DNA of 64,000 nt, taken from assembly GCA_017445585.1 (NCBI GenBank), contig JAFSTX010000042.1:1-64000 (forward strand). The letters run 5' to 3'. This document shows positions 1 to 64,000 of the stretch, piece by piece. How positions within the stretch are numbered: position 1 is the first letter of the stretch; each line of letters opens with the position of its first letter. The stretch comes from Lachnospiraceae bacterium (GTDB taxonomy: Bacteria > Bacillota > Clostridia > Lachnospirales > Lachnospiraceae). The notes beneath the pieces are model-generated. The model saw nothing but the letters and a program-made list of their open reading frames with translations, had not been told where the DNA came from and made no database searches. The translations under genes were made by a program, and so were the position numbers.

Positions 1-396
1 ACCCGCAATGCCGACGGCATTCTGGTGCCTCCGCCCCTGCGCTTTGACATCCTCGAGGAAGTCTCCCGCAGACTGCCCGGATTCCCTATCGTCCTGCACG
101 GATCATCTTCCGTTCCTCAGGAATTCGTAAAGATCATCAACACTTACGGCGGACAGATGCCCGACGCTATCGGCATCCCCGAGGATCAGCTTCGCGAGGC
201 TGCCAAGTCCTCCGTCTGCAAGATCAATATCGACTCCGATATCCGTCTTGCGATGACAGCTACCATCCGCCAGTACTTTGCCGAGCATCCCGGCGATTTC
301 GATCCCCGTCAGTATCTGAAGCCCGCTCGTCAGGCCGTAAAGGATATGGTCGCCCGCAAGATCCTCAACGTTCTCGGCTGCGCAGGCAAAGCCTGA
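1..396 (+). CDS. fba: Class II fructose-bisphosphate aldolase, C-terminal part
   Basis: The reading frame is open from base 1, so only the C-terminal roughly 131 residues are present. The sequence matches class II (metal-dependent) fructose-1,6-bisphosphate aldolase of the long bacterial type: LHGSSSVP, then NTYGGQMPDAIGIPE, KINIDSDIRLAMTATIR (substrate phosphate-binding region) and a C-terminal ending in NVLGCAGKA. The enzyme interconverts fructose-1,6-bisphosphate with dihydroxyacetone phosphate and glyceraldehyde-3-phosphate in the cytosol, in glycolysis and gluconeogenesis. The zinc-binding N-terminal half lies outside the window. A strong terminator follows 17 bases after the stop, so this is the last gene of its transcript. 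Confidence 0.93.
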   Translation, partial: TRNADGILVPPPLRFDILEEVSRRLPGFPIVLHGSSSVPQEFVKIINTYGGQMPDAIGIPEDQLREAAKSSVCKINIDSDIRLAMTATIRQYFAEHPGDFDPRQYLKPARQAVKDMVARKILNVLGCAGKA

Positions 397-412
397 TAGT
401 TCTTATTATTAT

Positions 413-443
413 AAAGGAGCTGCTTTTTGCAGCTCCTTTTTTT
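413..443 (+). terminator. Bidirectional intrinsic terminator between fba and the sigma-factor pair
   Basis: An 11-bp perfect stem (AAAGGAGCTGC / GCAGCTCCTTT) with a five-T loop is followed by a T run for the plus-strand fba gene. On the minus strand the same stem is followed by TTTATAATAATA, so it can also end the convergent anti-sigma transcript, whose stop codon is at 448. Confidence 0.9.
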
Positions 444-447
444 GAAT

Positions 448-1815
448 CTACTCGTCAAGCGCGATGACACTCTCAATTCCTTCGCTCTCATTCAGGTCAG
501 GCAGAGTGATGTACGCGATACATTTATTATTGCAGAGCTCCTGTGCTCTCTCACAGGTCAGCTCTGCGATCAGATCCCAGGCATATTCCCTCGCTTCGAT
601 CAGCTCTCCCTCCTTAAAGAAGCTCCCGAATCTCTCCTCATTTACCCAGTAGGTGTATTTGTTCAGGACCTCATAGAACAGATCCACCTTTTCCGAGGTC
701 AGGATATCCGGGCCCGCCTCGTTGAATTCTTCTTCGCTGTGCAGCCCTATTGCCTCATAGGCGTATACATGAGGATCTACCCATTCGCCCCACAGATCGT
801 CATCCCATCCGGCCTGTATCCTGACCTTAAGAGCCGCACCGCCGTTTTCCTCATATGCAGCTAAAAGCTCGTCCGTAAGCTTGGAATCTTCTCTCAAATG
901 CACCATTCGCTTCGGTTCACCGTATATGCGCGGCAAGTCAGTCTTTGAACTCCCGTACAGCGTAATGTGTTCTACGCCTTCAAAATCTTCCAGGGACAAG
1001 GCGTCTATCTGTTCTTTGGTTCCTGCCAGGACAGCGCCTCCGCTACCAAAGCATAAATACCGGTCAAAATCATCGTCTGTGCCTTTGCTGATCACGGTAA
1101 AACCAAGCTTTTCAAACGTCTCTATCGTATCCTTGTTCCTTTCATAATGAACGCTCCGCAGATATCTTTCGTATTCTTCCGCTTTCTCTCTATATTCCCC
1201 GACGAGACGAAGATACTCAGAGTCGCCTGTAGCCCTGGCCATCGCTTCCGCATTCGTGATATTTTTATCTTTCTCAAGACGCTCAGCTGCTGTAAAGAGC
1301 GCTTCATCAGCCCTGCCCGAAAGCAGGTAGCATTCATTGCTGAGTTTTTCCTGCATTTTATCGGTCCCGGCAGCCGTCCCTTTGGAAGCATTGAAAGAGA
1401 ACGCTATAAGGCTGTCAGCCGAAGCTGCCGACAACACTTTTTCACCGAAGTCTATCTGTATACTTATACTCCCGTCGCGTCCCCCAAACAATAATGCCTC
1501 GTCTGAGGCTACGAGGGCGCTGTGCCTCTGGAACTCATCTCCATATCCCTCATTCATCCAGATGATATCCGTCTCCGGAGCATTCACCACCGTCTCTGTC
1601 CCGGCGTTTTCATCGGACAGGCTGGAGTTTACCGCACTTGCCGCGTCTTTATTACCGCTGTCCCTGCCCGTCACGATCATCGCAGTGGCTATGGCAAATA
1701 CCGTTGCGCCGGCCGACAGAGCCGCGGCAAACCGCCGGTTCCTTTTTCTGATCCTCCTGAGTTCTTTATCCCGGCGGCTGATCACGCTGCGGGCAGTTTC
1801 TTCTATACTTTTCAT
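448..1815 (-). CDS. Membrane-anchored protein, presumed regulator (anti-sigma-like) of the ECF sigma factor
   Basis: A 455-residue protein with a short basic cytosolic N-terminus (residues 1-27), one transmembrane helix at about residues 28-48 and a large charged extracytoplasmic part with no motif I recognise. Its start codon overlaps the stop of the upstream ECF sigma gene (ATGA, four bases), the usual arrangement for translationally coupled sigma/anti-sigma pairs. By position and topology it is likely the anti-sigma factor or signal sensor holding the sigma factor at the membrane; I do not see a zinc-binding HxxxCxxC motif, so it is not a classic ZAS-domain anti-sigma. The extracytoplasmic domain may sense an envelope signal. 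The function is inferred from context only. Confidence 0.6.
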   Translation of the reverse strand: MKSIEETARSVISRRDKELRRIRKRNRRFAAALSAGATVFAIATAMIVTGRDSGNKDAASAVNSSLSDENAGTETVVNAPETDIIWMNEGYGDEFQRHSALVASDEALLFGGRDGSISIQIDFGEKVLSAASADSLIAFSFNASKGTAAGTDKMQEKLSNECYLLSGRADEALFTAAERLEKDKNITNAEAMARATGDSEYLRLVGEYREKAEEYERYLRSVHYERNKDTIETFEKLGFTVISKGTDDDFDRYLCFGSGGAVLAGTKEQIDALSLEDFEGVEHITLYGSSKTDLPRIYGEPKRMVHLREDSKLTDELLAAYEENGGAALKVRIQAGWDDDLWGEWVDPHVYAYEAIGLHSEEEFNEAGPDILTSEKVDLFYEVLNKYTYWVNEERFGSFFKEGELIEAREYAWDLIAELTCERAQELCNNKCIAYITLPDLNESEGIESVIALDE

Positions 1816-2345
1816 AATACTTTCTCCAGTTCCTCTTTCATGCGGCGCCTGGCGCGGTATATGAGCGTTTCTGCCGCATGGACGCTCCTGCCCATCACGG
1901 CCGCAGCCTCCCTTACCTGCATATCTTCAAAATACACCAGCCAGAGGATCTGCCGATAGTCTCCGGGAAGCTTTCCAAGCGCGCGGTGCACCGCAATGCG
2001 CTCTTCATCCCTGATATACGACTCCTCCAGAGAGATATCATCCAGGGTAAGCTCACCGCAGTCATCGATCGGCACGCTTTCCCTCCGCCGTCTCAGATGA
2101 TCTATAGCCATATTGCCGGCTATCCGGTACAGCCAGGTCTTAAACGACGCCTTTCCGTTGTATCTCGGTTTTTTCACGGCGATCTTGACAAAAGTATCCT
2201 CGGCGATATCCTCCGCGGTATGGATATCACCCGTAAAAGTGCGCAGATAAAGTATGAGCCCGTCACGGAATTCCCTTATGATCCGTTCCAGAGCTTCATC
2301 ATCGCCTTCTCTGCAGTACTTTTCATAGTCGCAGCTGCCCGCCAT
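1812..2345 (-). CDS. ECF-type RNA polymerase sigma factor
   Basis: A 177-residue sigma-70 family protein of the extracytoplasmic function group. Region 2 is visible (AEDIAEDTFVKIAVKK, then FKTWLYRIAGNMAIDHLRRRR) and region 4 carries the helix-turn-helix (REAAAVMGRSVHAAETLIYRARRRMKEEL). It directs RNA polymerase to a small alternative regulon. It overlaps the downstream membrane protein by four bases, which suggests coupled expression and regulation of sigma activity by that partner. A good ribosome binding site (AAAAGGAGAGATC) precedes the ATG. A TATAAC hexamer lies about 20 bases upstream of the start, but I could not define a full promoter. Confidence 0.93.
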   Translation of the reverse strand: MAGSCDYEKYCREGDDEALERIIREFRDGLILYLRTFTGDIHTAEDIAEDTFVKIAVKKPRYNGKASFKTWLYRIAGNMAIDHLRRRRESVPIDDCGELTLDDISLEESYIRDEERIAVHRALGKLPGDYRQILWLVYFEDMQVREAAAVMGRSVHAAETLIYRARRRMKEELEKVL

Positions 2346-2411
2346 GATCTCTCCTTTTCACCTGTTATACGAAATGGACCCTCCAAAGCTCACACTAAAA
2401 TCAGAGTAATA

Positions 2412-2440
2412 AAAAAATATGGCGCCCCATGCGGGGCGCC
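2412..2440 (-). terminator. Intrinsic terminator after the EAL phosphodiesterase gene
   Basis: On the minus strand the 8-bp GC-rich stem GGCGCCCC/GGGGCGCC with a four-base loop is followed by ATATTTTTTTATT. It lies just downstream of the EAL gene stop at 2451 and separates that operon from the ECF sigma gene. Confidence 0.88.
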
Positions 2441-2450
2441 GGTGATCATA

Positions 2451-4772
2451 TCAGCGCTGCTCTTCGTTGAAGTCGAGCGCGATCTTCTTTGACGTCAGGA
2501 ACGTTACGAAGTCGGCCTTGCCCATAGGTTTGGCGTAATAGAAGCCCTGTACGACCTCGCAGCCAAGCTTCTTAAGATACATGAGCTGCTCGCGGGTCTC
2601 GACGCCCTCCTGGGTGATCTTCATTCCCAGATCCTTGCCAAGCCTGATGATGCTTGTCAGGACCTTCTCGTCGCGATCAGCATAACTGCCCGATTTGATA
2701 AAGAAACGATCCAGCTTTATCTCATCCATCTGCAGTTCCTTAAGGATGCTGTAAGAAGAATAGCCCGATCCGAAATCATCGATGGAGCATTTGAAACCGT
2801 TCGCGTGAAGTCTGTTGATGATATCACGCAGCATATCATAGTTTTCATATGCCACGCTCTCCGTAAACTCCATCATGATATATCCGTTAGGAATATTATA
2901 TTTGCGTTTGATGCCCACATAGTAATCGACAAAATCAGGTTCCGCGGCAGTCAGGCGGGACACATTTACCGATACGGGATAGACGCGCTCTCTGGCAGCC
3001 AGTGAATCCGAGATGTATTTACATACCTCCTCATACACATAGCGGTCGAGCTTTGTAATGAAGCCGTTAGACTCGAACAGCGGCATGAAAACACCGGGCA
3101 GGGCGTACTGATCCTTGTTCTCATCATACCAGCGCACCAGAGCCTCGCTGCCGTCCGGACGGTTGTTTGCTATATTATACTTCGGCTGATAGAATACCTT
3201 GAATTCGTTGCCGGCCAGAGCGGCTTCCTGATGGACCTCTATATATCCGATAGTTCTCTTGCGCTCATTGAAGTCCTCGTTATAACGATGGAAGGTTCCG
3301 ATATCATCCGTAGCAGCTGATGCCTCCGAAGCATCCATGGCAAAATCGACCATCTCGTTGATATTGCCTGTAAAGCCTCGGCTTACCTCATAGATACCTC
3401 CAAAGAGCTCCAGATGATAACCATCCGGCATGTGCTCTCTGTATTTTTCTGCCTGTGTATACAGCTGTGACAGGCGCTGGCGGAGAACGGTGTCATCCTT
3501 ATAATGGACAGTCATTCCGAAATCACCGTTCGTCAGATAACCGAAGGACTCATACGGATCCATGGTTATCCTGATCAGATCGCGGATATGAATCAAAATG
3601 TCAGTCATGGCATCATAGCCGAGCTGATCGACAAAATACATATAATGCTTTATGCAGATAACTATTACGGCGTATTTGGAACCTGAGTACTGTCTGAGCA
3701 GCTCTTCGCTTTCTTTTTCATACTTCACGCGGCTGTTGCAGCCTATGCGTTCATCCGTACCGCTGAGTTCGGCAATCTTGCGGCGGCTGCGCGCATAGCT
3801 TATGATCGATGAGATCGCTACCACAAAAAGCAGTATCAGAAGGACGGCGAGCATGCCGAGAACCACACTAATAGTGCTGTAGCCGCCGCTGTAGATCTCA
3901 TTTGCCTGATAAAGTGCAACCACCGAAAAAGATGCATCGCTGCTTCCCATACTCGAAACGGCAAGTATAAACTCAGTCCCCTCTATGGTCGTCGGGAAAG
4001 CAGCCGCCGAACCGGTACGGATCACTTCCCTCGCCTGATCAAGCAGGGCATCATTTTTCAGCTTTTCGCTAAGCGCCTCATAGATGTTATTATGAAGGCC
4101 AAACTCATTCTCTCCGTCAGCGTTCGGCTTCTGGTAGAGGATATTCAGCATCTCACCGTCGTTTGAGCAGATAACGGTAAGCGTCGAATCCTGCAGATAC
4201 TCCTGGTTAAGCTTCTCGCGGTCTACGTTTACGATGACCTCGGGCGAGAAGAAGAAAATGATCGAATCCGCGTATTCAAAGTCATTGATCGGAACGATAA
4301 AGCCTACGACGGCGAGCGATATATCGCGATCCGTAACGACGCCGGTGCAGATAGTCTCGCGATCGGCGATATGGTTTCTGACGGCAGGGTCCTCGAGCGT
4401 CATATCAAAGACCTCGCCGTACCGGGTGTAATCGACACCGTCCTTATAGTAACGGCAGAAATAGAGCTCGCTGAAACGATCGTCACGGAAGAGGCCGTTT
4501 ATCACGGCGAGGAAGCCGTCACGATCGGCGGGATTGGAGGCTTTGACGGCCTCGGCCATAGTCTCGGACAAAGACATATAGTAATTGACGCGGTCTCTGA
4601 GAGCACCGACGGAATCCGTGGTGTAGAGCTGACCGCGAACACTGGCCTGATCGTCGAGATTAGTCGTATACTCGCTCATGATCATTCCTCCGACAAGCAG
4701 CAGCATTACGCAGAGGAAAGCCGTAAATATGAGCACCAGAGTACGGCCGTGATTTTTTAAGCGCGAGATCAT
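2451..4772 (-). CDS. Membrane-bound cyclic-di-GMP phosphodiesterase (degenerate GGDEF + intact EAL)
   Basis: A 773-residue protein. Residues 11-33 and about 298-325 are transmembrane helices enclosing an extracytoplasmic sensor domain. Residues about 335-495 resemble a GGDEF domain without the GGDEF signature, so cyclase activity is unlikely. Residues about 510-760 are an EAL domain that keeps the catalytic set: E543 (EALVRW), N603 (SVNVS), E635 (EFTES), D665-D666 (IDDFGSGYSS), K686 (IKLDRF), E722 (EGVET) and Q742 (QGF). It should hydrolyse c-di-GMP to pGpG at the membrane. The start overlaps the upstream SipW-type peptidase stop by four bases (ATGA), making it the last gene of the AAA+/SipW operon. 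Two c-di-GMP riboswitches lie nearby, so it probably provides negative feedback (inference). Confidence 0.92.
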   Translation of the reverse strand: MISRLKNHGRTLVLIFTAFLCVMLLLVGGMIMSEYTTNLDDQASVRGQLYTTDSVGALRDRVNYYMSLSETMAEAVKASNPADRDGFLAVINGLFRDDRFSELYFCRYYKDGVDYTRYGEVFDMTLEDPAVRNHIADRETICTGVVTDRDISLAVVGFIVPINDFEYADSIIFFFSPEVIVNVDREKLNQEYLQDSTLTVICSNDGEMLNILYQKPNADGENEFGLHNNIYEALSEKLKNDALLDQAREVIRTGSAAAFPTTIEGTEFILAVSSMGSSDASFSVVALYQANEIYSGGYSTISVVLGMLAVLLILLFVVAISSIISYARSRRKIAELSGTDERIGCNSRVKYEKESEELLRQYSGSKYAVIVICIKHYMYFVDQLGYDAMTDILIHIRDLIRITMDPYESFGYLTNGDFGMTVHYKDDTVLRQRLSQLYTQAEKYREHMPDGYHLELFGGIYEVSRGFTGNINEMVDFAMDASEASAATDDIGTFHRYNEDFNERKRTIGYIEVHQEAALAGNEFKVFYQPKYNIANNRPDGSEALVRWYDENKDQYALPGVFMPLFESNGFITKLDRYVYEEVCKYISDSLAARERVYPVSVNVSRLTAAEPDFVDYYVGIKRKYNIPNGYIMMEFTESVAYENYDMLRDIINRLHANGFKCSIDDFGSGYSSYSILKELQMDEIKLDRFFIKSGSYADRDEKVLTSIIRLGKDLGMKITQEGVETREQLMYLKKLGCEVVQGFYYAKPMGKADFVTFLTSKKIALDFNEEQR

Positions 4773-5587
4773 TTATCGTTCTCTCCTGTAGTATTATCGG
4801 ATGCCGGCTCATCTCCGGCGTCTTCTGCGGATGGCACCTCTTCGCTCGTGCCTTCACTGACTGTTTCCGCCTGAGGGGCCGTCCCGTCGGATGCCTCATC
4901 GGCAGCGGGAGCGGATATCTCCTTTGCTGAAGGCTCAGCAGGTGCGCCGTTCAGGCCGGGGATGACAAGATTCATGGACTTCATCTTTTCAAGCTCCTGA
5001 CGGACCATCTCTTCGATGAACTCCTCGTGGCTCCTGGCGGCTTCCTCCTCCTGCTTCTTCAGCGATTTCTTCAGATCGGGAAGATACAGCAGCATCATTA
5101 CAGCCATCACCACGACTATGATCATCATCAGACCCATCTTTGTGGAAAGAAGTCTGGTAAATCTTGTAACTATCGGAAGGTTGCGCACGTAGCGTCCCAC
5201 GACATCCTCGGGGAATACGTGATACGCGTCCTCCACCTGATTGTGATCGCCCTTTGTGACAAACTCCTCGTGATCGCCGATTATCTCAGCTATCCTGTGT
5301 GTATTTCTCTGGCCCTCGATCAGCGGATCGCGCGAGACGAAGACTATGATATCGCCCACGGCAAGCTCGGCGGGATCGACCTTTTCCACGAGGATATTGC
5401 TGCGCTCGGGGATCACCGGCTCCATACTTTCGGTAAGCACCCACATGATGCTGTGATTTCCGAAAAAGGGTACGTCGCCCCGCGAATTTGTCACAAGTAC
5501 AAAAACCGTCATGCCCACCAGGACCAGCATGACCAGGTATCCAAGGACATCCTTTATGATTTTCAGTACTTTAAAAAGTTTTTTCAT
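4769..5587 (-). CDS. SipW-type (ER-type) signal peptidase I, copy 1
   Basis: A 272-residue membrane serine protease of family S26B. The catalytic serine is S54 (LTESMEP), and the base is H97 (NTHRI) rather than the lysine of normal bacterial signal peptidases; TKGDHN follows with D114. This Ser-His layout is the hallmark of SipW and of archaeal/ER signal peptidases, which in Bacillus subtilis process TasA and TapA. There is an N-terminal helix at residues 13-33 and a second near 150-172, then a long charged, low-complexity cytosolic tail of about 95 residues that is not typical of SipW. It overlaps the genes on both sides by four bases, so the operon is tightly coupled. The WFxN-type proteins encoded nearby are the probable substrates. 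Confidence 0.9.
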   Translation of the reverse strand: MKKLFKVLKIIKDVLGYLVMLVLVGMTVFVLVTNSRGDVPFFGNHSIMWVLTESMEPVIPERSNILVEKVDPAELAVGDIIVFVSRDPLIEGQRNTHRIAEIIGDHEEFVTKGDHNQVEDAYHVFPEDVVGRYVRNLPIVTRFTRLLSTKMGLMMIIVVVMAVMMLLYLPDLKKSLKKQEEEAARSHEEFIEEMVRQELEKMKSMNLVIPGLNGAPAEPSAKEISAPAADEASDGTAPQAETVSEGTSEEVPSAEDAGDEPASDNTTGENDK

Positions 5588-7155
5588 TTATTCCTGGGAT
5601 GGCGTCCTTTGTTGTGCTGGATACCGCGCTTCTTCATACGGGCCTGACGGTTCTTTTCGGAAGAAGGTCTTCTCTTCTTTTCGCCGCTGTCCGCGGGCTT
5701 TCTGCCGTTCATGGCGGCATTATACTCGGCCAGGGTCATGCTGCCGGGCGTATCTGCAGCTTCATCCGCTGTATCGGCGCCGTTTTCGGCATCGCTCTTC
5801 TCCGTCTCCTGCGAGGCGCCGGTCATATTATCGCCGGTCTCATCCGTCACGGCTCCGGTCTCATCCGTCACGGCTCCGGTCTCATCTTCCGCCTCGCCGG
5901 CAGTTTCCTCTCCGGGCGCGGACTCGGGCTCGACAAACTCCGGTACAGGCTCAGGCTCGGGAATATCCCCGTAGGCAAGCGACTCCTCCGGATTTGCGGA
6001 AAGCATGATCTCCGAAGCGCGCAGAGAAACGGCCAGCGCCTCGGCCATCACGCCGGGTGCGTAAGCAGCGGAGCTCTGCTCCTGCTCTACGTCTCTGATG
6101 ATATCAAATTCATCGGCCGAAAGCTTTTTAAGGCGGTCGATGATCCTGGGCATGAAGGCCTCGTCGGTAAGCTGGGTATCCAGCATCCCGTCATCCTCCA
6201 TGTCGTTGCGTATATTGTAGCGGAAATTCAGATACTGGACCGCCGCCGCCCTGTAGAGATCGCGCAGATACGCCTCGGGCACGTCCTCCAGATTCTCCTG
6301 GATCAGCATACTGTAGCCTGCGCTCTCATATCCCTCGATAAACTGCCAGAGGGTCAGACATCTGCGCATGTTCGGATTCTTCATGATCGCGTTCGTATGC
6401 ATGATGGGCGGACGCACAAAACTCTGGCCCATGTTCCTCGCGAACTCCGAGCCGGCGTAGGTCTGCACTATATCGTATATCTTTACCACGCGCTTCCACA
6501 GATCGGTGGTCTTTGAGTAGTTCTTTTCGACGAGATCGGAATCGTCCGTAGGCTCCGCGATCTCCAGAGTAAAATGCATCTTGCCCTTGAGGTCTCCGTG
6601 TGAAAAAGACTGCTCCATGACAAGCGAAGTCTCGCGGGTATCCTGGCCCTCGTTCTTTGCCACATCATAGCGCATGGCGACAAAGGTCAGCAGGCGGTTG
6701 ATGAGCGTATTCAAAAACTTATTTTCGTAGGTCTGGAGAGTCTCTTCACGAAAGACGTTGAGCAGCTTGGAAGGAGTGACCGTGTCGCCCTCGATCTTTG
6801 AGATGAGATCAGTATGCTGCGCCAGATGCTTCACGGAGGCAGGCGAGATATTCTTGGACATCTCGATGGGAAGGACTTCTTCTCTCTCCATGATGTATTT
6901 TGACGGATTGCGGAGCGCGGCGTCCAGATAAGGCAGAGCATCCTCGATAGCGTTTACCCATGTCTCATCTATGGCGCGCAGCATATAGCGCTTTTTCAGC
7001 TCGACGCTGGCCTGCCCGCTCTGGAGCATGGCCATGACGGAGCTGAAAATATCGCTCTCCTCGATAAGTATATCCATGAGAGTTCCGTTTTCCTGATGGA
7101 AGGCACGGAGCTCTCTGGCTGTTGTATTCTGATTGGCTGTGTTGGTTTCAGGCAT
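5584..7155 (-). CDS. Partner of the McrB-like ATPase; DUF2357/McrC-context-like protein without visible nuclease
   Basis: A 523-residue, probably cytosolic protein with no signal peptide. The first about 370 residues are helical and include TYENKFLNTLINRLLTFVAMR, which resembles the conserved ENRF-type segment of the DUF2357/McrC-associated proteins that accompany McrB-like ATPases. I see no PD-(D/E)xK nuclease motif. After about residue 385 come acidic, Glu/Thr-rich low-complexity sequence, including a 21-bp DNA repeat (near 5840-5895) encoding the repeated DETGAVT, and a strongly basic C-terminus (KKRRPSSEKNRQARMKKRG). It lies 80 bp downstream of the AAA+ gene and overlaps the SipW gene by four bases. 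Its function is unknown; a structural adaptor for the AAA+ protein is the best guess. Confidence 0.6.
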   Translation of the reverse strand: MPETNTANQNTTARELRAFHQENGTLMDILIEESDIFSSVMAMLQSGQASVELKKRYMLRAIDETWVNAIEDALPYLDAALRNPSKYIMEREEVLPIEMSKNISPASVKHLAQHTDLISKIEGDTVTPSKLLNVFREETLQTYENKFLNTLINRLLTFVAMRYDVAKNEGQDTRETSLVMEQSFSHGDLKGKMHFTLEIAEPTDDSDLVEKNYSKTTDLWKRVVKIYDIVQTYAGSEFARNMGQSFVRPPIMHTNAIMKNPNMRRCLTLWQFIEGYESAGYSMLIQENLEDVPEAYLRDLYRAAAVQYLNFRYNIRNDMEDDGMLDTQLTDEAFMPRIIDRLKKLSADEFDIIRDVEQEQSSAAYAPGVMAEALAVSLRASEIMLSANPEESLAYGDIPEPEPVPEFVEPESAPGEETAGEAEDETGAVTDETGAVTDETGDNMTGASQETEKSDAENGADTADEAADTPGSMTLAEYNAAMNGRKPADSGEKKRRPSSEKNRQARMKKRGIQHNKGRHPRNK

Positions 7156-7235
7156 GTTTTATCCCCTCATCCACCGCTCTGCGATCCCCCTTCCCGCATC
7201 GGGATGGCAATTAACACGCAAAAGCGGCGCGTCCC

Positions 7236-8870
7236 TTAGAATGACATCTTCTGCAGACGCTGCAGGTAAGCCACGCATTCCTTCATGGAATCCTTGCCAA
7301 AGAGGTTTCCGAGATAAAGGATCAGACCGCGGATCTCGTCACGGATGAGAGAAAGGTTAAGTGCCTCGAATTTGCGGAACACCTTTGTAGCGAGGATATA
7401 GTCGATGGCTTCGAGCTCAGTGCCTCCGCAGGCAACGTAGACCGGTACGAAGATCTTGAGCTGATTCATGATACGGTTACCGAAAGCCACCCTGAATTTC
7501 TCGATGACGTAGAGATCGAGATTGCTGATCTTGTCAAGTATCTCCTGGCTGACAGGATTCTTTTCGACAGCTTCCTTGTACATCTCCTCTACATGCGAGT
7601 AGCTGATATGCTTGGGAGCCGTATCGGGAGCCTCAAAAGGCATACCCTTGCTGTCCAGATTGATGACGAGCGCACGGTCGTAGACCTTGTCGGATACCGC
7701 GAAGGTGGAATCATCGTTATTTGCCGTACCGATGTACCAGACATTCTGAGGGATCTGGAGCTTGCCGTCGTCCAGGTGGGCGGGGTCGGTAGGCCAGGAT
7801 GAAGGCACGATCTCTATGCGCCACTCATTCGGGTCGGGCATCTCGAGGACTGAAAGCATCTCGGCGAAGTAATACTCCACACGCGCGATGTTCATCTCGT
7901 CGAGGATGATGATATTGATATCGTCATTGTACGAAGACTCATAGATGCGCTTGAGCACCTCTGTCTCGTTGAATTTCTTTGTGAATTCGTTAAAGAAGCC
8001 GAACAGCTCGGAGCGGTCACGCCACGACGGCTGTACGGAGGCGATGGTCGCGTCGTTCATAAAATACTTGCCCATGATATAAGGCAGCGAAGTCTTACCT
8101 GTACCGGAAATACCCTGCAGGAGGATCAGCTTGGTGGAAGCAAGTCCGGCAAACATAAGACGGATAATCTTTTTCTCATAGAACAGGCGGCCTCTGGAAC
8201 AGGCGAAATTCCTGATATCGTCGCAGAGCTGCTCGAGGTTCATGGAGTTGTCGTATTCGGGAGGCATGTAGTACGAATACTTTTCATCCACAGCCGACAG
8301 ACGGAAGAAACGCTTGGACTCCGAAGGATTCACGTCCGCGCCGCTTCCGGAGGAGGCTGCAGCTGCGACGGCTGCGCCGGCAGCCGGCGCAGCAGGGACC
8401 ATGCCGCCTACACCGGCTGTCAGTCCAACCTGACCCTCGGCTCCCGCCGCAGTCTGCTCTTCGAATATAGTGCGCAGGTCGTCATAGCTCATGCCTGTAG
8501 GCGCGATCTTAAGTGCAAGCAGACGCTCCTTTTCCGCTGTGAGCTGAATGACGTCGCGGTGAAGATCCGCAACCTCTTCGAGCAGGTCTTCATTACCTAC
8601 GATAGACTTGCGGAAACGGACATATTTACGTATCAAAAGGACTATCAAAAAGATGATGCCGCCTACGATGGCATACGTGAGCAGGATGGAAAGCGTGGCC
8701 AGTATCCATGCAAGGACGTTAAAACCGTCCTTGTAGCGATTCAGCTGCTCTATATACATCGGAATGTTAAAAAGCTGAGCAAAGCCTGTGAACAGACCTG
8801 ATATACCGTTCCACAGAGAGCTCAGTATTGTCGTAAAGAAAGCAAAAAACCAGTTCAGAAAAGCATCCAT
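7236..8870 (-). CDS. Membrane-anchored McrB-like AAA+ ATPase
   Basis: A 544-residue protein. The N-terminus is hydrophobic (a membrane-associated stretch at residues 5-35 and a clear transmembrane helix at about 52-81), followed by a coiled-coil-like segment (about 88-120) and an Ala/Gly-rich linker (145-180). The AAA+ core has Walker A GISGTGKT (253-260), Walker B IIILDEMNIA (D324, E325), sensor-1 GTANNDDST (381-389) and a likely arginine finger near R399. The LDEMNIA and GTANNDD signatures are those of the McrB/MoxR-like branch. McrB itself is a soluble GTPase of restriction systems; membrane anchoring and neighbouring SipW peptidases instead suggest a chaperone or assembly motor (inference). 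The ATG has a GGAAGGA ribosome binding site and lies only about 40 bases after a terminator. Confidence 0.85.
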   Translation of the reverse strand: MDAFLNWFFAFFTTILSSLWNGISGLFTGFAQLFNIPMYIEQLNRYKDGFNVLAWILATLSILLTYAIVGGIIFLIVLLIRKYVRFRKSIVGNEDLLEEVADLHRDVIQLTAEKERLLALKIAPTGMSYDDLRTIFEEQTAAGAEGQVGLTAGVGGMVPAAPAAGAAVAAAASSGSGADVNPSESKRFFRLSAVDEKYSYYMPPEYDNSMNLEQLCDDIRNFACSRGRLFYEKKIIRLMFAGLASTKLILLQGISGTGKTSLPYIMGKYFMNDATIASVQPSWRDRSELFGFFNEFTKKFNETEVLKRIYESSYNDDINIIILDEMNIARVEYYFAEMLSVLEMPDPNEWRIEIVPSSWPTDPAHLDDGKLQIPQNVWYIGTANNDDSTFAVSDKVYDRALVINLDSKGMPFEAPDTAPKHISYSHVEEMYKEAVEKNPVSQEILDKISNLDLYVIEKFRVAFGNRIMNQLKIFVPVYVACGGTELEAIDYILATKVFRKFEALNLSLIRDEIRGLILYLGNLFGKDSMKECVAYLQRLQKMSF

Positions 8871-8900
8871 CTATCAATAATCCTTCCAGATAACTATCAC

Positions 8901-8939
8901 AAAAAATGAAAAGCCCTGCATCCTCAGGACGGCAGGGCT
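8901..8939 (-). terminator. Intrinsic terminator after the second SipW-type peptidase
   Basis: On the minus strand AGCCCTGC pairs with GCAGGGCT around a 12-base loop and is followed by TTCATTTTTTGTG. It sits between the peptidase stop (8953) and the AAA+ gene start (8870). The AAA+ operon either has its own poorly visible promoter or depends on partial read-through. Confidence 0.8.
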
Positions 8940-8952
8940 CACATCACGGAAT

Positions 8953-9837
8953 CTATTCGGCCTGCACCTTTTCAGCGGCTTCCTCCGCCTCGGCCACAGT
9001 CTCCTTGACCTCGGCAGCTGCATCTTCCGCAGCCTTTTCAGCCTCCTGCACAGCAGCGGCTGCATCGTCCGCAGCTTTTTCCGCCTCCGCAGAAGCATCT
9101 TTCGCGGCTGCCTCTGCCTGTGCGGCTGCATTTGCCTGCTGATTCTTGATGTACTCCTCGATTGCGCGCTGACGTATCAGCTCCTCATCGGCCTGGGTGA
9201 TCTGCTTTTTGCCCTCGTTCTTTATAGCGAGGAACTTGCGGATGAATACGATCAGTTCAAACAGGAAGAAAAGCACCAGCGGGATAACTATCACTACCAG
9301 GAAGCCTGTAGGAGTCTGAAGGAAGGAAAGGAACTTGCCCAGCGAAGGGATCTTCGTGCCGTTCCATTTGCATACGACCGCGCCAGGAAGCACAGTGTCG
9401 GTATCCTCGATAGGATTGTTATCACCTTTTGTGACATAACCGGTGACCGCACCGGAAGCATCTTTCTCGACCTCTATGATCCTGTGGGTGTTCAGATCTC
9501 TGTATCCGTCGCCGTTGAGGTCATCGACAGCAAAGGTAATAACATCCTCCACATTAAGCTGCATGGCCTCCGTATCGTCGACCTTCTCGCCGATGATGAT
9601 GTCGCCCGCCTTAAAGGTAGGGAACATGGAATCGGTCTGCACATTCAGGATCGTTGTGGCTCCGATGGAAGGGACGTTGTAGCTGCTGGAGGTCTGGGCA
9701 AAAGCCAGGACCGTGATCAGCGCGCAAAACGCGACAAATATCCAAAGGATGACGTTACCTATGATGCCGAGAACTTTCCTCGCACCGGATTTCTGTTTTT
9801 TATCTGCGCCTTCCAGCAATTCTTTTTCTTCTGACAT
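8953..9837 (-). CDS. SipW-type (ER-type) signal peptidase I, copy 2
   Basis: A 294-residue S26B-type signal peptidase. Catalytic S70 (QTDSMFP) and H118 (LNTHRI) with TKGDNN (D139) give the Ser-His arrangement of SipW. Transmembrane helices are at about residues 21-47 and 178-198. The last about 70 residues form an Ala/Glu/Lys-rich, probably coiled-coil cytosolic tail (repeated AEKAAEDAAAEV-like segments), unusual for a signal peptidase and possibly a docking site for the AAA+ complex. It is transcribed from its own promoter (9930-9957) and closed by a terminator. The presence of two SipW paralogs in about 5 kb suggests different substrates or a heteromeric complex. Confidence 0.9.
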   Translation of the reverse strand: MSEEKELLEGADKKQKSGARKVLGIIGNVILWIFVAFCALITVLAFAQTSSSYNVPSIGATTILNVQTDSMFPTFKAGDIIIGEKVDDTEAMQLNVEDVITFAVDDLNGDGYRDLNTHRIIEVEKDASGAVTGYVTKGDNNPIEDTDTVLPGAVVCKWNGTKIPSLGKFLSFLQTPTGFLVVIVIPLVLFFLFELIVFIRKFLAIKNEGKKQITQADEELIRQRAIEEYIKNQQANAAAQAEAAAKDASAEAEKAADDAAAAVQEAEKAAEDAAAEVKETVAEAEEAAEKVQAE

Positions 9838-9929
9838 ATTTATGATCCTCTCACCTTTTCAGGTCATAACACGGCATTCCGGCTCTTTTGACAATACAAT
9901 ATGAGCCATGTTACTAATAGCCTCAGTTT

Positions 9930-9957
9930 ATTATACATTTTTTCACTCAAATGTAAA
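9930..9957 (-). promoter_or_regulatory. Sigma-A-type promoter of the second SipW-type gene
   Basis: Minus-strand TTTACA (9952-9957), a 16-bp spacer and TATAAT (9930-9935) precede the gene by about 95 bp. The surrounding 9840-10080 is AT-rich and contains no other gene. Confidence 0.75.
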
Positions 9958-9967
9958 TATTTTTCAG

Positions 9968-9990
9968 CAAAAAAACGGCACAAAACCGTG
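9968..9990 (-). terminator. Weak terminator candidate after the DUF2442 gene
   Basis: On the minus strand a short CACGG/CCGT-type hairpin with a TTTTG loop is followed by a seven-T run. It lies downstream of the small DUF2442 gene; the stem is short, so this is tentative. Confidence 0.4.
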
Positions 9991-10082
9991 TAAAAATGTC
10001 ATAAAAACTCGGCCTGCTTATTATGCACTTCAGTCTGCAGATATAATTACTGAAGCCAGCCAGGATATCCCGAATATAATTA

Positions 10083-10382
10083 TCAACAAACAAAATCGTC
10101 CGTCTCTATCTCGTAGCTATGCTCAAAGATGTAATCCGGCGAGCAATCTATTTCCCCATCCTTCCATGTAGGGATTCCGTATTCGATCTTGCAGTCCCTA
10201 AATACAGTGCTTTCCTTTAACGGCTCAAATGCCTCTCCATCAAGTGATGCCGCATCAAAGACTCTTGTCTCTCCGTTCTCGAAAGTAACAAGCATGATCA
10301 TATCACGCAGTATTTTGACGGAAGCGATCTTGTGTGATCCGCCATATCCGGATCCATAAACAAAACCATCTCTGAAAAACAT
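10083..10382 (-). CDS. DUF2442-family small protein
   Basis: A 99-residue protein resembling the DUF2442 family: the pattern VTFENGETRVFDAASLDGEAFEPLKE, then PTWKDGEIDCSPDYIFEHS, is typical. Members are small cytosolic proteins of unknown function, often found beside DUF4160 proteins or toxin-antitoxin genes; no DUF4160 partner is present here. An adequate ribosome binding site (GTAGGTGACAGACT) precedes the ATG. It is oriented with the giant surface-protein gene but is separated from it by a terminator-like hairpin. The cluster around it may be coincidental. Confidence 0.75.
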   Translation of the reverse strand: MFFRDGFVYGSGYGGSHKIASVKILRDMIMLVTFENGETRVFDAASLDGEAFEPLKESTVFRDCKIEYGIPTWKDGEIDCSPDYIFEHSYEIETDDFVC

Positions 10383-10473
10383 AGTCTGTCACCTACTTTA
10401 ACGGTTCAACCTTATCAAACGGTTTATTCTGAACAGCGTTATTCCATGCGGCATATAACCCGTCCTCTTTTAC

Positions 10474-10505
10474 CAAAACCGCCGCCGGGAGCCCCGGACG
10501 GCGGT
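10474..10505 (-). terminator. Terminator after the giant surface-protein gene
   Basis: On the minus strand ACCGCCG pairs with CGGCGGT, with additional pairing of CCGGGG/CCCGG-type bases inside, followed by TTTTGGT. It lies 20 bp after the stop of the giant gene. The T run is short, so efficiency is uncertain. Confidence 0.65.
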
Positions 10506-10526
10506 AATGGTCCGCACTGCAGCCCG

Positions 10527-13500
10527 TTACTGGACGGTCACTTCTCTCCTGCCGGTCACGGAGAATGCAGTGGTATTCATCGTATAATCAAAGTTGGTAT
10601 CCAGCGTCGTTACGTAGACGTCGTAGGTGCCTGCAGTGCCGCCGATGACAACGTCGTACTTGCCTGCGGCCGTGCTGTCCTCGTCACCGGTCTGGCGCAC
10701 AGCGTCAAAGACGGTGTACTCCACGGTACGATCGCCCTCGGTCACGGAAACGGTCTGCTCCGTAGCCACCAGATTCAGGCTGCCGTCACGCGTGACGGTA
10801 TGGGTAAGGCCCATGCCCTCGACGTTGTATTCCAGTATAACAGCTGCCGGCGCAGGCTCCGCGCCCGTATAGTCCGTCGGGATCAGAGAATGCCCGTCAT
10901 AAGCCGGAGCGGGGCTGGTAGTCACCGTAGTGGTAGTGCCGGAGATCGACGTCGTGGCGACGTTCTGGACGACCTCGGTAGAGGTGGCTCCGTTCTGCGT
11001 GGTCTGGGTGGTCACGGTAGTAGTCGTTATCGTTCCTCCCGCGGAATTGGCATCCAGCGAGGTAACCGTCTCGGTGATCGTTTCCGTGCCGGTAACGTTG
11101 ATCGTCGCCGGGCTGCCCGAGCTGTTCGTCACGACAAGTGTCGCATCGGCGGGGACGTTCTTTGCGGCATATCCGGTCAGCAGCGCATCCGTATTTGTCA
11201 CGGTCAGGGTCTTGTCCTGACTCATCGCAAAGGTCGTAGTACCCGCAGACGCCGCCGTCGGAAGCGACAGGAATACGGACTTGGACGGATCCAGCGAGCC
11301 CTCGGTATCAAAGAGAACAGAGTCGGCCGCATCCACGAAAGCAACGCCCTTCGGATAGTCAAGCGCCACGGTGGAGACGCGCGTCGTCTCGGTAGTGGTC
11401 GTCCTGATGCTGAAGTCCGCGTTTGCCGCGATATCCAGATAGATCAGATATGCTCCGTCACCGTCAGCGGACCCGAGCGCGAACTCTCCCGCATCCAGCG
11501 GTACTTCGAAGTAGTAGACGGAGTTCATGGTGAGGTTGCGCCTGTTTCTGATAACAGCCGTATCAAAGATCTGGGCGTAGCCCGAAGGCAGCGAGCTGCC
11601 GGCCAGCGTGCCGTCCGAATTATAGTAATTTGTATCGCCCACGTAGCTGTATACGTAGTTGTGGGTGCTGTCTCCGTCGCCGTAGATCCCCGCAAGCTCT
11701 TTGATCGCGGTTATATTCTGATCGGAGTCGCGCAGTACGTGGTGCAGCGAGAAGAAGCTCTGGGTACCGTTCGATCCGCTGAAATACGTACCTGCCATAA
11801 AGGTCACACGCCCCTTTGTCGCGACGTTGAAATCTATGGAGTCCTGAGGCATGGCATAATCAGTGTAGGTCGTTCCGTTGATCACGGCCTTTGGAACCGT
11901 GACGGTATCCGCCGCACTGATCTGGGCCTGCATAAAGTGCATGCCGTAGACGTAAGTCTCGTCGCGCAGCAAATCGTTGACCTCAGCAGAAACCTTTTCG
12001 TACTGGGTAGTAAGCTGGTTGCCTATACCGTACTGGGTGATGGTCTGCTGGGTGCCGTTTACTATGGTATATACGCGCCCGTTATTCAGTACGCCGTTCG
12101 CCAGGGACGCGCGGATACTCGCCCAGTTGCCCGCGGCGTTTTTATTGTAGCGCGATACGCGGATATCACCGGGAGGCGCCGAATCGGTGCTGCCGCCGCT
12201 GATAACGTATCCGGTATTCGTCGAAGCAGGCGCCGTATGGCCCTGATTCCACGCCAGCGGATAGTAGGTAGGATAAGTATTGATATCGACCGATTCAGTA
12301 GTGTCGTCCGTCGTGGTATATTCGAGCGGGTCAGAAGCTTTGTTGGAGGCAACTGCTGTCTCTACAGACGTGTCAAAGAGGGAGTCGCCCTCGATGGCGG
12401 CTGAGGCGGAGATATCGAGGTACATGAGGTAGGCGCCGTTTTTGTTAGCAACCGAACCAAGTGCGTATTCGCCGGCGTTTACAGGGATTTCGTAATAATA
12501 CAGCCTTTCATCAACAAAATCAGAACCCGGATTTGTCAGCCAGGCCATATCAAAAATCATACTGCCTCTCGAAGCGTTACTCGAATAAGTCCCGTCCGAA
12601 TACTTATATATATAATCATCACTGCTAATAAGGGGAGCATATATCTCAGCTATCTGTTTGATAGCATATGCAGTATTTGACGTCCTTATTATGTGAGAAA
12701 GCGAGAAAAATGCATCATTGTTTTCAAAATAGGTTCCGGCAAAGAAATTAATATATCCCTTTGTCTTAAGATTAAAATCTATGCAATCACTGGGAACGTG
12801 ATAATTTGTTAAACTGCTGTCTCCGTTAATCGTAGCGTTCGGTATTATTACATCTGATGCCCCAACAGTTGCGTCCATAAAATGAAGCCCGTATATTGCA
12901 CCTTTTCCGGATGACAAGACCGTATCAAGGCTATCACGAGCACTCGCGTACTTCTGGAGTCCATAACTTTCCGCCGCAGAATTGCTGTTAAAACTCTGAA
13001 GACCATTTGACCTTGCCGTACGGGTATATACGGTCATACTATCTTTGTCATAGCTGGAGGTATAATACTTTAAACTAGCCGTTCCCCAGCTTCTTAATGC
13101 TACTGCAGCTGCCTGGTTTGTCAATATCCAGGAAGTTGTGGAGCTATCATACCCTAGATACAGATTCCCAGAATGAAGAGTGTAACCTGTTCCAGACAGC
13201 GCTGTCGATGAAACCCAGACAGTAGACGGAGTGGTTGAAACTACAATTTCTCCATCCACAATATTGGCATAATACCTGACATAATTCAGCACAGTGGTCA
13301 GGTAGCCGCTTGTCTCCGTACCATCTGACAGAAACCAATACGAAGCAACTCTGTCAGTATTTGTTGTGCTCTGTGAGGAATACCTGAGTACTTTGATCCC
13401 TGTCAGATCAGGAGTTAGCCCCAAACGATACGATGTTGCACCGTTTCTAGTAATCAAATACCCTGTCACATTTTCTGTCGTAATCGTTCCATTGTATGAG

Positions 13501-15953
13501 GCTGATAAATTGTCCAATTCGTAAGCGGAAACTCTTATATCTCCCGACTGACGCGGATTATTAGTAAACTGCTGATACTCTGAACCGCTTACAATATAAC
13601 CTGTATTGACCGAAAGTGGTTCAAATGTATCATCTACTAAAAGCGGAAAAGCTGTAGGAAGAGATCCTGAATAGCTACCCGACTCCCCAAACAGATATAT
13701 ATATTTATAGTTGTTGGGCAGATTACTATCAGAATACAAACTAAACGTAAAACTACCCTTGTTACCACCATTAATTGCTCTAAGATAGGTAGTAGTTCCG
13801 CTAACAAAGGATTTATCTGAGTCACGTATCGTCAAAAGTCTGCTATGAAGTGCAAGCATATCTATACTTCCGCCCCAGTCATTGCCCGGACCGCCTACAT
13901 AATAAGTAGTCGTTGACCAGCCCTCGGCTGCATCATATACCAGTGCCCTGCCTTCGTTCTCTCCCACCATCGTATATATCTTCGCCTTTTCGCTGCCGGA
14001 GGCGTCCACGTTGTTCCACACGGTGGGCGTAGCGGGATTAGCCTCGACGGTAAGAGTGCCGACGGAGTCACACATCAGATAGTAGGTTGTACCGTTATAT
14101 TCTGTGGTCAGGGTATAGTCGGTTGACGCGCTCTTTACCCAGGGAAGGGCCGAAGCCTTTACGGTATCAGAGATCGCGGCGGGGCTGCCTGATATAGTCA
14201 GGTAATGCGTGCCGGTGCTCTCCGTGATGAGATTCGTTTCTTTTCTGATCAGCTGCCAGAAGCCGTCCTTGTAGCACAGATACCACTGTCCGCTGTAGAT
14301 CTCGTCCGTGCCGATGGTCCAGGCGGTAGTGCCGGCAGGTGCAGCAGCGTCTTCAGCCAGTGCGCCGCTCGATCCGAGCGTGTTGTCGGCTGATTTAACC
14401 ATATAATATTTGCTGACGGTATCGCCGCTCTGGATGATGGTGTAGATGTTGCCGCCGTCTATTACCCATTTGGTCGCGTTTGCCTCCAGCGTCGCGTTGC
14501 CGAAGGTCGTCCCGTTAAAGGTCAGGTAATTTGTCCCGCTGTAGATATAAACTGCGGGCTTTTCATATTCGTAGATATGATGGACTTCCTGCGTCCTGGT
14601 AGCGGTGGTCTCTTCGCCGTAGAGGTACACAAAGTCCGTGGTGTCGTCTCTCTGTACGATGGAGTATGAAGCTATAACATCGCCGTTGTCATCGACCTCG
14701 GTGACCTTTATGGGGTACGTCAGGCTGCCGGTGCCGCCCTGTACGGTGACGGAGAGAGGCGCGGTGCCATTGCCTGTCACGACGTCTGTTATCGTTCCAT
14801 CAGCATGATGCGTGCGGGTGATCGCGCTCGCGTAAGTAGCGCTTGTATTTGTAGTCGTGGTATAGACACTGCGAAGGTCATTGTACATCGAGCGCATATC
14901 CACGCTGGCGCCCCAGTTGTTGCCCTGCTCGGGCGTGGCGCCGCCACCGCCGCCGCTGGAGATCGCCTGCGGATCGTAGACCTGTACGGTCGTTACTTCA
15001 TTTACCTGTTTGAAAGGCTCGGTGCAGTAGCCGACCGCGCCGTAATCGGTAAGATTTGTCGTGCCTACGCCGGCCACGGAGGCAGTTGCTCCGCTCACGA
15101 GGGTGCCGCCCACGACACGCACATTTTCCATGGTGCCGTTTACGTATCCTGCGGCTATGCCGGCCAGAGACTCGGTAGTCTGGGTCTTTATTTCGGCGTT
15201 CTGAAGGACCACGTCGCGCACTTCGATAGCGGCACTGCTGTAGGTGACGGAGTTTCCGCCTATGGTGACGGTGCCGTCGCTGGTTCCGTCAGCCTCTCCC
15301 ACTATGCCGAAAAAGCCCACGATCTTTGCGGGATCGGTGAGCGAGCCGCCACTCAGCGCCTGCTCGGGAACGTTGACCGCGGTAGCAGTACCGCCGGAAA
15401 GAGAGGTGTTTTGAAGGTCATTGACATTATTTGAGATCTTAAGACCCTTGATCGTATATCCGTTGCCGTTGAAATTGCCGAGGAAAGGATTCTCCTCGGT
15501 GCCGACGGGAGGCAGCGTCAGACCGGCGTATTCTCCCGTAGTCAGATCGATATCGCTCGTCAGGACAAAGTAGGTCTGCTTCAGAGCGCCGTTTTCGGTC
15601 TGATTGAAATATCCGAGATACTGCAGCCAGGCGAAGTTATAGAGCTGGATGGCATTGTCGATCTGATAAGGGCCATCGCTGTTGCCGCCGTCGTATGCAT
15701 AGGAGGGGTACTTGGTACCGGGCTCCTTGTAATCGGTTTTTGTCGTGCCGTCGTCAGGCGCGCTTCCGTCGCCGCCGTTGAAGTAGAAGGCGTGTGCCGC
15801 GCCGGATACGGTTACGAGATCCACCACGTCCTCGACCTTTGCAAACCACGCCAGTGAGCCGGTGCCGATAAGCACCGCCACGATCAGGAAGAGAAGCGAG
15901 ATGATGAATCTCGGCCTCGGAAGTATTAATTTTCTGCGTTCTTCTCTGCTCAT
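10527..15953 (-). CDS. Giant (1808-residue) secreted/surface protein with SipW-type N-terminus and duplicated modules
   Basis: The N-terminus is basic, then hydrophobic (residues about 15-37), and runs into SLAWFAKVEDVVDLVTVSGAA, like the AWFS/WFAN junction of the neighbouring TasA-like proteins, so SipW-type processing is likely. Residues about 130-175 contain a GLUG-like beta-strand motif (NFNGNGYTIKGLKISNN). Two paralogous modules follow: one has CIDFNLKTKGYINFFAGTYF then EYALGSVANKNGAYLMYLDI, the other SIDFNVATKGRVTFMAGTYF then EFALGSADGDGAYLIYLDI. The body is Thr/Ser/Gly-rich, as in bacterial adhesins. No LPxTG motif, LysM repeat or C-terminal helix is seen, so anchoring is unexplained. 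It lies 127 bp downstream of the 275-residue protein, under the same c-di-GMP riboswitch. The segment 12480-13920 is clearly AT-richer than the rest of the gene. Confidence 0.85.
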   Translation of the reverse strand: MSREERRKLILPRPRFIISLLFLIVAVLIGTGSLAWFAKVEDVVDLVTVSGAAHAFYFNGGDGSAPDDGTTKTDYKEPGTKYPSYAYDGGNSDGPYQIDNAIQLYNFAWLQYLGYFNQTENGALKQTYFVLTSDIDLTTGEYAGLTLPPVGTEENPFLGNFNGNGYTIKGLKISNNVNDLQNTSLSGGTATAVNVPEQALSGGSLTDPAKIVGFFGIVGEADGTSDGTVTIGGNSVTYSSAAIEVRDVVLQNAEIKTQTTESLAGIAAGYVNGTMENVRVVGGTLVSGATASVAGVGTTNLTDYGAVGYCTEPFKQVNEVTTVQVYDPQAISSGGGGGATPEQGNNWGASVDMRSMYNDLRSVYTTTTNTSATYASAITRTHHADGTITDVVTGNGTAPLSVTVQGGTGSLTYPIKVTEVDDNGDVIASYSIVQRDDTTDFVYLYGEETTATRTQEVHHIYEYEKPAVYIYSGTNYLTFNGTTFGNATLEANATKWVIDGGNIYTIIQSGDTVSKYYMVKSADNTLGSSGALAEDAAAPAGTTAWTIGTDEIYSGQWYLCYKDGFWQLIRKETNLITESTGTHYLTISGSPAAISDTVKASALPWVKSASTDYTLTTEYNGTTYYLMCDSVGTLTVEANPATPTVWNNVDASGSEKAKIYTMVGENEGRALVYDAAEGWSTTTYYVGGPGNDWGGSIDMLALHSRLLTIRDSDKSFVSGTTTYLRAINGGNKGSFTFSLYSDSNLPNNYKYIYLFGESGSYSGSLPTAFPLLVDDTFEPLSVNTGYIVSGSEYQQFTNNPRQSGDIRVSAYELDNLSASYNGTITTENVTGYLITRNGATSYRLGLTPDLTGIKVLRYSSQSTTNTDRVASYWFLSDGTETSGYLTTVLNYVRYYANIVDGEIVVSTTPSTVWVSSTALSGTGYTLHSGNLYLGYDSSTTSWILTNQAAAVALRSWGTASLKYYTSSYDKDSMTVYTRTARSNGLQSFNSNSAAESYGLQKYASARDSLDTVLSSGKGAIYGLHFMDATVGASDVIIPNATINGDSSLTNYHVPSDCIDFNLKTKGYINFFAGTYFENNDAFFSLSHIIRTSNTAYAIKQIAEIYAPLISSDDYIYKYSDGTYSSNASRGSMIFDMAWLTNPGSDFVDERLYYYEIPVNAGEYALGSVANKNGAYLMYLDISASAAIEGDSLFDTSVETAVASNKASDPLEYTTTDDTTESVDINTYPTYYPLAWNQGHTAPASTNTGYVISGGSTDSAPPGDIRVSRYNKNAAGNWASIRASLANGVLNNGRVYTIVNGTQQTITQYGIGNQLTTQYEKVSAEVNDLLRDETYVYGMHFMQAQISAADTVTVPKAVINGTTYTDYAMPQDSIDFNVATKGRVTFMAGTYFSGSNGTQSFFSLHHVLRDSDQNITAIKELAGIYGDGDSTHNYVYSYVGDTNYYNSDGTLAGSSLPSGYAQIFDTAVIRNRRNLTMNSVYYFEVPLDAGEFALGSADGDGAYLIYLDIAANADFSIRTTTTETTRVSTVALDYPKGVAFVDAADSVLFDTEGSLDPSKSVFLSLPTAASAGTTTFAMSQDKTLTVTNTDALLTGYAAKNVPADATLVVTNSSGSPATINVTGTETITETVTSLDANSAGGTITTTTVTTQTTQNGATSTEVVQNVATTSISGTTTTVTTSPAPAYDGHSLIPTDYTGAEPAPAAVILEYNVEGMGLTHTVTRDGSLNLVATEQTVSVTEGDRTVEYTVFDAVRQTGDEDSTAAGKYDVVIGGTAGTYDVYVTTLDTNFDYTMNTTAFSVTGRREVTVQ

Positions 15954-16080
15954 TTGATCTGCTGTCCGTATATCTTATGTCTGTAATATCAGGCGTTTAT
16001 ATCTGTCGTATAGCCCTCTTCCGCACCGCTTCCGCTGTCAGCCGCCGCAGCTTTGGTCGTTTTCATGCGCCGCCCTATCC

Positions 16081-16908
16081 TCAGTCTTCTATCCTCAGGT
16101 ACTCGATGTCATTTTCAAGTCTGAAGATGTTACTTTCGGTGGATCCGACGGAAACCACGTGCTGCTTCAGGTAATCCGACATGAGAGCGTCGTCGTAGGT
16201 AAGGTAGAAATACACATACATTGTGCTGGCGCCGGTGTGCATAAAGGCAAAATTCAGGTCATCGATCTTTGAGTACCCGCCCTGCGAGAGCGTCGTAAAT
16301 GTGTTGCCCGCAACGCCCTTACCGGCTCCGCTCTTGAAATAAGTCTCTACGTCATTGTAGACGTCCTCGGGATTGACCGTCCCGGAATAGGTCGCCTTCA
16401 TATATGCCCCCGAGAAGTCCGCCTCGGTGCAGGGCTGGAGCCTGAGCACGCTGGTGATATAGCTGGGAAGCGCCTCACCCGAGGAGGGAAGCGCCGTGCC
16501 GTCCTTGCTGAGCAGCCTCTTCATATCGAGGTGGAATACCTGTCCCGCCGAGTATACGCCGCCGGTCAGCTTTACACGCAGGACCATGGGTGTATACGTA
16601 TTTCTGTCGACGAAGATGGTGTCATGTTCGTTCATCTGGAGCCCGTCCGTACCGAAGAAGGCAAACGAAAGCCTGTCCAGATCGTATTTGACAGCGTCCA
16701 TGAAAATGCTCGCGCGTCTGTCGGCGTCGGTGGTGACGTTCATTCCGGAGCCGCTTACATCACGGTTATTTGCAAACCAGCCAAGGGACTTGTTGAAGAG
16801 CAGCACAAAGGCCAGTATCACGGCCACTGCAAGCACGATAAGCACAGCAAGCCTCGGTGCCAGCTGTGCAATGCCTCGTATTTTGTTCTCTGCTGTAGTC
16901 TTAGCCAT
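16081..16908 (-). CDS. WFxN-type (camelysin/TasA-like) membrane or secreted protein, first gene of the riboswitch operon
   Basis: A 275-residue protein with a basic start, a long hydrophobic helix at residues about 17-40 and the sequence LGWFANNRDVSGSGMNVTTDA directly after it. That hydrophobic core followed by WFxN..V..N resembles SipW-dependent signal peptides of the TasA/camelysin kind. The rest is probably an extracellular beta-sandwich. I see no enzyme motif. It begins the operon that also encodes the giant surface protein, 127 bp downstream. Upstream lies a consensus promoter, a c-di-GMP-I riboswitch and a terminator hairpin, so expression should depend on c-di-GMP. The ribosome binding site is weak (TAAGG very close to the ATG). 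A minor subunit or anchor for the giant protein is plausible (inference). Confidence 0.75.
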   Translation of the reverse strand: MAKTTAENKIRGIAQLAPRLAVLIVLAVAVILAFVLLFNKSLGWFANNRDVSGSGMNVTTDADRRASIFMDAVKYDLDRLSFAFFGTDGLQMNEHDTIFVDRNTYTPMVLRVKLTGGVYSAGQVFHLDMKRLLSKDGTALPSSGEALPSYITSVLRLQPCTEADFSGAYMKATYSGTVNPEDVYNDVETYFKSGAGKGVAGNTFTTLSQGGYSKIDDLNFAFMHTGASTMYVYFYLTYDDALMSDYLKQHVVSVGSTESNIFRLENDIEYLRIED

Positions 16909-16983
16909 GCCTTATATCGAATGTCCCGATGATGTCGCCCGGATCTCGCCGGACTGCGTATCATACTTAATCCGTCGGATGTC

Positions 16984-17022
16984 CGAAAACACAAAAGACA
17001 GCCAGTAATGCAACTGGCTGCC
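16984..17022 (-). terminator. Riboswitch-controlled terminator upstream of the 275-residue protein
   Basis: Minus-strand CAGCCAG (in 17014-17020) pairs with CTGGCTG (16999-17005) across an 8-base loop, followed by TCTTTTGTGTTTT. The 5' arm is part of the conserved 3' strand of the c-di-GMP-I aptamer, so aptamer folding and termination exclude each other. Confidence 0.8.
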
Positions 17023-17093
17023 TTAAATATCAGGGCCCTATAGCTTTGCGTCACCGCCTTTCGACGGCTTTGCCTTTTAATACTTCTTAAACT
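17008..17093 (-). promoter_or_regulatory. Cyclic-di-GMP-I (GEMM-I) riboswitch, copy 2
   Basis: The transcript reads GGCAAAGCCGTCGAAAGGCGG, then TGACGCAAAGCTATAGGGCCC and later GGCAGCCAGTTGCAT. This is the GEMM-I pattern: a GCAAA..C start, a P2 hairpin capped by GAAA, the GACGCAAAGC linker, a P3 arm with the tetraloop receptor and a GGCAGCCAG 3' strand. Its 3' strand overlaps the terminator arm, so ligand binding is predicted to allow read-through (ON switch) into the 275-residue and giant surface-protein genes. The ON direction is inferred; the class assignment rests on recognised conserved bases. Confidence 0.9.
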
Positions 17094-17099
17094 GAGTGT

Positions 17100-17128
17100 A
17101 TTATAAAGAAAAGCAGCCTGACTGTCAA
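17100..17128 (-). promoter_or_regulatory. Consensus sigma-A promoter of the giant-protein operon
   Basis: Minus-strand TTGACA (17123-17128), a 17-bp spacer and TATAAT (17100-17105) form a perfect consensus promoter. The predicted start is near 17093, directly at the 5' edge of the riboswitch. The strength of the promoter implies that regulation is left to the riboswitch. Confidence 0.92.
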
Positions 17129-17323
17129 TATTTTACCGGGATTTTTTTCCATTTATGTCAGGTTTTTTTTCATGTTTTCCGTACTTCTTCTATTCCGTTT
17201 CTGATCTGCATTGGTGTCCCGTTCGGAGCGCATGTCTCCGATGCAGCTGACGAACCAGGCAAGCGTCCGAAAAAATCCGGTTATCTGGTAACGCCGCGCA
17301 CCGCAATTCACTCAAAGGAACAC

Positions 17324-17372
17324 AAAAGTAGGATAAGTATATCAAATAAGCTGTTCTTATCCTACTTTTTTT
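17324..17372. repeat. TAGGATAA hairpin repeat, copy R1
   Basis: A 14-bp inverted repeat (AAAAGTAGGATAAG / CTTATCCTACTTTT) around an 18-base loop. It is one of four related elements in 17324-19051. It is flanked by A and T runs, so it could act as a bidirectional terminator. The 12-base string AATTCACTCAAA occurs just upstream, as it does near copy R4. The rest of 17129-17640 holds no gene that I can see. Confidence 0.8.
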
Positions 17373-17499
17373 CTCAGAGGCCATTTAATTCAGCCAGATA
17401 AGTCTTCTTTTCTCTATGAACTTAACAGAAAACCCGGAGAAATATGGTAAGTTTCACCGAATCAAAGATCTGATCCGGCTTCTCAAGTGCTTTGAATAC

Positions 17500-17548
17500 A
17501 AAAAAATAGGATAAACATCTTAAAAAACTGATGACTTATCCTATTTTT
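17500..17548. repeat. TAGGATAA hairpin repeat, copy R2
   Basis: AAAATAGGATAA (within 17500-17514) pairs with TTATCCTATTTT (within 17536-17548) around an A-rich loop of about 21 bases. Same design as R1, R3 and R4. It lies 93 bp beyond the 3' end of the nuclease-like gene. Confidence 0.8.
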
Positions 17549-17640
17549 CCGGAATTGGCTCCGAAATCAGCTCAGTGGAAGATGAATTAAGCAGAGCCGG
17601 TAATCGTAAGTACGACTGAAAATGCAGATTGCAGCTGATG

Positions 17641-18456
17641 CTAAAGCAGATATCTGCGGATCATGAATTCCACCACTCGTGTATTGAGCACCTCCTCACT
17701 GCCTTCGAAAGTATATATAACGTCTTCACCGGGAAGCAGACCGTTCAGCGTGTAATTGTTGTACTTCCTAACGAAATTCGACTCATAATCAGCCATGTCC
17801 ACCATCCCGGCATGTTCCCACATAACTTCCTTGCGCCTGCGTATATTAAGCGCTGTAAAATCCGGGTAATAGGTTCTCCCGTCCGAAAGGAATGCAGGGT
17901 GCTCATACATATACGGAACTTCCATCTGATAGAGCATATTGGCAATTATCAATTCCGATTTCGAGCGTACGCTTTCTCCTTTCAGCGTTATAAGCTCATC
18001 CTTGGTCGGCGGAAGAATCACGCAGGTATCCGATGTTCTGTACCAGCCTGCCACAAATTCTTCATCACTTTCGATGACTGGATTGACATAATGCCGAAGC
18101 TCCGGATGAAAAAGCTCGATCACCTCCTCAGCCGGGCGCATGGACATCTCCAGCAGCATTGCCTCAATCGACTTGATCTCCCTGTCTACTGCCTTCAACG
18201 TCTTCTGATCATATTTTTTCTGAGCGAGTGCCGATATCTGACGGGTATCCTTTTTTGAAAGATAAACTCCGTTGGTTTCACTTCCGCTGCGCATATAAAA
18301 TCTCACTTTTCCGTTGCTCTCTGAAATGCGCAGCGTACCCTGCGGCGCGCGTTTCAAGGACCTATTAAGCCTGCTGTGATACGTCTTAAGCTCTGTCAGC
18401 CTGCTTTTCAGCATATCACTGACATCACACAGGCATGCGATACCTGAATAATTCAT
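17641..18456 (-). CDS. PD-(D/E)XK-nuclease-like protein
   Basis: A 271-residue protein. I chose the ATG at 18456 (MNYSGIACL) because it has an AGGGAG ribosome binding site; the reading frame stays open further upstream but without a good start signal and across low-similarity sequence. The N-terminal half is a charged, coiled-coil-like region (LKSRLTELKTYHSRLNRSLK). The C-terminal part reads RSKSELIIANMLYQMEVPYMYE, then YYPDFTALNIRRRKEVMWEHAGM, matching the pattern of a PD-(D/E)XK nuclease fold (E of SKSE, D of PDF, then E-x-x-W-E-H in place of E-x-K). Such proteins are common as stand-alone genes in Clostridia with unknown role. It is flanked on each side by two TAGGATAA hairpin repeats, which may be linked to its function. 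Confidence 0.7.
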   Translation of the reverse strand: MNYSGIACLCDVSDMLKSRLTELKTYHSRLNRSLKRAPQGTLRISESNGKVRFYMRSGSETNGVYLSKKDTRQISALAQKKYDQKTLKAVDREIKSIEAMLLEMSMRPAEEVIELFHPELRHYVNPVIESDEEFVAGWYRTSDTCVILPPTKDELITLKGESVRSKSELIIANMLYQMEVPYMYEHPAFLSDGRTYYPDFTALNIRRRKEVMWEHAGMVDMADYESNFVRKYNNYTLNGLLPGEDVIYTFEGSEEVLNTRVVEFMIRRYLL

Positions 18457-18728
18457 GATTACTCCCTGGATTGATAATTGATTTTGGGGGCTGCATTGTC
18501 CGCGGGACCCTTGCATGCAGACCGTATCAGGATGGTTGCGCAAAAGAATGCGCGAATCCATTAGAGTGGTCCCATACCGGTTAAGGTATCTTATCCTCGA
18601 AATGAGAACGTGAAAAAATAATATCACAGTTTCCCCTGAATGTATACCGTTTTTTACACCGATAGCGCAAGTCTGTTGCCAGCCGGAGTCTGTTGCATGA
18701 AGGTGAACTTGTATTGCTCCCCTGACGG

Positions 18729-18776
18729 CGGACAGCCAATGGTCTGCGTTTGCGGGCGCGCCATTGGCTGCCCGCG
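18729..18776. repeat. Long imperfect inverted repeat upstream of the nuclease-like gene
   Basis: GCGG-ACAGCCAATGG and CCATTGGCTG-CCCGC can pair (10 perfect central base pairs plus GC-rich outer pairs) around a GC-rich loop of about 18 bases. It lies between the nuclease-like gene start and repeat R3. No T run follows, so a simple terminator is unlikely. The whole gap 18457-19160 otherwise holds only R3 and R4. Confidence 0.65.
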
Positions 18777-18825
18777 CCGATAACAGAAATCGCAAACAGA
18801 GAGCGTTAACAGAGCGCCAGGACTG

Positions 18826-18874
18826 AAAAATAGGATAAATTCTAAAAAAAATGCCATACTTATCCTATTTTTTT
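18826..18874. repeat. TAGGATAA hairpin repeat, copy R3
   Basis: AAAAATAGGATAA (18826-18838) pairs with TTATCCTATTTTT (18860-18872) around a 21-base loop containing an eight-A run. Same spacing and core as R1, R2 and R4. Confidence 0.8.
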
Positions 18875-19003
18875 CTGTGCGAGCATTATAATCCTAGGGG
18901 CACCGCTATTCATTCCTGTCAAGTTAACAATTATTCAAAGAGAAATTGTTAAATTCACTCAAATCTTTGATCGGCTCTCTCTCCAGACACACAATAGCAA
19001 ATG

Positions 19004-19051
19004 AAAAAGTAGGATAAGATTTTAAAAAAATAGTGAGTTATCCTACTTTTT
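19004..19051. repeat. TAGGATAA hairpin repeat, copy R4
   Basis: AAAAAGTAGGATAA (19004-19017) pairs with TTATCCTACTTTTT (19038-19051) around an A-rich 20-base loop. The flank upstream (AATTCACTCAAATCTTTGATC) resembles the flank of R2 and shares AATTCACTCAAA with R1, so the repeated unit may be longer than the hairpin. Confidence 0.8.
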
Positions 19052-19162
19052 CATTTTCTGATCCCTCGGGCCTTCAGATCTGGCCTCGCATATTCTGGTT
19101 TTCATGCAGCAATCCCTTATCCGCTGTATTTGTTGGTTACTAACTGTTTTGATTACACTTCA

Positions 19163-19306
19163 TCAGGTCGTAGGAACGGTAACGGGAGTAGGAGTCACAG
19201 CAGTGGTGAGCGTCTCAAGAGTGAAGTCAACGGTCTGATCTCTGCCTGCTGCGATCAGGCCTCGGTATAAGGTAAGCGCGCAATTTATGCCTTTTGACAA
19301 TAAAAA
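19163..19306 (-). pseudogene. C-terminal remnant of a TasA/camelysin-like protein
   Basis: On the minus strand an open frame of about 45 codons with no start or ribosome binding site reads ...SKGINCALTLYRGLIAAGRDQTV, then DFTLETLTTAVTPTPV and a stop. The composition and the D-x-T-L-E-T ending resemble the C-termini of TasA/camelysin-like proteins. It starts directly beyond the terminator of the TasA-like gene, so it looks like the decayed tail of a duplicated paralog. It is too short to prove homology by eye. Confidence 0.4.
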
Positions 19307-19328
19307 CCCCCCGGGATAACCCGGGGGC
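19302..19328 (-). terminator. Strong terminator after the TasA-like gene
   Basis: On the minus strand an 8-bp stem CCCCCGGG/CCCGGGGG with a TTAT loop is followed by GTTTTTATTG. It ends the degenerate-EAL/TasA-like operon 29 bp beyond the stop codon. Confidence 0.92.
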
Positions 19329-19356
19329 CTTTACTAATAATTACTACAAGCTGTTA

Positions 19357-20265
19357 TCAGGCCTTGGTGTCAAGTGAGAACTTAATGTCAACCTTGATAT
19401 CATCAAGCTGAGCAGCAAGAGCGTTATCGGTCATGCAGTTGGCATCTTCGCCCTCATACCAGATGTAGACATCAACCTTAGCTCCGTTAGCGTCGGAAGC
19501 AGGAAGCTTCGCAAGATCGGTAGGAGTAACAGTAGTTCCTGCGATCGCATTAGTAGCGGTAGAGGAAGCATTTACATAATAGGTAGCGGTGTAACCGGTA
19601 ACAGGTGCATAGATGTAGAACACGGAGTTCATCTTGATACCAACTCTGAGTGACTTGTTGAGGTTGGTAGAACCGGTACTAGCAGCAGGGGTAGCAGTAG
19701 CTGTTACTTCTTTAATGCTTACATACTGGTCGCCAGAGGCCTCGTTCTTAAGAGTGATCTCCTGGCCGGAGGACTTAAGATAGTACTCATAGTGGACATA
19801 GTAGCCGGCAGGCGCGTCAGCAGCGGTACCCATGGTCTCTCTCTTGGCTTCCGAGCCGGCGGTAGCGCTCTTGCTCATAGCGGTGATAGCAGTCAGACCA
19901 GAAAGTGTCTCATAGTTGCCGATGATGTCGCCGGACTTGGATCCGGGCGTTGCAGCAGCTGCGCTGTTGGACTTCGTGCTGGCAGCATGATACCATGTTG
20001 ATCCGTCAGCAGTGGATGCCGGATAGAGAAGAGAGGCATCGGTAGAAGCAGTCTGCTTGGCAGTAGCTTCGCTGTCCCAGGTGGTGTCGTTAGCTGCCTG
20101 AACCTCGTTGATCAGAAGACCCTGCTCAGCAACGGCTCTGACTTCCATGCTGGTAGCAGAGACTTCTTTGTTCATCGAGAACCATGCGAAAGTTGCGGAG
20201 CTCATGGCTGTAGCAGAAACAAGAAGCATAGCCAGAGCGGGGATGAGTTTCTTGAACTTCTTCAT
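19357..20265 (-). CDS. TasA/camelysin-like secreted protein with SipW-dependent signal peptide
   Basis: A 302-residue protein. The N-terminus MKKFKKLIPALAMLLVSATA, then MSSATFAWFSMNKEVSATSMEV, is a textbook SipW-dependent signal peptide: basic start, hydrophobic core, then AWFS and a beta-strand region. The mature part is Ala/Thr/Ser-rich. Near the C-terminus VYIWYEGEDANCMTDN then DIKVDIKFSLDTKA parallels WLEGPDPDCVDKIIGGQ then FKIDM of the neighbouring 260-residue protein, so the two are paralogs. TasA-family proteins form extracellular matrix fibres; the same role is inferred here. A strong ribosome binding site (AAAGGAG) and a strong terminator suggest high expression. It is the third gene behind the first c-di-GMP riboswitch. 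Confidence 0.85.
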   Translation of the reverse strand: MKKFKKLIPALAMLLVSATAMSSATFAWFSMNKEVSATSMEVRAVAEQGLLINEVQAANDTTWDSEATAKQTASTDASLLYPASTADGSTWYHAASTKSNSAAAATPGSKSGDIIGNYETLSGLTAITAMSKSATAGSEAKRETMGTAADAPAGYYVHYEYYLKSSGQEITLKNEASGDQYVSIKEVTATATPAASTGSTNLNKSLRVGIKMNSVFYIYAPVTGYTATYYVNASSTATNAIAGTTVTPTDLAKLPASDANGAKVDVYIWYEGEDANCMTDNALAAQLDDIKVDIKFSLDTKA

Positions 20266-20332
20266 TCTTTTTTTCTCCTTTTTTTGAATGATATAAAAAC
20301 TTTTTTATCTTTGAATCCGCTCATGGCGGAGC

Positions 20333-21115
20333 TCAAACAATACTAAACTTTCTGACCGGCAGGACCGCTTTCGACTCGGCTGCGTTCATGCCGTCGTTGC
20401 CGTCTTCGGAACCTATGACCGTCATCGCCATGTCGATCTTGAACTGTCCTCCGATGATCTTGTCGACGCAGTCGGGGTCGGGACCCTCGAGCCAGATGAC
20501 CACTGTGTACTTCGTCGTATCTCCCGGAGCGAAGTTCTCGATGGTCTTCCGTACGATCGTCGTCTCGGACTGGAAGGCCGTGGTGCCGGGTTCCGGTCCT
20601 TCTATACCGTCCGTCCTCGGGTAGGCATAGTCAACGTACTCGCCGTTGGTGTATATCCTCACTCTGACCGCCTTTTCTATCTCGTAGGTCATGTTCGCGA
20701 TATAGCACTCGTAGTTGTATTTGATTGTCTTGGTGCCCTGGTTCCTGCAGTAGAAGGTGTAGGCTACGTAATTATCTCCGTTATGCTCTCCGTCTACGTT
20801 GTCCACCCACGCGGGGATCGTGGAACCGTCTATATTCGTTACTTCCTTTGCTATCTCCGCGTTCAGCCTCGAGGTGTAGCTGTTAAAATTCTGTGACGCT
20901 GAAAGCGTGAGCGCATATTCCAGATTATCAAACTTGTTTACCGATACCGTGAAGGCTCCGAACTTCATATAGAGCACTGTGATAACATATCCGATGATCA
21001 GTATCAGTATCGCTATTCCTATGATTATCGGAATCAGCTTCATCCAGATGCGGTAGCGTTTGACCTCCTCCGCAGTTCGTCGGATGCCGACCCCTACGAC
21101 TCTTGATCTAGCCAT
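20333..21115 (-). CDS. Camelysin/TasA-like membrane-anchored protein
   Basis: A 260-residue protein with a cytosolic basic start, one transmembrane helix at about residues 27-50 and an extracellular domain. Its C-terminal WLEGPDPDCVDKIIGGQFK, followed by IDMAMTV, matches the C-terminal pattern of the TasA-like protein downstream, which marks it as a paralog. It lacks the AWFS motif after the helix, so it may stay anchored and serve as a base or minor subunit, as TapA does for TasA (analogy only). Its ATG overlaps the upstream stop by one base (TAATG), so it is coupled to the degenerate EAL-like gene. A small hairpin lies between it and the next gene and could raise the level of the downstream product. 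Confidence 0.75.
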   Translation of the reverse strand: MARSRVVGVGIRRTAEEVKRYRIWMKLIPIIIGIAILILIIGYVITVLYMKFGAFTVSVNKFDNLEYALTLSASQNFNSYTSRLNAEIAKEVTNIDGSTIPAWVDNVDGEHNGDNYVAYTFYCRNQGTKTIKYNYECYIANMTYEIEKAVRVRIYTNGEYVDYAYPRTDGIEGPEPGTTAFQSETTIVRKTIENFAPGDTTKYTVVIWLEGPDPDCVDKIIGGQFKIDMAMTVIGSEDGNDGMNAAESKAVLPVRKFSIV

Positions 21116-22068
21116 TATTCCTCCTCGGCATGCTGGGCTGCGGCTTCTTCAAGTCTCATCCTGAGACTGCCGTGCTTTACATTTCCCTGATAGCCGGAAG
21201 AAGGGATATAAGCCCTGCAATCGCATTTCGTAAGTGCGTTTATCTGATTGTCATTGTACACACCGTCAGCAATCACATCCGCCGAAAAGCTCTTGAGGAA
21301 ATTCACCAGAGCCGCGACGTTCGCGCCCTTAGACCGGCTGTCACTCATGGAGGTGATCAACGGATCCAGAAGGAAGAAGTCCACCGGGATCTCATAGAGC
21401 GCCGCGGGTGAGATATCTGCAGCTCCGATGCCGGTGACCATGGTGCGGACTTTCAGGAGCTTCATATCGAGGATCGATTTTCTGATCTTCGCTCTGGACT
21501 CCGGATCCGTCGACCTGATGAGTCCTGCAGGAAATTCGAGGCAGATGGTCTCTGGTGCGAGGCCCTGCTCCTGAGCAAGACCTTTAACGATGTCGTAGAG
21601 GTCATCTCTCAGGCACATCTCCCAGGGGCATCTCGCTGTCACATACTGGATCTTCCTGCCTGCCAGCTCCATCTGGCGTGCGGCCCGCAGCGCGTGAGTG
21701 ATGTTCCACTTTGCAAGGCCGATGCCCTCCTCTGTGGGATCGGTCTCGGTGCTGTAGATCTCCGGACCGGTCACTCCGGTGCTGACGCTGTTCAAATATG
21801 TAAAGGTGCGGTATGCAATGGGTTCCGGCGGATAAGTGCTGTTGATCTGAGCAAATCTCATCTCTATGGGATCGACGCCGGCCTCGATAGTTGCGTTAAC
21901 CAGTCTGGCACGATCCAACTCAGGCCCTTCGAGTACCGGCAGATCCTCCTGCTCGGTCCCGGCATCCTGACCGGAAATCTCCTGCGTCACTTCTGTCTGC
22001 TTTGCATTTTCCTCTGTGTCTTCGGTAGTCAGTACTTCGCGTCCTTCAATTTCTGTATTCTCGGACAT
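21115..22068 (-). CDS. Degenerate EAL-like domain protein, probably catalytically inactive
   Basis: A 317-residue cytosolic protein; I use the ATG at 22068 (MSENTE), which has an AAAGGAG site, rather than the GTG at 22095. Residues 1-50 are acidic and disordered. Residues about 65-300 follow the EAL fold: ICLEFPAGLI stands where active enzymes have LEITES, TGIGAADIS where they have DDFGTGYSS, IPVDFFLLDPLI for LPVDxLKID, and VIADGVYNDNQINAL for IAEGVETxxQ. The EAL glutamate, the DD pair and the metal-binding glutamates are missing, so phosphodiesterase activity is unlikely. It could be a c-di-GMP or protein-binding receptor for the export system. It is the first gene behind its own c-di-GMP riboswitch. 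Confidence 0.8.
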   Translation of the reverse strand: MSENTEIEGREVLTTEDTEENAKQTEVTQEISGQDAGTEQEDLPVLEGPELDRARLVNATIEAGVDPIEMRFAQINSTYPPEPIAYRTFTYLNSVSTGVTGPEIYSTETDPTEEGIGLAKWNITHALRAARQMELAGRKIQYVTARCPWEMCLRDDLYDIVKGLAQEQGLAPETICLEFPAGLIRSTDPESRAKIRKSILDMKLLKVRTMVTGIGAADISPAALYEIPVDFFLLDPLITSMSDSRSKGANVAALVNFLKSFSADVIADGVYNDNQINALTKCDCRAYIPSSGYQGNVKHGSLRMRLEEAAAQHAEEE

Positions 22069-22097
22069 GTACCGGCTCCTTTCTACGTTTATCACAT

Positions 22098-22140
22098 AAA
22101 AAAATGCAACCTACGCAGTCATAGTGACTTGCAGATTGCA
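22098..22140 (-). terminator. Riboswitch-controlled terminator before the degenerate EAL-like gene
   Basis: On the minus strand TGCAA..TGC.AGTCA pairs with TGACT.GC..TTGCA around a CTA loop, followed by a seven-T run. The 5' arm starts within the last bases of the c-di-GMP-I aptamer, so the two structures compete. It ends about 30 bases before the start codon. Confidence 0.8.
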
Positions 22141-22207
22141 ACTGGCTGCCCTTTCGGGTCCTATAGCTTTGCGTCGCCGCCTTTCGACGGTTTTGCTCTC
22201 GTCTGAT
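22136..22207 (-). promoter_or_regulatory. Cyclic-di-GMP-I (GEMM-I) riboswitch, copy 1
   Basis: The transcript contains GCAAAACCGTCGAAAGGCGG, then CGACGCAAAGCTATAGGACCC, a GAAA loop and GGCAGCCAGTTGCAA. These are the conserved elements of the GEMM-I aptamer (GAAA-capped P2, GACGCAAAGC joining segment, P3 and the conserved 3' strand). The core is nearly identical to the second copy at 17008-17093, which shows that both operons respond to the same signal. Overlap with the terminator predicts ON regulation by c-di-GMP (inference). Confidence 0.92.
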
Positions 22208-22213
22208 ACTGCA

Positions 22214-22241
22214 ATTATACCAACTCAAAGCAGTTTGTCAA
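22214..22241 (-). promoter_or_regulatory. Consensus sigma-A promoter of the degenerate-EAL/TasA-like operon
   Basis: Minus-strand TTGACA (22236-22241), a 16-bp spacer and TATAAT (22214-22219). The predicted transcript start is near 22207, at the 5' edge of the riboswitch. AT-rich sequence lies upstream of the -35 element. Confidence 0.92.
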
Positions 22242-22339
22242 CAATTTTTTTAAATATTTTTTTAAAAAAGTTTATCCGTCCGCGCAACACCCGATCTCTG
22301 CGGGCAAAGCCGCGGAAATACGCCGAACAAAACGCCTTT

Positions 22340-23002
22340 TTATACCAGCTTTCCGTCCCTCATGCGTAGACATATATCCGCACGGGCACCGAGATTTTCG
22401 TCGTGAGTCACGACCACTACGCAGTATCCGTCCTTGTGGGCCAGATCCAGCAGCATCCCGAATATCTTAGCCGTGTTCTCCTCATCGAGATTTCCGGTAG
22501 GCTCGTCAGCCAGTAAAACGTCCGTATCCATGCCAAGCGCTCTGGCGATAGCGACCCTTTGCTGCTCTCCTCCCGAAAGCATCGCCGGGAAGCGGTCCGC
22601 AGCCATCTCCGGAAGGCCGACTCTGGCTATGAGCTCAGCTGCCTTCTCACGCGCCGAAGATGTTTTTATGCCTCGCTGTTCCATTGGATACATGATATTC
22701 TCCGCCACTGTCAGCAGCGGAAACAGCCTGAAATCCTGATAGATGACCGCCACATTCTCGCGGCGGTACTTGCTCAGATTCATCTTTTCCGTGGAAACAC
22801 CGTTGCAAAGCACCTCCCCCGACGTGGGCGTATCCAGCCCTGCCATCAGTGAAAGGAGCGTGGTTTTGCCGCTGCCGGAAGCGCCCATTACCGCATAAAG
22901 ACGGCCCGTCTCAAATACTGCCGAGACGCCCTTCACAGCCTCCACGCTCTGGTACTGGGTTTTGTATACGTATCTGACATCTTTTAACTCAAACGTGCTC
23001 AT
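22340..23002 (-). CDS. ABC transporter ATP-binding protein (LolD/MacB type)
   Basis: A 220-residue ATPase. I place the start at 23002 (MSTFELKDV), which has a GGAGG site six bases upstream; the open frame extends further back but in sequence without domain similarity. Visible motifs: Walker A GASGSGKTT, Q-loop YQDFRLFP, signature LSGGEQQR, Walker B VLLADEPTGNLD and the switch histidine VVTHD. This is the MacB/LolD/FtsE-like class that pairs with FtsX-type permeases, and the permease gene is 47 bp upstream on the same strand. The complex probably exports or extracts a lipid, peptide or antibiotic; the substrate is not evident. Confidence 0.93.
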   Translation of the reverse strand: MSTFELKDVRYVYKTQYQSVEAVKGVSAVFETGRLYAVMGASGSGKTTLLSLMAGLDTPTSGEVLCNGVSTEKMNLSKYRRENVAVIYQDFRLFPLLTVAENIMYPMEQRGIKTSSAREKAAELIARVGLPEMAADRFPAMLSGGEQQRVAIARALGMDTDVLLADEPTGNLDEENTAKIFGMLLDLAHKDGYCVVVVTHDENLGARADICLRMRDGKLV

Positions 23003-23049
23003 TTTTTCCTCCAACTCCCCCGCGTCCCTGCCTCTGCAAAAGACGACGT

Positions 23050-26000
23050 TCACTCTCTGTTTGCCAGAAGCTCCATCAGATGCGATCTTCCTATCAATAT
23101 AATGGAGATCGAGCATCCGAGCAGATAAAATACCAGATATCCTGCCACGATAATCCACTGCAGTCCGCTGCCGCTGATCAGCAGCATCGACAGACAGCCT
23201 ATCCCGCAGCCTGCCAGCGCGAGCAGGGCCTGTTCCAGAAAAAACGAGAGATAGATCCGTCCTCTCCCTGTACCGAGCCCGCGCATAAGCGCAAACTCGC
23301 GTTTTCTCGTATTTATCATCAGCCACGATATGATAAAACCCGTCACCGCGATCACTGCAAAGATCATCGTCATAATGATCCTTCCCGTATAAATATACCG
23401 CTGCAGGGTTTCCGTCAGCTTCAGATATGCGGCATCGCGCAAAACTATGGACGTTCTCACGCTGCGCGTCTTCCCGACTCTGGAAAAGCCCATATCGTAC
23501 AGCGCCTCCCTGGCGTCATCAAGGTCTTTTGCGGATGAAAGCGTAAAACGGCAGGTCGAAAAGACCGTCTTGAAATAATAGAAGTATTCCAGAGTTTCCT
23601 CCGGCGTGTAACCATAGTATTCATACCGGGTCTGCGGTCTGTGAGCTTCGGGATCCTGCGTATATACCGCGTCCGGAATAACCGTCATGGAGAGCGGCGT
23701 GTATATCTGTGCTTTTTCTCCGATCTGTCTGTAGGAACCGACTATCTCTATTTCTATGGGAATCTCTGCTTCATAGAGCATCCTGTCCTCGAGGACAACT
23801 ACAGAAAAGCTATCGCCTATCTCCAGGCCGCGTTCCTGCATATAGCGGTCGCCGGCCACTCCCGGAATGGTGTAGGTCGAGAAAGAACCTCCCTCCGATA
23901 CTGCGGACGGCTTAGCGGACATACTCTGCAGATGGTCATAGATCGTTTCGTATTCTCCGGCAAGGAAGCTCTCATCCCAGCCATCCTTCCACTTTACCAC
24001 GGGTTCTGAGTAGTAAAATTCCTTTGCGCCGCGCAGGGTGTTCACGGGAACGACCTGCGGCTGTGTTTTTATCCAGTCCATCCGCGACTCGCGTGAAAAA
24101 CCTCCGTCTCCGAAGGAAGGCATCTCTGCCGGGCTCCAGTAGGGCATGCCAGGTGTAGAGAGCCATACCCGATCCACATTCTCTATGGAAATCAGCTTGC
24201 GGACGTTCTCTATGGGAATGACCAGATCCGAGTAATACCTTCCGTTGATGCTCACCGCTATACCGTCTATGACCGTTTCTTCGTGCGCCGCGGCGAGCTG
24301 TCTGTGCCAGCCGGAATATATACCGCCGAGCACTATCATAACGAGCGTCAGTACCAGTGAAACAGCGGGCACCACGAGCGAGCGAAGCCCGCCGCGAAGG
24401 ATGGAAAGCGAGGCAAAGCGAAGCGCTCCCCTTCCCGCAGTCACCGTGCGCCCGTGCGGTACTCTCACGCGGGTTTTGCCGCGTTTAAGGCTGCCATCTC
24501 TGAAAGCCGAAGGCAAAAAGGCGAGAGTCAGTACTACAGAGGCCAGTACCACTGCAGCTGCTGCGAGCCATACCGCACCGGGAGCAAAATCCGTACTGTA
24601 GGCTGCATCCTTCGTGATGCCGAGCACCGTTTCGCTGTACAGCGTACTTATCTGCACCTCATCCGCAATGGACGCCTCTATCTTTTCAAACAGTACCGGC
24701 AGTCCAAGCTGGCCGAGAAGGCCTCCGGCCAATGCCGCGCCAAGCGATATAACGAGCGTTCCGGCTACAAACCATGCGGCGACCCTGCTCCGGTCAGTCC
24801 CGAGCGAGATCATGATCTTTACAGTATAATTCTGTCTGCTGACGAAGAGAAAAGCGAAAAGGATCAGGACCGCTGCCATGCCGAGCGCACAGATCATCAG
24901 CACGTTTGTCGCTGTGGAACGCATGGAATTGAAGGGCTTTACCGTATCGCCGTAGCCCTGATCATAGAGCAGCACTCTCACGCCTTCAGGAACAAACTCC
25001 TGGATTTCTTCCACCGCCTGGATCGCGGCGGCATTTTCCAGTGTCAGAGTTCCGAGCTGATAGCCAAAGAGCGGCTGCGAGGGACCCTGGCCCATTATCC
25101 ATATATGCGACTGATAATCATTTGTCGCGTTTGTAATGCCGGTCACGGTAAGCGTATCCGCGGTCTGCGAGGGAGTAAGACTGTATCTGGATTTTTCATC
25201 TGATGAGAGCACCGTGACGGATATCCGGCCGCCTGCCGTAACACCGAGCTTCCCGGCCAGATCCGCGCTGATCACGCAGGCTCCTTCTTCGCCTGCCTGC
25301 GGTTCGCGCCCTTTTTCTATATAGACGAGCCCTTGATGGAATTCGTAGATATCTTCCAGATCAGTGAAATAATCTGCGTATATATAGCTGTTTGCATACG
25401 TGTATTTTTCGACGGCCATTTCAAAAGCCTCCGGCAGCTCCATACCGTCGGTGCAGCGGATAAACGGCTGCTCGTCGGAGTCCTCAAACGGAAGAAGCTC
25501 GAAGGCGGTCAGGCTGTTCAGCATCCCGTCTACGGTGTTTTTTGAATGAAAGATGCCGTTAAGCAGATATGTTTCGCCAAACTCTGGGGTCCATCCGGTT
25601 TCGCCGGGAAGGATGTTTATGAGCACATTTTCTTTTTGTTCCATCCCGTAATAGACCGACGCTATACGTGCGCTGTAATAAAACGGTCTGCTGTAGTCGG
25701 TTTCCTCGCGGTACAGGCTTCCCATACCGAATGAAAAACTGTCGTCATCGGGATCAGATTCACCCTCGATCTCCTCAGGATCTACTTCCACAAGATAAGT
25801 GCGGTAATAGGGATGTGATATACCGCTTACACATATGACACCGTGCTTTGCATAATCAGACTTACTGCCTGAACGCACGTATCCGTCGGCATACAGCAAC
25901 GCCTTTTGCGCGGGGATGTAGCTCTTTACGCCGTTCACGGCCTGCATACGGGATACATCCAGCGCCGAGGCAGCTTCCCTGGCGCGCGCATCCGCCACGT

Positions 26001-26211
26001 CCTCGTCCGGATAATCGCCGCCCATATACTCCAGGAGCGCTATCGAACGGTAGCGCGTACCGCACTGCTCCAGCACATTGTCACAATACAGTCTTACTCC
26101 GAGCGAGAGCATCATGATGGCGGTAAAAAGCGTGATCAGCAGAAAAAAGAGCGTAGTCCTGCCTTTTGCCCTGAGATTTGACTTTATTCCGTTTCTGATG
26201 ATCGTTTTCAT
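23050..26211 (-). CDS. FtsX/MacB-type ABC transporter permease
   Basis: A 1053-residue membrane protein. An N-terminal transmembrane helix (about residues 22-44) is followed by a large extracytoplasmic domain, a group of helices in the middle (about 430-580), a second extracytoplasmic domain and a C-terminal group of helices ending in GRSHLMELLANRE. The two-half layout with FtsX-like segments (NTRKREFALMRGLGTGRGRI is the typical cytosolic loop) fits the large predicted permeases of antimicrobial-peptide or lipoprotein ABC systems in Bacillota. The ATP-binding protein is encoded 47 bp downstream. I use the ATG at 26211 although no ribosome binding site precedes it; the TATAAT at about 26249 lies close to the start, so translation could be leaderless or begin further in. 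Confidence 0.88.
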   Translation of the reverse strand: MKTIIRNGIKSNLRAKGRTTLFFLLITLFTAIMMLSLGVRLYCDNVLEQCGTRYRSIALLEYMGGDYPDEDVADARAREAASALDVSRMQAVNGVKSYIPAQKALLYADGYVRSGSKSDYAKHGVICVSGISHPYYRTYLVEVDPEEIEGESDPDDDSFSFGMGSLYREETDYSRPFYYSARIASVYYGMEQKENVLINILPGETGWTPEFGETYLLNGIFHSKNTVDGMLNSLTAFELLPFEDSDEQPFIRCTDGMELPEAFEMAVEKYTYANSYIYADYFTDLEDIYEFHQGLVYIEKGREPQAGEEGACVISADLAGKLGVTAGGRISVTVLSSDEKSRYSLTPSQTADTLTVTGITNATNDYQSHIWIMGQGPSQPLFGYQLGTLTLENAAAIQAVEEIQEFVPEGVRVLLYDQGYGDTVKPFNSMRSTATNVLMICALGMAAVLILFAFLFVSRQNYTVKIMISLGTDRSRVAAWFVAGTLVISLGAALAGGLLGQLGLPVLFEKIEASIADEVQISTLYSETVLGITKDAAYSTDFAPGAVWLAAAAVVLASVVLTLAFLPSAFRDGSLKRGKTRVRVPHGRTVTAGRGALRFASLSILRGGLRSLVVPAVSLVLTLVMIVLGGIYSGWHRQLAAAHEETVIDGIAVSINGRYYSDLVIPIENVRKLISIENVDRVWLSTPGMPYWSPAEMPSFGDGGFSRESRMDWIKTQPQVVPVNTLRGAKEFYYSEPVVKWKDGWDESFLAGEYETIYDHLQSMSAKPSAVSEGGSFSTYTIPGVAGDRYMQERGLEIGDSFSVVVLEDRMLYEAEIPIEIEIVGSYRQIGEKAQIYTPLSMTVIPDAVYTQDPEAHRPQTRYEYYGYTPEETLEYFYYFKTVFSTCRFTLSSAKDLDDAREALYDMGFSRVGKTRSVRTSIVLRDAAYLKLTETLQRYIYTGRIIMTMIFAVIAVTGFIISWLMINTRKREFALMRGLGTGRGRIYLSFFLEQALLALAGCGIGCLSMLLISGSGLQWIIVAGYLVFYLLGCSISIILIGRSHLMELLANRE

Positions 26212-26217
26212 ATGCAA

Positions 26218-26247
26218 AAAAATGACCTAAATTAGTATTTAGGTCAT
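26218..26247 (-). terminator. Terminator between the C39-like gene and the ABC permease
   Basis: On the minus strand ATGACCTAAA pairs with TTTAGGTCAT around a short loop, followed by a seven-T run. It should end transcription of the copper operon and C39-like gene just before the permease start codon. Confidence 0.8.
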
Positions 26248-26304
26248 TATAGCATATTAATTCTTTTTTTAAAGCGTGGCAGCTTATATGACCGGTCACA
26301 GCGG

Positions 26305-26925
26305 TCACTTCATATAGTCAATCATGGCGATGCGGCTCATGCGGTCGTAGTCCAGGTAGGATACCGACCGGTTCCAGTTATCGTGGATCACAAGAAGCCT
26401 CACCGGGCGGCTCATCCGCAGATATACATAACCTGTGATCGTGACGGAATGGCTGCGGTAGTAGCAGTTTCCGTCGTGGTGAAAAGAGATGACGACCGGG
26501 GTGCCGCCGTCGATAAGTCTCATGATCCCCGCGTAGCCAAATCCGACTCCGCGCACTGCCCGCGCATGCGCGCGTTTTTTTACCCCGAGAGCGCGGGCGG
26601 CGCGGTTCATGATCCAGGCGATCGCAAAAGGATTCGTACCGCGTCCCTTTTCACGGTAGAGCGGCCAGAAAGCCTTTTTTCTCACTACCGGATAGACCTC
26701 GGCAAAATCTCTGCTGCTCTCGCGCGAAAGAACGCACGCCGCAGAGCAGAGACTGCAATTATTGCGTCCGTATTCTCTCTGCAGCTCGCTTGGGATCCCC
26801 GTAATCACACGCCTTGACGGAGCAGCCGGGCGTCCGGTTTTTCCGCCTCTGACAGCCTTGACGTAGCTGACTATATTGTCGTCAGAAAGTCTTTTTTTGT
26901 AAAACGATTCCGGTGCGCGGGACAT
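26305..26925 (-). CDS. Peptidase C39-like (papain-fold) protein
   Basis: A 206-residue protein without a signal peptide. It shows a likely Cys-His-Asp arrangement: NNCSLCSAACVLS with the candidate nucleophile Cys, then HSVTITGYVYL with the His, and VIHDNWNRSVSYLDYDRM with a D/N. This is the C39-like fold used by bacteriocin-processing domains and by many stand-alone proteins of unknown role. It starts seven bases after copZ, so it may be co-transcribed with the copper operon. The ABC transporter downstream is separated by a terminator, so a joint peptide-export role is possible but not shown. The stretch FHHDGNCYYRSHSVTITG supports the fold assignment. Confidence 0.7.
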   Translation of the reverse strand: MSRAPESFYKKRLSDDNIVSYVKAVRGGKTGRPAAPSRRVITGIPSELQREYGRNNCSLCSAACVLSRESSRDFAEVYPVVRKKAFWPLYREKGRGTNPFAIAWIMNRAARALGVKKRAHARAVRGVGFGYAGIMRLIDGGTPVVISFHHDGNCYYRSHSVTITGYVYLRMSRPVRLLVIHDNWNRSVSYLDYDRMSRIAMIDYMK

Positions 26926-26932
26926 GTCTTTT

Positions 26933-27142
26933 TCAATCCTGACCGACGTATTCGTAATCCTTTGCCTCGACCGCAGCCTTTACCGCCGCCTCGTCAAAGT
27001 CCCCGCAAAGCGTCATGACCGCAGTGCCATTCTCATGGCTTGTGACAGCGGATTCCACGAAGGGAAGCGCCTCAAGGGCCTTCTTGACCGTGGCTTCGCA
27101 GTGCTCGCACATCATACCTTTGATCTTAACTGTCTTTTCCAT
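26933..27142 (-). CDS. copZ: Copper chaperone CopZ (HMA domain), also in frame with copA
   Basis: A 69-residue heavy-metal-associated protein: MEKTVKIKGMMCEHCEATVK with the metal-binding MxCxxC motif. It delivers Cu(I) in the cytosol to the CopA ATPase. The ATG at 27142 has a strong TAAGGAGA site, which itself is translated in the upstream frame as NKEIK. No stop codon separates it from the C-terminal part of copA, so a CopA-CopZ fusion can also be made in principle. The ATGs and the ribosome binding site argue that free CopZ is a real product. Confidence 0.9.
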   Translation of the reverse strand: MEKTVKIKGMMCEHCEATVKKALEALPFVESAVTSHENGTAVMTLCGDFDEAAVKAAVEAKDYEYVGQD

Positions 27143-29520
27143 TTTTATCTCCTTATTTGTACTGACGCTTGTCTCCGCGGCGATGCGTCTCCTGCGTCCG
27201 CGCGGCGCATGGTCGCGGGAAGCGTCCTTCATTTTAAACAGGTTCAGGCGCAGAGCGTTCATGCATACCGTAAAGCTCGACAGGCTCATTGCCGCTGCGG
27301 CGATCATGGGATTCATCTTCCACGCGAGGATCCCGGCGGCGATCGGTATGCAGATCACGTTATAGAAAAACGCCCAGAACAGATTCTCGTGAATGTTTAA
27401 AAGTGTCCTGCGGCTCAGGCGTATCGCGGCGGCCACATCGGTTATCGAGCTGTTCATCAGCACGATGTCGGCAGAGTCGATCGCCACATCGGTCCCTGCG
27501 CCTATAGCGATACCGATATCGGCGCACGTCAGAGCGGGCGCATCGTTGATGCCGTCGCCCACCATGGCGACTTTGCCGGATTTCTGAAGGCCGCGTATCA
27601 CGTCCGCCTTTCCGTCCGGCAGAACGCCCGCGATCACCCGGTCCACTCCGGCTGCTACGCCGATGGCCTTTGCCGTGCGCTCATTGTCCCCCGTAAGCAT
27701 GACCACGTCAAGGCCAAGCGCCCTCAGCTGCTTTATTCCCTCCGCGGAGTCAGGCTTGATACGATCCGCCACGGCTATGATGCCAAGGAGCTTCCCGTCG
27801 CGTGCAAAAAAGAGGGGTGTGCGGCCTGCCTCTGCCAGCGCCGCCGCCTTTCCCTGAGATCTGCCGGCACTGCTGCAACCGTCTCTATATAGGCGCCGCT
27901 CCCTCCGGCCAGACTCCTTCCGTCCAGGCTTGCGCGCAGTCCATTGCCCGGGAGTATTTCAAAATCCGTGACCTGCGCGGGACACATGCCGCGCTCACTC
28001 GCAGCCGCAACGATTGCGCCCGCCAGGGGATGCTCGCTTTTTGATTCGAGGGCGTAGGCCGTTGCCAAAAGCTCCTCGCCAGAGAGCCCTTCGGAAGGGA
28101 TAATATCCGTGACTTCTGGTCTGCCCGAGGTGATGGTGCCGGTCTTATCGAGAGCTATGATCTCCGTCTTGCCGGCAATCTCAAGCGCCTCGCTCGTCTT
28201 AAAGAGCACGCCGTTTTTCGCCCCGAGTCCGTTTCCGACCATGATCGCCACAGGTGTGGCAAGTCCCAGCGCGCACGGGCAGCTGATGACAAGGACAGAT
28301 ATTCCCCTGGCCAGCGCAAAGCTCACGCTCTCACCGGCGATAAGCCATCCGGCAACGACCAGGACTGCTATCCCGATGACCGCAGGCACGAAGATACCCG
28401 AGACCTTGTCTGCGATCCTGGCGATGGGCGCTTTGGTCGCGGCAGCGTCTGAAACCATATGTATGATCTGCGCCAGAGTGGTATCCTCACCTACCCTGAG
28501 CGCTCTGCAGCGCAGAAATCCCGATGTGTTGATCGTAGCCGCGCTGACCCTGTCGCCGGCGGCTTTGTCGACCGGTATCGATTCGCCGGTGAGCGCCGAC
28601 TCATCGACTGCGCTCGCTCCCTCGATGACTTCTCCGTCCACAGGGATATTTTCGCCGGGACGCACCGCAAAGACGTCGCCCACTCTGACCTGATCTATGG
28701 GTACGATGACTTCTTCTCCGTCACGTACGAGCGTCGCGGTCTTCGGCGCCAGCTTCATAAGGCTCTTCAGGGCATTCGTCGTTCGGCCCTTGCTGAGCGA
28801 TTCGAGGAGCTTGCCCACCGTGATGAGCGCCGGTATCATCGCCGCAGATTCAAAGTAGAGCTGATCGTGATAGAGCTCCATCAGATCCGCATTCGACGCG
28901 CCGGCGGTGATCATCCCGCACATCTCGAAAAAGACGTAAGTGCTCCAGGCAAAAGAGACTGAAGCTCCGAGCGCCACAAGGGTATCCATATTTGGCGAGC
29001 CGTGAAGGAGCGAGCTGAATCCGCTCGTAAAGAATTTGCCGTTTATGATCATGACCGCCGCGGCCAGGATCATCTGTGCGAGCGTCAGGGCGAGGTGGTT
29101 ATGAACAAAGAATTCAGGCAGCGGCCAGCCGAGCATGTTGTGGCCCATGGTGATATACATGAGCACAAGCAGGAATGCTACGGAAAAAATCAGCCTGCGC
29201 CGGAGCTTCGGGCTCTCCCGGTCCCTGAGCGCATCCTCTTCCGCCGCAAAAGCGGACGATCCGCCGCCTGTGCCAGCATTCCCCTTTATTCCGGCTGAGT
29301 CCGCACCGCCTGCGCGTCCTGCCGTCTTTCTTTTCGCTCCGTATCCTGCCGCTTCCACGGCCTCGATTATAGCAGCCGGCGCCGCACTTCCCTCTACGCC
29401 CATGGAATTTGTCAGCAGACTGACGGACACCGAATCCACACCCGGCACCTTGGCTACCGCCTTTTCTACGCGCGCCTGACATGCGGCGCAGCTCATTCCC
29501 GTTACTATATACTGTTCCAT
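26933..29520 (-). pseudogene. copA: Copper-translocating P-type ATPase CopA, split by a one-base frameshift
   Basis: The N-terminal part (27775-29520, 581 codons) has the HMA domain with GMSCAACQ (C11, C14), the TGES actuator motif, the [10 protein letters not shown] translocation motif and DKTGT with the phosphorylated Asp. The C-terminal part (from about 27849 down to 26933) continues with VADRIKPDSAEGIKQL, MLTGDN and GDGINDAP and ends with helices, then an in-frame CopZ domain. The two parts are in different frames: after PADLRE the correct continuation ([15 protein letters not shown], then [14 protein letters not shown]) is one base out of register at GGGAAAGG (27849-27851), where one A appears to be missing. 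This may be a real mutation or an assembly error in a homopolymer. If real, CopA is truncated before its ATP-hinge region and inactive. Confidence 0.85.
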
Positions 29521-29572
29521 TTTTCTCCTTCGGTTATTACCCTGAGTTATTTCATCAGTTTCTGCACCTGAG

Positions 29573-29884
29573 CTATTTCATCAGTTTCTGCATGACCTTG
29601 ACGAATTCATCGATCGCCTCGTCATCCCCGCTGCGAATGTCTTCGGAAACGCAGCTCTTTATGTGACATGCCAGCAATTCGCGGTTAAAGCTATTTAGCG
29701 CCGCCGTCACCGCCGAGACCTGTATCAGAATATCCGGACAATAAGCATCGTTTTCGACCATGCCCTGTATACCGCGAATCTGTCCCTCGGCCAGCTTCAG
29801 TCGCCTGATCAGCGCTGCCTGCTCCTCCGGCGTTCTCTTCTTTTTTCTCCCGCTGCAATGAGGACAGCTTTTCTCCTCGTTCAT
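29573..29884 (-). CDS. csoR: CsoR-family copper-sensing repressor
   Basis: A 103-residue DUF156/CsoR-family protein with the Cu(I) ligands C49 (YCPDIL), H74 and C78 (CHIKSC). It represses the copper efflux operon until Cu(I) binding releases it. It is the first gene of the csoR-copA-copZ operon. An operator-like palindrome lies in the promoter 260 bp upstream. The extra N-terminal CPHC motif is a common variation. Just beyond its stop codon the last about 25 bases of the gene are duplicated in tandem (29540-29590), a slippage scar that does not alter the protein. Confidence 0.92.
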
Positions 29885-29936
29885 ATCTTCACGCTTTCAT
29901 ACATTTGTTTACTGTTACCATATTTTGTCTGCTATA

Positions 29937-30118
29937 GCCACAGAATGCTGTCTGCCATACCCACGGATTGCTGTCTGCCATACCCACGGATTGCTGTCTG
30001 CCATACCTATGGATTGCTGTCTGCCATACCCACGGATTACTGTCTGCCATACCTATGGATTGCTGTCTGCGATACCCACGGATTGCTGTCTGCCATACCT
30101 ATGGATCATTATCTGCCA
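29937..30118. repeat. 23-bp tandem repeat (minisatellite) in the csoR leader
   Basis: About eight copies of a 23-bp unit containing CTGTCTGCCATACC, alternating between two variants (CCCACGG and CCTATGG), with a degenerate last copy. The unit is not a multiple of three, so all plus-strand frames stay open, which explains the apparent open frames here. It lies in the presumed 5' untranslated region of csoR-copA. Confidence 0.9.
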
Positions 30119-30142
30119 TACTACCCGGGACCTTGCTTTGCT

Positions 30143-30165
30143 ATACCCCCGGAGGGTATTGTCAA
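30143..30165 (-). promoter_or_regulatory. Copper operon promoter with CsoR operator
   Basis: A 17-base GC-rich palindrome, ATACCCCC-G-GAGGGTAT (30143-30159), matches the form of CsoR operators (TACCCC..GGGGTA). It directly follows minus-strand TTGACA (30160-30165) in the spacer region, so bound CsoR would block RNA polymerase. The -10 element is less clear (TATAGC/TAGCAA overlaps the operator). Confidence 0.7.
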
Positions 30166-30209
30166 AAATAGAATATATCTCCTGCTTCGATTTGTCAATA
30201 TTCGCATTT

Positions 30210-30312
30210 ATATGAAGCACGATTTCACAAACAAGCTCCAACAACGCACGATCTCACGAATTCTATGTAAAGAATAATCTCACATCCTCTTATGTAAAGC
30301 ACAATCTCCCGT
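30210..30312. repeat. Degenerate short direct repeats TATGWAAGMAYRATYTCAC
   Basis: Four imperfect copies of a motif like TATGTAAAGCACAATCTC occur at roughly 30210, 30246, 30270 and 30290, spaced irregularly. They lie upstream of the copper promoter in a gene-free stretch. Their function is not evident. Confidence 0.5.
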
Positions 30313-30342
30313 ACTCGTTTTCCGCACCGTCTGCTGTCCGAA

Positions 30343-30502
30343 TTCTGCTCAAACCATATAAAACTGATCATTTGAGCAGAAAACGAAAGACCATAGAGGC
30401 TGCTGCGGCATGCTTTTTCTGCTCAAAACATATTAAACCGATCATTTGAGCAGAAAATGAAGGTACATAGCGGCTGCCGCGGCATGCTGTTTCTGCTCAA
30501 AA
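30343..30502. repeat. 74-bp tandem repeats, each containing a hairpin
   Basis: Two copies (30343-30416 and 30417-30490) followed by a partial third (30491-30502). Each begins TTCTGCTCAAA and contains the complement TTTGAGCAGAA about 28 bases later, so each can form an 11-bp hairpin. The copies differ at about ten positions, so the duplication is not recent. The gap 30166-30508 holds no gene. Confidence 0.85.
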
Positions 30503-30507
30503 CAAAA

Positions 30508-30544
30508 GACAGACCCTTTTTGCCCGAAAGGAAAGGGTCTGTCT
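30508..30544 (-). terminator. Terminator after ddh
   Basis: On the minus strand AGACAGACCCTTT pairs with AAAGGGTCTGTCT (13 bp) and is followed by TTTGTTTT. It lies 22 bp after the ddh stop. Confidence 0.92.
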
Positions 30545-30565
30545 ATATATCTTAATTGCTTTGTT

Positions 30566-31546
30566 TTACAGAAGCGTCTTTCTGATGGTTTCACCGTCCA
30601 GCGGCGAGAGGTCAGCCGGTGCGATGTCAAAGACTGTCACGCAGCCGGTGCGGCCTCGGCGCACCATACGGTCGACCGCCCTCGCGCATGCCACCAGCAC
30701 GCAGGCTGTGAATTCCGGATTGGAATCCAGCTTAAGGCTGTATTCGATAGTCTCGTTATGCTCACGCGAGAGACCGGTCCTGCCGCTGCGGATCACGAAG
30801 CCGCCGTGTGGCAGTCCGCTGTGATCGCGTGCCATCTCTTCGGCGCTGATAAAATGCACCGTCGTATCGTATTCGTCAAAATAATTCGGCATAGTCTTGA
30901 TCTCACGTTCGATCCGCGCCAGATCAGCGCCCTCCTCAGCTACCACAAAGCACTCGCGCTGATGTTTTTCGCGTGTAGAGAGTTCCGGCTGAGAGCCGCT
31001 TCGCACAGCATCGAGAGCCTTGTCGATCGGAATGGTGTACTGACGTGCATCCAAGACTCCATCTATACGGCGGATCGCGTCGGAATGACCCTGACTAACG
31101 CCCTTGCCCCAGAATGTATAAGTCTCGCCCTCCGGCAGGATCGCCGAAGCGTAGAGCCTGTTAAGTGAAAAAAGGCCGGGATCCCAACCCGCAGAAATCA
31201 GTGCTAGTTTCCCGCCGCTCTTTGCGGCCTTATCTACAGACGCAAAATGCTCCGGAATATGAGCATGAGTATCAAAGCTGTCGATCACATTAAAACGGTC
31301 GGCCAGCTTTGGAGTCATCTCGGGCAGATCAGTAGCACTGCCCGCGCAAATCACCAACACATCGATCTCCCCCGCATGGGCATCCAGCTCGGAAAGGCTG
31401 TAAACCGGCAGTCCCGTCGCGGTTCTTACCCCAGTAGGGTCGCGTCTTGTGAATACACCAGTAACTTCAATGTCGGGCGAGAGCATTGCCGCACTCTCTA
31501 CCCCGCGGCCCAGGTTACCATAGCCGCAGATCGCGATCTTTGTCAT
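30566..31546 (-). CDS. ddh: meso-Diaminopimelate dehydrogenase
   Basis: A 326-residue NADPH-dependent enzyme that makes meso-2,6-diaminopimelate directly from tetrahydrodipicolinate, the one-step branch of lysine and peptidoglycan precursor synthesis. The N-terminus IAICGYGNLGRGVE is the nucleotide-binding Rossmann motif, SAGWDPGLFSLNRLY and WGKGVSQGHSDAIRRI are family-specific substrate-site segments, and the length is standard. It follows dapA-dapB on the same strand after a 140-bp AT-rich gap, so the three genes provide a complete route from aspartate semialdehyde. A good AAGGAGG ribosome binding site precedes the ATG. Confidence 0.95.
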   Translation of the reverse strand: MTKIAICGYGNLGRGVESAAMLSPDIEVTGVFTRRDPTGVRTATGLPVYSLSELDAHAGEIDVLVICAGSATDLPEMTPKLADRFNVIDSFDTHAHIPEHFASVDKAAKSGGKLALISAGWDPGLFSLNRLYASAILPEGETYTFWGKGVSQGHSDAIRRIDGVLDARQYTIPIDKALDAVRSGSQPELSTREKHQRECFVVAEEGADLARIEREIKTMPNYFDEYDTTVHFISAEEMARDHSGLPHGGFVIRSGRTGLSREHNETIEYSLKLDSNPEFTACVLVACARAVDRMVRRGRTGCVTVFDIAPADLSPLDGETIRKTLL

Positions 31547-31686
31547 TGCAAACCTCCTTATAGCAAAATCTTAATATACATAATCTTAAGACACAAAACC
31601 ATAATAGATGAGAAGATACAAGTTCTTCATACAATATCGATATGTCAGGCCATACATCCGGACAAGGGATCATCCCGTTTGCGTCT

Positions 31687-32433
31687 TCAGATCCGCATCA
31701 GGTCCTTCATATCATACAGACCTGCCGGGCGGTCCAGCAGCCATGCGGCCGCTGTCAGTGCTCCTTCCGCAAAGAGTGCCCTGCTGTGTGCCTCGTGCCT
31801 GAGAGTGATAGTCTGATAAGCTGTGCAGACGTGCACCTCATGTATGCCTGCTATATTGCCCATGCGCACCGACTGCACGCCGATATCGCCCTTCCTGCGG
31901 GCGCCCATGCCGCTGCGGCCGGTCGTGATATTTGCATTTTCCCTCACCGATGCGATCTCGCGCGCCAGCGTCAGCGCAGTCCCGCTCGGAGCGTCGATCT
32001 TGCGGTTATGATGGGTCTCCACTATCTCTACGTCGGCATCGGGAAAAAGCGACGCCGTACGCTTTGCCATCTCCACGAGCAGAGCAACACCGAGAGAATA
32101 GTTCGCCGCAAAGAAAACAGGTATTGACTCCGCCGCTTCATGTATCAGAGCAAGCTCCTCTTCGGTCTGCCCGGTAGTGGCGATGACGAGAGGCAACGAA
32201 TGTTTCTTTGCAAATCCGACCAGTTCCGCGGTATCGCTGTGATACGAAAAATCCACCACACAATCCACGCGGCTCTCCGCCTCGTCAAACGTCTTCACAC
32301 ACAAATCGGGGTATTCGCGGCTGCCATTCGGGTCAACGCCTCCGGCCAACTCCGCGCCGCAGCAGCCGGACTGTGCCAGCGCCGCGACCTCGCGTCCCAT
32401 AAAACCTCCGAGCCCCACTACAAGTATTCTCAT
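31687..32433 (-). CDS. dapB: 4-Hydroxy-tetrahydrodipicolinate reductase
   Basis: A 248-residue protein with the N-terminal NAD(P)H-binding motif VVGLGGFMGREV, VDFSYHSDTAEL, NYSLGVALL and the substrate-binding EIVETHHNRKIDAPSGTAL motif carrying the catalytic histidine pair and lysine. It reduces the DapA product to tetrahydrodipicolinate. It overlaps dapA by four bases (ATGA). No lysine riboswitch is visible upstream of this operon. Confidence 0.96.
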   Translation of the reverse strand: MRILVVGLGGFMGREVAALAQSGCCGAELAGGVDPNGSREYPDLCVKTFDEAESRVDCVVDFSYHSDTAELVGFAKKHSLPLVIATTGQTEEELALIHEAAESIPVFFAANYSLGVALLVEMAKRTASLFPDADVEIVETHHNRKIDAPSGTALTLAREIASVRENANITTGRSGMGARRKGDIGVQSVRMGNIAGIHEVHVCTAYQTITLRHEAHSRALFAEGALTAAAWLLDRPAGLYDMKDLMRI

Positions 32434-33317
32434 ATCAGTCCCTGCTCCTTCATCAGGCGGAGCAGTACCTCCTCATGTGCACTCTCCATGGGTACGAGCG
32501 GCAGGCGCAGCCTATTCTCACAGAATCCCATCGCAGCCATGGCGGCTTTCACGGGTATCGGGTTCACCTCACAGAAGAGCGCCTTGATCAGCGGCAGAAG
32601 CTCGGTCTGGAGCTTCACGCTGCCGGCGATGTCGCCGTCAAAAAACCTGCGGCACATCTCGACAGTGGCAGCAGGCATGGGGTTTGAAAGCACAGAGATG
32701 ACTCCGATGCCGCCCATGGCCAGGATCGGCACTATCTGATCGTCGTTACCGGAGTAAATGTCGAGCTTGTCTCCCGCCACGGCAAAAGTCTCCACGATCC
32801 TGGAGATATCGCTGTTCGCTTCCTTCACTGCGACGATATTCTCATGCTCGCCGAGTCTGGCGTAGGTCGCAGGCTCGATCCCGACTCCCGTGCGCGAAGG
32901 CACGTTATAGAGGATGACGGGCTTCTCTGCAGCATCTGCCACCGTGAAGAAGGACTTCACCAGGCCTCCCTGAGTGGCTTTATTATAGTAGGGAGTCACG
33001 CAGAGTACGGCATCGGCGCCGGCTTTGCAGGCATGTCTGGTCATCAGTACGGAGTGCGCGATATCGTTCGATCCGGTGCCCGCTATGACGGGAACACGGC
33101 CGTCTATATACTCCAGTGCCTTTTCCAGCAGTCTCTGATGCTCATCGACGCCAAGCGTGGATTTCTCGCCGGTGGTGCCGCAGATGACGAGAGCGTTAAT
33201 CCCCTCTTCGATCTGCCAGTCGATAAGCCTGCGCAGCGCAGGATAATCCACTCCCGATTCATTGAAAGGCGTGATCAGTGCAGTCGCCGCGCCCTTAAAT
33301 ACAGGTGTCTTTTTCAT
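32430..33317 (-). CDS. dapA: 4-Hydroxy-tetrahydrodipicolinate synthase
   Basis: A 295-residue TIM-barrel enzyme condensing pyruvate with aspartate semialdehyde, the committed step of lysine/DAP synthesis. Visible are GTTGEKSTL, GTGSNDIAHSV, VTPYYNKATQGGL with the tyrosine of the catalytic triad, YNVPSRTGV and AVKEANSDI with the Schiff-base lysine. It is the first gene of dapA-dapB, with a GGAGG ribosome binding site. A TTGAAA...CATACT/TACTAT promoter candidate lies about 60 bp upstream. Confidence 0.96.
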   Translation of the reverse strand: MKKTPVFKGAATALITPFNESGVDYPALRRLIDWQIEEGINALVICGTTGEKSTLGVDEHQRLLEKALEYIDGRVPVIAGTGSNDIAHSVLMTRHACKAGADAVLCVTPYYNKATQGGLVKSFFTVADAAEKPVILYNVPSRTGVGIEPATYARLGEHENIVAVKEANSDISRIVETFAVAGDKLDIYSGNDDQIVPILAMGGIGVISVLSNPMPAATVEMCRRFFDGDIAGSVKLQTELLPLIKALFCEVNPIPVKAAMAAMGFCENRLRLPLVPMESAHEEVLLRLMKEQGLI

Positions 33318-33449
33318 ACGTTCCTCCTGATGGTCTTACTGTATATAGTATGACAGATTTCCGTGACTATTTCAATAATTTGTTACGAAATTATTACAAA
33401 AATCATATTGCAGGAAAAGAATCCTTTTCTCGGTCGTTGCCTTAATCCA

Positions 33450-34076
33450 TCATTTCCCGTCGGCAAAATTCGTGAAAGCGCCGCGTTCAAACTCCGGCAT
33501 GCCGTATTTTGCCTTTGCATCTGCGATGGCGCGGATCAAGAAGCTCATGCTGCGGGCGAGATTGCGCATTGTCTGCAATCCCTCCAGATCCTTTTCCACA
33601 TCCTCCGCTGTAAGGCCATGGACCAGATTCCAGTAATTGCTCGAAGCCACAGGCATGCCGCTGATGGTAAAATACTTGTTCAGCACCTCAAAAGAAGCGG
33701 TGTTGCCGCCGCGACGGCAGCTGACCACCGCTGCGCCGACCTTCATGTTTTTGGCAAAGGGCGCGCTGAAGAACAGCCTGTCGAGGAATGAAAGGATCGT
33801 TCCGTTCGGAGAGGCATAGTAGACAGGGCTGCCGACCACGAGCCCGTCCGCCTCCGCGAACTTTGGCGAGACCTCGTTTACCAGATCGTCAAAGACGCAG
33901 CGTCCGTTCTTAGCGCAGAATCCGCATGATATGCAGCCGCGGACGTTTTTATTGCCGACGTGAACAAGCTCTGTCCCGATACCTTCATCTTCAAAAACAC
34001 TTATCATCTCCCGCAGCGCCCTCGCCGTGCATCCGCCGGCGTTCGGGCTGCCGTTAAGCAACAGGACTCTGCTCAT
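33450..34076 (-). CDS. Iron-sulfur flavoprotein / NADPH-dependent FMN reductase family
   Basis: A 208-residue flavodoxin-fold protein. LLLNGSPNAGGCTARAL is the FMN phosphate-binding loop, GCISCGFCAKNGRCVFDD is a compact cysteine motif of the Isf type that may hold an iron-sulfur cluster, and GSPVYYASPNGTILSFLDR is the flavin-side motif. Such proteins act in low-potential electron transfer or reduction of quinones and oxidants in anaerobes. Of two in-frame ATGs I prefer the second (34076), because GGAGGA is too close to the first. It is a single gene between dapA and the purine operon, divergent from purE. Confidence 0.88.
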   Translation of the reverse strand: MSRVLLLNGSPNAGGCTARALREMISVFEDEGIGTELVHVGNKNVRGCISCGFCAKNGRCVFDDLVNEVSPKFAEADGLVVGSPVYYASPNGTILSFLDRLFFSAPFAKNMKVGAAVVSCRRGGNTASFEVLNKYFTISGMPVASSNYWNLVHGLTAEDVEKDLEGLQTMRNLARSMSFLIRAIADAKAKYGMPEFERGAFTNFADGK

Positions 34077-34317
34077 TTCCATTCCTCCGTTTTTTCGTTT
34101 TCTCCGGTCTGTAATGTCAGTCCGTCTGTTATTACTCCCGGTTTGGCAGTTTTCTTCCCTTCTGTTTTTTATATTTTACAATACAGCTTCCAAAAATACA
34201 AACATTACTGTCAGCTGCTCCGGGGCCGAAGGCACAGTTTACTGTTCCGCATTTTTGAAGTGGTTTCCAGAGGATATTTTGCCAATTATTTTGACAAACA
34301 AATCGCGTTCCGCCGCC

Positions 34318-34346
34318 TTGACACAGCCATATAAAAACGATATTAT
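34318..34346 (+). promoter_or_regulatory. Purine operon promoter
   Basis: TTGACA (34318-34323), a 17-bp spacer and TATTAT (34341-34346) upstream of the riboswitch. The predicted start is near 34353. A second TTGACA occurs at 34291, without a good -10. Confidence 0.8.
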
Positions 34347-34366
34347 TCCATTGTAATCGAAGTGTT

Positions 34367-34440
34367 CTTTGCGACTGACGGGACCCGTGGAGCACCACAA
34401 AGGAACAGGAACACAGCATTTTTACCGACCGTCCGGGCGC
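34367..34440 (+). promoter_or_regulatory. ZTP (pfl) riboswitch upstream of purE
   Basis: The leader contains CGACTGACGG, then CCACAAAGGAACAGG and TACCGACCGTCCGGGCGC. This matches the pfl/ZTP consensus (ACUGGCG ... CCAC..GGGA.C ... CCGACCGCCUGGGC), including the ACGG/CCGT pairing. The riboswitch binds ZTP/AICAR (ZMP), which accumulates when 10-formyl-tetrahydrofolate is short, and typically turns on purine and one-carbon genes. A terminator overlaps its 3' end, so ligand should permit read-through. Confidence 0.85.
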
Positions 34441-34476
34441 ACTTGAATATGGAGTCCAAGTGTGCCCTTTTATATT
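34435..34476 (+). terminator. Riboswitch-controlled terminator in the purine leader
   Basis: GGGCGCACTTG pairs with CAAGTGTGCCC (11 bp including one G:T) and is followed by TTTTATATTTT. The 5' arm is shared with the last bases of the ZTP aptamer (GGGCGC), which gives a switch between aptamer and terminator. Confidence 0.88.
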
Positions 34477-34581
34477 TTGCTGCAGAGGCAAGGCTTTAAC
34501 GTGGCTCCTGCATTTGCGGACATACTGCCGCAGCGGAGTACTTCGCCGTTTGAGCCGCGCGGACACAGCGAGGAGGTCTTA

Positions 34582-35070
34582 ATGAAGAAAGTCGGAATCG
34601 TTATGGGAAGCGACAGCGACCTTCCCATCGTCAAAAAAGCAGCCGATCAGCTGCGCGAACTCGGGATACCATTTGAGGTGCACGTTTATTCCGCCCACCG
34701 CACCCCGCAGGAGGCCAGGGACTTCTCTCTTGGAGCCAGAGCTGCGGGATTCGGAGTGATCATCGCGGCGGCGGGCATGGCGGCTCACCTCGCAGGTGCC
34801 ATAGCAGCCAATACCACCCTGCCCGTGATCGGAATACCTTGCAGCAGTGCAAAACTCGACGGCATTGATGCCCTTCTGTCCACAGTCCAGATGCCCAGCG
34901 GCATACCTGTAGCGACCGTAGCGATAGACGGAGGCACCAATGCCGCTTTGCTTTCTGCGCAGATCCTCGCCGTAGAGGATGCGGAGCTAGCGGCAAAACT
35001 CGACGCCAAGCGCCGCGCTGACGCTCAGAAGGTCCTCGAAAAGGATGAAGGGATCGCCGAGCGTCTGTGA
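34582..35070 (+). CDS. purE: N5-carboxyaminoimidazole ribonucleotide mutase
   Basis: A 162-residue class I Pur[21 protein letters not shown], then SAHRTP with the catalytic histidine, [10 protein letters not shown] and [21 protein letters not shown] are the diagnostic segments. It moves the carboxylate of N5-CAIR to C4 to give CAIR. No purK was seen in the window; it may lie elsewhere. I start at 34582, which has a GAGGAGGT site; the upstream open frame lies inside the leader. First gene of the purine operon. Confidence 0.96.
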
Positions 35071-35194
35071 CTGCTGCAGGCGCTGACTGCCGCGCAAACG
35101 CACAGGATGCAGCGGCGAAGGCCGGATGAACTCCGCACGGACCAATTACTTAAGCAACAAAAAAACAACATATAAAAGAAAGGAAGTTTAACCC

Positions 35195-35881
35195 ATGGAA
35201 AAGAAACTAGTTTACTCCGGAAAGACCAAAGATGTTTTTGCGCTCGACAACGGCAATTACCTCCTCAAGTTCAAGGATGACTGCACCGGTAAGGACGGCG
35301 TCTTTGATCCGGGCGAGAACTCCGTCGGTCTGACCATCGAGGGCGTTGGTGACGTAAACCTGCGCATGTCCATCTATTTCTTCGAAAAGATCAATGCCGC
35401 CGGCATCAAGACTCACTATGTGAGCGCTGACCTTGCAAACACCACCATGGAAGTCCTGCCCGCCAAGGTCTTTGGCAAGGGCCTCGAAGTCATCTGCCGT
35501 CACAAAGCCGTGGGAAGCTTCCTGCGCAGGTACGGTGAGTACATCGAAGAGGGCGCTGATCTGCCCGCATATGTCGAGACCACCTTTAAGAATGATGCAA
35601 AAGGCGATCCGCTCGTGACCAAAGACGGACTCATCGTCCTCGGCGTCATGACCGGCGAGCAGTACGACGACATCAAAGCCATGACTCAGCAGATCACACA
35701 GATCGTGGCCGACGACCTCAGGGAAAAAGGCCTTGTCCTCTACGACATCAAATTTGAATTCGGCTACGATGCAGACGGCAAAGTCATGCTGATCGACGAG
35801 ATCGCCTCCGGCAACATGCGTGTATATAAGGACGGCAAATACATCGATCCCATGACCCTCTCGAAGCTCTTCTTCGCATAA
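35195..35881 (+). CDS. purC: SAICAR synthetase
   Basis: A 228-residue phosphoribosylaminoimidazole-succinocarboxamide synthase: [20 protein letters not shown] at the ATP site, [20 protein letters not shown] and [10 protein letters not shown] and [13 protein letters not shown] in the substrate region. It joins CAIR and aspartate with ATP. It is 124 bp after purE and 10 bp before purF. The SAICAR lyase purB is not in this window. Confidence 0.95.
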
Positions 35882-35891
35882 GGAGCCAGAG

Positions 35892-37319
35892 ATGGGCGGT
35901 TTTTTCGGAATCACATCTAAAAACGACTGCCTGACGGACGTTTTCTTCGGCGTCGATTATCATTCACATCTCGGAACCAGCCGTGCCGGCATGGCTGCCT
36001 ACGACCGTGAAATCGGCCTGCAGCGCAGGATCCATAACATAGAAAACGCACCTTTCCGCACCAAATTCGCCGGGATATTCGACGAGATGCGCGGTACGAG
36101 CGCAATCGGCTGCATCAGCGACTTCGATCCGCAGCCTCTGCTCATCCGTTCAAAACTGGGCACCTATGCGATATGCCTGACAGGAATCATCAACAACAGC
36201 GATGAGCTGATCGAGAGACATCTTTCGAATGGTTCCGGACATTTCGATGCGATGACAGGCGGCAGGGTGAACTCCACTGAGCTCCTCGCAGCGCTGATCA
36301 ACCAGAAGGATGACTTCGTGAGCGGCATCCGCTTCGCCCAGAGCGAGATAGACGGCACCGCTTCGATCCTCATCCTGCGCGACGACGGCTCGCTGATCAC
36401 AGCGAGGGACCGCCTCGGCAGACTTCCCGTGAATATCGGCAAAAGGGACGACGGGTACGCGGTATCCTTTGAGGCTTTTGCCTATCAGAAACTCGGCTAC
36501 GAGGATTACAGGGAGCTCGGTCCCGGTGAGATCATGGTGATAACGCCCGCGGGCGCCGCCACGGTCTCCGGCCCCGGCAGCAAAAAGTGCATCTGTTCCT
36601 TCCTCTGGAGCTACTACGGCTATCCGAACTCCACATACGACGGCGTGAACGTCGAGGAAATGCGCTACCGCAACGGCGCACTGCTCGCCAGAAGCGACCG
36701 CGAGAAGGGCTTTGACGGCGATCAGATCGACTACGTAGGAGGCGTCCCGGACTCCGGCACGCCTCATGCCATCGGCTACGCGAATGAAAGCGGTATGCAC
36801 TTTGCCCGCGCTTTCATCAAATACACCCCCAGCTGGTCGCGCAGCTACATGCCCTCCGTACAGACGGACCGCGACCAGATCGCAAAGATGAAGCAGATCC
36901 CCGTCAAAGAGCTGATCCGCGGCAAGAATCTCCTCTTTGTGGACGACTCCATCGTGCGCGGCACTCAGCTTCGCGAGACAGTCGATTTCCTCTATGAGAG
37001 CGGTGCAAAATCAGTGCATATGCGCTCCGCCTGCCCGCCGATCATGTTTGCCTGCAAATATCTGAATTTCTCCAGATCGAACTCGGATATGGACCTGCTG
37101 GCCCGCCGCAAGATTATCGAGCTCGAAGGCGAGGAAGGCATGAAATACCTCGAAGAATACAGCGACGGACGGACTGAGCGCGGCAGGAAACTGTGCGAGG
37201 CCATCTGCAAGGAGATGCACTTTGCCTCTCTTGAATTCCAGTCGCTCGACCGCCTCATCGAAGCGATCGGCATCGACGGATCCGAGCTGTGCACCTACTG
37301 CTGGAACGGAAAGGAGTAA
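35892..37319 (+). CDS. purF: Amidophosphoribosyltransferase-like PurF lacking the N-terminal Cys
   Basis: A 475-residue PurF homolog. The phosphoribosyltransferase half is intact: NLLFVDDSIVRGTQLRET is the PRPP-binding loop, and VGGVPDSGTPHAIGYA and PSVQTDRDQIAKMK are present. Fe-S cluster-type cysteines are also kept (CICSF, CPPIMFACKY and CTYCWNGKE at the C-terminus). However, the N-terminus is MGGFFGITS: Gly replaces the Cys2 nucleophile that defines the Ntn glutaminase. Such MGGFFG homologs are known in Clostridia and Bacteroidetes. The enzyme should therefore not hydrolyse glutamine in the usual way and may use ammonia or another subunit. It starts 10 bp after purC with an AGGAG site. 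Confidence 0.92.
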   Translation: MGGFFGITSKNDCLTDVFFGVDYHSHLGTSRAGMAAYDREIGLQRRIHNIENAPFRTKFAGIFDEMRGTSAIGCISDFDPQPLLIRSKLGTYAICLTGIINNSDELIERHLSNGSGHFDAMTGGRVNSTELLAALINQKDDFVSGIRFAQSEIDGTASILILRDDGSLITARDRLGRLPVNIGKRDDGYAVSFEAFAYQKLGYEDYRELGPGEIMVITPAGAATVSGPGSKKCICSFLWSYYGYPNSTYDGVNVEEMRYRNGALLARSDREKGFDGDQIDYVGGVPDSGTPHAIGYANESGMHFARAFIKYTPSWSRSYMPSVQTDRDQIAKMKQIPVKELIRGKNLLFVDDSIVRGTQLRETVDFLYESGAKSVHMRSACPPIMFACKYLNFSRSNSDMDLLARRKIIELEGEEGMKYLEEYSDGRTERGRKLCEAICKEMHFASLEFQSLDRLIEAIGIDGSELCTYCWNGKE

Positions 37320-37326
37320 CCCTGAT

Positions 37327-38370
37327 ATGGCAGAGAATTCCAGATCTGAAGCCTACGCTGCCGCCGGAGTGGACATCACTGCCGGTTACAGATCGGTAGA
37401 ACTCATGAAGGCCCACATCGCCCGCACCGCCACGAGCGGCGTCATGGGCGCAGTCGGTGGTTTCGGCGGACTTTTTGCGCCGGACCTGACCGGGATGCAG
37501 CATCCCGTGCTCGTCTCCGGCACCGACGGCGTCGGCACCAAACTCAAGATCGCTTTTCTCATGGACAAACACGACACCGTCGGCATCGACTGTGTCGCCA
37601 TGTGTGTAAACGACATCATCTGCTGCGGTGCAAAGCCTCTCTTTTTCCTGGACTATATCGCCTGCGGCAAGAATATCCCGGAGCGCATCGCAGATATCGT
37701 TAAAGGCGTATGTGACGGCTGCGTGGAGTCGGGGGCTGCGCTGATAGGCGGTGAGACGGCTGAGATGCCGGGCTTTTATCCCGAGGACGAATACGACCTT
37801 GCGGGATACTGCACGGGCATCGTGGACGAAAGATGCATCATCGACAACTCAGCCATGCGTCCCGGCGACAAAGTCATCGCCCTGCCATCGAGCGGCGTCC
37901 ACAGCAACGGATTCTCGCTCGTGCGCAAGGTCTTTGACGTGGAGAATGCGGACATCACCTCTCCTCTTCCATCCCTCGGAGGCAGGTCCATCGGAGAGAC
38001 GCTCCTTACGCCCACGAGGATCTATGTAAAGCCCGTCCTTGCACTGCTCGGCGAAGTTAACGTCCGCGGTATCTCCCACATCACCGGAGGCGGATTCTAC
38101 GAGAACATCCCCCGCAGCATCCCCGAAGGGCTGTGCGCGAGGATCGACCGCTCCTCAGTGCGCGTGCTGCCGATCTTTGACGAGATCGCCGCAAGAGGCG
38201 GCATCAGCGAACGCGACATGTTCAATACATTCAATATGGGCGTGGGTATGAGCATCGTAGTACCGGCTGACCGCGAGCAGGACGCGCTGGCAATACTCCG
38301 TGAAAACGGCGAAGAGCCTTACGTCATCGGCGAGATCACAGAGTCCGGGGACAGGATCGAGATCCGCTGA
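37327..38370 (+). CDS. purM: AIR synthetase (phosphoribosylformylglycinamidine cyclo-ligase)
   Basis: A 347-residue PurM with GFGGLFAPDL, LVSGTDGVGTKLKIAF, DCVAMCVNDIICCGAKPLFF, GGETAEMPGFYP and HITGGGFYENIPRS, the usual motifs. It closes the imidazole ring of AIR with ATP. I start at 37327 (MAENSRSEAY) with an AAAGGAG site that overlaps the end of purF by a few bases. Sixth step partner is encoded by purL, downstream in the same operon. Confidence 0.96.
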   Translation: MAENSRSEAYAAAGVDITAGYRSVELMKAHIARTATSGVMGAVGGFGGLFAPDLTGMQHPVLVSGTDGVGTKLKIAFLMDKHDTVGIDCVAMCVNDIICCGAKPLFFLDYIACGKNIPERIADIVKGVCDGCVESGAALIGGETAEMPGFYPEDEYDLAGYCTGIVDERCIIDNSAMRPGDKVIALPSSGVHSNGFSLVRKVFDVENADITSPLPSLGGRSIGETLLTPTRIYVKPVLALLGEVNVRGISHITGGGFYENIPRSIPEGLCARIDRSSVRVLPIFDEIAARGGISERDMFNTFNMGVGMSIVVPADREQDALAILRENGEEPYVIGEITESGDRIEIR

Positions 38371-38410
38371 GCGCTGCTCCGGATCAAGTCACATACATTA
38401 AGGAGAGCCA

Positions 38411-39046
38411 GTGAATAATAACAGATCAGACAAATCCCGTTCCGGCAGGAAAGCCAGAGTGGCCGTCCTCGTCTCCGGCGGCGGCACGAATCTGCAGGCC
38501 ATCATCGACGCGGAAAAAAGCGGCATCATAAAGAGCGGGCATGTATCGCTCGTCGTATCTAACGTCGCTGGTGCCTACGCGCTCTCACGCGCCGAAAAAG
38601 CCGGCGTCCCCGCCGTTACACTTACCCGCAGGGAGTGCGGTTCGCAGGAAGCCTTCGAGCTGAGGCTGATGGACCTGCTCGATCACGAAGGAATCGACCT
38701 CATTGTGCTGGCAGGCTTTATGTCAATACTCAGTGCAAACTTCACCTCTCATTACCCCAGACGAATCATAAACGTGCACCCCGCCCTCATTCCCTCCTTC
38801 TGCGGCAAGGGTTTCTACGGACTTCACGTCCACGAAGCTGCCCTGGCCAAAGGCGTGAAGGTCACGGGCGCTACTGTGCATTTCGTAAACGAGATCCCCG
38901 ACGGCGGCGAGATCATCGCACAGAAAGCCGTCCGCGTGTACCCCGGCGATACGCCCGAGATCCTGCAGCAGCGCGTCATGCGCCAGGCGGAATGGAAGCT
39001 CCTGCCCGCCGCCGTAGAACAGGTGAGCCGCGAGATCATCGGCTGA
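38411..39046 (+). CDS. purN: GAR transformylase, folate-dependent
   Basis: A 211-residue phosphoribosylglycinamide formyltransferase. VLVSGGGTNLQAIIDA, INVHPALIPSFCGKGFYG (catalytic Asn and His) and DGGEIIAQKAV (catalytic Asp) are clear. It formylates GAR with 10-formyl-THF, which links the operon to the ZTP riboswitch signal. The start is a GTG with AGGAGA four bases upstream. The basic N-terminal extension of about 14 residues is unusual but harmless. Confidence 0.95.
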   Translation: MNNNRSDKSRSGRKARVAVLVSGGGTNLQAIIDAEKSGIIKSGHVSLVVSNVAGAYALSRAEKAGVPAVTLTRRECGSQEAFELRLMDLLDHEGIDLIVLAGFMSILSANFTSHYPRRIINVHPALIPSFCGKGFYGLHVHEAALAKGVKVTGATVHFVNEIPDGGEIIAQKAVRVYPGDTPEILQQRVMRQAEWKLLPAAVEQVSREIIG

Positions 39047-39115
39047 GGAGGTCTGCCGGCTGCCTTTATGCTGCAGATTTCCTGCACAGCACATCACATA
39101 CGGAAAGGAACAGAT

Positions 39116-39832
39116 ATGGACATCTACAAAGTAAACGATATCGAAGAACTCATCAGGGACAACACTTATCCCGGCAGAGGCATAGTCATGGGCACGACGC
39201 CCTCCGGCAAAGCTCTGACCGCGTATTTTATCATGGGACGCAGCGCCAACTCGCGCAACAGGATCTTTACCGAGAAGAACGGCGAAGTCTTTACCGAGCC
39301 TTTTGACGCGTCAAAGGTCCAGGATCCCAGCCTCATCATCTACGCCGCGGTCCGTACTTATCAGAATCATCTGATCGTGACGAACGGCAACCAGACAGAT
39401 ACGATATACGACGGTCTCGCGGCCGGTGAGAGCTTCACACAGGCCCTTACCAAACGCGAATTCGAGCCTGACGCACCGAACTTCACTCCCAGGATCAGCG
39501 GCATGATCACCTTTGAGGGCGGCCTGCACAGCTACGAAATGAGCATCCTCAAGAGCGTGGACGGCGAGGGCAGCGCCTGCGCCAGATACACCTGGTCCTA
39601 TCCTGCAGTCCCCGGCCTCGGACATTTCATCCACACCTACGTCTGCGACGGAGATCCCATCCCGACTTTCCAGGGAGAGCCCGAGCGAGTGGCCGTCTGC
39701 GACGATATCGACGCCTTCACCGACAGCCTATGGCGCGGTCTGAACGAGGATAACCGCATCTCACTCTATGTGCGCTGCGTCGATCCCGCAACCGGCGCGT
39801 ATACCGAGCGCCTGATCAATAAAAACGCCTGA
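39116..39832 (+). CDS. purO: PurO-type IMP cyclohydrolase
   Basis: A 238-residue protein of the PF07826-like IMP cyclohydrolase family first known from archaea: YPGRGIVMGTTPSGKALTAY, then FIMGRSANSRNRIF, and RTYQNHLIVTNGNQTDTI. It converts FAICAR to IMP, a task done by the N-terminal MGS-like half of PurH in most bacteria. Here PurH is represented only by its transformylase half (next gene), so the two genes together replace bifunctional PurH. ATG at 39116 with an AAAGGAA site. The function is assigned from family and context. Confidence 0.88.
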   Translation: MDIYKVNDIEELIRDNTYPGRGIVMGTTPSGKALTAYFIMGRSANSRNRIFTEKNGEVFTEPFDASKVQDPSLIIYAAVRTYQNHLIVTNGNQTDTIYDGLAAGESFTQALTKREFEPDAPNFTPRISGMITFEGGLHSYEMSILKSVDGEGSACARYTWSYPAVPGLGHFIHTYVCDGDPIPTFQGEPERVAVCDDIDAFTDSLWRGLNEDNRISLYVRCVDPATGAYTERLINKNA

Positions 39833-39899
39833 TTCACCCTGCCCCGACCGATACGGGACATATGACAAAAGCAATAAACTATAAAGAAGGAGCCCGCAC

Positions 39900-41084
39900 A
39901 TGAAAGAATTCGAACTCAAATACGGCTGCAATCCTAACCAGAAGCCTGCCAGGATCTATATGGAAGGCGGTGCTGATCTCCCCCTGGAGATCCTTAACGG
40001 CCGCCCCGGATACATCAATTTCCTCGATGCACTGAATTCCTATCAGCTTGTCAGAGAGCTGAAGGAAGCCCTCGGCATGCCCGCGGCAACGTCCTTTAAG
40101 CATGTCAGCCCGACCTCCGCGGCGGTGGGCATCCCGCTCTCCGACCGTCTGAAGAAAGCGTGCTTTGCTGACGATGTGGAAGGTCTCGACGACTCTCCGC
40201 TGGCCTGCGCATATGCCAGAGCCAGAGGCACCGACAGGCTCTGCTCCTTCGGAGACTTCGTTGCGCTCTCCGACGTGTGCGACGTGACCACCGCCAGGAT
40301 GGTCAAACGCGAGGTGTCCGACGGCATCATCGCCCCCGGCTATACCCCCGAAGCACTCGAGATCCTCAGATCCAAGCGCAAAGGCACCTACAATATAGTT
40401 CAGATCGACCCCGACTACGTCCCCGAGCTTCAGGAGCACAAGCAGGTCTATGGCATCACCTTTGAACAGGGCCGTAACAATTTCAAGATCAACCGCGAGC
40501 TTCTCTCGAATATAGTCACTGAGAACAAAAAGCTGACCGACGAAGCCGCCCGCGACCTTATCGTCTCGCTCATCACGCTCAAATACACCCAATCCAACTC
40601 CGTCTGCTTCGCGGTGGACGGCCAGGCCATCGGCGTAGGCGCAGGCCAGCAGTCACGCATCCACTGCACGAGGCTTGCCGGCTCCAAGGCCGACACCTGG
40701 TTCCTGCGTCAGGCTGACAAAGTGCTCGATCTTCCATTCCGCGATGACATCGGCAGACCTGAGCGCGACAACGCCGTGGACGGTTATATCAACCAGAACG
40801 AGGAGGATGTCTGTGCCGACGGAGTATGGCAGAGGTTCTTTACGCGCCGCCCCGAGCCCTTTACCGTCGAGGAGCAGAAGGCTTATCTCGCCTCACGTAC
40901 CGGCGTAGCTCTCGGTTCCGACGCTTTCTTCCCCTTCAGCGACAACATTGAGAGAGCCTGGCGCAGCGGCGTGAAGTACGTAGCAGAGCCCGGCGGTTCC
41001 ATCCGCGATGACGCCGTGATCGATACCTGCAACAAATATGACATGGTCATGGCATTTACCGGCATGAGACTTTTCCATCATTGA
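39900..41084 (+). CDS. purH: Stand-alone AICAR transformylase (C-terminal half of PurH)
   Basis: A 394-residue protein matching the AICAR formyltransferase domain of PurH: KYGCNPNQKPARIY, TSFKHVSPTSAAVG with the catalytic Lys-His, IGVGAGQQSRIHCTRLAG, GSDAFFPFSDNIERAWRSGV and RLFHH at the C-terminus. It formylates AICAR to FAICAR using 10-formyl-THF. It lacks the IMP cyclohydrolase half, which is supplied by the preceding purO-like gene. Strong AAGGAG site seven bases before the ATG. AICAR phosphate (ZMP) is the ligand class sensed by the leader riboswitch. Confidence 0.93.
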   Translation: MKEFELKYGCNPNQKPARIYMEGGADLPLEILNGRPGYINFLDALNSYQLVRELKEALGMPAATSFKHVSPTSAAVGIPLSDRLKKACFADDVEGLDDSPLACAYARARGTDRLCSFGDFVALSDVCDVTTARMVKREVSDGIIAPGYTPEALEILRSKRKGTYNIVQIDPDYVPELQEHKQVYGITFEQGRNNFKINRELLSNIVTENKKLTDEAARDLIVSLITLKYTQSNSVCFAVDGQAIGVGAGQQSRIHCTRLAGSKADTWFLRQADKVLDLPFRDDIGRPERDNAVDGYINQNEEDVCADGVWQRFFTRRPEPFTVEEQKAYLASRTGVALGSDAFFPFSDNIERAWRSGVKYVAEPGGSIRDDAVIDTCNKYDMVMAFTGMRLFHH

Positions 41085-41163
41085 TAATGCACAGTCATGA
41101 CCTGCCGCGCAGATCACTGATACCGCTCCGCCCGACGGAGCCGGCCAAACTAAGGAGACATTT

Positions 41164-42432
41164 ATGAAGATCCTCGTCGTAGGCGGCGGAGGCCGCGAAC
41201 ACGCCATAATAAAAAAACTCAGAGAGAACCCGTCCGTGCACAAGATCTACGTTCTTCCCGGCAACGGCGGCATCGCCCGGGACGCGGCGTGTGTCCCGAT
41301 CAAAGCCACTGACATCGCCGGAATAGTTGATTTTGCGGTCAAAAAGGACGTGGACTATGCTGTAGTCGCGCCCGACGATCCGCTCGTGCTCGGCGCAGTA
41401 GACGCGCTCGAGGCGGTCGGAGTACCATGCTTCGGACCCCGCGCAAACGCTGCGATCATCGAGGGAAGCAAGGTCTTTTCCAAGAATCTGATGAAAAAAT
41501 ATGGCATACCTACCGCTGCATACGAGACTTTTGACGATATGGAAGCTGCACTCTCCTACGCCGAGAGCGCACCGCTGCCTACCGTCATCAAGGCCGATGG
41601 GCTGGCGCTGGGCAAGGGCGTCACCATCGCCCGCACCAGACAGGAAGCCCGCGACGCCATTACCGAGGCGATGCGCGATCGTAAATTCGGCAGGAGCGGC
41701 GAGCGTATAGTCATCGAAGAATTCCTCAGCGGTCCCGAAGTCTCCGTGCTTGCCTTTACAGACGGCGAAACGCTCGTCCCCATGGTTTCTTCCATGGATC
41801 ACAAATGCGCCTTTGACGGTGACAAAGGACCGAACACCGGCGGCATGGGCACCATCGCGCCAAATCCTTACTATACCGCCGATATCGCTGAGCAATGCAT
41901 GGAGACTATCTTCATGCCCACGATCCGGGCCATGAAGGCCGAAGGCAGGCCTTTTAAGGGCTGTCTGTACTTCGGTCTGATGCTGACTGCAGACGGACCA
42001 AAGGTCATCGAGTACAACTGCCGCTTCGGCGATCCCGAGACTCAGGTAGTGCTGCCTCTTCTTACCAGCGATCTGCTCACCGTAATGCAGGCTGTCACCG
42101 AAGGCAGACTCGCGCAGACCGAGGTCGTATTCTCGGACAGGAACGCCGCCTGTATCGTCATGGCTTCACAGGGATATCCCGTCGCCTACGAGAAAGGCTT
42201 TGAGATCAGTATCCCGGAGGCGGCGATGCCACACGTTTACGTGGCAGGCGCCGCACAGGACGGCGATAAGCTCGTCACCAGCGGCGGGCGTGTGCTCGGT
42301 GTGACTGCCGTAGCCGACACGCTGCAGGACGCCGTGGATGAGGCTTATCGGATCACGGAAACTATCAGCTTTCAGAACGCATTCTACCGCCGCGATATCG
42401 GCGCGCGTGCTCTGAAGGCGAAGGAGAATTGA
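41164..42432 (+). CDS. purD: Phosphoribosylamine-glycine ligase (GAR synthetase)
   Basis: A 422-residue ATP-grasp enzyme. ILVVGGGGREHAIIKKLRE, KADGLALGKGVTIA, KGPNTGGMGTIAPNPYYT and VIEYNCRFGDPETQVVLPLL are the PurD signatures. It ligates glycine to phosphoribosylamine. The purL start follows one base after its stop region (SD AAGGAGAATTGAT lies in the end of purD), so the two genes are coupled. Length is typical. Confidence 0.96.
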   Translation: MKILVVGGGGREHAIIKKLRENPSVHKIYVLPGNGGIARDAACVPIKATDIAGIVDFAVKKDVDYAVVAPDDPLVLGAVDALEAVGVPCFGPRANAAIIEGSKVFSKNLMKKYGIPTAAYETFDDMEAALSYAESAPLPTVIKADGLALGKGVTIARTRQEARDAITEAMRDRKFGRSGERIVIEEFLSGPEVSVLAFTDGETLVPMVSSMDHKCAFDGDKGPNTGGMGTIAPNPYYTADIAEQCMETIFMPTIRAMKAEGRPFKGCLYFGLMLTADGPKVIEYNCRFGDPETQVVLPLLTSDLLTVMQAVTEGRLAQTEVVFSDRNAACIVMASQGYPVAYEKGFEISIPEAAMPHVYVAGAAQDGDKLVTSGGRVLGVTAVADTLQDAVDEAYRITETISFQNAFYRRDIGARALKAKEN

Positions 42433-42433
42433 T

Positions 42434-45400
42434 ATGGTATATCGGGTCTTTGTAGAGAAGAAAAAAGAATACGCGAACGAGGCGGCGAAACTTCTCTCCG
42501 ACGCCTCATCGGTCCTCGGAGTGAAGGGGCTGACCGGCGTACGCGTGATCAACAGGTACGATGCGGAGGATATCACCCAGGAGCTCTTTGACGAAGCGGT
42601 ATACACTGTATTTGCCGAGCCGCAGGTAGATATCGCCTGCAGCGAGCCTGAGTTCGACGGAGCCGTGGTCTTTGCAGTGGAGTATCTGCCCGGTCAGTTC
42701 GACCAGAGGGCGGATTCTGCCGCACAGTGCATACAGATCATCTCTACCGGAGCCCGCCCTGCAGTGCGCTCCGCGAAAGTCTACGCTCTCTACGGAGACC
42801 TCTCCGACGCTGACGTCGCAGAGATCAAGAAATACGTCATCAACCCCGTGGAGGCACGCGAGGCAGCCATGGAAAAGCCCTCCACCCTAAAGACAGATTA
42901 CGCGATACCCACTACGGTGCGTACTCTCGAGGGCTTCAGGGAGATGGACCGCAGGGCGCTCGAAGCCTTTGTCGAAGAGTACGGGCTCGCGATGGACGCG
43001 GACGATGCGGAATTCTGCAGAGATTATTTCCGTGATGAAGAACACCGCGATCCCACTATCACCGAGATCCGCATGATCGATACATACTGGTCCGATCACT
43101 GCCGTCATACGACCTTCGGCACAGTCCTCACTGACGTGACCTTTGAGGACAAGCTGCTGCAGCAGACCTACGAACAGTACCTGGAAGTCAGGCACGAGCT
43201 CGGCCGCGACGAAAAACCCGTCTGCCTTATGGACCTTGCGACCATCGCCGTAAAGTACCTGCGTGAGCACGGTATGCTCGACGGCATGGACGTCTCCGAG
43301 GAGATAAACGCATGTACCGTCAAGGTGAAGATCGACGTGGACGGCGTATCGGAGCCCTGGCTGCTGCTTTTTAAGAATGAGACACATAACCATCCCACGG
43401 AGATCGAGCCCTTCGGCGGCGCTGCCACCTGCATAGGGGGCGCCATCAGGGATCCGCTCTCCGGACGTTCATACGTATATGCCGCCATGAGGGTTTCGGG
43501 CGGTTCTGACCCCACCGTACCGATCAGCGAGACCATGCCCGGCAAGCTTCCTCAGCGCAAGCTCGTCACCACGGCCGCCGCAGGCTACTCGTCCTATGGC
43601 AACCAGATCGGTCTGGCCACAGGGATAGTCGACGAAATCTACCACCCCGGCTACGCCGCAAAGCACATGGAGGTCGGCGCCGTGCTCGGAGCCGCGCCTG
43701 CCGCGAACGTGCGCCGCGAAGTGCCCGCACCCGGCGACTGCGTACTGTATCTGGGCGGCTCTACGGGGCGCGACGGTATCGGCGGAGCTACCGGTTCTTC
43801 CAAGGCTCACAATGCCCACTCCGTGGAGACCTGCGGGGCTGAGGTCCAAAAGGGCAACGCTCCGGAGGAGCGCAAGCTTCAGAGGCTTTTTCGCAATGCC
43901 GCGGCATGCCGCATGATCAAGCGCTGCAATGATTTCGGCGCCGGCGGAGTATCGGTCGCCATCGGCGAGCTCGCAGACGGACTGTCCATAGACCTTAATG
44001 CTGTTCCGAGAAAATACGACGGTCTTGACGGCACGGAGCTGGCGATATCCGAATCACAGGAGCGCATGGCCGTAGTCGTCTCGCCAGAGGATCTCACTGC
44101 CTTCTGCGCCATTGCAGAAAGCGAGAATCTGCAAGTCTGCAAAGTTGCAGAAGTCACGGCTGATCCGCGCCTCATAATGCACTGGAACGGGCGAAATATA
44201 GTGGATATCAGCAGAGAATTTCTGAATTCGAACGGAGCAAAGAAATACGCCCGCGCCTCCATCGCCGCACCCGGCGAGTGGCACAGGACCGTGAACAAAG
44301 GATTTTCCGAAAACATGCTCTCCATCGCCGGAGATCTCGCCACCTGCAGCAGGCGCGAACTCTCTGAGCGCTTTGACTCGACGATCGGCGCAGGCAGTGT
44401 GCTCATGCCCTACGGCGGCAAATATCAGCTTACTCCCGTACAGGCTATGGCTCATCTCATCCCGCTCGAGGATGGCATCACCGACGACTGTTCTCTCATG
44501 GCATACGGCTATGATCCCGCGATCGCCGAGAAGAGTCCGTACCACGGCGCCTACCTGGCCGTCGTCGAATCTGTCAGCAGGCTTATCGCGACCGGCGCAT
44601 CTTTTGACGAAGTATATCTGAGCTTTCAGGAGTTCTTTGAGAAGCTCAGAAACGATCCCGCACGCTGGGGCAAACCGCTCTCCGCTCTTCTGGGCGCGTT
44701 CCGCGCGCAGATGGAGCTCGGTATCGGCGCCATCGGCGGCAAGGATTCCATGTCCGGTTCCTTTGAGAATCTGGACGTACCTCCGACGCTCATCTCCTTT
44801 GCCGTCACTATGGCAAAGGCCGGCGATATCATTTCCCCTGAGTTCAAGCACGCGGGCAGCCGGGTGGTATGGCTGCGGCCCGTGACCGGCGAGGACGGAC
44901 TGCCGACGGCAGGATCGCTCAAGGCCCTATTTTCGCATGTGCACGCTCTGATGCAGAGCGGAAGCGTTCTCTCCTGCTATACTCCGGGACACGGCGGCGC
45001 GGCGGAAGCCGTCATGAAGATGGGCTTTGGCAACGGACTCGGTTTTGCTTTTGATGAAAGTCTCTCCGATCAGGAGATATTCGGATATTGCCACGGTTCC
45101 TTCATCCTGGAGATGAAGGAGGGCTGTGAAGCCGACGGCTCTGCGGACAGTCAGAGTTCCGATCACGGCTGCTCTTTCAGTTCCGTCATCCTCGGCACAG
45201 TGACGGACAGCGGCCGAATCTCACGCGGCAGCGAAGGCGTCGCCCTCAGCGACCTGCTGCAGCTCTCCGAAGGCAAGCTGCAGTCCGTTTACGGAAACAG
45301 TATAAAGAATACCGGCAAAAAGCCTGAAAACGTGAGCTTTTATGCCCAGTCTTATCCCGTGCCCGCAGTAAAATGCGCCAGGCCCAGGATCCTGATCCCA

Positions 45401-46183
45401 GCTTTCCCCGGCACGAACTGCGAAGTCGACAGCGCCAGAGCGGTACGTGAAGCAGGCGCAGAGCCCGAGATCGTGATCGTGAGGAATCTCACTTCCGACG
45501 ATATCGCCGGTTCCGTGGACAGTTTTGCCCGCAAGCTGCGTGACGCTCAGGCAGTCTTTATTCCAGGAGGTTTTTCCGGAGGCGATGAACCCGACGGAAG
45601 CGCGAAATTCATCACTGCTTTTTTCCGCAACACCGCTGTCGCCGAAGGGGTCACCGATCTCCTCGAGAGGCGCGACGGCCTGATGCTCGGCATCTGCAAC
45701 GGCTTCCAGGCCCTGATCAAGCTCGGCCTTGTGCCCTACGGCCGCATAATCGAGACAGATGACACCTGCCCCACACTGACCTTTAACAATGTGGCCCGCC
45801 ACCAGTCGCGCATCGTCCGCACACGCATCGCCTCGAACAGATCACCCTGGCTCGCCCAGCTCCATCCCGGTGATATAGTGAGCGTCCCCATCTCACACGG
45901 AGAAGGACGTTTCGTAGCCGGTAACGAGCTCCTGAGCGAACTGATCAGAAACGGACAAATCGCGACCCAGTACGTGGATATGGACGGAAACGCCACAGAA
46001 GACCTGCCTTTCAACCCGAACGGTTCCGTGCTCGGTATCGAGGGCATCACCTCTCCCGACGGCCGCGTTCTGGGCAAAATGGGACATACCGAGCGCAACC
46101 GCGCCGGCCTCTACGTGAATGTCCCCGGCAATTACGACTGCAGTCTGTTTGCCTCTGCAGTAAAGTACTTCCGCGGATGCTGA
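42434..46183 (+). CDS. purL: FGAM synthase, single-chain PurL with glutaminase domain
   Basis: A 1249-residue enzyme combining the PurS-like N-terminal segment, the two ATP-dependent synthetase halves and a C-terminal class I glutaminase. Visible are HTTFGTVLTDV, FKNETHNHPTEIEPFGGAAT, GGKDSMSG and the amidotransferase LIPAFPGTNCEVDSARA, with the nucleophile Cys in LMLGICNGFQALIKLGL and the catalytic His in ISHGEGRF. It makes FGAM from FGAR and glutamine. Bacillus has separate purS-purQ-purL; the long form occurs in Proteobacteria and many Clostridia. It is the last gene of the operon and is followed by a strong terminator. Confidence 0.96.
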   Translation: MVYRVFVEKKKEYANEAAKLLSDASSVLGVKGLTGVRVINRYDAEDITQELFDEAVYTVFAEPQVDIACSEPEFDGAVVFAVEYLPGQFDQRADSAAQCIQIISTGARPAVRSAKVYALYGDLSDADVAEIKKYVINPVEAREAAMEKPSTLKTDYAIPTTVRTLEGFREMDRRALEAFVEEYGLAMDADDAEFCRDYFRDEEHRDPTITEIRMIDTYWSDHCRHTTFGTVLTDVTFEDKLLQQTYEQYLEVRHELGRDEKPVCLMDLATIAVKYLREHGMLDGMDVSEEINACTVKVKIDVDGVSEPWLLLFKNETHNHPTEIEPFGGAATCIGGAIRDPLSGRSYVYAAMRVSGGSDPTVPISETMPGKLPQRKLVTTAAAGYSSYGNQIGLATGIVDEIYHPGYAAKHMEVGAVLGAAPAANVRREVPAPGDCVLYLGGSTGRDGIGGATGSSKAHNAHSVETCGAEVQKGNAPEERKLQRLFRNAAACRMIKRCNDFGAGGVSVAIGELADGLSIDLNAVPRKYDGLDGTELAISESQERMAVVVSPEDLTAFCAIAESENLQVCKVAEVTADPRLIMHWNGRNIVDISREFLNSNGAKKYARASIAAPGEWHRTVNKGFSENMLSIAGDLATCSRRELSERFDSTIGAGSVLMPYGGKYQLTPVQAMAHLIPLEDGITDDCSLMAYGYDPAIAEKSPYHGAYLAVVESVSRLIATGASFDEVYLSFQEFFEKLRNDPARWGKPLSALLGAFRAQMELGIGAIGGKDSMSGSFENLDVPPTLISFAVTMAKAGDIISPEFKHAGSRVVWLRPVTGEDGLPTAGSLKALFSHVHALMQSGSVLSCYTPGHGGAAEAVMKMGFGNGLGFAFDESLSDQEIFGYCHGSFILEMKEGCEADGSADSQSSDHGCSFSSVILGTVTDSGRISRGSEGVALSDLLQLSEGKLQSVYGNSIKNTGKKPENVSFYAQSYPVPAVKCARPRILIPAFPGTNCEVDSARAVREAGAEPEIVIVRNLTSDDIAGSVDSFARKLRDAQAVFIPGGFSGGDEPDGSAKFITAFFRNTAVAEGVTDLLERRDGLMLGICNGFQALIKLGLVPYGRIIETDDTCPTLTFNNVARHQSRIVRTRIASNRSPWLAQLHPGDIVSVPISHGEGRFVAGNELLSELIRNGQIATQYVDMDGNATEDLPFNPNGSVLGIEGITSPDGRVLGKMGHTERNRAGLYVNVPGNYDCSLFASAVKYFRGC

Positions 46184-46205
46184 GCCATCGCCGATCCGCA
46201 TCTTC

Positions 46206-46242
46206 AAAAAACCGTAACCGCCGGTCAGCGATTACGGTTTTT
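46206..46242. terminator. Bidirectional terminator between purL and the rhodanese lipoprotein
   Basis: AAAAACCGTAA pairs with TTACGGTTTTT (11 bp) across a 14-base loop. T runs follow on both strands, so it can end both the purine operon and the convergent lipoprotein gene. Confidence 0.92.
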
Positions 46243-46264
46243 CATTTCAGGCATATCCTCGCAT

Positions 46265-47176
46265 TCAGTCTGCGGCCAGCTTGATAGTGACATCGCTCTC
46301 CCCCAGGAGGGCGGTCATCTCCTCCTGCGTGAGATCGACATGTCCAAGGCGCGTATATGACCACAGATTCGAGCCGTAGAAAATGACTATCTGATCACCG
46401 GAATAAAGCACAATGTCCCCGTAGGACGTCGTAGTCTTGCGGTCACTGCTGACGATGGACGTACCGATACGGCCGACCTGTTCAAAGCCTCCGTACATCG
46501 ACATATCTATCGTCAGAGGCAGAAGCTCCCTCAGCGCATCCACTGATTCGTTCTCTTCCCAGGTGACCGGTACAGCTTCCGTGCCTATATAAAGTGTCAT
46601 TCCTGCATTTTCTCCTTCCGGTACGGTTTCTGACTCTTCTTCATCATCCGCAGACGTTCCCGCGGTCTGGTCAGGTGTCCGGGCTTCGGTCTGCTCGGGC
46701 GTTCCTGCACTTTGGGCCGGTGTTTGTACCTCAGCCTGTGAAGAGTTTTCCGGGTCGGCGTCGTCCGCGGTCTCCTCGTCATTCTCGTCAGCGGATGTCA
46801 CGATGTCGCCCGTCCAGGTCATGATCCCGCCGAATTCATATACATTCACATATCCGAGATCGGCCAGCTTCTGAGAAGCCTGCTTGCTGCGATTGCCGCT
46901 GCGGCAGTAGACAAGTATGACCTGTTCCGTATCCGGCAGCTCCGACGGACGCTCACCTCCGATGCTCTCGTTGGGGATCAGGACCGCGCCGGGGATATGT
47001 CCGGAGTCGTATTCATCCTGACGGCGCACATCCACGACGACGTGCCCGTCGTCCCGCGCCATCATTTCCTTTGCCTCTTCCTGGCTGATCTGCGTGTAGG
47101 CCGGCTTTTCGCCCTGATCGCCTCCGCAGCCTGCCAGAAGGAGCGCGGCCATAACAAAAACGATATACTTTTTCAT
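46265..47176 (-). CDS. Rhodanese - cyclophilin-like lipoprotein
   Basis: A 303-residue lipoprotein: signal peptide with lipobox LLAGC (C17). Residues about 27-125 are a rhodanese domain with the active-site loop CRSGNRS (C91), and residues about 195-295 are a cyclophilin-like beta-barrel (GMTLYIGTEAVPVTWEENES, then GDIVLYSGDQIVIFYG). A Glu/Thr/Gln-rich linker joins them. Rhodaneses transfer sulfane sulfur or act on oxidised thiols; the cyclophilin-like family often occurs alone on the outer face of the membrane. The fusion suggests surface redox or sulfur chemistry, but the substrate is unknown. It stands alone, convergent with purL. Confidence 0.85.
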   Translation of the reverse strand: MKKYIVFVMAALLLAGCGGDQGEKPAYTQISQEEAKEMMARDDGHVVVDVRRQDEYDSGHIPGAVLIPNESIGGERPSELPDTEQVILVYCRSGNRSKQASQKLADLGYVNVYEFGGIMTWTGDIVTSADENDEETADDADPENSSQAEVQTPAQSAGTPEQTEARTPDQTAGTSADDEEESETVPEGENAGMTLYIGTEAVPVTWEENESVDALRELLPLTIDMSMYGGFEQVGRIGTSIVSSDRKTTTSYGDIVLYSGDQIVIFYGSNLWSYTRLGHVDLTQEEMTALLGESDVTIKLAAD

Positions 47177-47231
47177 AAACGGAAACTCCTAAACGGTAAA
47201 AACTCATTAAACTGCTTTTCAGTCAAAACTC

Positions 47232-47254
47232 TTCTGACTTCCATACTGTCAGAA
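47232..47254 (-). terminator. Weak terminator at the end of the galactan locus
   Basis: TTCTGAC pairs with GTCAGAA (7 bp) and overlaps the stop codon of the intracellular GH53 gene. The following T run is poor (GAGTTTTGACTG). Confidence 0.4.
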
Positions 47255-48427
47255 CTCACCCAGTTTTTTCAGCGCGGGAAGCGCACGGCCTTCGTAGTCA
47301 AAGAGCGACATATTCGCCCATTCGTTGCCGCCGAGAGCGTCAGAGCCGATATAATCCAGGCCTGCCCTTGTACCCCAGCCGCTGCCGGGGACCGGGATCC
47401 ACGCGGGCTCCCACCAGACAAAGCCATACCCGAGAACGCCGGGGACCGAACGGATCACACGGCACAGATCCCTGAGGAAATCGCACTGTCCCTCCGGAGT
47501 CATATCATAGGGTACATGAGAGGCCAGCTCTGTGTCTATCAGCAGGGGTTTCCTGTCCACTCCGACAGCAGAGCCTTCCATCACGAAATCCTCCAGAGTA
47601 AAAGCCGTCGCGGTCTCGACGACGATCATCGGCTTGCCATAGGTCGCCGCCATATCACTCATATTTTTTTGCAGGTCGTCCAGTGTCCCGTGCCAGAACG
47701 GATAGTAGCTCAGACCGATGATATCGAAGTCCTCTCCGCCGTGCGCAAAGTAAGAGCCGAACCAGTCGCGGTAGAGGGCGTTGCTGCCGCCGTTATCGAG
47801 ATGTATCATCACCGGCACGCCGGGAAGTATCTCACGCACTGCGCGTATCCCGCTGCTGATGAGCCTCGTCATCGCGGCATCTCCGTCAGTACCGTCCGAT
47901 CCCGCGTCATCGCCTGACGTATCGCCCGTCACGGCCGCATCTTTCGACGCACTCTCCGTACGCTTTCCTGCGGGCCACAGGAGGCCGTTTGTGGTCTCGT
48001 TGCCTACTTGTACCATGGCGGGCGTCAGATTGGCTGAGACGAGCTTACAGAGCGTCTGGAGGGTGTATTCATATACCGCTCTCTCCAGCTCGGCAACCCC
48101 ATAGCCTTTCCACGCCTTTGGAGGGAACTGCTTGCCCGGATCCACCCAGAAGTCGGAGTAGTGTATATCCAGCATCCAGGGCAGATCCGCCTTGCGGCAC
48201 CTCGCTGCCAGAGCCATTACCGTTTCCAGATCGCAGGTCCCGGCGCCGTAAGGCTCGCCGCTTTCGCTGTACGGATCGTGCCAGAGCCGGAGCCTTATCA
48301 GATTTGTCCCGCATTCACGCAGGATCTCCGGCACATCCCCCTCGTGTCCGTTCAGGCTGAACCTGCCGCCGCAGCGCTCCACCTCAGCCAGAGACGATAT
48401 ATCCATTCCTCTGATAAAACCGTCCAT
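47249..48427 (-). CDS. Intracellular GH53 endo-beta-1,4-galactanase-like hydrolase
   Basis: A 392-residue GH53 protein with no signal peptide. RGMDISSLAEVERCGG at the N-terminus, WMLDIHYSDFWVDPGKQFPP, the acid/base E144 (VQVGNETTNG) and the nucleophile E271 (IVVETATAFT) define the family and are intact. The extracellular paralog at 56007 has the same motifs, so this copy likely cleaves imported beta-1,4-galacto-oligosaccharides in the cytosol. A low-complexity insertion (about residues 155-185, DGTDGD) is unusual. ATG at 48427, five bases past the upstream stop, with a TGAGGA site. The locus has no GH42/GH2 gene, so this enzyme may take over part of that task. Confidence 0.88.
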   Translation of the reverse strand: MDGFIRGMDISSLAEVERCGGRFSLNGHEGDVPEILRECGTNLIRLRLWHDPYSESGEPYGAGTCDLETVMALAARCRKADLPWMLDIHYSDFWVDPGKQFPPKAWKGYGVAELERAVYEYTLQTLCKLVSANLTPAMVQVGNETTNGLLWPAGKRTESASKDAAVTGDTSGDDAGSDGTDGDAAMTRLISSGIRAVREILPGVPVMIHLDNGGSNALYRDWFGSYFAHGGEDFDIIGLSYYPFWHGTLDDLQKNMSDMAATYGKPMIVVETATAFTLEDFVMEGSAVGVDRKPLLIDTELASHVPYDMTPEGQCDFLRDLCRVIRSVPGVLGYGFVWWEPAWIPVPGSGWGTRAGLDYIGSDALGGNEWANMSLFDYEGRALPALKKLGEF

Positions 48428-48429
48428 TA

Positions 48430-48642
48430 TCAATCCTCAAAAGTGAATCTGCGCATCATCGCGCCGTAGCGGAAACGCGCCATCTCATTTTTTGCAAGCA
48501 CGTCCGCCTCGTCACCGCGGTACTGGCAGCGCAGGCAGTAATACTCTCCGCGCTCGCTGTCATAGAACATATCCATATCTATATCCCGCATAAAGCAGGA
48601 CGGACACCTGTAATTCAGTCTGCCCTTTCCAGCCTGAGCCAT
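48430..48642 (-). CDS. Small zinc-ribbon-like protein
   Basis: A 70-residue protein with CPSC and CLRC pairs (YRCPSCFMRDIDMDMF then YYCLRCQYRG), fitting a four-cysteine zinc ribbon. An excellent GAGGAGGTGAGCAC site precedes the ATG, and it overlaps the upstream gene by 28 bases and lies just before the GH53 start, so it is expressed with the galactan genes. Its function is unknown; it could bind nucleic acid or act as a protein-binding module. The strong ribosome binding site makes it a real gene. Confidence 0.78.
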   Translation of the reverse strand: MAQAGKGRLNYRCPSCFMRDIDMDMFYDSERGEYYCLRCQYRGDEADVLAKNEMARFRYGAMMRRFTFED

Positions 48643-50456
48643 GTGCTCACCTCCTCATTTTCCTTTACTTCACAGTCAAAGCCCAGCGTAAACATGGGTG
48701 AAAAAGCGTAGCCCTCCCGCACGAAGCCCCTGCGCGCTGCGCAGTCCGCTTCCATTGTGACAAGCGTTTTTATCGGGGGCAGTGTGCAGCTGACTGCATC
48801 AGCATTATCCAGAGCTGCCTCGCGGCATTTGTACTCATAAGGGATCGTCTCGGTCTGTTCTCCCGCGCTGACCCTGAGCGTCAGTGAGGACATATCCTCG
48901 GTATACTCCGTAGTACCGTAGCAGCCTACCATATACTCGCGGATCGTAACGCTTTCGCCGGGATCGGACATGGAGAGGATTTTTCTGGTATGAAGGATCT
49001 CGCCCGAGCCCTCCGGGAAGGTCACCGTAGTCTGAAGCGTGACCCGAAGTCCTCCATCAAAGACGATCTCCACAGGATCCATCGTAAGCACTTTTTCTCC
49101 GTCACCCGTCGAAAAATGCGCTTTTGTACGGCAGAGGCACAGATCCACCTCCTCGCCGTTCCAGCAGACCTTTGCAGAACGCACCGTTCCCTCTCCCGCG
49201 TAGTGGGTAAAGTACCCGGCGCGGTATTTTTCCTGTATCAGGAAGGGATAGCTCGCATCCTGTATATGAGGCGTGCCGATGCCCACAGGCCACTCGAGCT
49301 TCGCAGCGTAAGGCCGCAGATCGACGATCGCGCCGCCCTGATCCATATTGACACAGGCACGCAGATACGGATCGCAGTACCAGAAAAGCTGCTTGTCCGA
49401 GCCGTAGAGTATATCGCGCCACAGCGCACATTCAGGCTCCGTATAGGTCTTCTTTTCCCTGTAGTAATCAGCAAACTCAGCCATCGTCATATCAGTGAGC
49501 CTGCCTTCTTTTTTAAGCTTTCCGTAATAGGCGCAGCCGTCCTCATAGGACTTTAAGAGCAGCTCGTAGGGCTGCTCCCAGCGACCCATCTTGTTCATCC
49601 AGCCGGGACCGACGAACATCATGTTATATGCGTAACCGTTATTATATCTGGCGAGGCTCCGGTACTGATCGATCAGATTGTACAGGTATGGATACTCCCA
49701 GGTACTCGTATCGTAGATCATGCCGCGCAGCACGTTCTGCGGGTGCGTGCCGAAGTTCGAGCCGTTGCCGTCATAACAGGCCAGCAGGTCACGAGAGAGA
49801 TGCGGGATAGCGACGATACCGGAATCCTCAGCCTCGCAGGATGCCGGCGCGTGAGTATTGACCTTTGACGGGATCCACGGTGCCCATGGACCGCCGTCCA
49901 TAAAGGTATACCAGGAATTATTGCAGGTGTGATAAGCCTTCGGGCCCTCCTCCCAGCAGGTGGCCACAGCGCACTTCACGGACGGATACTCGGCCTTGAT
50001 AAAATTGATCAGGTCCGCGTCCATATAATACGAGCCCGTCGATTCGGGATAAAAGCCGAATGCATCATGGAATTTTTCAAAAACGTCCCTGACGATGGCC
50101 TCTTTATCCTCCATGGAGAACATCCAGATACAGAAATCCTTGGTCCGGTATTTCTCTCTGAACTGCTCGCAGGGCAAGCCCAGGAGCGTGAGTGCGATTT
50201 CATCGCCGTATTTCTCATGGTGCTCCTTTGCCAGCTGCACGGCCTCCTCGTTAAAAAGGCTCGCATAGGTCATCTGAATGGTAGTCTTCAGACCGTTTTT
50301 GTGGGCGCATTCCTGCTGCGTCTTAAAGATATCCAGACTCTCGGTCAGCAGCGCCTTGCGCCCCAGGTCCTCGCTCCTGCCATGGCCGGTGACCTTTTCC
50401 GCATACTCAGGCACCATTTCCGGCCTGTGCACGATGTTAACTATAAACTGATCCAT
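48615..50456 (-). CDS. Unrecognised 613-residue protein of the galactan locus
   Basis: I start at 50456 (MDQFIVNIVH) with an AAAGGAA site. The N-terminal about 370 residues look like an alpha/beta barrel: MTYASLFNEEAVQLAKEHHE, FGFYPESTGSYYMDADLINF and the Trp-rich SWYTFMDGGPWAPWIPSKVN, then VAIPHLSRDLLACYDGNGSN. This resembles polysaccharide-deacetylase/GH57-like folds, but I cannot name a family. The C-terminal about 230 residues appear beta-rich. There is no signal peptide, so it acts in the cytosol. Placed between the MsmK-type ATPase and the GH53 genes, it may be a carbohydrate-active enzyme on galacto-oligosaccharides (inference). Related genes may exist in Lachnospiraceae and Bacteroidetes. 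Confidence 0.6.
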   Translation of the reverse strand: MDQFIVNIVHRPEMVPEYAEKVTGHGRSEDLGRKALLTESLDIFKTQQECAHKNGLKTTIQMTYASLFNEEAVQLAKEHHEKYGDEIALTLLGLPCEQFREKYRTKDFCIWMFSMEDKEAIVRDVFEKFHDAFGFYPESTGSYYMDADLINFIKAEYPSVKCAVATCWEEGPKAYHTCNNSWYTFMDGGPWAPWIPSKVNTHAPASCEAEDSGIVAIPHLSRDLLACYDGNGSNFGTHPQNVLRGMIYDTSTWEYPYLYNLIDQYRSLARYNNGYAYNMMFVGPGWMNKMGRWEQPYELLLKSYEDGCAYYGKLKKEGRLTDMTMAEFADYYREKKTYTEPECALWRDILYGSDKQLFWYCDPYLRACVNMDQGGAIVDLRPYAAKLEWPVGIGTPHIQDASYPFLIQEKYRAGYFTHYAGEGTVRSAKVCWNGEEVDLCLCRTKAHFSTGDGEKVLTMDPVEIVFDGGLRVTLQTTVTFPEGSGEILHTRKILSMSDPGESVTIREYMVGCYGTTEYTEDMSSLTLRVSAGEQTETIPYEYKCREAALDNADAVSCTLPPIKTLVTMEADCAARRGFVREGYAFSPMFTLGFDCEVKENEEVSTWLRLERAD

Positions 50457-50491
50457 ATTGTTTCCTTTCTGTTTGTTTCTCCGCAAAGAGA

Positions 50492-50525
50492 AGCAGCCGG
50501 CAGAGATTCTATTCCGTCGGCTGCT
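50492..50525 (-). terminator. Attenuator-like hairpin between the ATPase and the 613-residue protein
   Basis: On the minus strand AGCAGCCGACGG pairs with CCGGCTGCT around a 14-base loop, followed by TCTCTTTG. The T run is weak, so partial termination or mRNA stabilisation is more likely than a full stop. Confidence 0.5.
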
Positions 50526-50542
50526 TCCTGTCAATAAAAAGA

Positions 50543-51658
<1,116 letters not shown>

Positions 51659-51676
51659 TTCAGTTTCCTCCTATTA

Positions 51677-52546
51677 TCAGCCTTTGACTGCACCGCCGGT
51701 AACGCCTTCTACGTAATACTTCTGCAGACACATGAACAGTATCGTGACCGGGATCGCGACTATCACGCCGCCCGCACAGAACATCGTGTATCTCTGACTG
51801 ATCATGTCCTGCTGCAGCCAGCTGTACATACCGACTGCCACGTTCATGCCCGCCGAAGTACCGAACGAAACGTATCTGGCAAAAACGAAATCTCCCCATG
51901 GAGCCATAAAGGCTGTCAGGATAGTATAGATGACTATGGGCTTAGCCAGAGGCAGGATGACCTTGGTCAGGACCTGCAGACGGGTCGCACCGTCCACTCT
52001 GGCCGCCTCGTCCAGAGACTTGGGGATCGTATCAAAGAAGCCCTTTGATACATAATAGCCCATACCGGAGGAAGCGATATACACAAGGATCAGTCCCGGC
52101 ACCGCGTTTGCCTGGGTAAGACCCAGATCCTTAAGCACGCGGTAGAGGATGATCATGGTAAGCATTCCGGGGAACATCCCGAGGATCAGCATAAAGCGCA
52201 TCAGCGGTCCGCGCATCTTGAAGCGGAAACGGGACAGGGTATAGCTCATGCACAGGACGATGATCGTCTGGAGCACCGCCACCGCCAGAGCAATAATAAA
52301 GGTGTTCAGATACCACTGCTTGAAGTCCGTGTTCCATAGGGCGAGATAATTGTCAAAGCCCCACTTCTGCGGGAGAATATATCCGACCTGCCAGGTGGAT
52401 TCTATACGGAAGGACTGAAGCACGATAAAGATAAAGGGGATCAGCCAGACAACGCTCATAATGACGAGCAGAACGTAGATGACAGTATTGCTGATCCTGC
52501 TGCGGGCTTTGAGGCCCATATGGGTCCTGGTTCCTTTTGTACTCAT
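51677..52546 (-). CDS. Sugar ABC transporter permease, MalG/GanQ type
   Basis: A 289-residue permease with six predicted helices and the EAA loop DEAARVDGATRLQVLTKVIL, which docks on the ATPase. The start is the ATG at 52546, which overlaps the upstream permease stop by one base (TGATG); the GTG one codon earlier is less likely. With the MalF-type gene it forms the channel for galacto-oligosaccharide uptake (by locus context). Homologs in Bacillus are GanQ. Confidence 0.93.
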   Translation of the reverse strand: MSTKGTRTHMGLKARSRISNTVIYVLLVIMSVVWLIPFIFIVLQSFRIESTWQVGYILPQKWGFDNYLALWNTDFKQWYLNTFIIALAVAVLQTIIVLCMSYTLSRFRFKMRGPLMRFMLILGMFPGMLTMIILYRVLKDLGLTQANAVPGLILVYIASSGMGYYVSKGFFDTIPKSLDEAARVDGATRLQVLTKVILPLAKPIVIYTILTAFMAPWGDFVFARYVSFGTSAGMNVAVGMYSWLQQDMISQRYTMFCAGGVIVAIPVTILFMCLQKYYVEGVTGGAVKG

Positions 52547-54105
52547 CACTGGAAATCCTCCTCATTCTTGATCGAGGGCAGTAATCCGTAGACTACCAGT
52601 GAGATGACTGCCACCACTATAAATACGAGGATACCGACGACGGATGCCATGTAGTACTGCGCACCCTCACCTGTAGTGATCTTGAAGAGCCAGGTGATAA
52701 GCAGGTCCGTAAAACCTACCGAGCCTGCCGCCGAGGATGCCGCGACGTTCGTCGGCGCACCTCCCGTCAGCAGGTATATGACGTTGAAGTTGTTCATGTT
52801 GCTCGTAAAGCTCGTCAGCAGATACGGTCCCGTGATAAAGAGCATGTAGGGAAGGGTGATCTTTGTATACTGCTTCCAGGGACCGGCGCCGTCGATCCTG
52901 GAGGACTCGTAAAGGTCCTGAGGAATATTCATCAGGATACCGGTAGCGATCAGCATCAGATAAGGAATACCTATCCAGATATTGATCACTATGACCATGA
53001 TGCGCGCCAGAGTGGGATCCTCCCAGAACGGAATAGGTGAGGTGATCCATTTCCAGTCGAGCAGCATACCGTTTATGATGCCGTTCTTTGCGAACATCTT
53101 TGATACATACAGGAGCGAGATAAACTGTGGTATGGCGATCGTCAGAACGAGGATCGTACGCCAGACCTTTTTGATCCTGATACCCTTTTTGTTTATCATC
53201 ATGGCCACGAACATTCCGAGGAAATAGTTCGTGAACGTGGCGAAGAATGCCCAGATCAGCGTCCATGTCAGGATCTCTCCGAACGTGGCAGAGTAGACCT
53301 GATTTCCGCTGCCGGACCACGAGAGCATCGTGCGGAAGTTCTCCAGACCCTGCCAGGTGAAGAGGCTGTTGTTATAGCCGTCATGCGTACCGTCATAGTT
53401 CGTGAAGGCTACGAGGATCATAAAGACTATGGGAAGTACGGTAAAGACTATGATGCCCGTCATGGGCAGAGCCAGCAGAGTCTTGTGGAACTGATCGTCC
53501 ACGAGAGAATGCAGGTCCTGTTTGCCGCTCTTAAGCGGCTTGCCGCTGCGGAGGATCTGCTCTGCTATCTTGTTCTGTTTGATATTCTGTCTCCAGGTGT
53601 AAATAAATGCGATGATAAAGAAGATCGTAAGTACGCCGTAGAGCAGGATTTTGAACGAGTTGTCGCCGTAGACCGTAGTATAGGAATCGAGGACCATATT
53701 GTATTCCTCGTGAGGACCTATAAGGCCCAGGCTCGGCAGCATACTGAGCCAGTACGCGCCGCCGTGACCGCCCGGGAAGATGATTCCGGCGATGAACATA
53801 TAGAAAATAAACACCAGCTCAAACAGGAAGAAAAGAAGTCCTCTGAGGATCTGGCCTCTGGCGCAGTTGCCGAAGCCCATGATCACGTAGGATATCTTTG
53901 TCTTCCAGTCGCCTTTTACAAAGGTCGTGCAGATGTCGCTGATTTCACGTCCAATGGCAAGAAAAATATTCTTGAAGAAATTTACTATCGCAAGCCCCGC
54001 GTTTTTCAGACTCCGGGGGATGGAGGCAAAGAAGCTCGCGATTTTGTGAAGAAACCTTTGCCATTTAGATAGCTTCAGGTATTCCAGATCGCTGTATTTT
54101 TTCAT
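52546..54105 (-). CDS. Sugar ABC transporter permease, MalF/GanP type
   Basis: A 519-residue permease with about eight helices and the EAA loop YESSRIDGAGPWKQYTKITL. Compared with a normal MalF the N-terminus carries an extra charged region (residues 1-70) and two extra helices (about 90-115 and 155-172). The extracellular loop before the core (FTNYDGTHDGYNN) fits the family. It is followed at once by the MalG-type gene and preceded by two strong stem-loops after the binding-protein gene, which would lower its level relative to the binding protein. Confidence 0.92.
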   Translation of the reverse strand: MKKYSDLEYLKLSKWQRFLHKIASFFASIPRSLKNAGLAIVNFFKNIFLAIGREISDICTTFVKGDWKTKISYVIMGFGNCARGQILRGLLFFLFELVFIFYMFIAGIIFPGGHGGAYWLSMLPSLGLIGPHEEYNMVLDSYTTVYGDNSFKILLYGVLTIFFIIAFIYTWRQNIKQNKIAEQILRSGKPLKSGKQDLHSLVDDQFHKTLLALPMTGIIVFTVLPIVFMILVAFTNYDGTHDGYNNSLFTWQGLENFRTMLSWSGSGNQVYSATFGEILTWTLIWAFFATFTNYFLGMFVAMMINKKGIRIKKVWRTILVLTIAIPQFISLLYVSKMFAKNGIINGMLLDWKWITSPIPFWEDPTLARIMVIVINIWIGIPYLMLIATGILMNIPQDLYESSRIDGAGPWKQYTKITLPYMLFITGPYLLTSFTSNMNNFNVIYLLTGGAPTNVAASSAAGSVGFTDLLITWLFKITTGEGAQYYMASVVGILVFIVVAVISLVVYGLLPSIKNEEDFQ

Positions 54106-54135
54106 AGGAAGCTCCTCGGATGTGATGCATTATAA

Positions 54136-54209
54136 AGATTGAAGCCGGGGAGGCCGGCTTCAATCTGGAATCCGGGCAGCCGTGCCACTGCAGGCGCGGC
54201 ATACCCGGA
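54136..54209 (-). promoter_or_regulatory. Two intercistronic stem-loops between the binding protein and the permeases
   Basis: A 13-bp perfect stem (AGATTGAAGCCGG / CCGGCTTCAATCT) and then TCCGGG...CCCGGA with an inner GC-rich stem. Neither is followed by a T run. Such structures typically protect upstream mRNA and give the binding protein a higher level than the membrane subunits, as in malE-malF. Confidence 0.75.
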
Positions 54210-54218
54210 ATTGATATT

Positions 54219-55820
54219 TTACTGAGTGATGGAGATCTCTCCGGTAGCGGTATTCAGAGTAACGGTATAGGTACCGGGTGCGAGGAAGACGATGTTGTTG
54301 TCATCGCCGGCTCCTGCGACATCGATGAGATCAGCGCCTGTGGTGACCTGAGCAGCGCCCTTGTCGGTCTCCCAGGTACCGCAGGTAACGATACGGCCTC
54401 CCATGTAATCGCTCTGCTCAACGGTCAGAGTGATGGAGAGCTCATCGCCCTCTCCGGCAAGAGCAACGCCCATATCGGTGTTGTCCCAGCCGTTCCATGC
54501 GCCTACGAAGATAGGATCGGTGGAGAGGTTCTTAAGATCCTCGATAGCGGTGTCATACTGAGCCAGAACAGTTTTGAGCTCGTCATCGGACTTGGCGTTC
54601 TTTGCGCCTTCGCCGACAGCCTTCATGATATTCCACCAGGAGTCATGGACCTGACCCTGAACTACGGAATGGGCATTCTGCTTGATGACAGCGCCAAGGA
54701 TCTCGTCAGCCTGTACAGCCTCGGAGGCCTGAGCGGCAGTGTTCGCGGGACCCCAGCCTACAGCCTCGAAACGCTCGAGCTGAGCAGCCTCGCTGGTAAG
54801 ATACTGAGCCAGACGATGAAGAGCGGCAGCCTTGGTGGCGTCGGTCTGGGGCTTAACGCCCATCAGTTTGTAGCCGCTGAAGGAAACCAGATCATACTTG
54901 GTGCCGTCCACCGTAAACTGAGGCAGATCGGTGACGCCGAATTTGTCGCCGAGTATGCTCTTAGCAGTGGTGGAATCCCAAGTACCGGAAATGACTACTG
55001 CAGCGCCTGCATCAAGATCGGCAGCGCTGGAGGAGTTCAGGAACATAGGGGAGGTCATGAGCTTGTTCATGCCCTTCATAGCGATAAGGCCCTTGTCACT
55101 GTTGAAGTCGTCGTTAACAGACCAGTTGCCATCCACATCAGTAGCCCACTCGGATACGCAGCCTGCTCCGAAGAAGAAGGAAGCTGCATACCAGCCGGAA
55201 TCCTGAAGCTGGAACGCAATGTACTTGTTAGCGGCTTCGCAGTCAGCGATAATAGCATCCAGATCCTCTGTGTCAGCCTCGGGGATGACAGAGGTGTCAT
55301 AATACATAAAGTAGGTGTTGTCAGCGGTCTCGGGATAAGCATAGAGCTCACCGTCGATGGTGACGGCCTTGACGGCGCCGGCATCATTGCCTGCAGAGAC
55401 AGTCTCACCGGCCTGAGCGCCAAGCTTGGACAGAGCGCCTGCCTGTACGAGACGGGCAAACTGATCCTGAGCGAAATTGAAGATATCAGCGCCGGCTTCT
55501 ACGTCGGTAATCATCTGCGTAGCGGCGTCGCCCTCTCCAACTGCCTCAATGGTAGGATTGAATACGATACCGTACTCGTTGGAAGCGTTGAAGTCGTCGA
55601 TCATCTTCTTGGTCAGATCGACTATCGCATCGGGCATCCATACGGTAATATCGTAGGTTCCTGCCAGTTCAGAGCTTCCGCTCTGCTGCTCCTGTGATGC
55701 CTGGGTGGCACCGTCGGAAGCTGCAGGAGTGGAGGCATTGTCATCGCTTCCGCCGCAGGCGCTAAGTGCAAATACCATAGCAGCTGCGATGAAAAGAGCG
55801 ATAAACTTCTTCATTTTCAT
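54219..55820 (-). CDS. Sugar-binding lipoprotein with C-terminal carbohydrate-binding-like domain
   Basis: A 533-residue lipoprotein: signal peptide with lipobox FALSACGG. Residues about 45-420 are a MalE-type extracellular solute-binding domain (YDITVWMPDAIVDLTKKMID, then TVDGTKYDLVSFSGYKLMG). The C-terminal about 100 residues, starting near PIFVGAWNGWDNTDMG and ending IVFLAPGTYTVTLNTATGE, resemble starch-binding/SusE-F-like beta-sandwich modules. A binding protein fused to such a module is uncommon. It feeds the two permeases and the MsmK-type ATPase. A promoter with TTGAAA-17-TATAAC lies about 100 bp upstream and the ribosome binding site is GGAGG. Confidence 0.88.
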   Translation of the reverse strand: MKMKKFIALFIAAAMVFALSACGGSDDNASTPAASDGATQASQEQQSGSSELAGTYDITVWMPDAIVDLTKKMIDDFNASNEYGIVFNPTIEAVGEGDAATQMITDVEAGADIFNFAQDQFARLVQAGALSKLGAQAGETVSAGNDAGAVKAVTIDGELYAYPETADNTYFMYYDTSVIPEADTEDLDAIIADCEAANKYIAFQLQDSGWYAASFFFGAGCVSEWATDVDGNWSVNDDFNSDKGLIAMKGMNKLMTSPMFLNSSSAADLDAGAAVVISGTWDSTTAKSILGDKFGVTDLPQFTVDGTKYDLVSFSGYKLMGVKPQTDATKAAALHRLAQYLTSEAAQLERFEAVGWGPANTAAQASEAVQADEILGAVIKQNAHSVVQGQVHDSWWNIMKAVGEGAKNAKSDDELKTVLAQYDTAIEDLKNLSTDPIFVGAWNGWDNTDMGVALAGEGDELSITLTVEQSDYMGGRIVTCGTWETDKGAAQVTTGADLIDVAGAGDDNNIVFLAPGTYTVTLNTATGEISITQ

Positions 55821-55916
55821 AACATTTTCCTCCTCTGGAAAGTAAAACTATAGGCATAAAGCCCTTTCGGTGTCTGACGGGAGCCAAAGACCCCCATTCA
55901 AAACATCTGATAATTA

Positions 55917-55945
55917 GTTATACTACTTTACTATCTTTTTTTCAA
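55917..55945 (-). promoter_or_regulatory. Promoter of the galacto-oligosaccharide importer operon
   Basis: Minus-strand TTGAAA (55940-55945), a 17-bp spacer and TATAAC (55917-55922). The leader of about 95 nt contains a hairpin-forming GC-rich part (GGGTCTTTGGCTCCCG) without an aptamer I recognise. Confidence 0.78.
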
Positions 55946-56006
55946 TATCTATTTTTGTCCCGGGCAAGGCATCCGAAGCACTTTTAATAAATGAAAACGA
56001 ATCGAA

Positions 56007-58043
56007 TCAATCGCTTTCGGAATTAAGAAGCGCATCGTCGATCTTGCCCCAGGCACCGCTTCCCTCGCCCGCACATTTTACGTAGATACCCACCGTAAAC
56101 GGCGATCCCGTATCAGCATACTCCGCATGCACGGTGGCCGTATGCCACTCATTATACTGGGTGATGGCAAGAGGCTCGCGGGCCACGATCTCATCACCGA
56201 TCTTCACATATGCGTATATGTCGGTCAAGCCACCGTCACCTCCCATTATGGAGATCGTGAACTTGTATTTGCCGGCAGGGACGGCAGCGTCCTGTTCAAG
56301 TGTGGACTCCACGCTGTCAGGCTTGCCGCTCCAGAAATGATAATGCCAGTCACCCGTCATGGAATCGGTAGCTTTGTTCTCGAGTTTAAGCTCGTCTGCG
56401 CCTCCGATGTCATTGATCACCCACGCGCCTTCCACACCGTCCTCGAAGCTGTAATTATCAAGATAATTGTATTCAATCATGGATATATAGCAGTGAGCAG
56501 TCATGCCTCCTGCCTGTCCGAGAACCTCGTATTTTGCGACGCCGTTCGTATTCATGGCGGAAAGTTCGGTCTCCGTGATATCCCACGTCACCTCCATCGC
56601 CTGTCTGGAATCGTCGGTCATGATGGCGTTCACAGTCGCGGGAAGCTCCACGGGGATCGCCAGATCCACCTGCAGATTCGTATCCTCGAGAGCGTCGGGC
56701 ACGACCTTGGCGTCGTTGCCCGTGCGGACAAGTCCAAAGACCTTAAGCGACTCGAGAGGATAGCCATCCGCATCAAAGAGCGCCTGATTATCCACGGCGC
56801 TTCCTCCATAGTATTTGCCCGCATCATTAGGATCGTAGGCGGCCGAATAGCTGCTCGCCCAGCCGGAGCCGTACTGCTCCCAGAGGGCTTCGTTCTCTTC
56901 TCTGCCCGCGCCGCCTACGGTGATCCACGCACCCTCCCAATAGCATACTCCGATGCCGCCGGGCGTATGGGCCACGGTATCTATGACGTTCCTTACGGAA
57001 TTGGCCTGGCCCTGTACGGTAAAGGGATAATCCTTCACAATACCGCCACCGTCGGATATGGTATTTCCGTTAAAATCGCTGTCCTCCGAAGTAAAAGCAT
57101 ATGAAGTTTCCATGACCATGACGTCCTTGCCGTAGGTATCGTGGACATTCTTCAGGACTGCAGACAGATTCTCCAGAGTACCGTGCCAGAAGGGATAGTA
57201 TGAGCTGGCAAAGATATCATAGTCAAGACTGTAGTAGTCCAGCCGCCATGCATAGTCGGCATAGGATTCGGAATTCTCGGGATTTGCAAAATGCACCGCG
57301 ATGCGCGCACCGGGGCAGGTCTCGCGCACGGCTTTTGAGCCGGCGGTCATCAGCGAGAGAATGCCCGCCCAGCGTTTTTCTCCGCAGAGCATGCCGTTTG
57401 TCTCGTTGCCGATGCTGACAATATCAATATCGGAACCGGCATCCGCTATCGTCTGCAGGGATTCCTTTGTATATTCATAGAGCGCATCGGACTTCTCTTC
57501 TATCTCCATGCCCTTCCAGGCCTTAGGAACCATCTGCTTCTTCGGATCAGCCCAAAAATCCGAGTAATGGAAGCTGACTATAAGCTTCAGACCGCAGGCC
57601 GCGGCGCGCTTTCCTATCTCGGCAGCGCGGTCGGCGTTCACATTGCCTCCGCCGTAGCCGTGACCCTCCGCGTCAAAAGGATCGTTCCACACCCGGACGC
57701 GGATGTGTGTCACTCCGGCCTCAGCCAGCGTCATAAAGATATCCTGCTCGTTTCCGTCAAATCCGCGGTATACCACACCGGACTCCTCTTCGGAAAGGAC
57801 CGATGAGATATCCATACCGTATATGAAACCGTCGGGCAGATCGACGACCTGTTTCACGTAAAGCGTATCGCTTGGAACAGGCTCATAGGCAGTGCCGGCC
57901 GCATCATCGGTCATCACGCCTGCGCCGTCCGAAGAGCCTTCAGATGCCCCGTCCTGCGCACCGCCGCAGCCTCCGAGCACAAAAGAGCAGCATCCAAGCG
58001 CGAATGCGCATACCAGGCACAAACTCAGTATTCTTTTTTTCAT
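56007..58043 (-). CDS. Extracellular GH53 endo-beta-1,4-galactanase lipoprotein with CBM61
   Basis: A 678-residue lipoprotein; I start at 58043 (MKKRILSLCL) with a GGAGG site. Lipobox VLGGC (C26). GH53 domain about residues 68-440: GFIYGMDISSVLSEEESGV, IVSFHYSDFWADPKKQMVPK, acid/base E214 (SIGNETNG) and nucleophile E312 (VMETSYAFTSED). Then an Ig-like domain (about 465-530, AIMTDDSRQAMEVTWDITE) and a C-terminal galactan-binding CBM61-like module (DNYSFEDGVEGAWVINDIGG, then HYHFWSGKPDSVESTLEQ). It cleaves beta-1,4-galactan of pectin side chains at the cell surface and supplies oligosaccharides to the importer. Confidence 0.93.
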   Translation of the reverse strand: MKKRILSLCLVCAFALGCCSFVLGGCGGAQDGASEGSSDGAGVMTDDAAGTAYEPVPSDTLYVKQVVDLPDGFIYGMDISSVLSEEESGVVYRGFDGNEQDIFMTLAEAGVTHIRVRVWNDPFDAEGHGYGGGNVNADRAAEIGKRAAACGLKLIVSFHYSDFWADPKKQMVPKAWKGMEIEEKSDALYEYTKESLQTIADAGSDIDIVSIGNETNGMLCGEKRWAGILSLMTAGSKAVRETCPGARIAVHFANPENSESYADYAWRLDYYSLDYDIFASSYYPFWHGTLENLSAVLKNVHDTYGKDVMVMETSYAFTSEDSDFNGNTISDGGGIVKDYPFTVQGQANSVRNVIDTVAHTPGGIGVCYWEGAWITVGGAGREENEALWEQYGSGWASSYSAAYDPNDAGKYYGGSAVDNQALFDADGYPLESLKVFGLVRTGNDAKVVPDALEDTNLQVDLAIPVELPATVNAIMTDDSRQAMEVTWDITETELSAMNTNGVAKYEVLGQAGGMTAHCYISMIEYNYLDNYSFEDGVEGAWVINDIGGADELKLENKATDSMTGDWHYHFWSGKPDSVESTLEQDAAVPAGKYKFTISIMGGDGGLTDIYAYVKIGDEIVAREPLAITQYNEWHTATVHAEYADTGSPFTVGIYVKCAGEGSGAWGKIDDALLNSESD

Positions 58044-58117
58044 AAGGACCTCCGGGATTATAAAATATATAGTCGTCAAGCTGTTGTTATCGGGATTATT
58101 CCGGGATCTCTGCACGG

Positions 58118-58762
58118 CTACGGCAGCGCGAGATACGCGTCGGCTATATCATAAGCCGCCGTATCCCGGAGGCCGCAGTGAATGGAATTTATGCCAAAGC
58201 AGAGATAATAGTCCGTGAGAACGGGCTCCATGCTGTCAGCCGCGTTATCGTCAGCCGCACTTCCAGAAGAAACAGCGCCTGACGCTGTTTCAACGTACAT
58301 TACGAAGCCTTTTGCTGCGCCCTCTCCGGTATCGGCGTCATATACCTTCACTCCGTATGGCACGCCGTCTATAGCATATATGATATCTTCCGAAGGCTGA
58401 AGCGTATCTGCTTTTGCCTTAGCCCAATCCTGGTCTGCCGGCTGGAAGTACTGTGCGTACTTTACGATATCCTGAGACTTAACTATATAGATATCAGCCG
58501 CATTCAGCGAAAGATCGTCAAACATAAGGTATGAAAAGCTGTGCGCCTTTACCATCCGTATCCCCTCAGGCATGGATTCCTCGAGAGCGCCGGCTAGCTG
58601 CGGGTCGGCGAGCGCCGGCACGTCCGCAAAGAGCGTCACTTTTTTTTCTGCGGAAGTATCAGTAACGATAGTGAATATCCACATCCAGAACATTGTAGAG
58701 AGAACTATCCACAGCAGATATTTGGGCGCACTTGAAAAGAATCTTCTAATCCGTCTCATCAT
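58118..58762 (-). CDS. Single-pass membrane protein of unknown function
   Basis: A 214-residue protein starting at 58762 (MMRRIRRFFSS) with GAGGTG just upstream. One helix at about residues 15-38 and an extracytoplasmic domain with no recognised motif (FADVPALADPQLAGALEESM, AIDGVPYGVKVYDADTGEG). The start overlaps the end of the upstream gene by 17 bases, so the two are coupled. Composition (ADIYIVKSQDIVKYAQYF) hints at a periplasmic-binding-like or YtxH/YcdC fold, but I cannot name it. Confidence 0.65.
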   Translation of the reverse strand: MMRRIRRFFSSAPKYLLWIVLSTMFWMWIFTIVTDTSAEKKVTLFADVPALADPQLAGALEESMPEGIRMVKAHSFSYLMFDDLSLNAADIYIVKSQDIVKYAQYFQPADQDWAKAKADTLQPSEDIIYAIDGVPYGVKVYDADTGEGAAKGFVMYVETASGAVSSGSAADDNAADSMEPVLTDYYLCFGINSIHCGLRDTAAYDIADAYLALP

Positions 58763-59297
58763 GCACCTCGTATGATACCGCGTATCCGTGTACTGTATAA
58801 AGCGTGAGCCGGGCAGGAAGAGGTGGAAGGAGACGTACCTTCTCTGCACTGATGCTCACCCGCTTTGCCGCGGAACTGTCCTTGCCGGTCGGATCGTCAT
58901 TTACTCCGGCGCGCTCAGGGCTTTTCTCCGGGGCGACGTGAAGGGTCCTGACCGTAATGCTGCCGCTGATCGCGATGCGGCCCGGGGCCATCGTCACCCT
59001 TCCGCTGACGGCCTGTATCTCTTCATCCTGCAGAGTATCCAAATGCCGCGCCATCCGGCGGCTGCCGAGAACAAAATGAGTATATAGAAAGATGACCGCG
59101 CAGCCGCCTGCACCGCTGACCAGGCAGCAGATGCGCTCCATACGCGCGGCATTCACCGTATCCGCAAGGGCGCACAGGGTTATGCAGCAAACGAGCACCA
59201 GCGCTGCCGCTGCCGCCGTGATGATGGTCCAGACTTTGGTCTTCCGCTTCAGGCGTGACTTTTCGCCCTCGGGATATAACTCTACCTTCTGTTTCAT
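58746..59297 (-). CDS. Two-helix membrane protein of unknown function
   Basis: A 183-residue protein with two transmembrane helices (about residues 23-46 and 55-76) and a cytosolic C-terminal beta-rich domain (IQAVSGRVTMAPGRIAISGS, then KRVSISAEKVRLLPPLPARL). The layout is like small bacterial PH-domain or DUF-type proteins. It is coupled to the downstream membrane protein. A TTGATT-17-TAAGAT promoter candidate sits very close to the start codon and no good ribosome binding site is seen, so the exact start is uncertain. Confidence 0.6.
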   Translation of the reverse strand: MKQKVELYPEGEKSRLKRKTKVWTIITAAAAALVLVCCITLCALADTVNAARMERICCLVSGAGGCAVIFLYTHFVLGSRRMARHLDTLQDEEIQAVSGRVTMAPGRIAISGSITVRTLHVAPEKSPERAGVNDDPTGKDSSAAKRVSISAEKVRLLPPLPARLTLYTVHGYAVSYEVHDETD

Positions 59298-59426
59298 ACG
59301 GCAATCTTATCACGAGCCCGCCCTAAAATCAATTAGCGGAGAGTATATGCTCCTCCTCCCTTTTCAGGCCTGAGTATTATTATCACAAATGAGATTGTAT
59401 GACTGTCGTTTGATCCGGTGCGGGGC

Positions 59427-59456
59427 TTGACAGGCGATGTATCTTTCCCGTAGAAT
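59427..59456 (+). promoter_or_regulatory. Promoter candidate of the amylase gene
   Basis: TTGACA (59427-59432), an 18-bp spacer and TAGAAT (59451-59456), about 35 bp upstream of the ATG. Confidence 0.65.
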
Positions 59457-59490
59457 TGCTGTGGACGATCCGGAAAAGGAGGCCGTAATA

Positions 59491-61212
59491 ATGAAAAAAA
59501 TCATCTCTCTGCTGCTCGCCGCAACGCTTTTGACCATCACCGCCTGCTCTGCAGGGAGCACAAATACAAACTCTTCTGAGGGCGACGGCTTAGACGGCGT
59601 GATTACCGACGCTGCGCCTGACGGCAGCGAAGCAGGCGCCGAAAATACTACGGAAGGGACTGCAGGCGGTGAGATCGCCATCAGCAGCGACGGAATGGAT
59701 ATGAGCTACGTCTGTGATGATAATAACAGGGTCTTCTATGAGATCTTCGTGGGATCCTTCTCTGATTCAAACGGCGACGGTATCGGCGATCTGCGAGGCA
59801 TTATCGAGCGCATGGACTATCTTAGCGACGGCGATCCCGCATCCGGAAAGAGCCTTGGTGTGGAAGGTCTGTGGCTGACGCCTATTTTTTCCTCCCCATC
59901 TTATCACAAATATGACGTCGCCGATTACTACAGCATAGATCCTGATTTCGGGACTATGGAGGATCTTCAGGAGCTGATCGCGCTCTGTCACGAGAGGAAT
60001 GTAAAGCTGATCCTCGATATGCCGATCAATCATACCGCTAAACGCAATTCATGGTATTCCGCATTCGTCCTTGCCAGGCGTCAGGGCGATACCGAAAGCC
60101 CTTACTATGATTTTTACAGCACCTATACCGAGGGCGAGACCGCTCCCGCGGGGCGCATATTTGAAAAAGTCTCCGGCACCGATATCTACTGTGAATGCAA
60201 TTTCTCCGGTGACATGCCCGAGCTTAATTACGACTGCGCCGGTGTGCGCGAGGCTGTGCTGGACGTCGCAAAATACTACCTCGATATGGGCGTCGACGGC
60301 TTCCGCTTTGACGCGGCCAAATATATCTATCTCGGAGACAATCCCGCGAGTGCAGAATTCTGGAGCTGGTACATGAGCGAGCTTCGCGCCGTAAAGAGCG
60401 ACGTCTACGCCGTAGCCGAGGTCTGGGATGCGGACGGGATCACCGATATATACTACCCCGCGCTGAACTGCTTTGATTTCTCTATCGCGCAGTCCGGAGG
60501 TCTGCTGGCAGAAACTGCGAACCACCGCGACGCCACGCGCCTGACCTCATATGTGGACAAATATCTGAAGAATGTCACGGCGATGCGCGAGGACGCCACG
60601 ATCGTACCGTTCATCTCCAATCATGACATGGACCGCGCTGCAGGCTTTCTCACTGTATCCAGCGGCAATATGAAAGTTGCTGCGAATCTATACCTGCTCT
60701 CCCCGGGCTCACCCTTTATCTACTACGGTGAAGAGATCGGCATGAAAGGATCCCGCGGCGGCGCAAATACCGATGCGAACAGGCGTCTGGCCATGCTCTG
60801 GGGCGACGGCGATACTGTAAAGGACCCCACCGGAACGACTTATGACTCGTCGAAGCAGGCCGATACCGACGTAGCAAGACAGCTCTCCGATCCGGACAGT
60901 CTGCTCTCCTACTATAAGAAGCTGCTGATGATCAGAAACGCAAACCCCGAGATCGCCAGGGGCACTTATACATCGCTCGCACTGGGCGGCACGAAACTTG
61001 GCGGCTTTATCTCTGAATGGCAGGGCCGGAGCGTGTGCGTCATTCACAATACGACTGCAGAAGAACTGACACTGGATCTCTCCGGCGTCAGCGAAATCTC
61101 TGCTATGAATGCTTCAGGTATAAGCCTCGCGGCATATATCGGCCCCGGAGGCGCGCTTCTCTCCGGATCAGTGCTTACCATCGGAGCTCAGACCAGCGTG
61201 GTGATGAGGTGA
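59491..61212 (+). CDS. GH13 alpha-amylase-family lipoprotein
   Basis: A 573-residue lipoprotein; the ATG at 59491 has an AAAGGAGG site. Lipobox with C19 (TITAC). The (beta/alpha)8 barrel has region I DMPINHTA, nucleophile D274 (GFRFDAAKY), acid/base E310 (AVAEVWD) and D379 (FISNHDMDR), so it should be active on alpha-glucans. The linker (residues 20-65) is Ser/Thr/Gly/Asp-rich. It is a cell-surface amylase or oligo-1,6-glucosidase-like enzyme; exact specificity cannot be told. The gene runs opposite to the galactan genes and has its own promoter. Confidence 0.93.
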   Translation: MKKIISLLLAATLLTITACSAGSTNTNSSEGDGLDGVITDAAPDGSEAGAENTTEGTAGGEIAISSDGMDMSYVCDDNNRVFYEIFVGSFSDSNGDGIGDLRGIIERMDYLSDGDPASGKSLGVEGLWLTPIFSSPSYHKYDVADYYSIDPDFGTMEDLQELIALCHERNVKLILDMPINHTAKRNSWYSAFVLARRQGDTESPYYDFYSTYTEGETAPAGRIFEKVSGTDIYCECNFSGDMPELNYDCAGVREAVLDVAKYYLDMGVDGFRFDAAKYIYLGDNPASAEFWSWYMSELRAVKSDVYAVAEVWDADGITDIYYPALNCFDFSIAQSGGLLAETANHRDATRLTSYVDKYLKNVTAMREDATIVPFISNHDMDRAAGFLTVSSGNMKVAANLYLLSPGSPFIYYGEEIGMKGSRGGANTDANRRLAMLWGDGDTVKDPTGTTYDSSKQADTDVARQLSDPDSLLSYYKKLLMIRNANPEIARGTYTSLALGGTKLGGFISEWQGRSVCVIHNTTAEELTLDLSGVSEISAMNASGISLAAYIGPGGALLSGSVLTIGAQTSVVMR

Positions 61213-61253
61213 GGTGCGCCGTTTCCGATTCGGCCTATGTTCTCCCTCTGCCG

Positions 61254-61814
61254 CTAAGCGTCTCCCCTCGCGCGGCGCATGAGCACGTCGCCGTTTTCCC
61301 TGAGCCATTTGTTCCATCGGTAATAATCGGGATAAATACGAAGGACTTCCTCATAGAAGCGCTTTGAATGATTCATCTCCTTAAGGTGGCACAGTTCATG
61401 CACGATTACGCTGTCCAAAACCTCAGGCGGGGTCAGCATCAGCAAGCAGTTAAAGCTCAGTGTCCCGCGTGAGCTGCAGCTTCCCCAGCGGGTGCGCTGG
61501 AGTCTGATCGTAATGCTTCGATAGGTAACTCCTGCCAGTGACGCGTAGTATTTTACCCGCTCCGGTATTACGCGCCGGGCCTCGGCACGGATGGAGCGCA
61601 GTTCCTCCTCCGACAGAGGATCGACTGCTTCCAGGCGCTGCCGCCGCATTTTTAGTTTTGTAAGGGTCTTTTCGATCCATTCGGTTCGTGAAGACACGAA
61701 CCTTTCTATCTCCGCATCGGTGCAGCGCCGCGGCGCACGCACGGTAACACCGTCAGGCCGCACCTGCAGTGCAAGCGTTTTTCTATTTGATCTGACAACG
61801 GTATACGAAATCAC
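61254..61814 (-). CDS. YgjP/DUF45-type metallopeptidase
   Basis: A 186-residue protein of the DUF45 (YgjP-like, M48-related) family: RWGSCSSRGTLSFNCLLMLTP, then VIVHELCHLKEMNHSKRFYEEV with the HExxH zinc motif. The family is widespread in bacteria; E. coli YgjP is a nucleotide/protein-related hydrolase of uncertain role. The start is a GTG. It is convergent with the amylase gene. Confidence 0.93.
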   Translation of the reverse strand: MISYTVVRSNRKTLALQVRPDGVTVRAPRRCTDAEIERFVSSRTEWIEKTLTKLKMRRQRLEAVDPLSEEELRSIRAEARRVIPERVKYYASLAGVTYRSITIRLQRTRWGSCSSRGTLSFNCLLMLTPPEVLDSVIVHELCHLKEMNHSKRFYEEVLRIYPDYYRWNKWLRENGDVLMRRARGDA

Positions 61815-61964
61815 TTTTTCCCAGGCTCTGTTTTGATACGATTTGCTTTCGGTTCTTTCAGCACATCACTTTCAGGCGTTTTCTCAAATGCTTTTCAATG
61901 CTATAATATACACCAAAAACACCCGGGGGAGTAGCAGAAATGTTTTATGATGACGTACTTAAAA

Positions 61965-63284
61965 TTAATAATTTAAGCTGTTTGTCTCCGTCTTCTCACG
62001 AAGCAGCCTGAGGCTGCCATCCCGCGTCCTGAGCCAAACCTGTGGCAGTTCGCGGCTCAGGAAAAGCGCCATACCCTCGCACACGGAATACGCACCCGTA
62101 TTATAAAAGGCGACCATATCTCCCCTGTGCAGGTGTGGCATCTGCGCATCCCTCACAAATATATCCGCGGTCGAGCAAAGGCTTCCATACAGGGTCCAGA
62201 CCCCACCGCTATCCTCTCCGTCAGCGCATTCTATCGGGCTTCCGTCTCGCAGAACGGACATCACAGGCCTGCGCATTCCCTGCAGCTGCCCGCCGTACCT
62301 CATCTGGTGGATCCCGCCGTCGCAAATTGCGTAGTTCACACCTTTGTTGACTTTTGTGTCACATACCGTCGTATAGTAGGTGCCGCAGGACGAGGCCAGA
62401 AGGCGCCCGATCTCTATAGTCACATCTGTGATCTCAGACAGCCGTCTGAGAGCGGGCGCGACAGCGCGCAGCCTCTCCAGCTCAATATCATGCAGGTCAG
62501 CGGATCCGGGCCCAGGGTCCGCCCCGATATTCTCCGCGCCCGCAGGCCTATCGCCGGTTTCCTTTCCTCCGGAGCAGCACTCTGTCCTGCATTCCGCTCT
62601 TATTTCCGCAAAGTACTCCGCGTCAAGTCCGGGGCCGTACTCCAGCCGCTCCGTCTCAAAGCCGGTCTCGTCCTGCAGGCTTACGATCAGCTTTTCCAGC
62701 ATCAAAAGCTGTCTGACCACCGTTTCCGTACTGCGTTTCTGAGTCCCGGTAAAATAGTGAATACCTCTTATTTTAACCTCAGGATGAGAATCCCTGCCGC
62801 GGATGATCGCAGTCAGCTCGCTTATATCCATTCCGAACTGGCTCCCGTCAGTAAGCCTGAGCAGAACGTCCACCGTCCGTCCGCACTCTCTCGCCGCACG
62901 GCAGATCGTCTCGAACTGAAACGGGCTCTCGGCAGTCACCGCCGATACACCGTCCGCGACGGCACGCCGGATATCGACGATTCCCTTGCATACTCCCGAA
63001 TAGATCACCCGGTCCATGCCGATACCGGCCCTCTCGCATATCGTAAGCTCGCCGGGGCTGCAGACCTCGATACTGTCGATCACATCCGGCATGATCCTCA
63101 GCAGAAACGGATTTGCTTTCATCGAAAAGCACAGCTTCACGCCTGCGCTGATCGCATCGCGGCATTCCCCCGCTCTCGTCAAAAAAGCCGCCTCATCGAA
63201 GACGTAGGCCGGAGTAGCAAAATCGCAGCCGGCGTTTCCGGCGGATACAGCCCGGCCGCCGCATTCATCAGACGCCTTCATCAT
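61965..63284 (-). CDS. PLP-dependent fold-type III decarboxylase (DAP/ornithine decarboxylase-like)
   Basis: A 439-residue protein of the alanine racemase/DAP decarboxylase fold. K56 (LCFSMKANPF) is the likely PLP lysine, EVCSPGELTI, GIHYFTGTQKRS and EIGRLLASSCGTYYTTV give the PLP and phosphate sites, and YNTGAYS is near the C-terminus. A low-complexity insertion at about residues 230-270 (GDRPAGAENIGADPGPGS) is unusual. The start overlaps the upstream acyl carrier protein by four bases, which suggests it acts on a carrier-bound amino acid rather than free DAP. The true substrate is unknown; lysA is not excluded but is less likely in this context. Confidence 0.85.
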   Translation of the reverse strand: MMKASDECGGRAVSAGNAGCDFATPAYVFDEAAFLTRAGECRDAISAGVKLCFSMKANPFLLRIMPDVIDSIEVCSPGELTICERAGIGMDRVIYSGVCKGIVDIRRAVADGVSAVTAESPFQFETICRAARECGRTVDVLLRLTDGSQFGMDISELTAIIRGRDSHPEVKIRGIHYFTGTQKRSTETVVRQLLMLEKLIVSLQDETGFETERLEYGPGLDAEYFAEIRAECRTECCSGGKETGDRPAGAENIGADPGPGSADLHDIELERLRAVAPALRRLSEITDVTIEIGRLLASSCGTYYTTVCDTKVNKGVNYAICDGGIHQMRYGGQLQGMRRPVMSVLRDGSPIECADGEDSGGVWTLYGSLCSTADIFVRDAQMPHLHRGDMVAFYNTGAYSVCEGMALFLSRELPQVWLRTRDGSLRLLREKTETNSLNY

Positions 63285-63508
63285 TCCTCCTGTTTCCTGC
63301 GGACAAGCGCAGCGATAGCTTCGGCCGAATCGAAATTTGACGGAATCAGGTCAACAGCCGATATGTCTATATCATACGTCTCATTAAGTTCCCCGACCAG
63401 AGAGATCAGGTCAAAAGAAGTCAGAACACGGGCGGTCACGAGTTCCTTTTCCGCGGTAAAATCAACGTCAGGCCGCAATTCTTCAAGTATTTCAATTACT
63501 CCATCCAT
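63281..63508 (-). CDS. Acyl/peptidyl carrier protein
   Basis: A 75-residue carrier protein; the ATG at 63508 has a GGAGG site. The attachment serine is S31 in LTSFDLISLVGELNETYDID, equivalent to the DSL serine of ACP/PCP (here SFD), and would carry 4'-phosphopantetheine. It ends with ATGATGA overlap onto the decarboxylase. The pair resembles carrier/decarboxylase sets found with amino-acid-activating enzymes, so a ligase may lie upstream outside the window. Confidence 0.85.
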   Translation of the reverse strand: MDGVIEILEELRPDVDFTAEKELVTARVLTSFDLISLVGELNETYDIDISAVDLIPSNFDSAEAIAALVRRKQEE

Positions 63509-63700
63509 TCGTTTATCCTCCGTTTTTTCCGACCGCGGCGAGGAAAAAGGCCGCATGCGGTCATCTTCTGCTCTGATTTTAGAAAATGACTGCATCACGG
63601 CCAGATACAAAATGCATCATGGATGAATCTTTTTTACAGTAGAACATCGGCGCCAAAGCGGATCACCGAAGGCTTACGGTTCATCATAGACCATCTTCTT

Positions 63701-64000
63701 TTACTCACCTATGGTATAATACTTACCAGATGATATATATCTTGAAAGCATTGCCGTAAAGGTCGTATCGGAGAATTCGATATCTATGATTCTGGAACCG
63801 CCGGCGGGGTCGTTCCACTCATACCCGTACCGTGTCTGTTCCTTTTCCGTCAGATCCAGCAGCCGGCCTCCCGGAAGCTCTCCGAGATTCTGAAGAAACC
63901 AGTCGCGCATCTCGCTGCTGTGCCCGATCGGATTTATGTTTTTTACGGTTCCGGGATATGAAAAATCCATCGCGCACATCATCAGCACTCCTGTTTCATC
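63701..64000 (-). CDS. Partial unrecognised protein at the window edge
   Basis: The frame is open from base 64000 down to a stop at 63701 (at least 99 residues); the GTG at 63988 could also be a start. Sequence (PIGHSSEMRDWFLQNLGELP, then DIEFSDTTFTAMLSRYI) has no motif I recognise. It lies upstream of the carrier protein with a 190-bp gap that holds a CCGCATGCGG palindrome near 63551 and no other gene. Confidence 0.55.
   Translation of the reverse strand, partial: DETGVLMMCAMDFSYPGTVKNINPIGHSSEMRDWFLQNLGELPGGRLLDLTEKEQTRYGYEWNDPAGGSRIIDIEFSDTTFTAMLSRYISSGKYYTIGE

Follow-up and report, generated by a model that had tools for sequence, protein, structure and literature searches.

A CoCoPALM-type gene cluster with cyclic-dinucleotide riboswitches and a probable role in surface-filament or adhesin biogenesis in a rumen clostridial genome

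Analysis of a 64,000-nt stretch of DNA from a rumen clostridial MAG (referred to as the window) identified a gene cluster on the minus strand that probably represents a CoCoPALM-type system for the biogenesis of a surface filament (or a large adhesin) that is turned on by a cyclic dinucleotide. The region, positions 2421–22241, holds all genes listed in a preliminary description of this DNA. It encodes a pair of SipW-type (Ser-His) signal peptidases, three proteins that bear an (A/G)WF export signal, a membrane-anchored TasA-like protein, two EAL proteins, of which one is an intact phosphodiesterase and one catalytically dead, an McrB-like AAA+ protein with a membrane anchor, and its nuclease-free DUF2357 (McrC-like) partner; two c-di-GMP-I riboswitches are also present. 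More tentatively, we consider it possible that the cluster constitutes an uncharacterised Gram-positive filament machine in which an McrBC-derived NTPase, joined to SipW via the McrC-like partner, drives processing or assembly of TasA-like subunits, with ON riboswitches licensing transcription.

Two sigma-70-type promoters match the consensus at 12 of 12 positions: TTGACA-N16-TATAAT for unit 1 (22214–22241) and TTGACA-N17-TATAAT for unit 2 (17100–17128). They are the only such promoters in the region and each is located exactly ahead of a riboswitch, as had been proposed. Based on strong terminators of eight G-C pairs followed by a T-run at the end of unit 1 (19327–19308) and at the end of the cluster (2440–2421), and on a further promoter-like site (11/12 consensus; 9930–9957) preceding the machinery genes, the cluster is probably organized in three transcription units.

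Riboswitch 1 (22134–22207, upstream of the dead-EAL gene) scored 49.1 bits with the Rfam covariance model for c-di-GMP-I (GEMM-I) riboswitches (RF01051; gathering score 35), and riboswitch 2 (17005–17083, upstream of surface proteins) scored 61.9 bits with the c-di-GMP-I-GGC model (RF03167; gathering score 59). Only three such riboswitches were found by Rfam in the whole 2.4-Mb genome. The third is located ahead of another large secreted repeat protein. The two elements of the cluster are less alike than the "near-identical" pair originally described, sharing 58 of 73 positions (79%) and differing at the ligand-contact position 20, which is A in riboswitch 1 and G in riboswitch 2. A G20A variant of GEMM-I binds cGAMP (PMC6274999). 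In both riboswitches of the cluster, the terminator is formed from the 3' strand of the aptamer. Across related loci we found 24 GEMM-I aptamers, most of them directly upstream of the dead-EAL gene (degEAL) and others before SipW1 or WF275/giant protein genes. In all 23 testable aptamers the 5' arm of the terminator was the aptamer 3' strand, and these overlapping terminators were mostly more stable than those with shuffled spacers. A known ON switch, the Geobacter pilM riboswitch, has this layout (PMC9262584).

Riboswitch control is not universal, being limited to a subset of the family. In contrast to that subset, the Ruminococcus clade has kept the machinery and the dead EAL protein with neither a riboswitch nor an EAL phosphodiesterase adjoining, and no riboswitch was detected in the EAL-bearing relatives L026, L027, L040, L053, and L060. 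Absence of c-di-GMP was rejected as the cause of the missing riboswitches in Ruminococcus, as all genomes checked there have many GGDEF domains; overall, such domains occurred in 27 of 27 genomes checked. Riboswitch and EAL phosphodiesterase co-occurred significantly (Fisher, p = 5e-7); however, the EAL difference represents one change on the tree, and we therefore rejected this association as independent evidence. In relatives that carry them, GEMM-I riboswitches recur at the same place as in this cluster.

Both EAL proteins were as anticipated. The membrane protein encoded at 2451–4772 (PF00563, E 4.4e-57), which also carries a degenerate GGDEF domain, has all catalytic motifs intact (EALxRW, NVSR, EFTES, DDFG, KLD, and EGVE). 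DegEAL (317 aa, ATG at 22068; 21115–22068) retains the EAL fold (PF00563, E 2.8e-13), while catalytic and nucleotide ligands are lost in all relatives. It keeps no c-di-GMP contact residue, and residue conservation gives no support for a function as c-di-GMP receptor.

At least four WF/TasA-like or giant surface proteins had been postulated. Three have the WF signal; the fourth, TM260 (260 aa, 20333–21115), is a membrane-anchored relative (transmembrane segment 30–48) without it. TM260 is a highly conserved surface component with the motif WLEGxDPDC in 54 of 57 relatives, and its model matched the TasA fibre structure 8aur by Foldseek (E 7.6e-4, Z 6.5). The putative filament subunit WF302 (19357–20265) has a SipW-type signal (FAWF; (F/Y)AWF in 41 of 43 relatives) and is predicted to form a beta-sandwich with a Z of 5.0 to the TasA fold. 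Foldseek returned no match with E<1e-3 for WF302, no sequence similarity to TasA was detected, and its profile gave chance matches only against PDB sequences. The best structural neighbours of both models include donor-strand filament subunits (FimA, TasA, and archaeal threads). As the structural matches are moderate (best Z 6–7), the formation of fibres by these proteins is putative. Downstream, WF275 (275 aa, GWF signal; 16081–16908) and a giant protein of 1808 aa (AWF signal; 10527–15953), a putative adhesin with no Pfam or NCBIfam match, recur together in other loci.

SipW1 (8953–9837) and SipW2 (4769–5587) are S26, ER-type signal peptidases that resemble SipW. Both matched TIGR02228 above cut-off (79 and 87 bits, respectively) and contain the S...H...D motifs, in agreement with the preliminary description. 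The same holds for the membrane-anchored McrB-like AAA+ protein (7236–8870), for which a search of the PDB gave McrB (E 0.0014). The protein contains a single strong hydrophobic segment (residues 62–80), after which comes a charged coil-like stretch. Its Walker A (GISGTGKTS) and Walker B (LDEMN) motifs and N384 are practically invariant in 81 relatives. The adjacent gene (5584–7155) encodes the predicted DUF2357 partner (PF09823 above gathering score). No nuclease domain, including PD-(D/E)xK, was found in this protein or its fusions, and a profile search for structure yielded coiled-coil chance matches only. In 14 Ruminococcus loci the McrC-like protein and SipW2 are fused in a single open reading frame in which curated models recognise both domains; the SipW2 profile was built from single domains, leaving out the fused proteins. 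The occurrence as one protein argues for a physical coupling of the McrC-like protein and SipW2.

Relatives across the clostridia show a recurrent gene order, degEAL-TM260-WF302-SipW1-AAA-McrC-SipW2(-EAL). It was found in more than 80 loci, which carry the labels Lachnospiraceae, Ruminococcus, Christensenella, Bacilli, and other clostridia. Cultured species with the machinery include Ruminococcus albus, R. flavefaciens, and R. bicirculans. McrC adjoins the AAA+ gene in 70 of 70 loci, with a SipW gene downstream in 58 of 58 and upstream in 68 of 71; TM260 is present in 47 and degEAL in 44 of 53 loci. When 393 genomes were drawn evenly from the class, every one of the 15 fetched loci whose AAA+ match was at about E<1e-150 had a SipW neighbour; none was present at the more distant AAA-McrC loci f165 and f205. 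As practically all close relatives have the AAA+, DUF2357-like, and SipW genes together and in a fixed order, the earlier proposal of a dedicated export system stands with regard to co-occurrence and riboswitch recurrence; with a moderate fold match, its fibre and motor components are inferred.

We propose the following model. High levels of c-di-GMP (or of 3',3'-cGAMP where position 20 is A) would stabilise the aptamers, whose 3' strand would then be barred from the terminator, allowing transcription of the subunit and adhesin genes. The WF proteins would be exported, cut by both SipW-type peptidases, and assembled on TM260. The membrane-anchored AAA+ protein may form a ring which, stimulated by the nuclease-free McrC-like protein coupled to SipW2, would power precursor handling or release. 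By lowering c-di-GMP, the membrane EAL enzyme could provide feedback.

Membrane AAA+ proteins often extract or unfold proteins. Rather than an assembly motor, the AAA+/McrC pair might be a machine for quality control or extraction at the membrane, removing WF precursors that have stalled or been misprocessed around the SipW peptidases. The membrane anchor, the AAA+ ring domain, and the fusion of the McrC-like partner to a peptidase could speak for this. We regard it as rather unlikely, as the cluster contains no protease or known adaptor domain; gene order and conservation suit this reading and assembly equally well. Still less probable is an anti-phage module resembling type IV restriction, with surface proteins and c-di-GMP control serving defence or phage exclusion. 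Homology to McrB, a match of the AAA+ protein to the PADLOC candidate-defence model PDC-M26A (E 7e-35), and the RNA-targeting defence predicted for the related CoCoNuT systems (PMC11090510) are consistent with such a role, but neither the partner nor its fusions have a nuclease domain, PADLOC gave no match for the partner, and the pair's stable linkage is instead with two signal peptidases and with export substrates.

Riboswitch control might also be incidental, reflecting a general surface-protein regulon with GEMM-I aptamers mobile among export genes and unrelated to the McrBC-like machinery. The machinery's own promoter-like site at 9957, the genomic aptamer before an unrelated secreted protein, and the lack of aptamers in Ruminococcus would fit. 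This is improbable given that aptamers recur at the cluster head across divergent relatives, lie directly before SipW1 in L046, L051, and L052, and are present in L124 and L125 of other families. If the preferred reading, biogenesis of a surface filament or adhesin, is correct, a motor of the restriction-enzyme type has been co-opted for exporting proteins and assembling fibres, and surface structures of clostridia in the rumen and gut are under the control of a cyclic-dinucleotide switch. CoCoPALM, until now only a name, would become a system open to testing, with a direct complex expected from the McrC-SipW2 fusion and ligand induction expected from the terminators.

We know of no McrBC-like pair or riboswitch in the tapA-sipW-tasA and BsaA/SipW operons. 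The Bacillus tapA-sipW-tasA matrix fibre operon and C. perfringens BsaA/SipW (PMC7395162) share with the cluster a dedicated SipW-type peptidase, substrates in which an aromatic residue lies close to the site of cleavage, and a TasA-like fold match; both have one peptidase, whereas the cluster has two. The preliminary description knew of no system with this gene set. However, a 2024 eLife paper (PMC11090510) devotes one paragraph to the pairing of McrBC and signal peptidases and gives it the name CoCoPALM; we found no further literature on this gene set. The main text of that paper defers the topic and does not use the term "c-di-GMP". CoCoPALM systems are described as having an McrB-like NTPase with an FtsB-like transmembrane/coiled-coil region fused to it, an McrC homolog often lacking an active nuclease, and signal peptidase family proteins. 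Our cluster likewise has an McrB-like NTPase, here with the hydrophobic segment and coil-like stretch noted above, a DUF2357 homolog without nuclease match, and associated signal peptidases. CoCoPALM NTPases are described there as having NxD followed by D instead of NxxD; NNDD (384–387) fits this pattern, and an ungapped alignment with E. coli McrB fits NxxD too. The riboswitches, EAL proteins, TasA-like substrates, and McrC-SipW fusion are additional here; the searched passages mention no cyclic-dinucleotide switch, pseudo-EAL, TasA-like substrates, or fusion. The Geobacter pilM cyclic-dinucleotide ON riboswitch (PMC9262584) similarly forms a terminator from the aptamer's own 3' strand before surface-appendage genes, but senses cGAMP and precedes a Gram-negative type IV pilus gene. 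With E. coli McrBC type IV restriction the cluster shares a homologous NTPase core and a DUF2357 stimulator; in contrast, its pair has no DNA-binding domain that we could find and no nuclease, is membrane-anchored, and is coupled to signal peptidases.

The window is contig 9 of an 80-contig, 2.44-Mb genome. On its minus strand, riboswitch 1 (22134-22207) is followed by the genes for degEAL, a catalytically dead EAL-fold protein, TM260, a membrane-anchored TasA-like protein, and WF302, a surface protein with an (A/G)WF signal, and then by a terminator. After an unrelated 271-aa ORF, riboswitch 2 (17005-17083) precedes the genes for WF275, another (A/G)WF-signal surface protein, a giant 1808-aa protein, a 99-aa DUF2442 protein, the signal peptidase SipW1, the membrane McrB-like AAA+ protein, its DUF2357 partner (McrC), the second peptidase SipW2 and an EAL phosphodiesterase, with a terminator at 2440-2421. 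Only two sigma-70 sites matching the consensus at 12/12 positions occur in these 20 kb, each directly 5' of a riboswitch. The whole genome contains only three GEMM-I aptamers, two of them here, a grouping well beyond what chance would give.

The 271-aa ORF (17644-18456, minus strand) has PD-(D/E)xK-like motifs as judged by eye, and a Pfam search with it gave no match. It is flanked on either side by a pair of ~47-bp palindromes, AAAAAGTAGGATAAG...CTTATCCTACTTTTT, spaced 178-179 bp in both pairs; all four genome-wide occurrences lie within 17324-19059. Four divergent paralogs are encoded elsewhere in the genome, and the palindromes are absent at the three examined. Near one paralog (L136, 606-800), copies of TAATTCCGGATGAAAAAACA recur at ~52-bp spacing.

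Relatives were identified by scanning genome contigs with an AAA+ profile, yielding at least 543 coding relatives; the closest (97% identity) is from a Lachnospiraceae MAG, and rumen MAGs supply many others. For the best 80 of these loci and three more, ORFs were called and searched with iterated profiles. The prevailing order was degEAL-TM260-WF302(s)-SipW1-AAA+-McrC-SipW2, with the EAL enzyme 3' of SipW2 in one large clade. Among loci with enough flanking sequence, McrC followed AAA+ in 70/70, a SipW gene was present on the downstream side in 58/58 and on the upstream side in 68/71, and TM260 and degEAL were identified in 47/53 and 44/53, respectively. In a class-wide draw of 393 genomes, chosen against bias to close relatives, 21 (5%, some ten families) had an AAA+ match at E<1e-60. 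Of 20 loci taken from these genomes, the 15 nearest all had a SipW neighbor and the five farthest, most of which show an AAA-McrC-AAA arrangement, had none, indicating that the linkage marks a subfamily rather than every relative. Four distant relatives (L126, L127, L128 and L129) have one McrC between two AAA+ genes and large proteins nearby, without SipW. Between SipW2 and the EAL gene, many relatives, unlike the window, encode a conserved coiled-coil-like protein of 74-90 aa (KKRxRSQAAL...DVEYFNxFTExIE; L024 14706-14930, L025 13647-13919, L026 13844-14071, L028 5621-5860, L033 13185-13415, L039 13910-14140 and L044 10482-10712).

In 14 loci of the Ruminococcus clade, McrC and SipW2 form a single ORF of 973-1029 aa, McrC-like at residues ~7-350 and SipW2-like at ~765-950. 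Both DUF2357 and signal-peptidase models match these proteins, except that in L095 the DUF2357 part was detected by our own profile only. The fusion recurs in R. albus 8, KH2T6 and AR67, R. flavefaciens YAD2003 and Ruminococcus sp. YE71, all independent isolates, and is therefore no artefact of assembly. Of all the evidence, it most strongly suggests that the McrBC-like pair acts on exported proteins. A phylogeny of 81 AAA+ proteins set the Ruminococcus clade (40 rows) apart with full support; the fusion required at least five changes by parsimony, riboswitch presence seven and the EAL neighbor one. Both signal peptidases of the window carry Ser-His-Asp motifs, as do relatives.

As to potential substrates, 41 of 43 WF302 relatives have an (F/Y)AWF signal. 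Among the best structural neighbors of the predicted WF302 model (mean pLDDT 73.6) were FimA (Z 6.1), a Sulfolobus thread (5.3) and the TasA fibre (5.0); those of TM260 (82.4) included the TasA fibre 8aur (Foldseek E 7.6e-4, Z 6.5), the Sulfolobus 0406 filament and Pyrobaculum bundling pili. Because enzyme beta-sandwich domains score similarly, this predicted likeness to filament subunits is a lead, not proof.

The downstream EAL enzyme has all catalytic motifs, which are lost in every degEAL relative. An alignment of the latter contained no conserved c-di-GMP ligand residue; degEAL is more likely to be a scaffold than a receptor.

A covariance model built from ten aptamers and applied to the window, to the genome that contains it and to related loci detected 24 aptamers. 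Most are just 5' of degEAL, with tandem copies in L035 and L039, and another three are directly 5' of SipW1. It detected none in the Ruminococcus clade, and Rfam agrees at six of these loci. The third aptamer of the window's genome, on another contig (L018, G000:C58, 2134-2218), lies 5' of a gene for a large secreted protein (>641 aa, truncated at the contig edge) with GWY-type repeats. The G20 position is occupied by A in five aptamers, riboswitch 1 among them. In GEMM-I, this substitution is linked to 3',3'-cGAMP binding (PMC6274999), so riboswitch 1 may sense either c-di-GMP or cGAMP. In all 23 cases in which a T-run is present, the terminator's 5' arm takes in AGCCAGTTGC of the aptamer, or the end of that strand. 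The Geobacter pilM switch, in which the aptamer 3' strand is likewise shared with the terminator, has a matching layout and mediates ligand-induced read-through (PMC9262584); by this analogy, the cluster aptamers are probably ON switches.

An eLife 2024 paper (PMC11090510) names the McrBC-like/signal-peptidase pairing CoCoPALM in one paragraph and defers its treatment; no follow-up was found in the literature searched. The cyclic-dinucleotide arm, the TasA-like substrates, the pseudo-EAL protein and the fusion appear unreported in the literature open to search. The AAA+ motifs QGISGTGKTS, LDEMN and NNDD, together with a conserved DR, hardly vary across 81 sequences. Aligned with E. coli McrB, the NNDD signature is compatible with NxD or NxxD; NxD is, in that paper, the hallmark of CoCoPALM and the related McrBC-type CoCoNuT systems.

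Follow-up and report, generated by a model that had tools for sequence, protein, structure and literature searches.

A predicted c-di-GMP-responsive riboswitch ahead of a giant-protein gene, and its conserved gene cluster in Clostridia

Signaling by c-di-GMP in gut and rumen Clostridia has, to our knowledge, been little studied, and we know of few surface systems described from these bacteria. A contig of a Lachnospiraceae bacterium (JAFSTX010000042.1) raises the question of whether a strong promoter ahead of a giant-protein gene is held back until c-di-GMP is present, as a preliminary description had proposed, and which genes such a switch would serve. To answer it, we analyzed positions 1 to 64,000 of the contig, referred to here as the window. 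The leader in question, RS1, is very probably a class I c-di-GMP riboswitch that turns transcription on, as is a second leader, RS2, with a phosphodiesterase of the same cluster as probable feedback.

Promoter 1 (17100-17128 (-)) matches the TTGACA-17-TATAAT consensus at 12/12 positions, the perfect match that had been claimed. The window contains two 12/12 promoters, where 0.012 are expected under a first-order Markov model of its dinucleotide content, and class I aptamers lie directly behind both. The RS1 aptamer (17005-17083 (-)) begins 17 nt after the end of the -10 box. It scores 62.1 bits with the RF01051 covariance model (cut-off, 35), so the minus-strand search that had been named as a check bears out the GEMM-I assignment. 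Its P2 stem carries a GAAA tetraloop, and 6/8 predicted P2 pairs show compensatory changes across 34 aligned aptamers. The 20 nt at the aptamer 3′ end are reused as the 5′ arm of a terminator (16986-17024 (-)) that reads AAGGCAGCCAGU-UGCAUU-ACUGGCUGUCUU, then UUGUGUUUU, and consists of a 12-bp stem (17024-16995) and a U tract; the hairpin alone has a predicted folding energy of -19.3 kcal/mol. The preliminary description had thus placed the element correctly (16984-17128) and had correctly reported that the 3′ strand of the aptamer overlaps a terminator.

The top Rfam label for RS1 is c-di-GMP-I-GGC (RF03167, 61.9 bits; cut-off, 59), cmscan reporting one match per clan only, and on this basis RS1 could be a GGC variant that senses another ligand. 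The two models score nearly equally, and RF01051 has the much lower cut-off. Positions 20 and 47 are assigned in RS1 by Vc2 numbering. The GGC consensus is GACGCGAAG, with G at position 47, while RS1, like ordinary class I aptamers, reads GACGCAAAG, with A; A47 is also present in all 34 aligned aptamers. The label is misleading because the G47 that defines the variant is A in RS1. It was dropped, and we consider a GGC variant highly improbable. Judged by its pocket bases (G20 and A47, read from the alignment), RS1 is an ordinary class I aptamer, and its sequence marks it as a real member of the known switch class. Position 20 (G11 in Cd1) steers ligand choice (PMC9262584). RS1 might instead be a decayed remnant, leaving the promoter to drive the genes constitutively, a reading that no result favors and that is scarcely credible: its key bases and stems are preserved, as are the terminator and the promoter, and the arrangement recurs in other species.

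In Clostridioides difficile, the best-studied relative, class I riboswitches are OFF switches (PMC11477304), and the direction of RS1 must therefore be argued from its layout. In the OFF switch Cd1, the terminator forms alongside the aptamer and both face competition from a separate antiterminator, whereas pilM, a proven ON switch, makes its terminator out of a strand of the aptamer itself (PMC9262584). Both RS1 and RS2 show the pilM-type layout. The 5′ arm of the RS1 terminator is the P3 strand of the aptamer itself, so aptamer and terminator exclude each other. For the whole RS1 leader, the predicted folding energy is -36.6 kcal/mol if the terminator is included and -20.7 kcal/mol when the terminator 3′ arm is barred; these predictions, like those for RS2, omit ligand and tertiary contacts. 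An OFF switch in which c-di-GMP binding favors termination, as in Cd1, has the C. difficile precedent in its favor but is improbable for a terminator that takes its arm from P3. We infer an ON switch because terminator and aptamer share a strand, as in pilM, and because the layout recurs in relatives. The earlier proposal of a strong promoter under terminator control is supported and is probably right in direction; from the sequence, c-di-GMP is the predicted ligand of RS1.

In an ON switch of this kind, transcription would start just behind Promoter 1. With ligand absent, the P3 3′ strand would pair onward into the 12-bp terminator and transcription would stop. With c-di-GMP bound, that strand would be held in the aptamer, the terminator would be blocked, and the genes for a 275-aa and an 1,808-aa protein would be transcribed. 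RS2 would act in the same way on the genes for a degenerate EAL protein (pEAL), a membrane protein (TM260), and a TasA-like protein. A membrane phosphodiesterase of the cluster (EALmem) would probably bring c-di-GMP down again, giving negative feedback. Terminators leak, and the proposed restriction of the giant protein to attached cells draws on general c-di-GMP biology.

The predicted RS1 transcript contains the genes for the 275-aa membrane-anchored or secreted protein TM275 (16081-16908 (-)) and the 1,808-aa giant protein (10527-15953 (-)), then a 99-aa open reading frame (ORF) that is DUF2442-like by eye only (10083-10382 (-)), and ends at a predicted terminator (9975-9989 (-)). The giant-protein gene is on the same predicted transcript as the switch, as had been described, but is its second gene, the 275-aa gene being first. 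No credible match in Pfam or NCBIfam was found for either TM275 or the giant protein. Homologues of the giant protein occur in genome G004 and at other loci, and TM275 homologues are paired with a giant protein at L141, L149, L157, L183, and L199; TM275 as the sole query against 98 genomes retrieved itself only. A fold model of TM275 was discarded as too poor (mean pLDDT, 50). At the N terminus of both proteins lies a transmembrane segment, and behind it a WF motif (GWFA or AWFA, the latter in the giant protein). These features, together with two adjoining genes for SipW-type peptidases, suggest SipW-dependent export, and the giant protein is a candidate surface protein.

RS2, the surrounding conserved cluster, and the C. 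difficile OFF precedent were missing from the preliminary description. Promoter 2 (22214-22241 (-); TTGACA-16-TATAAT, 12/12) is followed by the RS2 aptamer (22134-22207 (-); RF01051, 49.1 bits), a class I aptamer whose position 20 is A. A terminator (22098-22140 (-)) overlaps the aptamer 3′ end, with a predicted hairpin energy of -17.5 kcal/mol. Behind it lie pEAL (21115-22068 (-); PF00563, E = 2.8e-13), which starts at an ATG at 22068 behind AAAGGAG; TM260 (20333-21115 (-)), which recurs in relatives as the second gene of the cluster; and TasL302 (19357-20265 (-)), a TasA-like candidate fiber subunit with an AWF motif. The transcript ends at a strong terminator with 8 GC pairs and a U tract (19308-19327 (-)). 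The EAL, DDFG, and other catalytic motifs are missing throughout the pEAL family, in which 15 sequences were aligned. TasL302 has no sequence match in the PDB. Its low-confidence model (mean pLDDT, 58) resembles the TasA fiber 8aur weakly (Z, 4.5; 137 residues; rmsd, 4.3), and FimA pilins rank above TasA (Z, 5.9 versus 4.5), both matches being weak. On contig C58 of the same genome, a third class I aptamer (L050, 2218-2134 (-)) with an ON-type terminator stands before the gene for a 641-aa secreted-type protein, which is cut by the contig end.

Downstream of the RS1 transcript, the machinery genes have a promoter of their own (9930-9957 (-); TTTACA-16-TATAAT, 11/12), behind which Rfam finds no riboswitch. 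With a predicted terminator at 9975-9989 and a new promoter at 9930-9957, RS1 would govern the 275-aa/giant pair, and the machinery would be separately driven. The genes that follow encode SipW1 (8953-9837 (-)), a membrane-anchored McrB-like AAA ATPase that serves as a conserved marker (7236-8870 (-)), its DUF2357 partner (5584-7155 (-); PF09823, 32.1 bits; cut-off, 23.3), SipW2 (4769-5587 (-)), and EALmem (2451-4772 (-)). SipW1 and SipW2 score 79.4 and 87.4 bits, respectively, with TIGR02228 (cut-off, 51.85), a curated model of archaeal/SipW-type signal peptidases, and fall under the cut-off of 190 of the Bacillus-specific SipW model NF046067. The AAA/DUF2357 pair (8870-5584 (-)), whose ATPase has a membrane segment at its N terminus, recalls McrBC-type restriction systems; here it lies inside a putative surface-protein export cluster found in hundreds of Clostridia genomes. 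EALmem, a predicted membrane c-di-GMP phosphodiesterase (PF00563, E = 4.4e-57), combines a degenerate GGDEF domain with an EAL domain whose catalytic motifs are intact (EALVRW, NVS, EFTES, DDFGSG, IKLD, QEGVE, and VQGF). Across the genome, the GGDEF and GHxxGD motifs occur in four GGDEF proteins, and the motifs are intact in two EAL proteins. The pEAL protein may be a sensor or scaffold, and EALmem may act as a brake. At the end of the cluster (448-2345 (-)), an ECF sigma factor gene is followed by one for a membrane protein of 455 aa; the two are probably a sigma/anti-sigma pair and are conserved in G004. Elsewhere in the window, a copper-type P-ATPase gene is split into ORFs of 581 and 279 aa (26933-29520 (-)); its G004 counterpart (L052, 1291-3906) is a single 871-aa ORF.

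With the AAA protein as a probe, at least 531 relatives were found in public genomes. Among the best 80 of these at least 531, which were examined, one gene order recurs: pEAL, TM260, (TasA-like), SipW1, AAA, DUF2357, SipW2, and EALmem or another protein. The AAA relatives found in plasmid records were all distant. Aptamers were sought in the relatives with a model built from 34 aptamers, including those of the window. Thirteen of these other Clostridia loci carry 18 strong class I aptamers, all of them (18/18) on the operon strand and above the cut-off of Rfam's own model. Equal amounts of DNA would be expected to hold about 0.5, at about 0.4 aptamers per Mb in relatives, a comparison between samples that differ in taxa and search settings. 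Most of the 18 have near-consensus promoters, and at most of them a script found terminators overlapping the aptamer 3′ end. The script found no such terminator at L135, L142, L146, L148, L149_1, L149_2, and L150; as the bulged terminator of RS2 likewise escaped it, some of these seven may be false negatives. The switch mechanism may vary among relatives. Placement varies too: L149 has three aptamers, one each ahead of pEAL, SipW1, and the 275-aa/giant pair, and L157 has one ahead of the whole cluster, giant protein included. At L137 (5416-5613) and L140 (6536-6721), tandem pairs of class I aptamers stand at the cluster head, each with its own overlapping terminator.

A switch is present in 12/15 operons with EALmem, counting those with enough upstream sequence, versus 0/26 without it (Fisher p = 6e-8, a value that overstates independence because the sample consists of related loci selected for their closeness). 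At the wider relatives L104 to L117 and L054, and at Ruminococcus and Eubacterium ruminantium loci, no known c-di-GMP riboswitch was found at Rfam cut-offs, so the switch is not universal in the cluster. L154, L160, L175, and other Ruminococcus loci have neither EALmem nor a riboswitch and often carry a different gene, Z16078, after DUF2357; in several Ruminococcus-type clusters, the TasA-like gene lies upstream on the opposite strand. L055, L110, L114, L116, L117, and L118 begin with an HD-GYP-type protein (HD_5, E about 1e-26) instead of pEAL. With pEAL or HD-GYP first and EALmem last, proteins of c-di-GMP type go with the cluster also at loci in which no riboswitch was found. In the window, both switches serve one conserved cluster that comprises pEAL, a membrane protein, a TasA-like protein, two SipW-type peptidases, the AAA/DUF2357 pair, and a phosphodiesterase of EAL type.

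The A at position 20 raises a question about the ligand of RS2. A20 also occurs in its G004 orthologue and in L149_1, L149_3, L150, and L157, and changing A20 to G in a Geobacter cGAMP switch shifts its preference to c-di-GMP (PMC6456294). RS2, and perhaps the whole cluster, could on these grounds answer to 3′,3′-cGAMP rather than c-di-GMP. Position 20, however, is a selectivity factor and not a hard filter (PMC9262584), and 5/5 GGDEF domains above cut-off have Asp where cGAMP-making Hypr enzymes have Ser. Among the synthase families searched in this genome, which is 95.5% complete, no recognized cGAMP synthase was found, with neither a Hypr signature nor a match to a SMODS nucleotidyltransferase. 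RS2 as a simple cGAMP switch is weakened by the lack of a recognized synthase, and we regard a cGAMP response as rather unlikely. A different c-di-GMP threshold seems to us a likelier meaning of A20 in RS2 than a cGAMP signal.

In the window, the A20 switch precedes pEAL and the G20 switch precedes the giant-protein unit; at L149, the order is A20, G20, A20. One further reading, which we hold to be less likely than not, is that the cluster encodes a surface-filament system of Clostridia, as yet undescribed, that two aptamer types, G20 and A20, gate within one cell. Differing c-di-GMP thresholds, or different cyclic dinucleotides, would then stage how machinery and giant protein are assembled; pEAL would be a control subunit linked to c-di-GMP, and EALmem would end the signal.

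The main interest of the locus is this conserved cluster with two aptamer types. It joins a riboswitch, a dead EAL protein (HD-GYP in relatives), a phosphodiesterase that looks active, a set of two dedicated signal peptidases, and giant candidate surface proteins, a combination that would tie one signal to one appendage. The natural mix of G20 and A20 in one cluster makes the role of position 20, ligand identity versus threshold, testable outside Geobacter. A literature search that covered few subscription journals found no description of the cluster. The switch class is known; neither the cluster nor its control by mixed aptamers seems to have been described.

Among known systems, sipW-tasA of Bacillus and sipW-bsaABCRSD of Clostridium perfringens likewise have a SipW-type peptidase adjoining secreted fiber-type proteins (PMC7395162). 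The bsa operon is reported to be under the control of the BsaRS two-component system and of temperature and, as described, has no riboswitch, pEAL, AAA/DUF2357 pair, or phosphodiesterase (PMC7395162). RS1 is like the c-di-GMP-I (GEMM-I) class, RF01051, in sequence, fold, and key bases, with nothing essential different, while RS2 departs from it by A20. The pilM switch of Geobacter metallireducens is a cGAMP-sensing GEMM-Ib riboswitch that turns on transcription of a surface-appendage operon (PMC9262584). Its terminator, like those here, comes from the aptamer's own 3′ strand, and it shares A at position 20 with RS2; RS1 differs in having G20, and the host differs in being a Clostridia bacterium without a recognized cGAMP synthase. 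In C. difficile, c-di-GMP riboswitches also control surface proteins, but it is the class II switches that activate adhesins and type IV pili there, and class I switches turn genes off (PMC11477304). Here, class I switches are predicted to turn surface genes on, and the proteins are unrelated to those of C. difficile.

Follow-up and report, generated by a model that had tools for sequence, protein, structure and literature searches.

The window analysed here is a stretch of 64,000 nt (positions 1-64,000 of contig JAFSTX010000042.1) from Lachnospiraceae bacterium, a gut member of the Clostridia (assembly GCA_017445585.1). A gene on its minus strand, starting with an ATG at 22068 and ending at 21115, encodes a degenerate EAL protein. 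Its stop codon overlaps by 1 nt (TAATG) with the start of the gene for a membrane protein, which was named TM260 and is encoded directly after what we call the slot gene; its gene is conserved and anchors the cluster. The genes are predicted to form two operons (Table 1). Aptamer A is followed by the genes for the degenerate EAL protein, TM260 and a SipW-type protein. The second operon lies behind riboswitch B and contains, in this order, the genes for a camelysin-like protein, a surface protein of 1808 aa, a SipW-like peptidase, a GTPase, a DUF2357 protein, a second SipW-like peptidase and an intact EAL protein. A Pfam search of the 1808-aa protein returned no family.

Table 1 Features of the cluster in the window
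Feature	Position	Strand	Description and evidence
Aptamer A, c-di-GMP-I riboswitch	22134..22207	-	Upstream of degenerate EAL gene; Rfam RF01051, 49.1 bits, E=1.4e-6
Terminator-like intrinsic hairpin + T7	22098..22140	-	Fold -18.3 kcal/mol; 5' arm and 3' end of aptamer A share 7 nt; predicted to be switched ON by ligand
Degenerate stand-alone EAL protein, 317 aa	21115..22068	-	Acidic disordered N-tail (~residues 1-51) and EAL-fold core; Pfam EAL, structure match, motif table, dN/dS
TM260	20333..21115	-	Short cytoplasmic tail with RRTAEEVKR; one long helix (TM) at the N-terminus; beta-sandwich predicted on the extracytoplasmic side
SipW-type signal-peptide protein	19357..20265	-	ATFAWFS motif; by sequence a predicted TasA/camelysin-like surface subunit; homologues in many related loci
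Aptamer B, c-di-GMP-I-GGC riboswitch	17005..17083	-	Upstream of second operon; Rfam RF03167, 61.9 bits, E=3.3e-12
Terminator-like hairpin + T4	16993..17022	-	GGCAGCCAGU/ACUGGCUGUC; 5' arm inside 3' strand of aptamer B
Camelysin-like secreted/membrane protein, 275 aa	16081..16908	-	By sequence, LGWFANN; homologue in L112
Secreted surface protein, 1808 aa	10527..15953	-	Homologous stretches in L044 and L112
SipW-like signal peptidase	8953..9837	-	NCBIfam NF046067 E=7e-28, TIGR02228 E=2.6e-22
McrB-like AAA+ GTPase	7236..8870	-	Predicted N-terminal TM/coiled coil; weak NCBIfam McrB match; NNDD conserved, fits NxD clade
McrC N-terminal-like DUF2357 protein	5584..7155	-	Pfam DUF2357 E=8.6e-8; nuclease family not found
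Second SipW-like signal peptidase	4769..5587	-	NCBIfam TIGR02228 E=9e-25
Cluster-terminal protein, intact EAL and weak GGDEF	2451..4772	-	Predicted c-di-GMP phosphodiesterase; Pfam EAL E=4.4e-57; intact motifs

Between the two operons lies an ORF (17641 to about 18480) that matches no Pfam family and is absent from the cluster in the relatives examined. The same region carries four AGGATAA...TTATCCT hairpin repeats (17330-17363, 17508-17542, 18832-18866, 19011-19044), none being expected by chance.

Both riboswitches had been missed by the first-pass annotation. They exceeded the Rfam gathering cut-offs of 35 bits (aptamer A) and 59 bits (aptamer B), and a genome search revealed three c-di-GMP-I riboswitches in the source genome, two of which belong to the cluster. 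Aptamer A is kept at the same place in five related loci (L043, L044, L098, L100, L101), and a c-di-GMP-I riboswitch also precedes the divergent TM260 gene of L142. At all eight sites examined a terminator-like hairpin starts at, no more than 4 nt from, or inside the closing strand of the aptamer, which suggests that the riboswitches act as ON switches. Because P1-helix pairing, as judged by duplex energy, was at most sites no better than in shuffled sequences, this direction is deduced solely from the position of the terminator arm. Part of the c-di-GMP control of the cluster may reside in the riboswitch. The third c-di-GMP-I riboswitch of the genome (G000:C58:2134-2218, L005) lies before the gene of a secreted protein in which InlB-like repeats were recognized by eye.

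Relation of the gene set to CoCoPALM and to TasA/SipW proteins

As far as can be judged from sequence, the gene set fits CoCoPALM, which was named in a single paragraph, with no function given, by Bell et al. (2024, eLife, PMC11090510). Common to both are an McrB-like GTPase of the NxD type, a DUF2357 McrC homologue and signal peptidases. The NNDD motif of the GTPase is invariant in 16 homologues and corresponds to the NxD type as defined in that paper. In CoCoPALM the GTPase is fused to an FtsB-like TM/coiled-coil part; a putative counterpart is seen in the sequence of the window GTPase, where a charged helical stretch comes after a hydrophobic segment at the N-terminus. The DUF2357 gene adjoins the McrB gene in most loci, and the signal peptidases are represented by the two SipW-like enzymes. 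To that description the present analysis adds the riboswitches, TM260 and the slot protein. The paper mentions no c-di-GMP, PilZ or EAL domains (PMC11090510), and our literature search found no paper linking CoCoPALM to any of them. Two other assignments were rejected: a restriction or defence system, as no nuclease family was found although McrB and DUF2357 are present, and plasmid-borne copies, as coverage of the GTPase reached 80% in none of the plasmid records and the matches were restricted to distant AAA proteins.

A sequence search of solved structures with TM260 gave nothing useful. Its structural model (pLDDT 79) matched the TasA fibre structure 8aur weakly (Z 6.5), and by Foldseek 8aur appeared at rank 4 with E=1.0e-3, likewise a weak match among other beta-sandwiches. 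Together with the SipW-type signals and the SipW peptidases, this match suggests a role of the cluster in fibre formation.

Fold, motifs and selection of the degenerate EAL protein

The first-pass annotation had claimed a recognizable EAL fold in which the catalytic residues are replaced, and both statements are confirmed by the present analysis. Residues 116-286 match Pfam EAL with E=2.6e-13, and an EAL search of the source genome scored the protein at 50.8 bits (cut-off 31.3). An AlphaFold model built with 12 relatives reached a mean pLDDT of 75.8, with about 90 in the core and disorder in residues ~1-51. The core of the model (residues 56-317) has the TIM-barrel-like EAL fold, and its comparison with solved EAL structures yielded Z scores of 22-29, namely 28.9 for 5m3c, 28.1 for 3n3t (a c-di-GMP complex), 23-25 for FimX and 22 for LapD; the matched FimX and LapD structures include c-di-GMP complexes.

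The TGIGAADIS and IADGVYN stretches named in the annotation are present, and an alignment to intact EALs from the source genome and related genomes showed that nearly all catalytic residues are replaced: Glu of EAL by Arg, Arg of ExLxR by Tyr, Asn of NVS by Arg, DD by TG, Lys of KxD by Leu, both Glu of EGVE by Asp and Tyr, and QG by PS. The first Glu of ExTE (E178) is the sole canonical residue kept. An active phosphodiesterase with unusual residues, for which the preserved fold could be cited, was rejected as highly improbable, since the EAL Glu, the NVS Asn, both DD aspartates, the KxD Lys and the EGVE Glu are R, R, TG, L and D in this protein.

A decaying pseudogene or passenger might explain that the N-tail evolves fast and that the gene is a hotspot of divergence. 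Nevertheless, dN/dS of the core is 0.066 in comparison with the congener L043, which indicates purifying selection, and the position of the slot gene as well as its translational coupling are conserved across families. This explanation is hardly credible and was rejected.

Identity to L043 drops to 65-90% in the segment 21294-22340, which spans the riboswitch and the larger part of the degenerate EAL gene; in the flanks on both sides, at 20.1-21.3 kb and at 22.3-26.2 kb, it is mostly 95-100%. The segment resembles an exchanged cassette; dS to L043 is 0.65 within it and 0.11 for TM260.

LapD and FimX contact their ligand through the Arg of ExLxR and the acid of EGVE. It had been supposed that the inactive EAL domain could be a c-di-GMP receptor of this type, which would bind the nucleotide without metal and signal to TM260 or SipW. 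The loss of catalysis and the match to the FimX and LapD complexes agree with such a receptor, as does the acid still present in the EGVE motif (D268, replaced by Glu in L108), along with the retained ExTE Glu. Six GGDEF matches in the source genome also favour it. On the other hand, the ExLxR Arg is Tyr throughout the clade of the window protein and nearly all residues of the pocket differ there. LapD/FimX-type receptors combine GGDEF and EAL domains with a sensor context, whereas the window protein is a stand-alone EAL with a disordered N-tail. Direct binding of c-di-GMP by the window protein is possible but doubtful, as its residues disfavour it. At the positions of the old catalytic motifs new residues are conserved family-wide (YMPxR, GFGGxNSP, VDYVxLS, IADGV), which would be expected if the dead EAL bound another nucleotide or metabolite such as pGpG or cGAMP. 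This is unlikely; the riboswitches are called c-di-GMP-I and not cGAMP-type by Rfam.

The slot before TM260 across Clostridia

A contig scan with the EAL protein gave two relatives only, and further relatives were therefore gathered with TM260. Most loci were supplied by a search of Clostridia with TM260, while the window, L043 and L044 came via the EAL protein; in a wider phylum sample TM260 had a match in the window genome only. TM260 homologues were found in 39 loci, L144 being left out of the counts as it ends at a contig edge. A c-di-GMP-type protein occupies the slot immediately before TM260 in 32 of the 39 loci, or in 29 of 36 if the window, L043 and L044 are omitted. The slot holds a degenerate EAL in 13 loci (window, L043, L044, L098-L101, L108-L112, L128), a fusion of HD-GYP and degenerate EAL in four (L102, L134, L140, L141), an HD-GYP in nine (L116, L117, L131-L133, L136-L139), a PilZ in five (L104, L113, L114, L129, L130) and an EAL protein in one (L142).

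Seven slots are empty (L103, L105-L107, L143, L115, L135); four of these belong to one genus, two are near the HD-GYP clade and L103 is near a contig end. The single genus (f80; L105-L107, L143) has clusters without any c-di-GMP-type slot protein, and in L105, L106 and L107 a coiled-coil-like protein of about 510-540 aa is encoded nearby.

RxxxR and DxSxxG are conserved in each of the five slot PilZ proteins, and in four genomes (G270, G788, G1038, G1087) the slot PilZ is the only one found genome-wide. HD and HHExxDGxGYP are kept in all nine stand-alone slot HD-GYPs, with N for D in L117. As the slot of relatives is held by PilZ or HD-GYP proteins with intact c-di-GMP motifs, the slot is linked to c-di-GMP, which also favours a receptor function of the EAL protein. 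In the tree of TM260 ectodomains the slot type tracks the clade, and degenerate EAL, HD-GYP and PilZ slots need one change each. In a tree with 25 other EALs, the degenerate EALs of the slot group together in a separate clade (support 90/72).

The cytoplasmic tail of TM260 also varies with the slot. It contains RRTAxEVKR with most EALs, is long and carries VRIxxLE and VSMYxPxR with PilZ, and shows a RFDxLNRFRHW-like stretch with HD-GYP. Such a match would fit docking of the slot protein on the tail. Shared descent could yield the same pattern, because each clade passes on its tail type together with its slot type.

Domain counts were taken from genome searches, and most genomes are draft assemblies. 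Of the genomes whose slot holds an EAL, HD-GYP or PilZ protein, 26 were examined, and each gave at least five GGDEF matches. In contrast, the four genomes with a fusion in the slot (G157, G482, G665, G220) have 0, 0, 0 and 1, the assemblies of G665 and G482 being only 85-87% complete (Fisher p=3.6e-5 for fusion versus other slots, uncorrected for kinship). Each of these four has one EAL match, which fits the slot fusion being the last remaining EAL. In three of the slot fusions HQ stands in place of HD, and HME in place of HHE. Thus, the slot protein can be retained where c-di-GMP is probably not made. Because four genomes with no or one GGDEF retain the fusion, c-di-GMP is not the universal ligand of the slot, and this points to a slot role that does not always need c-di-GMP.

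These genomes bear on a further explanation, according to which the riboswitch alone reads c-di-GMP and the EAL scaffold serves in docking or assembly and has no nucleotide ligand. Such a purely structural adaptor would account for the doubly degenerate fusions kept as the only EAL, and the most altered pockets occur in the riboswitch-bearing EAL clades. However, the intact motifs of PilZ and HD-GYP in the slot of relatives suggest that sensing of a ligand is useful there. We regard a purely structural role as a serious possibility, if short of probable. As to the proposal of the first-pass annotation that an inactive EAL receptor gates a surface system, the tie between a dead EAL and a Gram-positive surface-protein system has held up. 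The connection of the whole system to c-di-GMP, through riboswitches and the HD-GYP and PilZ proteins in the slot of relatives, is much stronger than was first read. LapD/FimX-like binding by the protein itself has lost ground, given the Tyr and Asp at the contact sites and the slot kept in genomes devoid of GGDEF.

Proposed function and comparison with known systems

Taken together, the window protein is probably a dead, EAL-derived cytoplasmic subunit with a regulatory or adaptor role in a CoCoPALM surface-fibre machine. In the proposed mechanism, c-di-GMP would bind the riboswitches and allow transcription to pass. The dead EAL protein would be made in translational coupling with TM260 and dock on its cytoplasmic tail. 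Docking would license TM260, the SipW peptidase and the membrane-anchored McrB/DUF2357 motor, by which the TasA/camelysin-like subunits would be processed and assembled. Finally, the active EAL enzyme encoded at the end of the cluster would bring c-di-GMP back down. This intact EAL groups with those at the ends of the L098 and L100 clusters in a clade of their own (100/98), and all three loci bear riboswitches; negative feedback by the enzyme is possible and even likely.

In view of the riboswitch and of the c-di-GMP-type slot proteins in relatives, it is probably the biofilm signal c-di-GMP that controls the machine. More generally, and with not quite even confidence, we propose that CoCoPALM of Clostridia is a c-di-GMP-gated fibre assembler, in which an exchangeable cytoplasmic signalling subunit from the slot docks on the matching tail of a membrane-anchored TasA-like protein. 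In some lineages the riboswitch would replace or double the sensing, and the dead enzyme would be structural where c-di-GMP synthesis was lost. CoCoPALM is tied to c-di-GMP by two separate routes, an RNA switch and a protein slot, and also to SipW-type surface proteins; these ties make its function directly testable. Unrelated c-di-GMP domains have apparently been exchanged inside one homologous machine. The genomes G157, G482, G665 and G220, in which a degenerate c-di-GMP enzyme is the last EAL next to at most one GGDEF, allow one to ask what dead enzymes do without their ligand.

What is new is that CoCoPALM is linked to c-di-GMP and that signalling domains have apparently been swapped at a single slot; the individual parts are of known kinds. 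With the TasA/SipW and camelysin fibres of Bacillus the cluster shares the SipW peptidase, SipW-type signal peptides and predicted beta-sandwich subunits. To our knowledge, those fibres lack an McrB/DUF2357 motor, a riboswitch and any subunit of the EAL, PilZ or HD-GYP kind. LapD of Pseudomonas fluorescens also links an inactive EAL to the control of surface proteins; it is a membrane GGDEF-EAL receptor with demonstrated c-di-GMP binding (PMC3032545), whereas the present EAL is soluble, stands alone, lacks the ExLxR Arg and belongs to a Gram-positive export cluster. In the FimX/PilZ/PilB system of Xanthomonas (PMC8389850) a degenerate EAL acts via protein contacts on an ATPase-driven surface-fibre machine, as is predicted here. 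That machine is a type IV pilus and PilZ partners the EAL, while in the SipW/TasA-like system PilZ replaces the EAL. DvhD of Desulfovibrio (PMC13090378), an HD-GYP protein in the role of LapD, follows the same logic with another c-di-GMP domain; that swap is between analogous systems, and the slot swap described here is within one homologous machine family. Control of surface proteins by c-di-GMP riboswitches is shared with adhesins of C. difficile (PMC6200980) and B. thuringiensis (PMC4933901). Unlike in these cases, what the riboswitches of the present cluster appear to control is an entire export machine that includes a dead EAL subunit.
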